Of a DNA stretch of 35,437 nt, positions 1 to 35,437 are shown one piece after another (the first letter of the stretch is position 1; each line of letters starts with the position of its first letter). A program made the translations under genes and the position numbers. The notes under the pieces are model-generated. The model searched no databases, had not been told where the DNA came from, and saw only the letters and a list, made by a program, of their open reading frames with translations. The DNA lies in assembly GCA_017649485.1 (NCBI GenBank), contig JAGCGS010000055.1, positions 1 through 35,437 of the forward strand, written 5' to 3'. This stretch comes from Bacteroidaceae bacterium (GTDB taxonomy: Bacteria; Bacteroidota; Bacteroidia; Bacteroidales; Bacteroidaceae).

Positions 1-194
1 CATCCCTTTCCTGCTGCCTGAAGTTGACGAAAACGCTGATACAATAGGTACGATTTACCCGCATGTCTCACGCCAACTATCACATAGTTGCCGTTCTCTT
101 CGAATTCTACGGGACGGGTCACGATCACCGCCTCATCCACCTCGTGTTGCTTGCTAATCAGACACTGCTTGATGACATCTTTACTAATACTCAT
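1..194 (-). CDS. AAA-type ATP-binding protein, N-terminal fragment
   Basis: The ATG at 194 opens a minus-strand frame that runs off the window at base 1, so only about 64 residues are visible. They start MSISKDVIKQ and reach a clear P-loop, GVRHAGKSYLLYQ (Walker A GxxxxGKS), around residue 47. A short N-terminal segment before a GxRxxGKS loop is typical of the large Bacteroidetes AAA_14/DUF4143 family of ATP-binding proteins, whose cellular role is poorly known. That assignment is inferred from the loop and its position; the DUF4143 part lies outside the window. A TAACTTTG -7 box lies about 50 bp upstream, and the neighbouring gene on the right is unrelated. Confidence 0.7.
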   Translation of the reverse strand, partial: MSISKDVIKQCLISKQHEVDEAVIVTRPVEFEENGNYVIVGVRHAGKSYLLYQRFRQLQAAGKG

Positions 195-242
195 ATAAAT
201 TATATTTAATAAGAATCACACGATTTTATTAAGTTCGGTTTG

Positions 243-250
243 CAAAGTTA
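243..250 (-). promoter_or_regulatory. -7 box (TAACTTTG) for the ATPase gene
   Basis: On the minus strand TAACTTTG matches the Bacteroidetes -7 consensus TAnnTTTG, 49 bp upstream of the ATG. A TTTG at 267-270 is present but at a 16-bp spacing, shorter than the usual 19 or more. Confidence 0.5.
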
Positions 251-562
251 GTCATTTTCTATAAAACAAAATTAATAAACTCCATTTTTTTGCAATATTT
301 TCACACTTTTTTATCGCAAATGATTGATTTTACCATCTAAGTGAATTATCTCCATATTATCCTTGTCATAATATAGCTGCATCATTCTTTTTTTTTATTT
401 TGAATCTATGACTACGTCGTAAAACCATCTTATCTTATAATAGATACTATTCAATACACTTATGCACGTTATAAAAAGTTAAATACGTTAAATCTTCATC
501 TTTTTCTCTATCCATAGAATCTTCGTGTTCACTTTTCTACCGTTTTAACTAAAAATCACTGA
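251..562. other. AT-rich non-coding stretch
   Basis: No reading frame of note, no signal peptide and no usable start codon for the LRR frame that follows was found here. ATGs on the plus strand (for example near 460) reach stops within a few codons. Apart from the promoter of the leftward ATPase, I see no structured element. Confidence 0.6.
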
Positions 563-1729
563 TACACAATAAGTTGCAAATACCAAGATTGTAAAAACCT
601 TATTAGCGTTGAGATACCAGAAGGTGTGACATCTATTGGAAGTGGTGCTTTTGCTGCTTGCCGCAGCCTAACCGGCATCGTGATACCAGAAAAAGTGGCA
701 TCAATTGGTGCTTCTGCTTTTTCTGGTTGCAGCAGCCTGACTAGCATAGTAATTCCAGAGGGTGTGACATTAATTGGAGATCATACTTTTTCTTCTTGCA
801 GCAACCTGACTAACATTGTGATACCCGATGGTGTGACATCAATTGATGAATGGGCTTTTAGTAGTTGCAGCAGCCTGACCAGTATTGAGATACCCGAGGG
901 TGTAACATCAATTGGTTATTATGCTTTTTATAATTGCAGTAGCCTGACCAGCATTAAGATACCAAAAGGTGTGACATCTATTGGAGGTGGTGCTTTTGCT
1001 GCTTGCAGCGGACTGACCAGCATAGTGATTCCTAAGGGTGTTACATCAATTGGTGAAAGTGCTTTTTCTGGTTGCAGCAACCTGGAGAACATTGTGATCC
1101 CTGAAAGTGTGGCATCAATAGGTGATAGAGCTTTTTATAATTGCAGCAAACTGACCAGTATTGAGATACCTGAGGGTGTGACAGCAATTGGATTAGGTAC
1201 TTTCCGTGATTGCAGTAACCTGACCAGTATCGAGATACACGAGGGTGTAACATCAATAGGTGATAGAGCTTTTCTTGGTTGCGGTAGCCTGACCAGTATT
1301 GAGATACCCAAGAGTGTGACATCAATCGGTGAAAGTGCTTTTTACGAATGCAAGAACCTAACTAGTGCCGTGCTATCTGAGGGTGTTACATCAATCGGTA
1401 TGCAAGCATTTTTTCATTGCAGCAGCCTGACCAGTATTGAGATACCAGAAGGTGTTACATCTATTAGTGAAGGCACTTTTATGTTTTGCAGCAGCCTGAC
1501 TAATATTGTGATACCTAAGGGTGTGACATCAATTGACACCGAAGCTTTTCTTGGTTGCGGTAGCCTAACCAGTTTCAAGTGCTTGGCTTCAAATCCTCCG
1601 GTAATAGGTGTTTCTAGTTTTTTAGGAGTGGCTAGCACTTTTTATGTCCCAGCCACATCTGTAAATGCCTATAAGGCAGCTGATGGATGGAAAGAGTATG
1701 CTTTCAAAATCAAGGCAATACCTGAATAA
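563..1729 (+). pseudogene. BspA-like leucine-rich repeat protein, 5'-truncated
   Basis: The frame is open from just after a TGA at 560-562 to the TAA at 1727-1729. It encodes about 14 LRR_5 (TpLRR/BspA) repeats of 23 residues, consensus CSSLTSIEIPEGVTSIG--AF, then a typical BspA-family tail (YVPATSVNAYKAADGWKEYA). Proteins of this family are surface or secreted adhesins in oral and gut Bacteroidales. Here there is no signal peptide, and no in-frame ATG, TTG or GTG before a GTG at 626 that lies inside a repeat. The 300 bp upstream are AT-rich and non-coding. I therefore read this as the 3' remnant of a larger gene. A second, shorter relic of the same tail lies at 2096-2140. Confidence 0.75.
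590..1555 (+). repeat. 14 tandem 69-bp LRR-coding repeats
   Basis: Fourteen contiguous in-frame 69-bp units each start at a Cys codon and encode 23 residues. The Cys, Leu/Ile core and SIG--AF positions are nearly invariant, while the residues before each Cys vary. Units are similar enough at DNA level to recombine. Confidence 0.9.
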
Positions 1730-1790
1730 CAACTTGCTCGCTCGGTCGGATTCGTTAGCGTAGCAATGGGGCTTGCCCCATTGTTGTAGT
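1714..1790 (+). repeat. 77-bp exact direct repeat, copy 1
   Basis: Starts inside the last codons of the LRR frame (GGCAATACCTGAATAA) and continues into non-coding sequence. It recurs without mismatch at 2125-2201, 411 bp downstream. Confidence 0.95.
1764..1783. repeat. CAATGGGGC-TT-GCCCCATTG palindrome
   Basis: A perfect 9-bp inverted repeat around TT. Identical copies lie at 2175-2194, 30466-30485 and 30541-30560. A variant with CAAGGGGGC arms occurs at 1810-1829 and 30975-30994. Confidence 0.9.
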
Positions 1791-1809
1791 TACTTCACCA
1801 CTGACCTCA

Positions 1810-1829
1810 CAAGGGGGCAAGCCCCCTTG
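1810..1829. repeat. CAAGGGGGC-AA-GCCCCCTTG palindrome
   Basis: A perfect 9-bp inverted repeat, followed by CTATCC, which is also found after related copies near 30607. It has the same layout as the CAATGGGGC family, but one base pair of the stem is changed on both sides. Confidence 0.85.
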
Positions 1830-1943
1830 CTATCCTTTTTGGGCTTCGGGATGAAGGGTCGCTTACCGTCAGTTGAAGGGTCGCTTATCGGCGGCTGATG
1901 CCTTGCCAGGTGCCGCTTGATGAGTTGCCAGCCTGTTGTTGGA

Positions 1944-2084
1944 GGGGATTTGCAATCCCCGACTGATGAGTTGCCAGCCAGAAGTTGGAGGGGATTTGTA
2001 ATCCACGACTAAGGGGTTGGGGATTTGCAATCCCCATGTCGGATTATAAATCCGACTACTCATTCCTGTCGGATTACAAATCCG
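1944..2084. repeat. Cluster of five GGATT-NNN-AATCC palindromes
   Basis: Palindromes with a GGATT/AATCC core sit at 1944-1960, 1990-2004 (right arm degenerate), 2019-2035, 2040-2054 and 2070-2084. The outer arms are GG/CC in the first and third and C/G in the last two, so arms differ between copies yet stay complementary. Related copies lie at 30681-30709 and 30773-30795. Confidence 0.85.
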
Positions 2085-2095
2085 CCAGAACGGGT

Positions 2096-2140
2096 GGATG
2101 GAAATACTATGCAAACCGGATCCTGGCAATACCTGAATAA
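2096..2140 (+). pseudogene. Relic C-terminus of a second BspA-type LRR gene
   Basis: Fifteen codons read GWKYYANRILAIPE and a TAA, closely matching the end of the LRR gene at 1729 (GWKEYAFKIKAIPE). The exact 77-bp duplication begins within it. Nothing LRR-like precedes it, so only the tail of a former gene remains. Confidence 0.7.
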
Positions 2141-2201
2141 CAACTTGCTCGCTCGGTCGGATTCGTTAGCGTAGCAATGGGGCTTGCCCCATTGTTGTAG
2201 T
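2125..2201 (+). repeat. 77-bp exact direct repeat, copy 2
   Basis: Identical to 1714-1790, including the CAATGGGGC palindrome (here 2175-2194). Similarity continues patchily (ACTTCAC) just beyond. Confidence 0.95.
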
Positions 2202-2230
2202 GACTTCACTATTTACCCCAGAACGGGAGG

Positions 2231-2374
2231 ATGTTATACTTCAATTACTCAGATCGGTATGCTTATAGGGAAATGGGAGTAAGGATTGCTTTCAGTGATG
2301 GATTATTGGGCGAGGAGATATGGCTACCAGGTGTTGGAACTAAGGCTATTGGAGGCAGGAACGTTACCTGTTAA
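2231..2374 (+). pseudogene. Unrecognised 47-residue fragment, possible relic C-terminus
   Basis: An ATG at 2231 opens 47 codons (MLYFNYSDRYAYREMGVRIA...) ending in TAA at 2372-2374. The stretch YREMGVRIAF loosely resembles the GFRLAF ending of formylglycine-generating-enzyme-like (SUMF1) domains, but I cannot assign it. It is preceded by CAGAACGGG-GGATG, which also precedes the LRR relic near 2087, so the two relics share a junction sequence. No promoter or signal peptide is visible. It is more likely a gene remnant than a functional peptide. Confidence 0.4.
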
Positions 2375-2386
2375 TCATCCGGAAGC

Positions 2387-2472
2387 TTGCTATCCCTCGT
2401 CGCAATATCTCCTATGGGGGTATAGGAGATATTCCGTTCACTCATAGCAGATACTGCGACGACCCATAGCAA
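2387..2472. repeat. Nested double hairpin
   Basis: The inner stem is a perfect 12-bp inverted repeat, AATATCTCCTAT (2404-2415) with ATAGGAGATATT (2422-2433) and loop GGGGGT. The outer stem pairs TTGCTAT (2387-2393) and TCGTCGCA (2397-2404) with TGCGACGA (2455-2462) and ATAGCAA (2466-2472). The outer end TTGCTAT/ATAGCAA is also found beside the G-rich palindromes of this window. Confidence 0.8.
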
Positions 2473-2570
2473 AGCCTCCGTCAAGTGATGGCAGGCATTT
2501 CTTTGATTAGTGGTATAAAATCCATCGGATAAATAGTTTGCCAAATCATGATAGCAGCACAATGATTACC

Positions 2571-2605
2571 TGTTTTGCATTTCATAAAATATGAAATGTA
2601 AAACA
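2571..2605. repeat. 16-bp AT-rich inverted repeat
   Basis: TGTTTTgCATTTCATA (2571-2586) pairs with TATGAAATGtAAAACA (2590-2605) across AAA, with a single G/T position. Either strand could form a stable hairpin. It lies beyond the glpF terminator, so it may be a terminator for the island or an element end. Confidence 0.6.
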
Positions 2606-2629
2606 TGAAATTATGCCAACGATTAAAAT

Positions 2630-2660
2630 ATCAGCACCCACAGATTCTGCGGGTGCTGAT
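2630..2660 (-). terminator. Rho-independent terminator after glpF
   Basis: ATCAGCACCC (2630-2639) and GGGTGCTGAT (2651-2660) form a perfect 10-bp stem, which can extend inward through CAGA/TCTG. Read leftward it is followed by the T-rich tail TATTTTAAT. It lies 25 bp beyond the glpF stop. Confidence 0.8.
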
Positions 2661-2684
2661 GTCATATATGATTGTTTCTGTAAA

Positions 2685-3407
2685 TCAATAAGCCAGCAGA
2701 TAGATGCCAGCAGCGATGGCACAACCGATGATAGGACCAACCACAGGTACCCAAGCATAATCCCAGTCGCTGTCACGCTTGTTCTTGATAGGCAAGATGA
2801 AGTGAGCGAAGCGAGGGGCCAGGTCGCGAGCAGGATTGATGGCATAACCTGTGGTACCTCCTAATGACATGCCGATAGCAACAATCAGGAAAGCTACAGG
2901 GAAAGCGCCAAGGCTACCCATTCCCATTTCAGGCGTATTGCCAGGAACACTCATAGCGAGGATGCAGAAAATCAGCACAAAGGTGCCAATGGTTTCGCTT
3001 AACAAGTTACGAGGCTTGTTGCGGATGGCAGGGATGGTGCAGAAAGTACCCAACTTGGTATCACCATCAGGAGTAGCATCGTAGTGGTCTTTGAAGAATA
3101 GATACACCAAAACAGCACCCACGAAACCGCCCAACATCTGTGCCACGATATAAGGTAATACCAAATCCCAACTAAAAGTGCCTGCTAAAGCCAAACCAAT
3201 GGAAACTGCAGGGTTGAGGTGGGCACCAGTATAAGGACCAGCCACAAATACACCACACATTACAGCGAGACCCCAGGCAAAGGTTACAACTACCCAGCCG
3301 GCACCTTTTGCTTTTGATTTTTCCAAACTGACGTTGGCGCAAACGCCATCACCCATCAGAATCAGTATCATGGTTCCTAAGAACTCAAAAATCATTTTCT
3401 CTATCAT
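2685..3407 (-). CDS. glpF: Glycerol facilitator (MIP family aquaglyceroporin)
   Basis: A 240-residue inner-membrane channel that lets glycerol diffuse into the cell. Both MIP signature loops are present: GAHLNPAVS near residue 65 and YAINPARDLAPR near residue 190. The Asp after NPAR is characteristic of glycerol-conducting members rather than water-only aquaporins. Six hydrophobic helices are evident and the length is near that of other GlpF proteins. It lies downstream of glpK on the same strand, so imported glycerol would be trapped as glycerol 3-phosphate. The 243-bp gap between them is almost entirely repeat sequence. The terminator at 2630-2660 ends the unit. A second Met four codons in (MIFEFLG) is an alternative start. 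Confidence 0.95.
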   Translation of the reverse strand: MIEKMIFEFLGTMILILMGDGVCANVSLEKSKAKGAGWVVVTFAWGLAVMCGVFVAGPYTGAHLNPAVSIGLALAGTFSWDLVLPYIVAQMLGGFVGAVLVYLFFKDHYDATPDGDTKLGTFCTIPAIRNKPRNLLSETIGTFVLIFCILAMSVPGNTPEMGMGSLGAFPVAFLIVAIGMSLGGTTGYAINPARDLAPRFAHFILPIKNKRDSDWDYAWVPVVGPIIGCAIAAGIYLLAY

Positions 3408-3461
3408 AGTATTAGTTTTAAAGCTACATATTCAATATTTATTGTTCAATCTTCACTTTCT

Positions 3462-3527
3462 GGAGCAGCGAGAGCAGAGCGATGCTTGCATCAGCTATGC
3501 CGAGTCGCGACAGAATAGGAGCGAAGC
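3462..3527. repeat. Palindromic insert, family B copy 1
   Basis: About 66 bp beginning GGAGCAGCGAGAGC, containing CGATGCTTGCATC and GCCGAGTCG, and ending near AATAGGAGCGAAGC. A related copy lies at 5215-5275. Both are flanked by TCAAT heptamers. Confidence 0.7.
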
Positions 3528-3580
3528 TCAATGCTTAATCTTCAATCTTCAATCTTCAATCTTCAATCTTCAATCTTCAA
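3528..3580. repeat. TCAAT-core heptamer array (glpK-glpF gap)
   Basis: Seven consecutive 7-bp units of the form NNTYAAT, mostly CTTCAAT, between family B and family A inserts. More units occur at 3421-3453 and at 3646-3669, where they overlap the 3' end of glpK. Confidence 0.9.
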
Positions 3581-3645
3581 AATCGCGATTAAGCGAGAAC
3601 AGTCCTGAGCTTGCTCAAGGAATGTCGAGCGTGAGCGATTTATCT
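3579..3645. repeat. Palindromic insert, family A copy 1
   Basis: A 67-bp element starting AAAATCGC and ending GCGATTTATCT, so its ends form an inverted repeat (AAATCGC/GCGATTT). An internal imperfect palindrome is centred on CCTGAGCTTGCTCAAGG. A second copy lies at 28979-29043 and a 23-bp derivative at 31044-31066. Confidence 0.8.
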
Positions 3646-3650
3646 AATCT

Positions 3651-5144
3651 TCAATGGTTAAAGGTCAATGTCCTCTGTATCGCCTCACGCCAACCCTTCA
3701 CTTTCTCTTCCACTTGTTGACGGTCGTCAGTAGGCATGAACATGGAGTCAATCTGCCATTGGTCGCGAATTTCCTCGATACTCTTCCAATAGCCCACTGC
3801 CAAGCCTGCCAGATAAGTGGCACCTAATGCAGTGGTTTCAGGATTTCTTGGTCGAATCACCTTGGTGTTCAGGATATCAGCTTGGAATTGCATCATCAGG
3901 TTGTTGCGAGAAGCACCGCCATCCACCTTCAGTTCTGCCAAAGGTAGTTCTGCATCTCTTTGCATTGCCTGCACGATATCAAGTGTTTGGAAAGCGATGC
4001 CTTCCAAAGCAGCACGAGCGATGTGGGCTGCTGTGGTACCTCGACTGATGCCTGTGATGCTGCCTCGAGCATACTGGTCCCAATAGGGTGCACCCATACC
4101 TGTTAAAGCAGGCACGAAATACACACCTCCTGTGTCAGGTACGGTAGCCGCCAAAGCTTCAATCTCGCCAGAAGACTTGATAATACCCAAACCGTCGCGC
4201 AACCATTGTACCACTGAACCACCCACAAAGATACTGCCTTCTAAAGCATAAGTCACTTTGTCGCCTCGCTTGAGGGCGATGGTGGTAAGTAGGTTATTCT
4301 TCGACATAATAGGCTTCTCGCCACTGTTCATCAGCAGGAAGCAGCCTGTGCCGTAAGTGTTCTTCACACTGCCTGGCTCAGTGCAGAGCTGACCGAACAG
4401 AGCTGCTTGCTGGTCGCCAGCTATGCCTCCGATAGGTACTTGCTGGTTGAAGATGGCAGATTGTGTGTAGCCATACACCTCGCTGCAAGACTTCACCTTA
4501 GGCATCATTGACAATGGTATGTCGAAGAGTTTCAGCAGTTCCTCATCCCATTGCAGGGTGTGGATATTAAACAGCATGGTGCGGGAAGCGTTGGTGGCAT
4601 CCGTGATGTGCAATGCACCCTTAGTAAGTCGCCATACCAACCATGAGTCAACGGTTCCGAAACGCAACTTGCCCTGCTGGGCACGCGCTCTGGCTCCACT
4701 CACATTGTCGAGTATCCACTTGATTTTTGTCGCACTGAAATAGGCATCGATAATCAGACCTGTCTTCTCGTGGATCATGTCTGTTACGCCTTGTGCCTTC
4801 AGTTCGTCGCAATACTCAGCCGTACGGCGGTCTTGCCACACGATGGCATTGTAGATAGGCTCCTCGGTCTCCACATCCCACACGATGGTGGTCTCACGCT
4901 GGTTGGTGATACCTATGGCAGCGATGTCTTCGCCTTTGATGCCCATCTTAGCCATCGCCTCACTGATGACAGATGCCTCTGATGACCAGATTTCATGTGG
5001 ATTATGTTCCACCCATCCCGATTTGGGGAAATACTGTGTAAACTCCTTCTGGGCAACGGCACAGCTCTCGCCATGTTTGTTGAAAATGATGGCGCGTGAG
5101 CTACTGGTGCCCTGATCTACTGCTAAAATAAACTTTTGTTCCAT
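3651..5144 (-). CDS. glpK: Glycerol kinase
   Basis: A 497-residue FGGY-family kinase that phosphorylates glycerol with ATP to sn-glycerol 3-phosphate in the cytoplasm. The N-terminus carries the phosphate-binding loop [25 protein letters not shown], the [12 protein letters not shown] segment and VDGGASRNN in the C-terminal ATPase lobe are standard for GlpK, and the length is normal. It precedes glpF on the same strand. The last codons (LTFNH-stop) run into the heptamer repeats, so the C-terminal residues and the TGA at 3651-3653 come from repeat sequence. I see no clear -7 box in the repeat-filled upstream gap. Confidence 0.97.
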
Positions 5145-5158
5145 GGTATTTTATTTTT

Positions 5159-5186
5159 ATTGAAGATTGAAGATTGAAAATTGAAA
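5159..5186. repeat. Inverted-orientation heptamer array before glpK
   Basis: Four units of ATTGAAR lie just upstream of the glpK start. They are opposite in orientation to the array at 5276-5343, so the family B insert at 5215-5275 has inverted arrays on its two sides. Confidence 0.8.
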
Positions 5187-5214
5187 TGTATCCGCATGTT
5201 CAATAGTCACATTT

Positions 5215-5275
5215 CGGAGTAGCGAGAGCCATCAAACTCGCTTGAATGGCCGAGTCGTCACGAAATAGGACGCAG
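5215..5275. repeat. Palindromic insert, family B copy 2
   Basis: Shares GGAG-AGCGAGAGC, GCCGAGTCG and AATAGGA with the copy at 3462-3527. The central palindromic part differs (ACTCGCTTGAAT). Confidence 0.7.
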
Positions 5276-5343
5276 TCAATGTTCAATGTTCAATGGTCAA
5301 TGTTCAATGGTCAATGTTCAATGGTCAATCTTCAATCTTCAAT
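5276..5343. repeat. TCAAT-core heptamer array after threonine aldolase
   Basis: Ten units in perfect 7-bp phase with a fixed TCAAT and a changing first pair of bases (GT, GT, GG, GT, GG, GT, GG, CT, CT after a first partial unit). The rightmost units are inside the threonine aldolase reading frame. Confidence 0.9.
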
Positions 5344-6362
5344 CTTCTACAGTCTTTAATCAGTTCATCGACATCCTTCTCTTCTGTGGCCCATGAGGTG
5401 ACGAAGCGAATGGCAGTATGCTGTTCATCTATGGGTTGCCAATCTTCAAAGATGTATTTCTTCGCCAAGATAGCCTTTTCTGCTTTTGTGACGATGGGGA
5501 ATACCTGATTGGTCGGAGAATCAGCCAGGAACTCAAACCCAGCCTCTTTCAAAGCCGTTGATAGCTTCTTAGCTAATACATTGGCTTGACGGGCTATCTT
5601 GAAATAGAGGTCGTCTTTGAAAAGTTCCCCAAACTGAACACCCAAGACCCAGCCTTTGGCTAACAAGGCACCACGTTCCTTGCGAACATAGTCGAAGTCG
5701 GGATATAACTCTGGGTCATTGAAGACGATGGCTTCGCCAAACAAAGCGCCATTCTTGGTGCCACCAATATAGAACACATCCGTCAACTCTGTCAGGTCAT
5801 GAAGTGTGAGGTCATTCTCATCTGATGTCAATGCACTGCCCAAACGTGCTCCATCGAGGTAAAGCAACAACTTGTGAGCACGACAAAACTCGCTGATGGC
5901 CTGTAGCTCAGCTTTCTTATAAATGGTACCAACCTCAGTAGCATTTGACACATACACCATTGCTGGTTTCACCATGTGCGGACGCATGAAGTAGTCGTCT
6001 AAGGCTTTTTGAATAGCTGCTGGCGTCAGCTTGCCTTGAATGCCTGGTACGGTGATGACACGATGTCCTGTTGCCTCGATGGCACCTGTCTCGTGAGCAA
6101 AGATATGTCCACCATCCACGCAGATAACTGCTTCTGGCGAACGCAGCAGGGCGGAGATAACAGCCATATTAGCCTGTGTTCCACCAATCACGAAGTAGAT
6201 ACTTGCCTTCGGGTTGCCTATCTGTTGGCGAATTAACTCAATAGCCTCGCTTGTCACTTGATCCTCGCCGTAGCCAGGATGTTGCACATAGTTCTCTTCC
6301 TGAAGCTTTTTCAGGATGTTGGGATGTGCTCCCTCTGAGTAGTCGCATGTAAAACTGTACAT
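5325..6362 (-). CDS. ltaE: Low-specificity L-threonine aldolase
   Basis: A 345-residue PLP enzyme of the beta-eliminating lyase family that cleaves L-threonine or L-allo-threonine to glycine and acetaldehyde. The start (YSFTCDYSEGAHPNIL), the DGGHIFAHETGA segment, YLDGARLG and the PLP-lysine motif FYIGGTKNGALFGEA fit the family. Length is normal. The C-terminus RRLKIED-stop is translated from the heptamer array, so the native end has probably been replaced or trimmed. The same LKIED ending occurs in the DNPH1-like gene at 29113. A weak -7-like TAACTTCG (6397-6404, minus) precedes it. Confidence 0.93.
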   Translation of the reverse strand: MYSFTCDYSEGAHPNILKKLQEENYVQHPGYGEDQVTSEAIELIRQQIGNPKASIYFVIGGTQANMAVISALLRSPEAVICVDGGHIFAHETGAIEATGHRVITVPGIQGKLTPAAIQKALDDYFMRPHMVKPAMVYVSNATEVGTIYKKAELQAISEFCRAHKLLLYLDGARLGSALTSDENDLTLHDLTELTDVFYIGGTKNGALFGEAIVFNDPELYPDFDYVRKERGALLAKGWVLGVQFGELFKDDLYFKIARQANVLAKKLSTALKEAGFEFLADSPTNQVFPIVTKAEKAILAKKYIFEDWQPIDEQHTAIRFVTSWATEEKDVDELIKDCRRLKIED

Positions 6363-6430
6363 TCTGTTAAATGGTTTGATTCATATTATCAAGATGCGAA
6401 GTTAAGTGTTTTTTCCTAATTAAAAAAGAA

Positions 6431-6457
6431 AAAGGGAAAGCATTTGACTTTCCCTTT
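6431..6457 (-). terminator. Rho-independent terminator after the aldo/keto reductase
   Basis: AAAGGGAAAG (6431-6440) and CTTTCCCTTT (6448-6457) pair perfectly over 10 bp with a 7-nt loop. Read leftward the stem is followed by TTCTTTTTTAATT. It is 23 bp beyond the stop of the upstream gene. Confidence 0.85.
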
Positions 6458-6480
6458 AGATTATTTACACAAAAATATAA

Positions 6481-7911
6481 TTATAATGTTCCTTGCTTCA
6501 GTTTCTCCACATATTCGTCGATGCGCTGCATCTGGCGCGGTATGTCGATGCGCTGAGGACATTCGGGCGAGCACTGGTTGCAACTGGTGCAATGGCTGGC
6601 CTGACGAAGCTTGGGCACTGCACGGTCGTAGCCCACAAGGAAGGCCTGACGGGCTTTCCTGTAGTTGGGATCCTGCATGCTCTCTGGTATGTTGCCTTCG
6701 TTCACGCATTTGTTGTAGTGCATCAGGACACCAGGGATGTCCAGTCCGTAAGGACAAGGCATGCAATACTGGCAGTTATTGCACGGAATGGTGGGGTAGG
6801 TGACAATCAGACTGGCTGTGTCTTCCAGATAAGCCAGGTCGGCTTCTGACAATGGTACTACTGGTGCCAGACTGCGGATATTGTCCTGCAGGTGCTCCAT
6901 ATAGGTCATACCGCTCAGGATGCTCATCACCATAGGATAGGTGCCGCAGAAGCGGAATGCCCATGATGCCACACTGTTTTCTGGCTCTTGCTGCTTCAGA
7001 CGGGCTACCACATGGACGGGCACGTTTGACAAACGGCCTCCCAACAATGGCTCCATGATGACACTTGGAATGTTGCGCTTGGCGAGTTCACCATACAGAT
7101 ATTCTGCATTCACATTGCGTGGATTGGTCTCCTTGGCATGAGTCCAGTCAAGGTAGTTCATCTGGATCTGTACGAAGTCCCAATGGTACTTGCCTTCGTC
7201 GTGCAACTGCAGCATGTAGTCGAACACAGCTACGTCGCCGTGGAACGACCAGCCGAGGTTACGGATTCTGCCGGCTTCTTTTTCTTTTACCAAAAAGTCG
7301 AGCACGCCGCAATCGAAGAATCGTTCTTTCAGCAGAGGAATACCGTTGCCACCACCGATAGAGTGGAGCAGGTAGTAGTCGATATAATCTATCTGCAACT
7401 CTTTGAATGAGTTGTAGTACATTTCTTTCGATACTCTCTCCATCTCCTGTGGAGTCAAGCCTCGTTCAGCATAACGCTGATTGGACAACTTGGTGGCTAC
7501 ATAGAAGCTTTCACGGGGATGACGCTTCAAAGCGATGCCGGTGGCACGTTCTGACTGTCCCTGCACATATACTGGGGCAGTATCGTAATAATTGACACCA
7601 TGCGCCATAGCATAGTCAATCAGTTCATTCACTCGTTCCTGATCGATGATGTTGCCATTTGCATCTGGTCTTGAAAGGGTAGGCCAACGCATACAGCCAT
7701 AGCCTAAGAGTGAAACCTTGTCGCCTGTTGTGGGGTTAGTGCGGTAGGTCATAGTGCCTACGGGCACTTCCGTAGTATGGTGACCAGCAGGGTCAAACTC
7801 TGCATTCTTCTTGGGTGCACAGCTTGCCACAGCAGCTCCAGCTGCAACAGTAGCACCTGCTCCCATGACTTTCAGAAAGCCCCTGCGACTTATATTATTC
7901 TTTTTATCCAT
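6481..7911 (-). CDS. Secreted aldo/keto reductase with C-terminal 4Fe-4S ferredoxin domain
   Basis: About 476 residues. The N-terminus (MDKKNNISRRGFLKVMGAG) is a twin-arginine signal, with a possible lipobox VASC after it, so the protein is probably exported folded with its clusters. Residues of the AKR tetrad are visible as YYDTAP (Asp), YVQGQSE (Tyr), VATKLS (Lys) and YLLHS (His). Near the C-terminus CNNCQYCMPCP and CTSCNQCSPECP carry cysteines for two 4Fe-4S clusters. I chose the ATG at 7911: the frame could extend to a TTG at 7920, but that codon lies in the heptamer array. The gene upstream encodes a membrane polyferredoxin and is a likely electron partner. The substrate is not evident. 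Confidence 0.88.
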   Translation of the reverse strand: MDKKNNISRRGFLKVMGAGATVAAGAAVASCAPKKNAEFDPAGHHTTEVPVGTMTYRTNPTTGDKVSLLGYGCMRWPTLSRPDANGNIIDQERVNELIDYAMAHGVNYYDTAPVYVQGQSERATGIALKRHPRESFYVATKLSNQRYAERGLTPQEMERVSKEMYYNSFKELQIDYIDYYLLHSIGGGNGIPLLKERFFDCGVLDFLVKEKEAGRIRNLGWSFHGDVAVFDYMLQLHDEGKYHWDFVQIQMNYLDWTHAKETNPRNVNAEYLYGELAKRNIPSVIMEPLLGGRLSNVPVHVVARLKQQEPENSVASWAFRFCGTYPMVMSILSGMTYMEHLQDNIRSLAPVVPLSEADLAYLEDTASLIVTYPTIPCNNCQYCMPCPYGLDIPGVLMHYNKCVNEGNIPESMQDPNYRKARQAFLVGYDRAVPKLRQASHCTSCNQCSPECPQRIDIPRQMQRIDEYVEKLKQGTL

Positions 7912-7914
7912 AAT

Positions 7915-7991
7915 GGTCAATTTTCAATGGTCAATGGTTAATGGTCAATGGTCAATGGTTAATGATCAATGGTCAATGGTCAATGGTCAAT
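7915..7991. repeat. Heptamer array of 11 units
   Basis: Exactly eleven 7-bp units, mostly GGTCAAT with GGTTAAT, GATCAAT and TTTCAAT variants, fill the whole gap between the polyferredoxin stop and the aldo/keto reductase start. Confidence 0.95.
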
Positions 7992-7993
7992 AA

Positions 7994-9550
7994 TTAAATA
8001 ACCCTATGCACTTCGTGACCTTCCACATGGATGGCACTGATAGGACGAGAAGGACAGAGGTTTTCGCAAGCACCGCAACCGATGCAAAGCTCCTCATTTA
8101 CCACTGGAATCTTCAGCGACTTCGGGTCGTTAGGATCACTCAGAACCATCTGGATAGCACTGGTTGGACAGTGGCGTGAGCAGTTGCCACACTCCTGACC
8201 ATCACGGATAGGAATACAGAGTTCACGAGTCCAAACAGCATGACCTACTTGGATGGATGATTTCTCTGCCACATCAATCAATTTAATTGCTCCAGCAGGA
8301 CAAACCTCAGAGCAGCGTACACACTCAGGACGGCAATAACCAACCTCAAAGCTTGACTCGGGCTGCATCAAAGTCATCAGGTCAGTGCTGGGACGCAACA
8401 CACCATTAGGACAAGCTGAAACGCAAAGCTGGCAACCAGTACAATGGTTTGCCATATTCTTCAGACTAACAGCACCAGGAGGCACAATCTTTGTGGCACG
8501 GTTAGGTTTCACCTTGTCTGCTATCTCAGCCAAACCACCATCTACCTTCTTGTCGGTTGCTTCAGGAATAATCTGAGCCTTAGCGGCAGCAGCGGCACCT
8601 ACAGCTATGGTGGTAAGGAAAGTACGCAAACCTGGGTCTGAAACTTCTTTCTTAGCTTCTGCCTTTGCAGCAGGCTTCTCTACCACTACTGGCTTTGGGA
8701 ATGCAGTTGCCATAGAAGGTGTGGCAAACTTATAGCTCAGTGCACCGAACTTACATTTCTCCAAGCAGTTGCCACAGGTAACGCAGCGACTATAGTCAAC
8801 GGTGTGTGTCTTATAGTCTATGCAAGAAGCCTTGCAGTTGCGAGAGCACATGCTGCAATTCTTACATTTCTCGGCATCGAATGTAATGTGGAAGAAAGAG
8901 AAACGAGAAACGAATCCCAATACTGTACCTACAGGGCAGATGGTATTGCAATAAGTTCTGCCGTTGCGCCAAGCCAGTATGAAGATGATAACCAGCGTAA
9001 CGACAGCAATGATGAGGGTAGGCATTGACTTCACCCAAACATCCACATCGTAGATGGCATAGCTTTCATATTTCTCGGCAATGGAAGCCAGCACGTTGTT
9101 GCCCAGTCGGTAGATAGGCTGGAAGATGTTGCTGGCAATACGTCCGTATGAACTATATGGGGCTAATAAAGCCACAAATGAGCCTACACCGGCAATGATA
9201 GCCATTACGAATACACCTAACACTGTGTATCTCAGTGCGCTCATAGCCTTAGAATAGGTGTAAGGAATCTTGCTCTCCTTTTTGGGACGAGCCTTCTTGC
9301 CGAACCAAGCAATGATGTCTTGGAACACACCCATTGGACAGATTACCGAACAGTAGATTCGCCCGAAAATAAGTGTAAGGGCGATGAGCAAAATAATCAC
9401 TCCTGCGTTGAGTGCCAGAACAGCAGGCAGGAACTGTAGTTTCGCCATCCAGGAGAACCATGCATGAGTCACACCTGTAAAATCAAGGAACATCAGGGTG
9501 ATACACACATAGAAGATGATGGCCAGCGTTAGTCTAATTTTACGTAACAT
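7994..9550 (-). CDS. Membrane polyferredoxin (NapH/4Fe-4S binding family)
   Basis: A 518-residue inner-membrane electron-transfer protein. The N-terminal half has about five hydrophobic segments with two CxxxCP motifs (IYCSVICPMG near 75 and TYCNTICPVG near 205), as in NapH/YccM proteins. Two ferredoxin-type clusters follow (CKNCSMCSRNC and CVTCGNCLEKC). After a linker come four more cysteine groups (CTGCQLCVSACP, CVRCSEVCP, CGNCSRHCP and CIGCGACENLCP). This suggests a wire of up to six or more 4Fe-4S clusters from the quinone pool across the membrane. The next gene downstream is an exported ferredoxin-fused reductase, the probable acceptor. A TATCTTTG -7 box lies upstream. Confidence 0.88.
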   Translation of the reverse strand: MLRKIRLTLAIIFYVCITLMFLDFTGVTHAWFSWMAKLQFLPAVLALNAGVIILLIALTLIFGRIYCSVICPMGVFQDIIAWFGKKARPKKESKIPYTYSKAMSALRYTVLGVFVMAIIAGVGSFVALLAPYSSYGRIASNIFQPIYRLGNNVLASIAEKYESYAIYDVDVWVKSMPTLIIAVVTLVIIFILAWRNGRTYCNTICPVGTVLGFVSRFSFFHITFDAEKCKNCSMCSRNCKASCIDYKTHTVDYSRCVTCGNCLEKCKFGALSYKFATPSMATAFPKPVVVEKPAAKAEAKKEVSDPGLRTFLTTIAVGAAAAAKAQIIPEATDKKVDGGLAEIADKVKPNRATKIVPPGAVSLKNMANHCTGCQLCVSACPNGVLRPSTDLMTLMQPESSFEVGYCRPECVRCSEVCPAGAIKLIDVAEKSSIQVGHAVWTRELCIPIRDGQECGNCSRHCPTSAIQMVLSDPNDPKSLKIPVVNEELCIGCGACENLCPSRPISAIHVEGHEVHRVI

Positions 9551-9583
9551 ATCTCAAACAAATATCAGATTTTAAATGAGAAG

Positions 9584-9614
9584 CAAAGATAAGCGTTTTA
9601 ATTCAATATTGCAA
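9584..9614 (-). promoter_or_regulatory. Promoter of the polyferredoxin operon
   Basis: TATCTTTG (9584-9591, minus strand) matches the -7 consensus, with TTG at 9612-9614 twenty bases further upstream. It is 34 bp before the ATG at 9550. Confidence 0.6.
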
Positions 9615-9737
9615 GCAAAAGCTGTTAAAAACGAAAAAAAAGGTTTTAAAACGAAAGCCCGTATCTAAGCAGGCTCTTGTTGCAGTTTTCGCCTTATTAT
9701 TCACTTTCAACCAGATTTGTTTGTTCATGGCTCTCAT

Positions 9738-9813
9738 AACTATATGGCTTTTGATGGCTAAACTATATGTTTACAGGTCGTTAACCTATGCTTAGGACAG
9801 GTAAAACCTATGC
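9738..9813. promoter_or_regulatory. Phased direct repeats, possible operator
   Basis: AACTATATG at 9738-9746 and 9761-9769 is followed by AACCTATGC at 9783-9791 and 9805-9813. Start-to-start spacings are 23, 22 and 22 bp, about two helical turns. They lie 125-220 bp upstream of the polyferredoxin promoter. Function is inferred only. Confidence 0.4.
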
Positions 9814-9879
9814 CTATTTGCTGCAATCTCCCAATGGTATGAATCAATGAACCTCGCGTAGGCGACTTTTACTATATAC

Positions 9880-9969
9880 TTACATTTAATAGTCAACTAA
9901 ATGTAATTTCTATATATGAAAGTTAGTATATATAACTTCATCGCTTCATATAAAAGTTAGTATATATAA
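9880..9969. repeat. Inverted repeat and 17-bp direct repeat downstream of the carboxylesterase
   Basis: TTACATTTA (9880-9888) pairs with TAAATGTAA (9898-9906). The 17-mer AAAGTTAGTATATATAA is present at 9919-9935 and again at 9953-9969. The rest of the 432-bp gap holds no gene that I can see. Confidence 0.75.
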
Positions 9970-9982
9970 TCAAGCACGCATA

Positions 9983-11365
9983 TTATTCTACCACCAACTT
10001 GTGGATATATGGGTTAGCCTTAGTAGCTTTAGCCCAGGCATCACCAGTCTTGCCGTTAGGGTTACTGTACTTGGCAAAGTTAGTCCAGGCATCTACCATT
10101 CGGTTCGACAAGTCATAGTCGCCTTCAGTGAAGGGGCGCCAGCTACGACTTAGGGTGTGGAACACATACCATAGCTCACTGCTATGGAAGGACCCCTTCA
10201 GGCATTCACGTCCATCGTCGGGCAACTTCCTGTCGAAAAGGTAGCAATAGGTGGGCTTGTCAGACAAATCCTCACGCACCTTGGCGAAGTTAAGGATGGC
10301 CTCACTCAAATCGGCCATATCATCTCCGGTATAGCCCAACAGATAGGGGACATCAGCCAAAGTCTTGTCATAGGTAGCCTGCTCGAAGCTCTCGGGCAGA
10401 ATCACTCCGTCAATATGAGGCGCAAATGATAAACCACCGCCCCATCCCAAAAAGGCTGTAGCTTTGTATAAGCTGTCGGCGGACAAAGCACGCAGCTCTG
10501 CCAGCGAATGATAGCCCAGCTTGTCCAATGCAGCCTTGCCTGCCTCGTCGTATTCCGATTGCGGTTTGGCATTGACGGGGATGAAGTCACCCAGTCCACC
10601 ACCACTCTGTACCAGCGCTTTGGCTATGAGACCACGACTGAGGGGAGAAACACACAGATTGCGGATGCTGGCACCACCGGCACTCTGACCGAAAACCATA
10701 ATATTGTCGGGATCGCCACCAAACTGGGCAATGTTGTCTTTTATCCATTGTAGGGCAGCTATCTGGTCGAGCAAGCCATAATTGCCTGATACCCCGTCAG
10801 GATCTTCGGCCGACAACTCAGGATAGCTCAGAAAACCAAAGGCACCCAATCGATAGTTGATGGTAACCAATATAACATCGCGCTGAGCCCAAGCCTCGCC
10901 GTCCATCTGCATCTCGAAGCCCCAGCCGCCACCATATCCGCCACCATGTACCCACATAGCCACAGGCAACTTCTTGTCAGTATGACCAGGAGCGTTGGCC
11001 GGTGCCCAGATGTTCAGGTACAGACAGTCCTCAGAATAGTTAGGATCGTCAGAACGGAAATGAAACTCGGTGCCATACTGTCCGTCTTGCGGATTGCGGA
11101 TGCGTTGCATGGCTCCGTCGCTGAAAGTGTCGGCCACCTTCACCCCCTGCCAGGCAACTACCGGCTGAGGACGTTTCCAACGCAAGTCGCCCACTGGAGG
11201 AGCTGCAAAAGGCACACCACGATAAACAATCACATCAGATGTTTCGAGTTGCACACCCTGAATCTGACCTCCCTCGATATTCAGCACCGGATTAACGGCG
11301 TCAGGAGTTGAGCCACATGCTGCCATGAGTAATGACAGACCGAATAAAAACATGCTTCTTTTCAT
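9983..11365 (-). CDS. Carboxylesterase type B, lipoprotein
   Basis: A 460-residue alpha/beta-hydrolase of the carboxylesterase B (pnbA-like) family, predicted to hydrolyse carboxyl esters. The signal peptide ends in a lipobox (LLMAACGS), so it is probably anchored in the envelope. The family pattern is clear: YRGVPFAAPPVGDLRW near the start, SEDCLYLNIWAP, the oxyanion segment VHGGGYGGG, the nucleophile elbow FGQSAGGAS (Ser) and the C-terminal FHSSELWYVF carrying the likely catalytic His. Length is slightly short for the family. The start is 8 bp beyond the stop of the ABC exporter gene, so the two are probably cotranscribed. The natural substrate, possibly a plant cell-wall ester, cannot be read from sequence. 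Confidence 0.9.
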   Translation of the reverse strand: MKRSMFLFGLSLLMAACGSTPDAVNPVLNIEGGQIQGVQLETSDVIVYRGVPFAAPPVGDLRWKRPQPVVAWQGVKVADTFSDGAMQRIRNPQDGQYGTEFHFRSDDPNYSEDCLYLNIWAPANAPGHTDKKLPVAMWVHGGGYGGGWGFEMQMDGEAWAQRDVILVTINYRLGAFGFLSYPELSAEDPDGVSGNYGLLDQIAALQWIKDNIAQFGGDPDNIMVFGQSAGGASIRNLCVSPLSRGLIAKALVQSGGGLGDFIPVNAKPQSEYDEAGKAALDKLGYHSLAELRALSADSLYKATAFLGWGGGLSFAPHIDGVILPESFEQATYDKTLADVPYLLGYTGDDMADLSEAILNFAKVREDLSDKPTYCYLFDRKLPDDGRECLKGSFHSSELWYVFHTLSRSWRPFTEGDYDLSNRMVDAWTNFAKYSNPNGKTGDAWAKATKANPYIHKLVVE

Positions 11366-11373
11366 AGTATTTA

Positions 11374-13176
11374 TTAACTTATAGTACTTGCTATCTTATC
11401 CACATTCATGCTACGGGCACTCGCATCCACAATCTCCTTGTACAGACCACCCTGGTGATATACCTCGTCAGGCAATCCGCTCTGCACCACATGACCTTTC
11501 TGGAGTACATAGATCTGGTCGGCATCAATAATCTGTCCAATATTATGACTGATGATAATCACCGTACGCCCCGCCTTGATGGCATCAATGCTGGCCTTGA
11601 TCTGTTCCGTAGCCACAGCATCCAGACTGGCTGTCGGCTCGTCCAGGAAGATGATAGGAGGATTCTTGATGAACATACGGGCAATGGCTATGCGTTGCTG
11701 TTGTCCGCCACTTAGTTGCAGAGCCTGCGACTCAAACTGGTGAGGCAACTGCATAATCTGGTCGTAGATGTAAGCCTGCTTGGCAGCTTTCACCACCTCT
11801 TCGTGAGTGGCGTTAGGGTTGCCATATTTGATGTTCTCTTCTATAGAGCCATTGAATATATGGTTCTTCTGCAACACCAGTCCCACGTGCTCACGCAGCC
11901 ATTGCGTATCCCAATCCTTCAGCTCCACGCCATCCAGTTTGATGCTTCCGCTATCGGGATTGTAGAACTTGTCAAGCAGGTTCACTATAGTCGTCTTACC
12001 CGCACCGCTCAAACCCACCAGTGCCGTAATCTTGCCCCGCGGAATCTTCAGACTCACGTCAAACAACGCCTTCGTGCCGTTGCCGTAGGTAAAGTCCACA
12101 TGACTCATCTCGAAATCACCGTTTACCATATCCGGGTGATACTTACCCGATTCCTCCACCTCGTTATTAGCGTGCAAGATACCGAAGAATCCCTCGGCGT
12201 AGATCAGCGCATCGTTCATGTCGTCATAGATGCGATGCAGTTGACGTATAGGAGCACTCACGTTGCTGAACAGCATCACATGATACATGATCTTACCGAT
12301 AGACATCCCCGGATAATCTATCAGTACCAGATATGCAGTGAGTATGATAATCAATACCGTACCAATCTGCTCGAAGAAGCTTTTCAGACCGTCATACAAG
12401 TAGCTCCAGCGACGAGTACTCATCTGCTGGTCCGTCATCGCCTGTTGCACCGCAGCTTGCTTGTCAGCCTCAATCAGTTCACGGTTGAATGATTTGATGA
12501 CACTCATGCTCTCAATGATGTTCAAGATGCCCTGACTCACAGCCTGGTGACTGCTGAAGATGCTCCTTCGTCCGCCCTTCATGCGTTTAGCCTGCCTGTA
12601 GGTGATGTAGAAATATATTGGAACGATGCAGAGTGCCACCAGTCCCACGTAGAAGTTAGCGGCAAACATCAGGCCCAAAGCCAGTATCGCACTGGTGAAC
12701 AGTGGCAGAATGTCAATAAAGAAGTTGTTCACTGTATTGCTCAGACTCATCACGCCACGGTCAATGCGCGATTGCAGCTTGCCCGTGTCATTGTCTTCTG
12801 CCGAGAAGAAAGCCATGCGGAAGGTCAAGATTTTGTCGATTACCTGTAGCGACAGGTCTCGGCTCACCAAGATACGCAGCTTCTGGCCGAAGTAACGTTG
12901 GAAGAAGGTGATAAATGCCGACACCACTTCCTTGCCCAGCAGCACGGCACTGATGATAATCAGAATCTCTGCCGCCTTGCTCCATTCAAAGTTAATGTTC
13001 TGTATCAAGGCATTGATGGCGTCCACTGTCTTGTCGAGTACCACTGCATTGACCTGCGCCATGAGAGACCCTACGAAGGTCAGCGTCACGGTAGCTATTA
13101 TCAGCCATCTGTAGGGCTTCACGAAGGGCCACAGATTCTTCAGCAGGTCGAAGATGTTCATCTTTTCTGTATTCAT
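11374..13176 (-). CDS. ABC exporter, fused membrane and ATPase domains
   Basis: A 600-residue half-transporter of the MsbA/MdlB type that forms a homo- or heterodimer in the inner membrane. Residues about 1-320 are a six-helix ABC_membrane domain. The C-terminal ATPase has Walker A GLSGAGKTT, signature LSGGQQQRIAIAR, Walker B IIFLDEPTASLD and the switch His in IIISHN. There is no N-terminal C39 peptidase, so it is not a dedicated double-glycine-peptide exporter. Substrate is unknown, probably a lipid, drug or small molecule. A second Met (MNIFDLL) five codons in is a possible start. A TATATTTG -7 box lies 38 bp upstream. Confidence 0.93.
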   Translation of the reverse strand: MNTEKMNIFDLLKNLWPFVKPYRWLIIATVTLTFVGSLMAQVNAVVLDKTVDAINALIQNINFEWSKAAEILIIISAVLLGKEVVSAFITFFQRYFGQKLRILVSRDLSLQVIDKILTFRMAFFSAEDNDTGKLQSRIDRGVMSLSNTVNNFFIDILPLFTSAILALGLMFAANFYVGLVALCIVPIYFYITYRQAKRMKGGRRSIFSSHQAVSQGILNIIESMSVIKSFNRELIEADKQAAVQQAMTDQQMSTRRWSYLYDGLKSFFEQIGTVLIIILTAYLVLIDYPGMSIGKIMYHVMLFSNVSAPIRQLHRIYDDMNDALIYAEGFFGILHANNEVEESGKYHPDMVNGDFEMSHVDFTYGNGTKALFDVSLKIPRGKITALVGLSGAGKTTIVNLLDKFYNPDSGSIKLDGVELKDWDTQWLREHVGLVLQKNHIFNGSIEENIKYGNPNATHEEVVKAAKQAYIYDQIMQLPHQFESQALQLSGGQQQRIAIARMFIKNPPIIFLDEPTASLDAVATEQIKASIDAIKAGRTVIIISHNIGQIIDADQIYVLQKGHVVQSGLPDEVYHQGGLYKEIVDASARSMNVDKIASTIS

Positions 13177-13213
13177 ACCTTTTTCAACTTATTATTTGCT
13201 TCGTTTTCCTCTG

Positions 13214-13221
13214 CAAATATA
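13214..13221 (-). promoter_or_regulatory. -7 box (TATATTTG) for the ABC exporter gene
   Basis: Minus-strand TATATTTG matches TAnnTTTG and is followed by C. No TTTG lies at the standard spacing upstream. The 13177-13457 interval is divergent and otherwise empty; I found no convincing plus-strand -7 box for the next gene. Confidence 0.5.
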
Positions 13222-13457
13222 CGAGTTGTTTCGTAAAATATAGTCATTTGTTGAAGTTTTTTTCTCAGTATCCCTATTATAAGAATCTCCTGCTTTATAA
13301 GAGACGCAATGAGGGGTGTAGCTGTTATATTATTGCTTCTATTATTGCTTTTCCCAGTTTTTTTCACGAGATTTGCACTAAATAATTGTTGCATGCTGAT
13401 GTTTTGTTCAGTTGTGACATATAACTCTTGACTACGAAGGTTAAATATTATTGTTTG

Positions 13458-14396
13458 ATGAATAGGAGATCATTTCTTTCGAGTGCATCGTTGCTGGGTT
13501 TCGGTGCATTGGCAACCATGAGTTGCAAGGGTGGGGAGGATGCTGCCAATACTCCCCGACATAAGCGCTTTGGTTTGCAGGTTTTTGGTGTGTGTTTGGA
13601 ACTGGCGAAGGATATCCCTGCTGGTTTACGAAGGCTGAAGGAGATGGGGTATGATACCCTTGAATTGGCAGGATATAACAATGGCACCATAGCCTTGTTT
13701 CACGATCCTATCTCACTGGTTGACTATCGCAAGATGGCGCAAGATGCAGGTTTGGAGATTACCAGTTCGCATGTGAGGACTCCCCAGACGGAATATACGC
13801 GAGATAATAAAAGCGAGGTACTGGATTTCTGGAAGTCAACTGCTGAACATCATGCCTTGTTAGGTATCACTTATCTGGTGCAGGCTGCTGTGCCTACTTG
13901 CAGAAGTGTGGAGGATGTGCAGCTGGTGGCAGAGATATTCAATGAGGTAGGACGGATTGTGCAGGATGCTGGTATGTTGTTTGCATTCCATAACGAGGTG
14001 AATGTGGCTATGCGCGTAACACCTGGGGGCAAAGAGAGTGTGTATTCATTAACCGGCAGATATCCTGACGGTGCACAGCAGATATTCGATATCCTGCTGA
14101 ATGATACTGATGCCGGACTGGTGTGCTTCGAGCTGGACGGCTTAGCCGCTATTCTGGGTGGCAATGACCCCGTGCGTTACCTGCAGCAATATCCCAAACG
14201 CTTTCAGCTGATGCATGTGAAGGATATGGAGGCTTTAGGTGCCTCAGGCATGATTAACCATGAGAACATCTTCCGCCAGTTTCATCAGAACGGTATGACG
14301 GATTTCTTTGTGGAAGATGAGAACTTCCGCAGTGGGCACCAGTTTGAAAGGGTAGAGGAGAGTGCACGCTACCTGCAAAAAGCGGCGTTTGTATAG
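13458..14396 (+). CDS. Sugar phosphate isomerase/epimerase family protein (xylose-isomerase-like TIM barrel), exported
   Basis: About 312 residues. I start at the ATG of MNRRSFLSSASLLGFG because the frame upstream only reaches a TTG. NRRSFL is a short twin-arginine-like signal followed by a lipobox-like TMSC, so export as a lipoprotein is likely. The body is the AP_endonuc_2/TIM-barrel family: LKEMGYDTLELAGY near the start, AFHNEVN (His, Asn, Glu metal or acid residues), LVCFELDGLA, LMHVKDME and FFVEDENF. Members isomerise or epimerise sugars or 3-keto-sugars with a divalent metal. The true substrate is unknown. It stands alone and converges on the next gene. Confidence 0.82.
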   Translation: MNRRSFLSSASLLGFGALATMSCKGGEDAANTPRHKRFGLQVFGVCLELAKDIPAGLRRLKEMGYDTLELAGYNNGTIALFHDPISLVDYRKMAQDAGLEITSSHVRTPQTEYTRDNKSEVLDFWKSTAEHHALLGITYLVQAAVPTCRSVEDVQLVAEIFNEVGRIVQDAGMLFAFHNEVNVAMRVTPGGKESVYSLTGRYPDGAQQIFDILLNDTDAGLVCFELDGLAAILGGNDPVRYLQQYPKRFQLMHVKDMEALGASGMINHENIFRQFHQNGMTDFFVEDENFRSGHQFERVEESARYLQKAAFV

Positions 14397-14422
14397 ATGA
14401 CAGGTCTCTGACTAAAGGACAT

Positions 14423-14448
14423 AGCAAGGGGGGATGAGCCCCCTTGCT
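14423..14448. repeat. AGCAAGGGGG/CCCCCTTGCT hairpin between convergent genes
   Basis: A perfect 10-bp stem (14423-14432 and 14439-14448) with loop GATGAG. It belongs to the CAAGGGGGC palindrome family and sits in the 67-bp gap between convergent stops. It could act as a two-way terminator although it lacks a T tract. Confidence 0.7.
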
Positions 14449-14463
14449 TGGTGCCATGAATGC

Positions 14464-15999
14464 TCATTCCTTGTAGTATGCCTTATTCGCCGGAAGGCTT
14501 GTGCCAGAGTACTCGTAGAATCCTAATACATCTCCGACCTTGCTCATCACATACACCTTCTCACCTTCTTTCAGGTTAAGCGATGATACTGCCGTTGCTT
14601 CAGCTGTTCCCTCCAACTTGTTATCTGTTGGATTAGTCAATGAGGTGCCGTCAAGCTTAGTGAGTCCCACGTTCTCGGTATCGCTCATGATGATCACCGC
14701 ACAGCGGGCAGGTATCACATCGCCATCACTCAGGAGGTACAGCGTGTTGTCACTGTCCTTCTTAATGTAGAAAGCTTGTGCCCCTGCTGACAACTGATAA
14801 GCTTCATCCGGACTATAGAATGTACCCCAGTACTTGGTCACGTTATTCAAGGATGCTCTGTTGACGGCTATTGACTTAAAGGTCCACTTCGCCTTCAGCG
14901 TTATGGCGGAGGTCACAGCGTTGGCAAAATTCCATTGTACGTCCTCCTCGGTGTACCACCCGCTGAATTCGTAGCCATCACGGGTCGGGTCGGTCGGCTC
15001 GGTAGCCGTCTGACCGGCGGTTACCTCTTGTTCTTTCCAATCATAGGTGCCATCGTTCGGGTCGAAGGAAACGATGTAGTATTCATAGGGGCGCAGAGTT
15101 CCAATCCATGATGCGTCTTCGACTACACCGGTATGGCTCGTCGTGCCGTCGTAGAGCGTCAGGCCTGTGGCTATCGTCACCGTACCCCTGTAATAATTGC
15201 CAAACATACCGCCAGTAGCTTTGATATAGTCGCTGGTGTTCGTCAAGCCGAGGGTGATGGTGGCTCCTTGATCTGAATTGCAGCCGATGCCGACGCCAAA
15301 CCAACCTGTAGCGCTGGCTGTCACCTGACCGCCCTGGATGGTGATGGTGCCGCCAGCATTGTAGCCGCCGATGCCTACGCCGCCACCTGTCGTGGCAGTG
15401 ACGGTGCCGCCATTGATGGTGATGCTTTCGCACTTAGCGCTTTGGCCACTGCCGATGGCAGCACCACCAGTGTCGCCATTGGCAGTGACGGTGCCGCCGT
15501 TAATGACGATGGTGCCGCTATTGCCTTGATTGCCGCCACCGATGCCGGCAGCAGCCTCTCCGCCATTGGCCGTGACGTTGCCGCCATTGATGGTGACGTT
15601 GCCGCAGGCAGCTGAACCAGCAATGCCGCCGATGCCTGCATAATTATTTCGAGTTGAAGTCGATATCAGACTGCCTGTTCCCTCTGTCTGGCCGTAGATG
15701 GTCAGGCTATAACCCGATCTCACTTCGAAATTATCAGTCGTTAGGGTTACGCCGTCGGCCAGAATCAGATGAGCATCGCCAATGATTTTAAGGTAATAGC
15801 TGAACGTTTGGTCGGTCGTCACCACGTACCAGCCGTCAAGAAGAATGTTGTTATTCGCATCGGTGAGCGCGGTGGTAAGCACGGTGGGCGTGTCATTGCC
15901 GTTGATGCCGTCTGTGGCGGTGTTTTTACTTGTTCCTGTAGCGTCAATGTAGTCTATGCCGTCAGCCCATGCCATCGTGGCGGTGAGCATCATGGCCAT
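14464..15999 (-). CDS. Cell-surface protein with Gly-rich repeats and an InlB/List-Bact domain; N-terminus out of frame
   Basis: The open frame (511 residues from the ATG at 15999) has a Thr/Gly/Asn-rich region with repeats of the type ITINGGTVTA-GG (residues about 110-260), probably beta-helical. A Listeria-Bacteroides repeat (VSFDPNDGTYDW to GYEFSGWYTEEDVQWNFA and ITLKAKW) and a Prevotella-type C-terminal domain ending GFYEYSGTSLPANKAYYKE follow. Such proteins are exported. From 15999 the signal peptide would be only MAMMLTATMAWA with no basic n-region. In-frame codons upstream encode HFPLRFLTTL, which would complete a signal, but no ATG is in that frame. ATGs at 16106 and 16094 are in another frame, separated by a G8 tract. 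It may be phase-off or frameshifted. Confidence 0.75.
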   Translation of the reverse strand: MAMMLTATMAWADGIDYIDATGTSKNTATDGINGNDTPTVLTTALTDANNNILLDGWYVVTTDQTFSYYLKIIGDAHLILADGVTLTTDNFEVRSGYSLTIYGQTEGTGSLISTSTRNNYAGIGGIAGSAACGNVTINGGNVTANGGEAAAGIGGGNQGNSGTIVINGGTVTANGDTGGAAIGSGQSAKCESITINGGTVTATTGGGVGIGGYNAGGTITIQGGQVTASATGWFGVGIGCNSDQGATITLGLTNTSDYIKATGGMFGNYYRGTVTIATGLTLYDGTTSHTGVVEDASWIGTLRPYEYYIVSFDPNDGTYDWKEQEVTAGQTATEPTDPTRDGYEFSGWYTEEDVQWNFANAVTSAITLKAKWTFKSIAVNRASLNNVTKYWGTFYSPDEAYQLSAGAQAFYIKKDSDNTLYLLSDGDVIPARCAVIIMSDTENVGLTKLDGTSLTNPTDNKLEGTAEATAVSSLNLKEGEKVYVMSKVGDVLGFYEYSGTSLPANKAYYKE

Positions 16000-16059
16000 C
16001 AGCGTGGTGAGGAAGCGGAGGGGGAAGTGTGGAGCTATATGTGCGTAAATGCCTGTGCA

Positions 16060-16067
16060 GGGGGGGG
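16060..16067 (-). other. Homopolymer G8 (C8 on the coding strand) at a frame break
   Basis: With eight bases, the frame from the ATG at 16094 reads MTTTGANCVPPPAQAFTHI and stops at a TAG (16035-16037). One extra C gives VPPPCTGIYAHIAPHF and joins the long surface-protein frame. Loss of TA at the ATATA at 16036-16040 would also restore it. Confidence 0.7.
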
Positions 16068-16130
16068 TACGCAGTTCGCACCAGTTGTTGTCATCTTGCA
16101 GTCCATATCGTTCTTTGGTTTTAGCTAATG

Positions 16131-16161
16131 CAAAGTTACAAATAAAGAGGCGGGAAGCAAA
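16131..16161 (-). promoter_or_regulatory. Promoter of the surface-protein gene (TTTG-N19-TAACTTTG)
   Basis: Minus-strand TTTG (16158-16161) and TAACTTTG (16131-16138) are exactly 19 bp apart, a full match to the Bacteroidetes consensus. Transcription would begin near 16124, just upstream of the ATGs at 16106 and 16094 and of the G8 tract. Confidence 0.8.
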
Positions 16162-16219
16162 CGTTTTTCATTTTTTTTTACTCTCAAGCTGTATAAATTT
16201 GCCCAAAAGCAATAAGCGA

Positions 16220-16253
16220 TTTGATGGTTTATTATAAATAATGCTTATCTTTG
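16220..16253 (+). promoter_or_regulatory. Promoter of the nucleoside-hydrolase-like gene
   Basis: TATCTTTG (16246-16253) is a consensus -7 box 20 bp before the ATG. A TTTG at 16220-16223 is 22 bp further upstream, slightly longer than usual. Confidence 0.6.
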
Positions 16254-16273
16254 TGGCAAGATAATAAAACAAT

Positions 16274-17323
16274 ATGGTAATGATGAGAAGGTTTTTAATG
16301 TTGGTTTGCGTTGTGGCTTGCTTGGGGTGGGACAGCTCATTGAGGGCACAGAGCGATGCTTCACCCTTTGAGGCTGGCAAACGGTATAGTGTAATCATTG
16401 ACAACGATTTCTGTGGCGACCCAGACGGTTTGTTCCAGTTGGTACACCATGTTTTGTCTTCATCTTGCGATATCAAAGGAATTGTAGGGGCTCACCTCAA
16501 TGGACGAGGTGGCTTTTCGCAGATTGAGGGAGCTGACGATGCCGAGAAATCGGTAAATAAGGTGAATGAACTGTTGGATGTGATGGGGATGAAGGGTAAG
16601 TTTAAAGTTGTGGGCGGTGCGGCAGTAGGTATGACAGATCCCCAGCAACCGATAGTGTCGGATGGTGCGAAGCTGATAGTGGAAGAAGCACTGAAGGCAA
16701 CACCCCAGAATCCGCTGTATGTATGCGTAGGTGGTCCACTAACTGATATAGCTTCTGCCTGGCTGATGAATCCAGAGATAGGTAAGAATATCATACTTAT
16801 TTGGATTGGCGGACAGGAATATAGCGAAACAGGGGCAATTGTGCCACCAGGCTATTCTATGCCGGAATACAACCTGAACTTGAGTATAGCTGCAGCTTGT
16901 ACGGTATTTAATCAAAGCGATATACGTATTTGGCAAATTCCCCGTGATGTGTATCGTCAGTGTATGTACAGTATGGCAGAGCTGGAATTGAAGGTAAGAC
17001 CTTATGGAAAAGTAGGGGAATACCTGTATCAATCGTTGGCAGGCATCATGAATATGGGTAAGAGCCGTGGCTTCTCGATGGGAGAGACCTATATCTTAGG
17101 CGATAGTCCGTTGGTGCTGATGACGGCTCTGATGAGTAATTTCGAAACAGATCCTGCTTCGTCGCATTATCAGTACGTCACAGCTCCAACAATAGCTGAG
17201 GATGGGAGCTATCGCTATAACCATAATGGGCGACGCATCCGGGTATATGACAGGATTGATACCCGTATGATGTTTGCCGATATGGAGGCAAAGTTGGAGC
17301 TTTTCTCAAAAAAGCAAAGGTAA
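16274..17323 (+). CDS. Nucleoside-hydrolase-like exported protein
   Basis: A 349-residue protein with an N-terminal signal (RRFLMLVCVVACLGWDSSLRAQ). The body follows the inosine/uridine nucleoside hydrolase fold: VIIDNDFCGDPDGL replaces the usual DxDxGxDD metal loop, VCVGGPLTDIASAW matches GPLTNIA, IWIGGQEYSE follows, and ILGDSPLVL carries the late metal Asp. EYNLNLSIAAA has Ser where typical members have Asp (EFN---DPEAA). Classical members hydrolyse N-glycosidic bonds of nucleosides; this secreted, divergent version may act on another N- or O-glycoside. ATGs at 16280 and 16283 are alternative starts. It converges on gntP with a 10-bp gap. Confidence 0.75.
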   Translation: MVMMRRFLMLVCVVACLGWDSSLRAQSDASPFEAGKRYSVIIDNDFCGDPDGLFQLVHHVLSSSCDIKGIVGAHLNGRGGFSQIEGADDAEKSVNKVNELLDVMGMKGKFKVVGGAAVGMTDPQQPIVSDGAKLIVEEALKATPQNPLYVCVGGPLTDIASAWLMNPEIGKNIILIWIGGQEYSETGAIVPPGYSMPEYNLNLSIAAACTVFNQSDIRIWQIPRDVYRQCMYSMAELELKVRPYGKVGEYLYQSLAGIMNMGKSRGFSMGETYILGDSPLVLMTALMSNFETDPASSHYQYVTAPTIAEDGSYRYNHNGRRIRVYDRIDTRMMFADMEAKLELFSKKQR

Positions 17324-17333
17324 CTGAGCCTCC

Positions 17334-18674
17334 TTATACAAACAATGAGATAATCAGTGCCACGATAAATCCGGTGGTACCCACCAGCGTCTCCATCACC
17401 GTCCAAGTCTTGAGGGTGGTGGTCTCGTCCATGCCAACTAACGACTTGACTAACCAGAAGCCTGAATCGTTGAAATGGGAGCAGACTGTCGAGCCTCCTG
17501 CTATGGCTGCTGTGGTGCAGGCCAGATAGATGGGTGAGAGGTTGCTTACCTCAGGCATAGCGGCAATGATGCCGGCAGCCATCGTCATAGCTACGGTTGC
17601 TGAACCTACAGAGATGCGTACCAACGCTGCTACTACGAAAGCTACCACCACAATAGGCAGTGATGCGGAAGATACAGCATCGCCAATCACTTGTCCCAGT
17701 CCTGAGTTCTGCAAGATGTATCTCAGCACACCACCTGAGGCTGTTACGAGTAATATTAATCCTGTAGGTTCCAGACTTTTAGTCATTACTCGTTCGAGTT
17801 CTTGTTTAGTATAGTCGTGACCATATCCCAGTATGATCATCGCCACCACAACTGCTATGGTGAGCGCCACAAACGGTTCGCCCAGGAAGGCCAAGATGGG
17901 TTGCACACCACTCATGGCTGGCACTACCTTGGCCACCGAGTTGAGGATGATAAGAACCAACGGGATGAGCACGATGCCCACGATGGTCCAGAAAGAGGGC
18001 AGCTTGCTCTCATCAATATCCGGCTGGTTGGCTACATGCTCGGGTACAGGAATGTGAAACTTCTTGCCAGCTATGCTACCCCAGATGGGTCCTGCCACAA
18101 TCATGGATACGATACCGCAACAGATGCCCACCATGATAACCCAACCCAGTTCGACGTTCAGCATGGTTGCCACCAAGACAGGACCAGGAGTAGGGGGGAT
18201 GAAGGCATGACCTACAGCAAGGCCTGCCAACAGAGGAATAGCATAGTAGAGTGTGGAACGCTTGGTGCGCTTCGCCAATGAGAATGCCAGGGGGATGAGG
18301 ATAATAAGGCCTGCATCGAAGAATACAGGCATAGCGATGACCAATCCCGTGATACCCAACGCCCAGGCTGCTTTCCGGTCGCCAAACTTGCGCACCATCG
18401 TAACTGCAAGTGTCTGTGCACCTCCCGAGGCTTCCAGGATAGCACCGAACATAGAGCCTAAGCCCACCAGCAGGGCAATACCTTTCAGTGTCTCGCCTAT
18501 ACCTTGATTCACCGAACCCACTATCTCGCTATAAGGCATTCCTGCCATCAGTCCGATGGCAACAGCACCTATCAATATGGCAATCATTGCCTGCACCTTG
18601 AACTTGATGATAAGCACCAGCAAAATCACCAAACCTATCAGAGCTGCTATTATTAATCTTGTTGGTTCTAACAT
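17334..18674 (-). CDS. gntP: Gluconate:H+ symporter (GntP family)
   Basis: A 446-residue inner-membrane permease with about 12-14 hydrophobic segments. The sequence follows the GntP/GntT family from the N-terminal helix (LIGLVILLVLIIKFKVQAM) through PPTPGPVLVATMLNVELGW near residue 165 to the C-terminal HFNDSGFWLVKS. Family members import gluconate or other sugar acids with protons. The start codon overlaps the last 7 bp of the dehydratase gene, and a strong Shine-Dalgarno sequence lies in that gene's last codons, so expression is probably coupled. The context favours a sugar acid that the dehydratase then converts to a 2-keto-3-deoxy acid. Confidence 0.92.
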   Translation of the reverse strand: MLEPTRLIIAALIGLVILLVLIIKFKVQAMIAILIGAVAIGLMAGMPYSEIVGSVNQGIGETLKGIALLVGLGSMFGAILEASGGAQTLAVTMVRKFGDRKAAWALGITGLVIAMPVFFDAGLIILIPLAFSLAKRTKRSTLYYAIPLLAGLAVGHAFIPPTPGPVLVATMLNVELGWVIMVGICCGIVSMIVAGPIWGSIAGKKFHIPVPEHVANQPDIDESKLPSFWTIVGIVLIPLVLIILNSVAKVVPAMSGVQPILAFLGEPFVALTIAVVVAMIILGYGHDYTKQELERVMTKSLEPTGLILLVTASGGVLRYILQNSGLGQVIGDAVSSASLPIVVVAFVVAALVRISVGSATVAMTMAAGIIAAMPEVSNLSPIYLACTTAAIAGGSTVCSHFNDSGFWLVKSLVGMDETTTLKTWTVMETLVGTTGFIVALIISLFV

Positions 18675-20389
18675 ATATATCCTCCTTTCATGGGTGAGAC
18701 AGCCTTTTCTGAGAACAACTTCAGCACACCACTCTTATACTTCGGTTCCTTGGGCTTCCACGCAGCTTTGCGCTCGGCCAGCACCTTGTTTACCTCATCA
18801 ACAGGCATTTCTACACCGTCAATGCCCACCACTTCCAACAGGCGGGCAGGTATATCAATCTTAATCAAATCGCCTTCCTCAATCAAGGCAATGGATCCAC
18901 CATCGGCTGCCTCGGGAGAAACATGTCCGATGGCTGGTCCTTTAGAGGCACCAGAGAAGCGCCCGTCAGTGATCAGTGCGATGGATTTACCCAATTCAGC
19001 GTCGGAGGAGATGGCTTCGGTAGTATAGAACATCTCAGGCATACCAGAGCCCTTTGGACCTTCATAGCGGATAATCACCGCATCGCCGGGCTTGATCTGA
19101 TGCGACAATACGGCAGCTATGGCATCTTCCTCACAGTCGAAAGGACGAGCTTTCAGCACAGCTTGGAACATCTCCTTAGGCACAGCCGAATGCTTTACCA
19201 CCGACCCTTCAGGAGCGAGGTTGCCTTTCAGGATGGCCACCGTTCCGTCAACACCTATAGCGTGGTCGAAGCGACGAATCACATCCGTGCGTTGCAAGTT
19301 CCATTTGGCGAGATACTGTTCGCAATGCTCATAGAAACCATTGGCTTTCAGCTCTTCTAAGTTCTCGCCTAAGGTCTTGCCCGTCACCGTCATAGCATCC
19401 AAGTGCAGCATCGACTTGATCTCTTCCATCACAGCTGGAACGCCTCCTGCATAGTAGAAGAACTGTGCTGGCCAACGACCAGCGGGACGGATATCCAGCA
19501 GGTAGTGGGCACCTCGGTGCATACGGTCGAAGGTGTCACTGTCAATCTCTATTCCCAATTCGTGGGCGATAGCAGGAATGTGCAACAGCGAGTTGGTAGA
19601 GCCACTGATAGCTGCATGTACCATGATGGCATTCTCGAAAGCCTCTTTCGTAACGATATCACTGACTTTCAGTCCTTTCTTTACCAGTTCCAGCACTTGC
19701 TTTCCTGCTTTGCGGGCCATTACTTTCAAGTCGTCTGAGGTTGCAGGCATCAGTGCCGAACCAGGCAACATCAAGCCCAATGCTTCCGCCATGATCTGCA
19801 TCGTGCTGGCAGTGCCCATGAATGAGCAGGCCCCACAAGAAGGACAAGCATGATGCTTATAGAACAACAGTTGCTCCTCGCTGATCTCACCTCGCTGGCA
19901 CATAGCTGAATAGGCACCTATCTGCTCGAGGGTAAGCAGGTTGGGTCCTGCATCCATCACACCTCCTGTTATCATGATGCTGGGCATATTGAGTCGGCAG
20001 AGTCCCATCAGGCAGGCAGGAACCGACTTGTCGCACGATGCGATGAAAACACCTCCGTCGAAGCCTGTAGAGTTGCCATGAATCTCTATCATGTTGGCTA
20101 TCATGTCGCGACTCACTAACGAATAGTTGATGCCGTCGTGCCCCTGTGCAATACCGTCGCAAATATCGGTCACAAAGTATCTGGCCGCTTTGCCACCAGC
20201 TTCGGAGATACCCTTCACTGCCTCACCCACAAACTGGTCGAGGTGGGCACTGCCGGGATGGGAGTCGCCGAATGTGCTCTCTACCAATATCTGAGGCTTG
20301 TCGAGGTCGGCAACGCTCCAACCCATACCTATTTTCAGTGGGTCGTTCTCAGGGGCTAATCCTCTTACCCTTTGACTATTAAGTTTCAT
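18668..20389 (-). CDS. IlvD/Edd family dehydratase, probably sugar-acid dehydratase
   Basis: A 573-residue Fe-S dehydratase. Cluster-ligand cysteines are visible in VTDICDGIAQG, IASCDKSVPACLMG and CPSCGACSFMGTASTM. Other family landmarks are HAAISGSTNSLLHIPAIA and DGRFSGASKGPAIGH. The family covers dihydroxy-acid dehydratase (IlvD), phosphogluconate dehydratase (Edd) and aldonate dehydratases. The CDGIAQGHDG segment and the coupling to a GntP permease favour a sugar acid such as gluconate, xylonate or galactonate rather than branched-chain amino acid synthesis. No other ilv gene is nearby. It lies 14 bp after the esterase gene and overlaps gntP by 7 bp. Confidence 0.85.
   Translation of the reverse strand: MKLNSQRVRGLAPENDPLKIGMGWSVADLDKPQILVESTFGDSHPGSAHLDQFVGEAVKGISEAGGKAARYFVTDICDGIAQGHDGINYSLVSRDMIANMIEIHGNSTGFDGGVFIASCDKSVPACLMGLCRLNMPSIMITGGVMDAGPNLLTLEQIGAYSAMCQRGEISEEQLLFYKHHACPSCGACSFMGTASTMQIMAEALGLMLPGSALMPATSDDLKVMARKAGKQVLELVKKGLKVSDIVTKEAFENAIMVHAAISGSTNSLLHIPAIAHELGIEIDSDTFDRMHRGAHYLLDIRPAGRWPAQFFYYAGGVPAVMEEIKSMLHLDAMTVTGKTLGENLEELKANGFYEHCEQYLAKWNLQRTDVIRRFDHAIGVDGTVAILKGNLAPEGSVVKHSAVPKEMFQAVLKARPFDCEEDAIAAVLSHQIKPGDAVIIRYEGPKGSGMPEMFYTTEAISSDAELGKSIALITDGRFSGASKGPAIGHVSPEAADGGSIALIEEGDLIKIDIPARLLEVVGIDGVEMPVDEVNKVLAERKAAWKPKEPKYKSGVLKLFSEKAVSPMKGGYIC
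18681..18688 (-). promoter_or_regulatory. Strong Shine-Dalgarno site for gntP
   Basis: AAAGGAGG on the minus strand ends 6 nt before the gntP ATG and lies within the last codons of the dehydratase. It is unusual for Bacteroidetes, where SD sequences are commonly weak or absent, and it fixes the gntP start. Confidence 0.8.
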
Positions 20390-20403
20390 TATTTATAAAA
20401 TGT

Positions 20404-21681
20404 TTACAGTTGTTTTACGAGCCAATTCATCGGCTTTCCCTCGGAGTAGTCCTGCAACAGGGGTACCCAGCTGAAGTGTGACAACATGGCTGGAACATTC
20501 CACTTCGCCAAGTCTTCGTCAGAATAGATAATCATCTGGTCGTTCTTGGCACCCAAACGCTTGCGAGCTTCCGTATAGGCATAGGTGCTCGCCACCTTAC
20601 ATGTCTGGTCACTCTCGGCATGAGCGAAATACATCGGTAGATTAACAAAAGCTTCTATATTCATGGTACTCAGCTGCATATCTGTGCCATTCCACTTATA
20701 TACACACTTTCCTTTCCACACCTTTTCCACATCGTCGGCATACTGTCCGGGATACTTCTCATCCACTTTATGGATAGGGACTATTGGGTCCATAGCGCAG
20801 CAGGGGATAGCAGCCTTGAACCTGTCGGCAAACTGCATCATGAATCGCATGGTGCAGCCACCACCCGACGATGCACCAGCACAGAACAGCTTGCTGCCAT
20901 CCACTTTACCCTCAGCTATCAGTTGGTCGATAAACGCCATTTGAAGGGCATTGTTGCGGTCAATCAACTCAATCTTCTCAGGATAGAGCGATGCGCTATA
21001 AGTGTAGTTGGGATTGGCTAATGCAAATACCAGAGCAGCACAAGGAATGCCTTCCTTGGCCAATGATACCAAACAGCGATTGGCTGTGGCTACAGTCATC
21101 AGGTCTTTGTCATATTCACCACCGCCGATCTGCCATACCATAAGTGGTACATTGGGAATAACATTCCCATCCTTATCTTTGGGAAGGTGCAGCATATACT
21201 CGCGAGTCAGCCCGGCAAATGTAAAGCTGCCTTTGATGCAGTCGTCCAGCACGTCAATATGCTCAGCCGCCACTTGGTCGGGCTTTACATTCAGAGCCGA
21301 ATCGATGGTGCAATGCAGTTCCCAAGGAATGATGTTTCTGAAATCTTCCCTTCTACCAGCTTTACTGAAAGGGGTGGCTTCGATGCGCAGCACATTGTTC
21401 TGGGTACTCACCACAATGCCGTCATCCTCGTATTCCTCATACACCTTCCCTGTGGCGGGATTCATGAATCCACCGGGCACATTGTTTACCAAATCAAAAT
21501 CGGCAGCTGTCAAACCTTTGATGGAACGTGGGTTGGATACCGTGATTTCAATAGTATTTACCAACATGCCAAAATCACCTACTTCGGTATGTATTTCTAC
21601 TTTCTCAACTTCGGCCATTGGCCTTGGGCCACAAGCTGCTACCAACAGCGAAGCCCCAATCAAAAATAAACGGTTAATCAT
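20404..21681 (-). CDS. Alpha/beta-hydrolase (esterase-like) lipoprotein
   Basis: A 425-residue protein with a lipobox (ASLLVAACGP). The first 150 or so residues form a beta-rich N-terminal domain. The hydrolase part has LMVWQIGGGEYDKD, the nucleophile elbow FCAGASSGGGC (Ser in GxSxG), and a late MLSHFSW with a candidate catalytic His. It resembles the prolyl-oligopeptidase/CE1-type esterases of Bacteroidetes, many of which remove acyl groups or cleave ester links in plant polysaccharides. It is the first gene of an operon with the dehydratase and gntP, so release of a sugar acid or opening of its lactone is plausible, but this is inference from context. Confidence 0.72.
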   Translation of the reverse strand: MINRLFLIGASLLVAACGPRPMAEVEKVEIHTEVGDFGMLVNTIEITVSNPRSIKGLTAADFDLVNNVPGGFMNPATGKVYEEYEDDGIVVSTQNNVLRIEATPFSKAGRREDFRNIIPWELHCTIDSALNVKPDQVAAEHIDVLDDCIKGSFTFAGLTREYMLHLPKDKDGNVIPNVPLMVWQIGGGEYDKDLMTVATANRCLVSLAKEGIPCAALVFALANPNYTYSASLYPEKIELIDRNNALQMAFIDQLIAEGKVDGSKLFCAGASSGGGCTMRFMMQFADRFKAAIPCCAMDPIVPIHKVDEKYPGQYADDVEKVWKGKCVYKWNGTDMQLSTMNIEAFVNLPMYFAHAESDQTCKVASTYAYTEARKRLGAKNDQMIIYSDEDLAKWNVPAMLSHFSWVPLLQDYSEGKPMNWLVKQL

Positions 21682-21706
21682 GATAATTATTTAATGCATA
21701 TTTCTG

Positions 21707-21736
21707 CAAAAGTAGTAACTTTTTTCATTACCGCAA
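21707..21736 (-). promoter_or_regulatory. Promoter of the esterase-dehydratase-gntP operon
   Basis: Minus-strand TACTTTTG (21707-21714) matches TAnnTTTG, with TTG (21734-21736) exactly 19 bp upstream. It lies 26 bp before the esterase ATG. Confidence 0.7.
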
Positions 21737-21787
21737 TAATAACCCATCTAAAACTCATTCACAATAGCTTTTTTTTGAAAAAAGATG

Positions 21788-21795
21788 TATCTTTG
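21788..21795 (+). promoter_or_regulatory. -7 box (TATCTTTG) for the GH2-GH30 operon
   Basis: A consensus -7 box followed by C, 32 bp before the GH2 ATG. No matching -33 element was found. It is divergent from the promoter at 21707-21736. Confidence 0.65.
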
Positions 21796-21815
21796 CGGAA
21801 GTATAGTTTATTTAA

Positions 21816-25550
<3,735 letters not shown>

Positions 25551-25552
25551 TA

Positions 25553-27061
25553 ATGAAGAGATTTACAGTTGCATTATTAGCTTTGGCGGGCGTGATGACT
25601 GCTTGCCAGCAAACGCCTCAAGTGGTAGAGTGGGTAAGTACCAGCTATGAGCATCCTTGGCAGATAAACAAGTTAAATGTCACAAGCGATGAGGTGCCAT
25701 CACCAGTGATTGTGATTGATACCCAGAAGACCCGTCAGACTGTTGAGGGCTTCGGCACTTGTTTCAACGAACTGGGTTGGACTTCGCTGAATGTGTTGAC
25801 TCAGCAAGAGATTAATGGCATCTTGCACGAATTGTTTGAGCCTGGCAAGGGCGCTAATCTCACGATGGGTCGAATGCCTCTGGGTGCCAACGATTTCAGT
25901 CTGGATTTCTATAGCTACGACGAGACTGATGATGATTTTGACCTGAAGGATTTCAGCATTGATCACGACAGGCAGACTCTGTTGCCTTTCGTCAAGTCGG
26001 CTTTGGCTATCAATGCCAACATCAAGCTGTTTGCATCGCCTTGGAGTCCACCGCAATGGATGAAGGTAAACCATCATTATGCTTGCAATTCTACCGCGGC
26101 TATGGTAAAGGCTATGGAGCAGCGATTGGCTCAGTTGCCCGATAGTGTGCGTCATCGCATGGGTGGCAATTCGGGCATCACAGGCATGATGAGTGTAGAT
26201 AACGGATTGGCCATTGACAAAGTGGTTCGTGAGGGCGAGGATGCTTTCATACAAGATCCGCGTTACCTCGATGCCTATGCTCGCTACTTTGGTAAGTTTA
26301 TAGATGCCTATCGTGCTGAGGGCGTTGATTTTAAGACTGTGATGCCACAGAACGAGTTTAATTCCGACCAGCTGTTCCCGGCTTGTGTTTGGAAGCCTGA
26401 AAGCTTGGCTAACTTCATTGGCAACTACTTAGGTCCCGAGATGGAGAAACGTGGTGTTGAGGTGTTCTACGGAACGATTGAACGGGCAAACCTGGAATTG
26501 AGTCACACCATATTGAACAACCCTGCAGCCCGCAAATATATCAAGGGTATGGGATTCCAGTGGGCAGGCAAGGATGCGCTGCCTACCTTGCACCAGGAAT
26601 ATCCTGAGTTGGCTTGCTACCAGACGGAGCAGGAGTGTGGTAATGGCAAGAACGATTGGGCGGGAGCTATGCACTCATGGGAGTTGATGAAGCACTACTT
26701 CATGTATGGTGTTCAGGCTTATTTCTACTGGAACACCTCGTTGCTGGAAGGTGGTGTGAGCCGCTGGGGATGGAGCCAGAACAGTCTGGTGACGGTGGAT
26801 AAGGACGCCAAGACTTTCCGCTATACACCCGAGTTTTATATATTGAAGCATGCCAGTCACTATGTGATGCCTGGGGCTAAGGTGGCAGAGATAGCTGGTA
26901 CTTACGATGATGCGTTGTCGTTTGTCAATCCTGACGGCAGTGTGGTGGTACTTGTGGGCAACCAGTCAGATGCCGAGCAGATTATTACGCTGCAGCTGAA
27001 TGGAGTAAATCAGGTGGTTACTATGGCTCCGAATACCCTGAACACTGTGGTACTGAAATAA
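25553..27061 (+). CDS. Glycoside hydrolase family 30 enzyme, lipoprotein
   Basis: About 502 residues. The ATG at 25553 is 2 bp after the GH2 stop and follows a TTG I did not use. MKRFTVALLALAGVMTACQQ is a lipoprotein signal. The GH30 pattern is clear: QTVEGFGTCFNELGW, LTMGRMPLGANDFS, LFASPWSPPQWMK, the acid/base Glu in VMPQNEFN (about residue 268) and the nucleophile region CYQTEQECGN (Glu 359). A C-terminal beta-domain closes the protein. GH30 members cleave beta-1,6-glucan, glucosylceramide, xylan or fucosides; the subfamily cannot be fixed by eye. Tight spacing to GH2 implies one transcript and a shared glycan substrate. Confidence 0.92.
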   Translation: MKRFTVALLALAGVMTACQQTPQVVEWVSTSYEHPWQINKLNVTSDEVPSPVIVIDTQKTRQTVEGFGTCFNELGWTSLNVLTQQEINGILHELFEPGKGANLTMGRMPLGANDFSLDFYSYDETDDDFDLKDFSIDHDRQTLLPFVKSALAINANIKLFASPWSPPQWMKVNHHYACNSTAAMVKAMEQRLAQLPDSVRHRMGGNSGITGMMSVDNGLAIDKVVREGEDAFIQDPRYLDAYARYFGKFIDAYRAEGVDFKTVMPQNEFNSDQLFPACVWKPESLANFIGNYLGPEMEKRGVEVFYGTIERANLELSHTILNNPAARKYIKGMGFQWAGKDALPTLHQEYPELACYQTEQECGNGKNDWAGAMHSWELMKHYFMYGVQAYFYWNTSLLEGGVSRWGWSQNSLVTVDKDAKTFRYTPEFYILKHASHYVMPGAKVAEIAGTYDDALSFVNPDGSVVVLVGNQSDAEQIITLQLNGVNQVVTMAPNTLNTVVLK

Positions 27062-27116
27062 ACAATTAACTCCCCTTCTGATATAGAGGGGATGCACATA
27101 GGGTGGGTAATATAAG

Positions 27117-27674
27117 ATGATATACCTTAACGATAATATATTTGATTTCGACTTGCAGGCGGCGTTGGCTGAGTTGTCAGACCAGCGTCGTGAGCAAGCC
27201 CTGCGATTCAAGCATGAGTTTGGGCAGCGCACCTGTGCAGCTGCCTACCTCTTGCTGTGCGAGGGTTTGCAAAAGGAATATGGCATTACCGAGAAGCCTG
27301 AGTTTGAATATGGTGAGCAGGGCAAGCCTTTTATCGTGGGACATCCTGAGATACATTTCAACCTCAGTCATTGCCGTGAGGCGGCCATCTGCATCATTGC
27401 CGATCATCCTGTGGGTATCGATATCGAGTCGATTCGTCCCTTCAAACAAACGCTGGTGGATTATACCATGAATGAAGAGGAAGTTGCTCGCATCCAGCAG
27501 GCTGAACGTCCCGACATTGAGTTTATCAAGCTGTGGACACAGAAAGAGGCTGTGCTGAAACTGAGCGGTGAGGGTATCAGCAAAGATATGAAACAGGTGT
27601 TGGTCAATCCGCCTGCATCGCTTACGACTGTAATAAGTGAAGATGAACGCTATGTTTATAGCAATTGCTACTAA
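27117..27674 (+). CDS. 4'-phosphopantetheinyl transferase (Sfp type)
   Basis: A 185-residue enzyme that transfers phosphopantetheine from CoA to a carrier-protein serine. The signature motifs are VGIDIESIRPF (Mg-binding Asp and Glu) and FIKLWTQKEAVLKLSGEG, and the N-terminal half contains FNLSHCREAAICII. Length suits a compact Sfp/HetI-type protein. It lies 55 bp after the GH30 stop and only 10 bp before the glycosyltransferase. It could serve fatty-acid, polyketide or aryl-polyene type carrier proteins, but no such carrier gene is in the window. Confidence 0.9.
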   Translation: MIYLNDNIFDFDLQAALAELSDQRREQALRFKHEFGQRTCAAAYLLLCEGLQKEYGITEKPEFEYGEQGKPFIVGHPEIHFNLSHCREAAICIIADHPVGIDIESIRPFKQTLVDYTMNEEEVARIQQAERPDIEFIKLWTQKEAVLKLSGEGISKDMKQVLVNPPASLTTVISEDERYVYSNCY

Positions 27675-27684
27675 TTATTGAATT

Positions 27685-28956
27685 ATGGCACATTTTTGTT
27701 TCATGGTTTTGGGGAGTAGGGGTGATGTACAGCCTATGTTGGCTGTCGCCCTGCAATTACTGCAAAGGGGTCATCAGGTTACGCTCTGCACAGGAGCTTC
27801 TTTTGAAAAGATGGTTTCTTCCAAAGGCATTCGCTTTGTGGAGACTTCACTTGATTTGATGAGCCTTGCGGATTCAGATGTGGGACGGAAGATTTTTCAT
27901 GCTCCAGTGAGGCATTTCAATTTGGCACGAAAAGTCATGAAGGAATACATCCTACCACGTTTCAGAAAAACGCTCGACCAGTGTTACGAAGCAGCCAAAG
28001 ATGCCGATATCATCATATACCATCCCAAAGTATTTGGTGCTGTGGATATGGCCATCCATTTGAATATCCCTTGTGTGGTTATGCCTGCTGTACCTATCTT
28101 GTCGCCTGTCAAGGAGTTCCCTAATTTGGGCATAACAACCCGCTCTTTAGGCAGTTTTTTCAATAAGCTATCTTACAAGATCAATGATTGGGCTGAGCAA
28201 TCGTATATACATGAGGTAAACGATTTCAGGCAACAGTCCTTAAATCTTCCTCCTCGTAAGGCTGGACTCTATGCTAAAGCTGGTGCTGATGGCAAGTTGA
28301 ATCGTATATTATATCCTTTCAGTGATTTGCTGTTCCCAGATGTGAGCGACTGGAATAGCAGGGCTTACCTGTCAGGTTTCTGCTTTTTGGAGCAGCCAGG
28401 AGAGCTGTCTCCTGCGGTTATTGACTTTCTGCAAAAGGGAACAAAGCCTATAGTTGTTTCATTTGGAAGTGTCGATTTACCAGATGCTGATGCTTTTTTC
28501 CGTCAGTTTGTTTTAGCATTGAAGCAAACAGGTAATAGGGCAATCTGCATTGGTAGAAAAGAGGTATTTCTCAATGATAATCATAAAGAAGAAATGCTTT
28601 CAGAAGTGCTTTTTGTGAAAGAATCGCCATTCCTCTCGCTATTCCCATTTGTCAAAGGGGTTGTTTGTCATGGAGGTATTGGTACAGGTTCCTCGGCTCT
28701 TTTGTGTGGTGTACCATTAATCACATTACCTATTTCTGCCGATCAACCTTTTTGGGCTAAGCGTTATGGGCTAATAGGTTGTTTGGCTGGTTCAATCAAG
28801 ATAGGGCATTATCGGGCAGAAGACATCGGGAATATGCTGAGAGAGCTCGACAATGATCGCTTGAAAGAGAATCTTAGCAAAGCATCTGCATATCTGAAGC
28901 AAGAAAACGGAGCATCTAAAGCAGCTGATTACTTAGAAAGAATGTTAGAATCATAG
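27685..28956 (+). CDS. GT1-family glycosyltransferase (UDP-sugar, MGT/sterol glucosyltransferase type)
   Basis: A 423-residue GT-B enzyme. The N-terminal domain opens FCFMVLGSRGDVQPMLAVA, the classic start of the macrolide/sterol UDP-glucosyltransferase group. The C-terminal nucleotide-binding region has VVCHGGIGTGSSALLCGVPLITLPISADQPFWAKR, matching the HGG-GT--AL--G-P--- P---DQ--WA signature. It would transfer a sugar from a UDP-sugar to a lipid or small hydrophobic acceptor. The 10-bp gap to the phosphopantetheinyl transferase suggests the two work together, perhaps on a carrier-protein-derived lipid or pigment (inference). After its stop begins the long heptamer array. Confidence 0.87.
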   Translation: MAHFCFMVLGSRGDVQPMLAVALQLLQRGHQVTLCTGASFEKMVSSKGIRFVETSLDLMSLADSDVGRKIFHAPVRHFNLARKVMKEYILPRFRKTLDQCYEAAKDADIIIYHPKVFGAVDMAIHLNIPCVVMPAVPILSPVKEFPNLGITTRSLGSFFNKLSYKINDWAEQSYIHEVNDFRQQSLNLPPRKAGLYAKAGADGKLNRILYPFSDLLFPDVSDWNSRAYLSGFCFLEQPGELSPAVIDFLQKGTKPIVVSFGSVDLPDADAFFRQFVLALKQTGNRAICIGRKEVFLNDNHKEEMLSEVLFVKESPFLSLFPFVKGVVCHGGIGTGSSALLCGVPLITLPISADQPFWAKRYGLIGCLAGSIKIGHYRAEDIGNMLRELDNDRLKENLSKASAYLKQENGASKAADYLERMLES

Positions 28957-28978
28957 CGAAACTCATTCTTCAATCTTC

Positions 28979-29043
28979 AAAATCGCGAGTAAGCGAGCGC
29001 AGAGCCAAGCTTGCTTGGGTATGCCGAGCGTGAGCGATTTATC
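28979..29043. repeat. Palindromic insert, family A copy 2
   Basis: A 65-bp element with the same AAAATCGC and GCGATTTATC ends as 3579-3645. The core is the palindrome CCAAGCTTGCTTGG. It is embedded in TCAAT heptamers on both sides. Confidence 0.8.
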
Positions 29044-29047
29044 CAAT

Positions 29048-29131
29048 CTTCAATCTTCAATTTTCAATCTTCAATCTTCAATTTTCAATCTTCAATCTTC
29101 AATTTTCAATTTTCAATCTTCAATCTTCAAT
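29048..29131. repeat. Heptamer array of 12 units with 21-bp order
   Basis: Twelve perfect 7-bp units (CTTCAAT or TTTCAAT). The order of first bases is C,C,T three times, then T,C,C, so a 21-bp super-unit repeats. The last three units lie inside the reading frame of the neighbouring minus-strand gene. Confidence 0.95.
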
Positions 29132-29526
29132 AATATTTCAAACACCTCTTCCTCCGTCTCATAAGGATGGATATGGAAATAAGGGTTACCTGTCAACATA
29201 GCGGAAAGCTGTGTCTTTGTCTTATCGTAGAAGATATGACAAGGCTTACCAAGTTTCTCTGCGAAAGCCAACTCATACCCCACACCCAACGAAGGACAAG
29301 TACATTCCGCCACCACTACGTCACATTCCCTCAGCCAAGCCGTATCCTGGTCGTAGATCATGGCATCCTTGCTTCGTCCTTGTTCTTTTAAGTTTAGGTT
29401 TGTACTACCCACATGCTCGGTCAGCACCTTGCCAAATTGTTGTAAATAGTCGATTATCCTACGATAAAGGGCGGCATCCACTCGTCCTCCACGTATTGAC
29501 CCTGCGAAATAAAACTTCTTGTCCAT
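29113..29526 (-). CDS. 2'-deoxynucleoside 5'-phosphate N-hydrolase (DNPH1/Rcl-like)
   Basis: A 137-residue protein of the nucleoside 2-deoxyribosyltransferase superfamily. It closely follows the Rcl/DNPH1 pattern: FYFAGSIRGGRVDAALYRRI at the start, FGKVLTEHVGSTN, YDQDTAWLRECDVVVAECTCPSLGVGYELAFAEKL (catalytic Glu in GYELAFA). Rcl enzymes cleave the N-glycosidic bond of deoxynucleoside monophosphates, giving base and deoxyribose 5-phosphate, a nucleotide-sanitising role. The C-terminal LKIED-stop is encoded by the heptamer array, as in the threonine aldolase gene. It is 29 bp downstream of the AraC regulator and may share its transcript. Confidence 0.85.
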   Translation of the reverse strand: MDKKFYFAGSIRGGRVDAALYRRIIDYLQQFGKVLTEHVGSTNLNLKEQGRSKDAMIYDQDTAWLRECDVVVAECTCPSLGVGYELAFAEKLGKPCHIFYDKTKTQLSAMLTGNPYFHIHPYETEEEVFEILLKIED

Positions 29527-29555
29527 ATATACATTTGTTTGTCAGTAGTAATCGT

Positions 29556-30356
29556 TTACTCCCTAAGCTCAGAAGGTTTAACCCCCAAATTATTCATGAC
29601 ATAGCGGCTGAAGTGGGAGAGTGAGGTAAAGCCGAACATATCGCTTATCTCAGTCAGCGAGAGGTTGCGGTCACGAAGCAGGCGACTTATTTCCAGTGAT
29701 GTATAGCGAGTAATCCAGAAAGCTGCCGGTAGTCCGCTCACCTTCTTCGATACTTCCGACAGATATTTTGGGGTAACACAAAGCCTGTCGGCATAGTAGC
29801 TTATTTCTCGGTTCTCGCGGTAGTCGCCATTTTCCAGCATCTCTACAAACTGTTCCATCAGCTGATGCTGCTGGGAGCTAATCTTGTCAACACCATACAA
29901 TTCGGCATGAAAATCAAAGAAATCTATAATCATACATTCCACCGCGTTCATCAGGGCATCATGACGAAAACGGTGGGATGTTTGTTCCAAGCGTCTTTTC
30001 ACAGCCTCAAAATTCCTACGGCAAATCTCTTGTTGCTGAGGCGTCAGCTTCATGATGGGATTCTCAAACAAAGCCAGATGTCCCCTCATGCCATAATTGC
30101 TCTGTGGAGTGGATAGCTCAATAAACTCTTGCGTCACATAGATGACACTCACCTTGAAGTCATCACTCTCCTCCACCTTCTCCACCAGGTCTCCCCGTCT
30201 TGGCACGATCATGCAATCGCCTGCTTCAAAACGAAAGCTTTTGCCATTGCGTTCAAACGTGCAAAAACCCTCGTAGCAGTAGGCATGGGTCAGGTAGCCG
30301 GAAAGTTTCTCATCACTAATCCTTGCCAGCGTATCATCAATAATAATATGTTGCAT
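29556..30356 (-). CDS. AraC-family transcriptional regulator
   Basis: About 266 residues from the ATG at 30356 (MQHIIIDDTLARISDEKL). An ATG three codons earlier (30365) is possible, but the longer frame to 30395 would start upstream of the -7 box at 30373-30380. The N-terminal half is a cupin-like sensing domain (FEAGDCMIVPRRGDL). The C-terminal half has two helix-turn-helix motifs, YYADRLCVTPKYLSEVSKKV and LSLTEISDMFGFTSLSHFSR, followed by the GVKPSELR ending typical of AraC/XylS. It probably regulates itself, the DNPH1-like gene, or a nearby metabolic operon. The ligand is unknown. Confidence 0.9.
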   Translation of the reverse strand: MQHIIIDDTLARISDEKLSGYLTHAYCYEGFCTFERNGKSFRFEAGDCMIVPRRGDLVEKVEESDDFKVSVIYVTQEFIELSTPQSNYGMRGHLALFENPIMKLTPQQQEICRRNFEAVKRRLEQTSHRFRHDALMNAVECMIIDFFDFHAELYGVDKISSQQHQLMEQFVEMLENGDYRENREISYYADRLCVTPKYLSEVSKKVSGLPAAFWITRYTSLEISRLLRDRNLSLTEISDMFGFTSLSHFSRYVMNNLGVKPSELRE

Positions 30357-30372
30357 CGGTTCCATACATTGG

Positions 30373-30380
30373 CAAAGATA
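30373..30380 (-). promoter_or_regulatory. -7 box (TATCTTTG) for the AraC regulator
   Basis: Minus-strand TATCTTTG followed by C, only 8 bp upstream of the first ATG (30365). It therefore favours the ATG at 30356 or a nearly leaderless message. Confidence 0.55.
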
Positions 30381-30465
30381 ATGACTTTTTGCCAAATAAT
30401 GGAAACAAATAAAGCAAAAAAAATAGCCGTGCTATCTTTGCAGACGGCACGGCAAAAAAAAGTAG

Positions 30466-30485
30466 CAATGGGGCTTGCCCCATTG
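30466..30485. repeat. CAATGGGGC palindrome copy
   Basis: Identical to 1764-1783 over 20 bp and preceded by the same GTAG context. Confidence 0.9.
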
Positions 30486-30540
30486 TCTCCCCGTTCGAAC
30501 GGACATCGGGGAATCAGGAATGAACGAACAGAGGATATAG

Positions 30541-30560
30541 CAATGGGGCTTGCCCCATTG
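30541..30560. repeat. CAATGGGGC palindrome copy
   Basis: Identical 20-bp palindrome, preceded by ATAG. A related CAAGGGGGC/GCCCCCCTTG copy follows at 30586-30607, so three lie within 150 bp. Confidence 0.9.
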
Positions 30561-30585
30561 TGAATGCATCATGTAATGGTAACAA

Positions 30586-30607
30586 CAAGGGGGCAGTGCC
30601 CCCCTTG
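30586..30607. repeat. CAAGGGGGC palindrome, imperfect copy
   Basis: CAAGGGGGC and GCCCCCCTTG around AGT, followed by CTATCC as at 1830. Confidence 0.75.
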
Positions 30608-30680
30608 CTATCCATATTCTAATCCCTACTTCAAGATAAACAATATCTTGCGCCCGAACGAGGTGACCGTTGACCCCATT

Positions 30681-30709
30681 GTTCAGTCGGATTTGCAATC
30701 CGACTGAAC
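30681..30709. repeat. 13-bp-arm GGATT-TGC-AATCC palindrome
   Basis: The arms GTTCAGTCGGATT and AATCCGACTGAAC pair perfectly around TGC. It is the longest member of the GGATT/AATCC family in the window. Confidence 0.9.
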
Positions 30710-30746
30710 TGAATATCAGGATTTTTAATCCGAAAACATATTATTC

Positions 30747-30794
30747 CGCATTACAAATGCTCATATTCAATACGTTCGGATTGCAAATCCGAAC
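30747..30794 (+). repeat. 48-bp dispersed repeat, copy 1 (left of the microprotein gene)
   Basis: Begins CGCATTACAAATGCT and ends in GGATTGCAAATCCGAAC, the latter part of a palindrome at 30773-30795. A second direct copy, two mismatches plus a 23-bp insertion, is at 31006-31076. Confidence 0.85.
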
Positions 30795-30852
30795 GAGCGA
30801 GGATGGTAAATTGTCAATTGTAAATTAACCTTTTAAAACCTAAGCTAAGACT

Positions 30853-30969
30853 ATGAAGAACAAGGAGACCTGGAAGATGGTGATTCAGTTTGCTATCTCG
30901 ATACTGACAGCAGCATTGACTGCTATGGGAACGACCTCGTGTATGGGACATGGGCCGCTGTATATCTGA
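30853..30969 (+). CDS. Smalltalk-family microprotein
   Basis: A 38-residue ORF too short for routine ORF listing: MKNKETWKMVIQFAISILTA, then ALTAMGTTSCMGHGPLYI. A short charged N-terminus, one hydrophobic helix and a TTSCMG end fit the Bacteroidales 'smalltalk' microprotein family; the T-S-C could be a lipobox. Its function is unknown to me. In other genomes such genes often stand near HU-like or amidase genes; none is here. It has a dedicated terminator-like palindrome 5 bp after the stop and is bracketed by two direct repeats, so it looks like a small self-contained cassette. The start is the only ATG that includes the charged n-region. Confidence 0.8.
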   Translation: MKNKETWKMVIQFAISILTAALTAMGTTSCMGHGPLYI

Positions 30970-30974
30970 GATAA

Positions 30975-31004
30975 CAAGGGGGCTTGCCCCCTTGTTTCTT
31001 TTTA
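30975..31004 (+). terminator. Terminator of the microprotein gene (CAAGGGGGC palindrome plus T tract)
   Basis: CAAGGGGGC-TT-GCCCCCTTG (30975-30994) is followed directly by TTTCTTTTTA. A G-C-rich stem with a T tract is a standard intrinsic terminator. The same palindrome family occurs elsewhere without the tract. Confidence 0.75.
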
Positions 31005-31005
31005 T

Positions 31006-31076
31006 CGCATTACAAATGCTTATACTCAATACGTTCGGATTGCAAAATCGCGTGAGCGATTTATCTAAATCCGAAC
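31006..31076 (+). repeat. Dispersed repeat, copy 2, interrupted by a 23-bp insert
   Basis: Matches 30747-30794 except for two mismatches and an insertion at 31044-31066 with the sequence of family A element ends (AAAATCGC ... GCGATTTATCT). It lies on the right of the microprotein gene in direct orientation. Confidence 0.85.
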
Positions 31077-31138
31077 AAACAAAACAAGGTCAATCGTCAA
31101 TGGTCTTTCAAAGGTAAGCTATTCACCTTTATTCAGTT

Positions 31139-31660
31139 TCAGTTTTTTGCCAAGTCGGCTATCTCCTGCGCCTCACGGTCGGCATTGGGTGCCTCAGCAC
31201 CATGAATGGGAGTGCCTTCGGTTACGTTGGCACCAGGACAAAGCTTCTTGATGAAACGTACACTTGACCCCATGCCGCTGCCTTCGTTGGTGCAGAAAGG
31301 AATGATGGTCTTGCCTGTAAAGTCGTATGACTCTAAGAAGGTGTAGCACACCATTGGCATAGTGCCCCACCAGTTGGGATAGCCCAGTATAATAGTGTCA
31401 TACTCGTCAATACTTGCCAAAGGATTCTTTAGCTCTGGACGAGCCTGTTCACGCAGTTCCTTCTTTGCCTCTTCGATGCAGGTCATATAGTCCTTGGAAT
31501 ACTCGTAGGTAGTGTCAATCTGGAACACATCGGCATCAGGCAGCAAAGCCTTGATTTTACCAGCCACAACTTCAGTATTACCCAACTTCAAATTCTTAAG
31601 GCTTCCGTTTACATAGTTCTCTCCGCGACGAGAGTAGTACGCAATTAATGTCTTTCCCAT
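31139..31660 (-). CDS. Flavodoxin
   Basis: A 173-residue flavodoxin of the Flavodoxin_4 type, with FMN-phosphate loop region TLIAYYSRRGENY at the N-terminus, the flavin-stacking segment ILGYPNWWGTMPM and the C-terminal IPFCTNEGSGMGSS loop. Such proteins carry electrons or reduce quinone-like compounds in the cytoplasm. It has its own -7 box (31687-31694) and no functional neighbour on the same strand except the small double-glycine peptide gene 255 bp upstream. Confidence 0.9.
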   Translation of the reverse strand: MGKTLIAYYSRRGENYVNGSLKNLKLGNTEVVAGKIKALLPDADVFQIDTTYEYSKDYMTCIEEAKKELREQARPELKNPLASIDEYDTIILGYPNWWGTMPMVCYTFLESYDFTGKTIIPFCTNEGSGMGSSVRFIKKLCPGANVTEGTPIHGAEAPNADREAQEIADLAKN

Positions 31661-31686
31661 AAATTCTAATTATTAATTTACAACTG

Positions 31687-31694
31687 CAAAGTTA
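31687..31694 (-). promoter_or_regulatory. -7 box (TAACTTTG) for flavodoxin
   Basis: Minus-strand TAACTTTG followed by C, 27 bp before the ATG. No -33 TTTG at standard spacing. Confidence 0.55.
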
Positions 31695-31915
31695 ATGCTA
31701 TTTCACATGACCGCTGTTGCATAATCTGCTGAAGAATTTACCAAAAAATCAGTTACGCTTTTTAACTACCAAATAGTTGGTTATGATCGGGTACCGACAT
31801 CCGTCCTTTCACCTTGGAGTTTGCTACAAGAATTGCTTTCTGAAAATGATGATTTATCTACATCCGAACGAACGGGAATATTTTTCCGCATTGCAAATCC
31901 GAACGAAAGGGGTTA

Positions 31916-32104
31916 CTATGTCACAGGATCACAACGTTTTATGGTTTTTATATCATAACCACCTGTCACATTGTCCAGTTCATCCTCGCTCAGCTCCTGA
32001 CGCATCACTACCTTCTCATCACCGTCCTTGCCAGTGATGCTTACCTTCTTTACATCGTCGTCGAGTGCTATATGCAGCACTCTTTTGTCTTTCTGCTTTT
32101 CCAT
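31916..32104 (-). CDS. Short peptide with double-glycine leader motif
   Basis: A 62-residue ORF. The C-terminal part of the leader reads QELSEDELDNVTGG, matching the consensus LSxxELxxIxGG recognised by C39-peptidase transporters in bacteriocin and RiPP precursors. Cleavage after GG would release a 13-residue core, YDIKTIKRCDPVT, with one Cys. The leader (49 residues) is longer than for class II bacteriocins and charged. It has a TACCTTTG -7 box about 65 bp upstream and is isolated between terminators and repeats. No modification enzyme or C39 exporter is in the window. It may be an orphan precursor, a signalling peptide, or a chance match in a hypothetical protein. Confidence 0.6.
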   Translation of the reverse strand: MEKQKDKRVLHIALDDDVKKVSITGKDGDEKVVMRQELSEDELDNVTGGYDIKTIKRCDPVT

Positions 32105-32168
32105 ATCTTTTGAGTTTTTAAGTTCCTAATCTGCAGTCCCGAGAAGCGGCACACTATTTCTTTAGTAG

Positions 32169-32176
32169 CAAAGGTA
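32169..32176 (-). promoter_or_regulatory. -7 box (TACCTTTG) for the double-glycine peptide
   Basis: Minus-strand TACCTTTG followed by C, 64 bp upstream of the ATG, implying a leader of roughly 55-60 nt. It lies just after the terminator of the upstream gene, so the peptide has its own transcript. Confidence 0.6.
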
Positions 32177-32218
32177 ATAAGTTTTTTTTGGTTTATCATA
32201 GCAGTTTGCAAAAAAAGA

Positions 32219-32250
32219 GAGGTCGTGTCTGTTACTTTTGACACGACCTC
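32219..32250 (-). terminator. Rho-independent terminator after the beta-propeller gene
   Basis: GAGGTCGTGTC (32219-32229) and GACACGACCTC (32240-32250) form a perfect 11-bp stem with a 10-nt loop. Read leftward it is followed by TCTTTTTTTGC. It is 28 bp after the stop. Confidence 0.9.
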
Positions 32251-32278
32251 GAATTATAGTGTTGTTCTTGTTTGTGTG

Positions 32279-33598
32279 TTACTTGATATTCACGCAAATC
32301 ATGTGAGTCTGGTCACGAAGCAACAGTTTTCCTCCCGACAATGCCATAGGAGCCCAGTTCTGGATGCCGAAGCTTGCCATAAAGCTGTCACCACTGTCGT
32401 CTTGTTTCTCAATAAGCAGTTCGGCTTTGGCTATTTGCTTATACTCGTTTGGATCAGGCTCGATGAGGTATAAAGATTTTGCGCCATCGGTGGCCAGCAT
32501 CATGCCGTCCACAATGATGATACTACCACGATTGAAGTCGGGCGAACGGCGAGTCTTCCATTTAATGTTACCCTCCATATCCATGCAAACCATTCCGTCG
32601 CGTTTGCTGTTGGTGCGATACTGTGCATAGAAGTAGCCATTATAGAATACAGCAGGCTTTGTCTGGTCACCGAAGTTGGTAGTAGTAAACAGCTCCTTCG
32701 CTTCATAAGCCCCATTAGCCCCTTTGTTTACTTGCAGCATTGTTGCTCCGCGCTCATATCCGCCCACAATCAGCATCTTGTTGTTGCCGGCATCGGTAGC
32801 ACAAGCCACTGGGATATGACATTCCCAATTGTCGTAGCGCCAAAGAATCTTGCCTGTAAGAGGCTCCATACCAACCACACTACCCATCTTAGCCTCCTTT
32901 TGTGAGCCAGGGAAGCCACCAGATTCAGAAGCAGTGACCATCACTACATGGTCGGTTCCATCTATCTTGACAAGGGTAGGACTGACATAGCCTGTAGGAC
33001 CTAATGATACGGTTTTCCATTTTTCAGCACCTGTATTCTTGTCATAGGCAACCACACCAGCTCCAGGTGCCTGAGAAGCGATAATCAGCAGATCGCCATA
33101 GAGCAACGGACACTGAGAGATGGCCCATTGAGGAATCTGGTCGCCCCCATAATCCTTCCACACATTCTTGTGCCATACAGGTTGATGGGTGTTGATGTCG
33201 ATGCAGTATAAATCGCCATAAGGGCCACAGCTATATACATGTTTATCATCCACCACCGGTACAGTGCGCGAGCCAGGGAACATCACAGAACCCGGAGCTT
33301 CGTAGCCAAAATTCCACAATTCCTTACCTGTCTGCAAGTCGTAGCAGCGCATGGTGTCACCCTTCTCATCATCCCTGTCTAACAGATAAATCTTACCTGC
33401 CTTAATCACAGGTCCACCAAAACCAATACCTAAGTCAGTTGACCATAAGACCTTGGGCCCTTCGGCAGGCCAAGTCTTCAAAATACCTTTCTCTTGTGAA
33501 ATACCATTTCTGTCCGGTCCCATAAACTGAGGCCAGTCTTGTGCCTGCGAACATAGTGCACAAGTCGCGAGTGTCAATGCAAAGATGATTCTTCTCAT
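32279..33598 (-). CDS. PQQ-like beta-propeller protein, exported
   Basis: A 439-residue protein with a signal peptide ending LCSQAQ and PQQ/BamB-type propeller repeats. Recurrent blades show the A--G---W pattern, for example LQTGKELWNF, VAYDKNTGAEKWKT and MEPLTGKILWRYD. It begins QDWPQFMGPDRNGISQEKGI, a start common to a family of exported PQQ-binding-like repeat proteins in Bacteroidetes and Planctomycetes. Members may bind a ligand or serve as scaffolds. No quinoprotein dehydrogenase cofactor genes are nearby, so PQQ binding is unlikely. It is transcribed alone with its own -7 box and terminator. Confidence 0.85.
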   Translation of the reverse strand: MRRIIFALTLATCALCSQAQDWPQFMGPDRNGISQEKGILKTWPAEGPKVLWSTDLGIGFGGPVIKAGKIYLLDRDDEKGDTMRCYDLQTGKELWNFGYEAPGSVMFPGSRTVPVVDDKHVYSCGPYGDLYCIDINTHQPVWHKNVWKDYGGDQIPQWAISQCPLLYGDLLIIASQAPGAGVVAYDKNTGAEKWKTVSLGPTGYVSPTLVKIDGTDHVVMVTASESGGFPGSQKEAKMGSVVGMEPLTGKILWRYDNWECHIPVACATDAGNNKMLIVGGYERGATMLQVNKGANGAYEAKELFTTTNFGDQTKPAVFYNGYFYAQYRTNSKRDGMVCMDMEGNIKWKTRRSPDFNRGSIIIVDGMMLATDGAKSLYLIEPDPNEYKQIAKAELLIEKQDDSGDSFMASFGIQNWAPMALSGGKLLLRDQTHMICVNIK

Positions 33599-33629
33599 AT
33601 TGATAGATTTGTTTAGTTTTTATTCTCTG

Positions 33630-33637
33630 CAAAGGTA
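33630..33637 (-). promoter_or_regulatory. -7 box (TACCTTTG) for the beta-propeller gene
   Basis: Minus-strand TACCTTTG followed by C, 31 bp before the ATG. Confidence 0.55.
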
Positions 33638-33749
33638 CGATTTCGGCATAAACAGGTATTTATCAATTTTGCGGTTGTTTTTACCAAATTTACATAACAA
33701 GCATGCTGTGGGTGTAATATAGTAAGAAACTGGAGAGACAGGAAGCACT

Positions 33750-35192
33750 TCAGCTTTGCTGGGCAATGGTAAGCAAGATATCACCTTTCTGAAGTTCAAG
33801 TCTGCCGTTGGGCACGATGATGCTGTTTCCTCGTTTGATCATCATGACCAGCGTACCCTCGGGGAAGTGCATGTCAGATAGGTGATTGCCATTGGCTAAG
33901 TCGGCATCACCAAGCACCATCTCAGAAAGACGTGAACCCAGTTCGTCTGGCAGCTCCACTCCAAACTCATTGCCTTCCTTGGGGGCGGGGGTGGCCAATC
34001 CGAGCCATCGGGCACAAGATGAGATGGTGGTACCTTGCAATGAAAGGGAAAGAAGGGTGATGACGAATACCACATTGAAGAGGAAATGGGCATCTTCAAT
34101 ACCTGCTATGACTGGATAGGTGGCGAAAATAATGGGCACTGCACCGCGCAAACCTACCCATGACAAGAATAGCTTGGCTTTAGCAGGAATCTTAAAGGGC
34201 TGCAGACAAAGGAACACTGCCAATGGACGGGCTACGAACATCATGAACAGACCAATGGCAACAGCCACAAGCAATACGTCAAGCATGTCGCTGGGGTCGG
34301 CCAGCAAACCGAGTGTGAGGAACATCACAATCTGTAACAGCCAGGTGATACCTTGAAAGAAAGTGTTGGTCTCACGCCGATACGATAGTTTATTATTGCC
34401 TACCACCAAGCCAGCCACATAAACGGCCAGATAGCCATTGCCTTCCAGCATGTCGGTAAAGGTGAAGATGATGAGGATGCTGCTGAGTACCAGTACTGGA
34501 TAGAGCGATGCGTTGGGCAGATTGATATGGTTGACTATCCACACTAACGAAAGTCCGCTGAGATAGCCAAGCAGTCCGCCCACCGCCAACTGCCCCACAA
34601 TCTTTGTGGCCAGTTCCAGACCTGAAAACTCGCCTGCTGCCACAATCATCTGCACCAGCGAGATGGTCAACACATAGGCCATCGGGTCGTTTGAGCCGCT
34701 TTCCAGTTCAAGTATGGGGCGCAGGTTGTGTTTCAGGCCTATGCCTTGAGAACGAAGCAGGTTGAATACTGATGCCGAGTCGGTACTCGATACCGTAGCT
34801 GCCAGCAGCATAGACATGGGCAATGTCAGGCCAATGTCAAGACGGGTCCATTCAGAAAGGTAATAGATAAGCAAGCCGGTAATGCCTGTGGTGAGCATCA
34901 CGCCCAGCGTTGACAATACCAGCCCTTGTCCCACAACAGGACGGATATCCTGGAATTTAGTGTCCATGCCACCAGAAAACAAGATGATGGAGAGCGAGAG
35001 CATGCCAATCAGCTGGGCATCTTCGTGGCTGTTGAATTCAAGTCCCAAGCCATCGCTGCCAAAAATCATACCTGTGAAAAGGAACAGTAACAAAGTGGGT
35101 ATGCCAAAGCGATAGCCCCATTTGCTGATGACTATACTGGCGAAGATTAGTACTGCGCCAATGAAAAACATGTTTTCTGGTGTAAAAGACAT
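33750..35192 (-). CDS. K+/H+ (NhaP2-type) cation-proton antiporter with RCK-C domain
   Basis: A 480-residue inner-membrane antiporter of the CPA1/NhaP2 (CvrA) group. About 12 hydrophobic helices span residues 5-385, with the family segments TVSSTDSASVFNLLRSQ, LELESGSNDPMAYVL (the ion-binding Asp pair) and LSWVGLRGAVPIIFAT. The C-terminal part from about 420 (ADLANGNHLSDMHFPEG... RLELQKGDILLTIA) is a TrkA-C/RCK-C regulatory domain. It would extrude K+ or Na+ for pH and osmotic control. It has a complete Bacteroidetes promoter just upstream. Confidence 0.92.
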   Translation of the reverse strand: MSFTPENMFFIGAVLIFASIVISKWGYRFGIPTLLLFLFTGMIFGSDGLGLEFNSHEDAQLIGMLSLSIILFSGGMDTKFQDIRPVVGQGLVLSTLGVMLTTGITGLLIYYLSEWTRLDIGLTLPMSMLLAATVSSTDSASVFNLLRSQGIGLKHNLRPILELESGSNDPMAYVLTISLVQMIVAAGEFSGLELATKIVGQLAVGGLLGYLSGLSLVWIVNHINLPNASLYPVLVLSSILIIFTFTDMLEGNGYLAVYVAGLVVGNNKLSYRRETNTFFQGITWLLQIVMFLTLGLLADPSDMLDVLLVAVAIGLFMMFVARPLAVFLCLQPFKIPAKAKLFLSWVGLRGAVPIIFATYPVIAGIEDAHFLFNVVFVITLLSLSLQGTTISSCARWLGLATPAPKEGNEFGVELPDELGSRLSEMVLGDADLANGNHLSDMHFPEGTLVMMIKRGNSIIVPNGRLELQKGDILLTIAQQS

Positions 35193-35214
35193 TTCATTTG
35201 CTTTTTATCTACCG

Positions 35215-35245
35215 CAAAGTTAGCAATAATATATGGCGCCACAAA
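35215..35245 (-). promoter_or_regulatory. Promoter of the antiporter gene (TTTG-N19-TAACTTTG)
   Basis: Minus-strand TTTG (35242-35245) and TAACTTTG (35215-35222) with exactly 19 bp between, a full consensus match 23 bp before the ATG. Confidence 0.8.
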
Positions 35246-35284
35246 ACATATCCTTCATTAATTCTCGCTTCTTTCGTAATAAAT

Positions 35285-35437
35285 TTTTGTGGCAAACAGC
35301 TTCGCGCTGTACCTTTAGCTTTGCTTACGCGAGAGTTTGGCAAGATGGGAAGGGTTTTCTATGACTTCGCCAGAGGCATCGACAACCGACCTGTTGTGAC
35401 TGAATGGGTGCGTAAGTCGGTAGGCTGTGAGCGGACG
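35285..35437 (+). pseudogene. dinB: DNA polymerase IV (DinB) fragment, 5' part missing
   Basis: The plus-strand frame reads KQLRAVPLALLTREFGKMGR, then VFYDFARGIDNRPVVTEW and VRKSVGCERT at the window edge. This matches the end of the helix-hairpin-helix region and the start of the little-finger domain of Y-family polymerase IV (FGK-G---Y--ARGID-RPV and RKS-G-E-T). The first 190 or so residues of DinB should lie upstream, but that DNA is the antiporter promoter and coding region. The gene is therefore truncated at its 5' end in this genome, or the assembly joins unrelated pieces here. Its 3' part continues outside the window. Confidence 0.8.

Follow-up and report, generated by a model that had tools for sequence, protein, structure and literature searches.

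Heptamer repeats in bacterial genomes

Arrays of 7-bp units, repeated head to tail, are already a known kind of bacterial sequence. Direct repeats of the heptamer TAACTGA are found in Beggiatoaceae, cyanobacteria and some Bacteroidetes (MacGregor 2015, PMC4679880). In the parts of that paper drawn on here, they occur at more than 100 places with a patchy phylogeny, have one strand with stops in every frame, overlap gene stop codons and appear in reverse orientation within ORFs; mobility was suspected there already. The arrays described here resemble them in these respects and differ in others: the TAACTGA unit is fixed, whereas here a TCAAT/ATTGA core is combined with a species-specific dinucleotide; in the type genome the TAACTGA repeats lie mostly just upstream of starts, while here 3' ends prevail (in the source genome, G000, 28 of 35 arrays are close to stops and 12 of 35 to starts); and neither a structured companion element nor concerted evolution is described in those parts of the paper. 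In Xanthomonas and Nostoc, GGGAATC and GGGGA(C/T)T heptamers (Rehm 2015, PMC4692102) also form arrays between genes; many of these overlap a stop codon or come within 50 bp of one, with a strand preference near the stop. Unlike ours, they are G-rich and quadruplex-forming, and most of the Xanthomonas arrays lie between the same genes in two genomes, while the TCAAT arrays are mostly unconserved among the species compared. Five fixed and two variable bases, with length changing by whole units, are reported, in the sections used, for the P6b region of the Nostoc trnL intron (NNTGAGT and TDNGATT; PMC4476775); those units form the arms of one group I intron RNA stem, whereas TCAAT arrays are dispersed at gene junctions.

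Among the titles listed in searches of open-licence papers, none concerned TCAAT arrays, or the core of their companion repeat, in Bacteroidales. The form with a TCAAT core and a species-specific dinucleotide is new. It agrees with bacterial heptanucleotide tandem repeats in its head-to-tail 7-bp units, present at many loci far above chance; it departs from them in that the unit is not homogeneous within an array, dinucleotides being mixed while the core stays constant.

Arrays and their units

The window, i.e. the whole analysed stretch of 35,437 nt from a Bacteroidaceae genome, contains 7-bp-phased units with a TCAAT core at all four places where an earlier note had reported them, as confirmed by TRF and pattern search. 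The glycerol kinase gene (3651–5144, minus strand; FGGY domains; glpK below), supported by ORF, Pfam and junction comparison, has its TGA stop inside a heptamer-like unit; in the gap downstream, before the aquaporin/glycerol facilitator gene (2685–3407, minus strand; MIP by Pfam; glpF below), which is next downstream of glpK, lies an array of 7.6 copies (3528–3580, plus strand; TRF, pattern search). On the other side, an array of 3.9 copies (5159–5185, minus strand; TRF, pattern search) adjoins the glpK start codon. Its neighbour in opposed orientation, of 10.3 copies (5276–5347, plus strand), provides the TGA stop of a gene at 5325–6362 with a Beta_elim_lyase domain (Pfam; ltaE below). Between the genes for an aldo/keto reductase and a 4Fe-4S protein, the gap is occupied by an array of 11.4 copies (7912–7991, plus strand), whose units are in register with the TAA stop of the 4Fe-4S protein gene (7994–7996, minus strand). 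The last array, of 12.6 copies (29044–29131, plus strand), lies between convergent genes and provides the TGA stop of one of them (29113–29526; Nuc_deoxyrib_tr, Pfam). These three assignments rest on TRF, ORF, Pfam and inspection of the sequence. The gaps had been described as filled by such units: this holds for 7915–7991, a pure array, while the other three are filled only in part, by about 53 of 262 bp (3408–3669), 95 of 185 bp (5159–5343) and 88 of 167 bp (28965–29131). Most of the remainder is R, a structured repeat of about 75 bases, discussed below.

Chance does not account for the arrays. When up to 2 mismatches are allowed, the three-unit pattern matches 44 times in the window, where shuffles give an expectation of 0.19; the whole 2.6 Mb genome holds 449 exact three-unit matches, against one for the pattern read backward; and a 402 kb sample of it holds 43 arrays, against none in the control. 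Period 7 is the most frequent TRF period in that sample (42 of 112 non-overlapping arrays), and 36 of the 42 have the TCAAT core, with a TCAAC-type variant in two more. Other Bacteroidales loci, too, feature period 7 more often than periods 5, 6 or 8–11 (72 versus 1–14). A match of four units is found in 67 of 149 genomes, and a single genus may include both array-rich and array-free species. As to possible viral carriage, 97 and 22 stretches were found in viral_contigs.

Unit composition was evaluated on arrays detected without reference to the motif: 47 period-7 arrays, reduced to 43, with 270 units, after removal of 4 with a different unit. Core positions are 92–99% constant; position 1 is G in.54, C in.24, T in.16 and A in.05 of the units, and position 2 is G in.65 and T in.30. 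Three species share one core, while the linker varies, one of the two detections behind this sameness being anchored on the core itself. A constant 5-mer had thus been correctly recognized; the dinucleotide, said to change freely, is instead drawn from a small alphabet, specific to each species and common to its unlinked arrays (loci at least 1 kb apart). Dinucleotide similarity is.197 within and.069 between genomes, a difference reached by none of 300 permutations, and is still.198 versus.064 for the 83 arrays without R. Dinucleotides preceding isolated TCAAT words show no such alphabet. Arrays of unlinked loci, then, evolve in concert; this indicates that the loci are coupled, not how, and no transfer event was caught.

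These data bear on the origin of the arrays by independent slippage, each starting where two similar words happened to lie 7 nt from each other, with no exchange between loci. Slippage is visible: adjacent units share the dinucleotide in.49 of cases versus.27 expected (.39 in the motif-anchored set), and multi-unit blocks are repeated inside arrays. The dominance of period 7 in other Bacteroidales loci fits this account, as do the plausible seed at one ltaE 3' end (see below) and a polymerase favouring 7 nt, proposed in the portions consulted of PMC4679880 and PMC4692102. Against it stand the single core common to 36 to 38 of 42 period-7 arrays and the alphabets common to unlinked loci, missing before isolated TCAAT words. 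The objection, raised earlier, that slippage should homogenize the whole unit was a good instinct, but what local slippage alone leaves unexplained is the shared alphabet, and independent slippage appears a rather unlikely account.

Position relative to genes and turnover between species

On the ATTGANN strand, one TGA every 7 bp creates stops in all three frames, as is evident from the sequence. The opposite strand had been said to contain no stop at all, which does not hold throughout: NN = AG, GA or AA generates TAG, TGA or TAA in one frame, AG making up 7% of the units.

Both enrichment at gene 3' ends and strand bias, proposed as checks, were found. Of 70 non-coding arrays in three species, 51 are no more than 30 bp from a stop codon (28 of 35 in G000, 9 of 16 and 14 of 19 in the others), against random means of 6.7, 1.5 and 2.0 and maxima, in 200 trials, of 13, 5 and 7. 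The TGA-bearing strand is the gene strand in 44 of these 51, and 30 of the 44 either contain the gene's stop codon or are in register with it (18 of 25 in the source genome, 7 of 8 and 5 of 11). When arrays supplying the stop are removed, orientation falls to 14 versus 7. Starts are mildly enriched too (12, 7 and 7 arrays within 30 bp, versus random means of 7.4, 1.8 and 2.1 and maxima of 14, 6 and 6). None of 68 placed arrays is in a divergent gap, and 24 of 31 coding arrays take the stop-free orientation. This avoidance of divergent gaps is not seen among 114 loci from other Bacteroidales, whose gene calls are cruder than in the three-species set: of 43 placed period-7 arrays, 9 fall in such gaps, roughly the share of bases that these gaps hold.

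Conservation at orthologous junctions is low. A period-7 array is found at 8 of 20 in the closest relative compared, G013, where 16 of 179 gene junctions have one as a baseline and where 2 of the 12 junctions scored empty contain a sub-threshold run (13 vs 14); in eight other relatives it is found at 2 of 42. From anchor to anchor, the glpK-glpF junction measures 294 bp here and 52–76 bp in six relatives; among the seven species compared, only the source species has it expanded by arrays and R. As for the suggested role as spacers, the insertion of about 220–240 bp into an operon gap, where six relatives have only a short one, looks like filler that is tolerated rather than like a conserved spacer. 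The ltaE-glpK junction features heptamers in 4 of 7 species, differing in orientation, unit and position, one run being in frame behind the glpK start codon. In relative G137, ltaE ends in ATTGAGG ATTTAA, from which an array could plausibly have been seeded.

Proteins are also affected. In a two-domain ABC-like protein, the linker is struck by repeats differently in several species. A hisD-hisC fusion (names assigned by eye from the sequence) was considered as an array product and rejected, because 9 of 10 relatives searched match nearly its whole fused length; the relatives differ only in linker content.

Selection for fail-safe translation stops, or 3' end signals, placing TGA in all frames behind genes, would agree with the enrichment and TGA orientation, strong in three species, and with the 30 of 44 stops in an array or in register. 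It agrees less with the many orthologous junctions without arrays, with array-rich and array-free species in one genus, with the residual orientation of 14 versus 7 and with coding arrays mostly avoiding stops. The all-frame stop property, suggested from the start, is real and the arrays are indeed at gene 3' ends; a dedicated stop function does not follow from this, since orthologous junctions mostly lack arrays and the strand bias derives mainly from stop-supplying arrays, where selection on the protein end would yield the same bias anyway. We regard such a function as improbable. All-frame stops are best read as the reason for tolerance at gene ends, not necessarily as a selected function; the stop-codon register could instead mean that stop codons seed arrays.

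Improbable, too, is a putative platform for a DNA- or RNA-binding protein reading TCAAT/ATTGA every 7 nt, in regulation or nucleoid organization. A constant core with a variable linker in three species would suit it, and a translational regulator has been proposed for TAACTGA heptamers (PMC4679880, in the part used). Few sites are conserved, however, divergent promoter gaps are devoid of arrays in the three species (0 of 68), and no binding protein was identified. RNA folds of two arrays, on both strands each, are within 1.3 sd of shuffles, so that a conserved RNA structure of the arrays is unsupported as well.

The companion repeat R and the origin of the arrays

R is found in three of the four window gaps and in many Bacteroidales records. 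All four window copies, detected by a covariance model, are on the plus strand: an R1-type copy at 3448–3548 (82.4 bits), a match that includes flank and is followed by array 3528–3580; an R2-type copy, with an AAATCGC/GCGATTT outer stem, at 3573–3673 (52.3 bits); an R1-type variant at 5202–5298 (31.2 bits), between the two opposed arrays; and an R2-type copy at 28973–29072 (67.2 bits), followed by array 29044–29131. The 402 kb sample contains 19 matches at E < 1e-3. Rfam 15 covariance models gave no match up to E = 1 in region 3300–5500, which holds three copies. Covariation in the R hairpin is 0.433 versus 0.183, with none of 500 shuffles as high, while pairs changed on both sides are no more than in shuffles (290 of 500). 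The structure rests on covariation, since shuffled sequences fold as well as the four window copies do (z −0.25 to −0.89).

R and arrays are associated. Of 35 array clusters, 10 have R no farther than 150 bp away (random mean 0.64, maximum 3 in 300 trials), 12 of 14 adjacencies have the same orientation, and R counts, taken as at-least values, correlate with array counts over 149 genomes (Spearman.36, p 8e-6, a statistic that ignores kinship). TCAA heptamers border nearly every R1-type copy in the source genome. Yet R is neither necessary nor sufficient for arrays: 25 of 35 clusters have none within 150 bp, array matches number 28 in G061 and 16 in G109, both without R, and G011 and G145 have 19 and 26 R matches and no TCAAT arrays. 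That R always comes with heptamers is rejected, since 30 R loci (G011, G145, G118, G032) show no period-7 run above 12 positions, although a few of them are truncated by contig ends, so that R itself fell outside the part inspected. R was also examined for truncation at its 5' end, as in SINEs, with tails of heptamers: most R1 copies retain the core, and three 3' tails with heptamers and without the R core were found by eye (L031, L037, L195). Elhai and co-workers, in 2008, reportedly described small dispersed repeats within Nostoc heptamer arrays; R is similar, by description only, in being short, structured and set within heptamer arrays.

REP elements, with their RAYT genes, are also small, dispersed and structured, with variable paired stems (PMC6006769, PMC3733652). 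R, like them, is a small palindromic repeat in many copies. Where the REP hairpin has a conserved GT[AG]G foot, GGAG stands by the outer stem in many copies of the R1 type and is lacking in the R2 type. R differs in its conserved core, in being heptamer-bordered in the source genome and in that no link to a RAYT gene flanked by the repeat was found. A dedicated writer, either a RAYT/Y1 transposase moving R and heptamers or a reverse transcriptase writing heptamers from an RNA template, is very improbable. R copies are indeed dispersed, with the R1 type here nearly always heptamer-bordered, a RAYT (NF047646, 102 bits) lies near an array in the source genome, and 'atypical' REPs are mentioned for Bacteroidetes TnpA subclass 2.6 (PMC6006769, part used). 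NF047646, however, has no match in array-rich G013, G023, G058 and G114 (4 of 6 array-rich genomes examined), the palindrome flanking the RAYT of the source genome differs from R, and 838 kb around 117 R loci contain no RAYT-motif ORF; RAYT-driven mobility of R is rejected as a general explanation. RVT_1 is missing from 5 of 6 array-rich genomes and found in 6 of 13 array- and R-free ones, so that reverse-transcriptase templating is not supported. These absences are not final, the array-rich MAGs being 76–89% complete. An unknown genome-wide process in Bacteroidales, copying or writing arrays into gene ends and holding a species-specific code, made of a fixed 5-mer and a small dinucleotide alphabet, alike across unlinked loci, is unlikely; as RAYT and reverse transcriptases are missing from most array-rich genomes examined, its machinery would be new, and R may be its guide or landing pad.

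The reading we favour, with moderate confidence, is that the arrays are a dispersed, spreading, largely selfish satellite-like repeat, tolerated where TGA codons are harmless. The alphabet, or 'dialect', common to the arrays of one species suggests that they spread rather than arise separately. Units would multiply by local slippage or duplication, partly visible in multi-unit blocks and identical adjacent dinucleotides, and arrays already in the genome would seed new ones, as concerted evolution suggests. Some seeding may occur along with R insertion, the rest probably by short-homology template switching or ectopic conversion via the 5-base TCAAT core; exchange through the core would keep it fixed, while the 2-base linker would drift in concert genome-wide. 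Selection would then spare low-harm arrays, consistent with the pattern observed in three species: those at gene 3' ends, oriented so that TGA gives a stop at once, and those in linkers or at domain edges of proteins, where the stop-free strand is the one read.

If it is true that dozens of unlinked gene-end arrays evolve in concert, simple slippage is not the whole story of heptamer origin, a puzzle that published work on Xanthomonas, cyanobacteria and Beggiatoaceae has already posed. R adds a covarying structured repeat without an Rfam match in the stretch tested. Differing dialects at the same junctions of related species make array origin testable, and repeat DNA is seen here rewriting gene ends and protein linkers.

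Abundance and genic position of the heptamer arrays

Arrays of 7-bp-phased NNTCAAT units were located in the window by Tandem Repeats Finder (TRF) and pattern search, at 3528-3580, 5276-5347, 7912-7991 and 29044-29131 on the plus strand and at 5159-5185 on the minus strand. Their existence, claimed by the earlier note, is borne out: 44 three-unit matches (at most two mismatches) are found in the window, against 0.19 in shuffled sequences. The four gaps described there as heptamer arrays do contain them, but in three of the four a second element, R, is present as well. Exact three-unit matches number 449 in the whole genome (G000; 2.6 Mb in 69 contigs, 83% complete), split 237 to 212 between the strands, versus 1 for the backward-read pattern. 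A sample of 402,014 bp (the window plus 20 stretches) yields 43 arrays with three or more exact units, and its reversed sequence none. Period 7 accounts for 42 of the 112 non-overlapping TRF arrays of this sample (periods 9, 11 and 8: 21, 14 and 12 arrays); 36 of the 42 contain the TCAAT core, and 2 more a TCAAC-type variant. Motif-free detection yielded 47 period-7 arrays: 4 with another unit were excluded, and in the remaining 43 exact TCAAT occurs in 225 out of 270 units. A different repeat, with a 69-bp unit and 13.5 copies, occupies 605-1535, largely within an ORF (626-1729) which may perhaps, as a guess, encode a leucine-rich-repeat (BspA-like) protein.

Position relative to genes was evaluated in three species of the same genus, G000, G013 and G058 (numbers follow this order), all incomplete MAGs with home-made gene calls based on ORFs and a codon score; the control was random placement in non-coding DNA (200 trials). 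The earlier note had suggested looking for enrichment at gene 3' ends and for strand bias. The former is clear in all three genomes: 28 out of 35, 9 out of 16 and 14 out of 19 non-coding arrays lie within 30 bp of a stop codon, above every random trial (means 6.7, 1.5 and 2.0; maxima 13, 5 and 7). Start codons are within 30 bp of 12, 7 and 7 arrays (random means 7.4, 1.8 and 2.1; maxima 14, 6 and 6), exceeding all random trials in G013 and G058, but still below the stop counts. None of the placed arrays (0/34, 0/15, 0/19) falls in divergent gaps, which make up 16–23% of intergenic bases. Near stops there is a strand bias: 25 of 28, 8 of 9 and 11 of 14 arrays have their TGA-bearing side on the gene strand. 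Among arrays so oriented, the gene stop is inside the array, or just outside in register, in 18/25, 7/8 and 5/11 cases: it lies within the array in 9, 7 and 5, being TGA every time, and just outside in 9, 0 and 0. Once these arrays are set aside, the bias left is weak (14 TGA-oriented, 7 opposite). Of the 31 arrays within coding sequences, 24 have the stop-free TCAAT orientation.

Species alphabets and turnover

The leading dinucleotide, described in the earlier note as freely changing, turned out to be constrained. GG (.34), CT (.22) and GT (.08) prevail in G000 (289 units), CG (.29), TG (.26) and GG (.25) in G013 (140 units), TC (.33), GT (.19), TT (.18) and CC (.15) in G058 (93 units). For arrays at least 1 kb apart, alphabet similarity is.197 within versus.069 between genomes, a difference reached by 0 of 300 label permutations; the values are.198 and.064 for the 83 arrays without R, and.198 and.124 for G000 against G013 alone. 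Isolated TCAAT words are preceded by similar dinucleotides in all three genomes, CA being foremost. The unlinked arrays of a species therefore have a common alphabet, which is predicted by inter-locus copying and not by independent local slippage.

Array content also changes between species. The gene names used here are labels that we put on Pfam matches, some read by eye from the sequence. Between glpK (glycerol kinase) and glpF (glycerol facilitator), conserved anchors are 294 bp apart in the window species, versus 52–76 bp in six relatives with 93–97% identical GlpK. The junction between ltaE (Beta_elim_lyase domain) and glpK holds arrays and R in the window species, a minimal gap in G029 and G027, an ATTGACC array in G013, a TCAATTA/G array running the opposite way in G137, and, in G006, heptamers that follow the glpK start codon in frame. 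In G008 (locus L202) it contains a different inserted element, perhaps a MITE, with CCCCCTCCCC and AGGGGAGCTGTCACGAAGTGAC parts. An orthologous junction was available, in at least one relative whose DNA was examined, for 21 of the 35 array clusters. With gaps above 450 bp excluded, 8 of 20 such junctions in G013 have a period-7 array (two of the 12 "empty" ones falling one position below threshold), the baseline in that genome being 16 of 179 gene junctions; in eight other relatives 2 of 42 have one. Array places are thus partly common with the nearest relative, while their content changes. A 522-residue protein, judged by eye to be two-domain and ABC-like (L039:262-1827), carries array, R and array in frame in its linker in the window species; elsewhere this linker holds heptamers of other kinds (G013, G006), a fragment of R (G029) or a seemingly period-8 run of GATGGAGC-like units (G114, L298). 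An array-made hisD-hisC fusion was considered and rejected, the fusion predating the array in its linker.

The structured companion R

R consists of an outer stem, AGCGAGMGCAGAG, a hairpin, CTATGCCGAG and the closing outer stem, often with a mini-hairpin around GAA. Its model matches 4 copies in the window and 19 in the 402,014-bp sample (E<1e-3); a core scan of genome contigs matched at least 117 stretches, and the 80 titles listed are all Bacteroidales-type or unclassified Bacteroidetes or bacteria. Rfam gave no match in window 3300-5500. Over 60 aligned copies, the inner helix has standard pairs in 93.9% of cells and a covariation of 0.433, versus 0.183 in shuffles (0/500), with pairs changed on both sides not more numerous than in shuffles. 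The outer arms vary in sequence and tend to remain paired: a contiguous helix of at least 7 forms in 39% of true arm pairs versus 15% of shuffled ones, in two registers, corresponding to two types. RNA folding of the 4 window copies is no better than that of shuffles, so the proposed structure is based on covariation.

In G000, R is near 10 of the 35 array clusters, versus 0.64 at random. Over 149 genomes, R and array counts correlate with a Spearman coefficient of.36, computed without regard to kinship and with at most 27 scored R candidates per genome; exceptions are G011 and G145, which are rich in R but have no TCAAT arrays, and G061 and G109, in which arrays occur but R does not. In 18 of 116 other-Bacteroidales loci a period-7 array is found no more than 200 bp from R, the corresponding figure for control segments being 4 out of 575; the units of these arrays differ by species. 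A period survey covered 114 of 117 loci (three under 3 kb were excluded), chosen for R and with crude gene calls: period-7 runs total 72, versus 1–14 for periods 5, 6 and 8–11. The 60 non-coding ones fall into 35 unit classes; of these 60 runs, 25 have a stop no more than 30 bp away (random 7.7, maximum 16); by the same crude calls, divergent gaps hold 9 of the 43 placed runs. R-like elements without heptamers occur in promoter-like places in G145 (L211, L217, L221, L225, L237) and G032 (L209, L214, L222, L226): one arm of the outer stem shares bases with a box resembling TATNTTTG, the -7 motif of Bacteroidetes, as though R had landed on a promoter or brought one with it.

Known heptamer systems and possible origin

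Heptamer arrays as such are already known. For TAACTGA repeats, all-frame stops, overlap with stop codons and possible mobility were noted by their author (PMC4679880); GGGAATC-type arrays lie close to stop codons (PMC4692102), and NNTGAGT heptamers, with five fixed and two free positions, occur in a Nostoc trnL intron (PMC4476775). Compared with these systems, as described in the available parts of the three papers, TCAAT arrays have a different core, and add a species-specific linker alphabet, location at gene 3' ends with TGA orientation, and a structured companion.

Two candidate machineries are not supported. Matches to the RAYT family NF047646 occur in 25 out of 149 genomes, with three above cut-off, and in none of the array-rich G013, G023, G058 and G114; the reverse transcriptase domain RVT_1 is absent from 5 of 6 array-rich genomes and present in 6 of 13 genomes free of both arrays and R. 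Such absences are weak evidence, because the assemblies are incomplete MAGs. One REP-associated tyrosine transposase (NF047646, 102 bits; motifs NHLH, WQ and YIHMNP) is encoded in the window's own genome (contig C14, L195:1438-1977), flanked by its own GGATTACAAATCC-type palindromes, distinct from R; a long TCAAT array lies about 400 bp downstream. A weak Y1/RAYT-like match in the same genome (L196, C56:76485-76874) falls in a 1295-residue open frame which, from its sequence (DPACGSGAF), resembles a DNA methyltransferase.

Position, orientation, turnover, concerted alphabet and association with R are direct observations. As to their origin, new arrays may be seeded from old ones and grow by slippage, and would survive where TGA is harmless.
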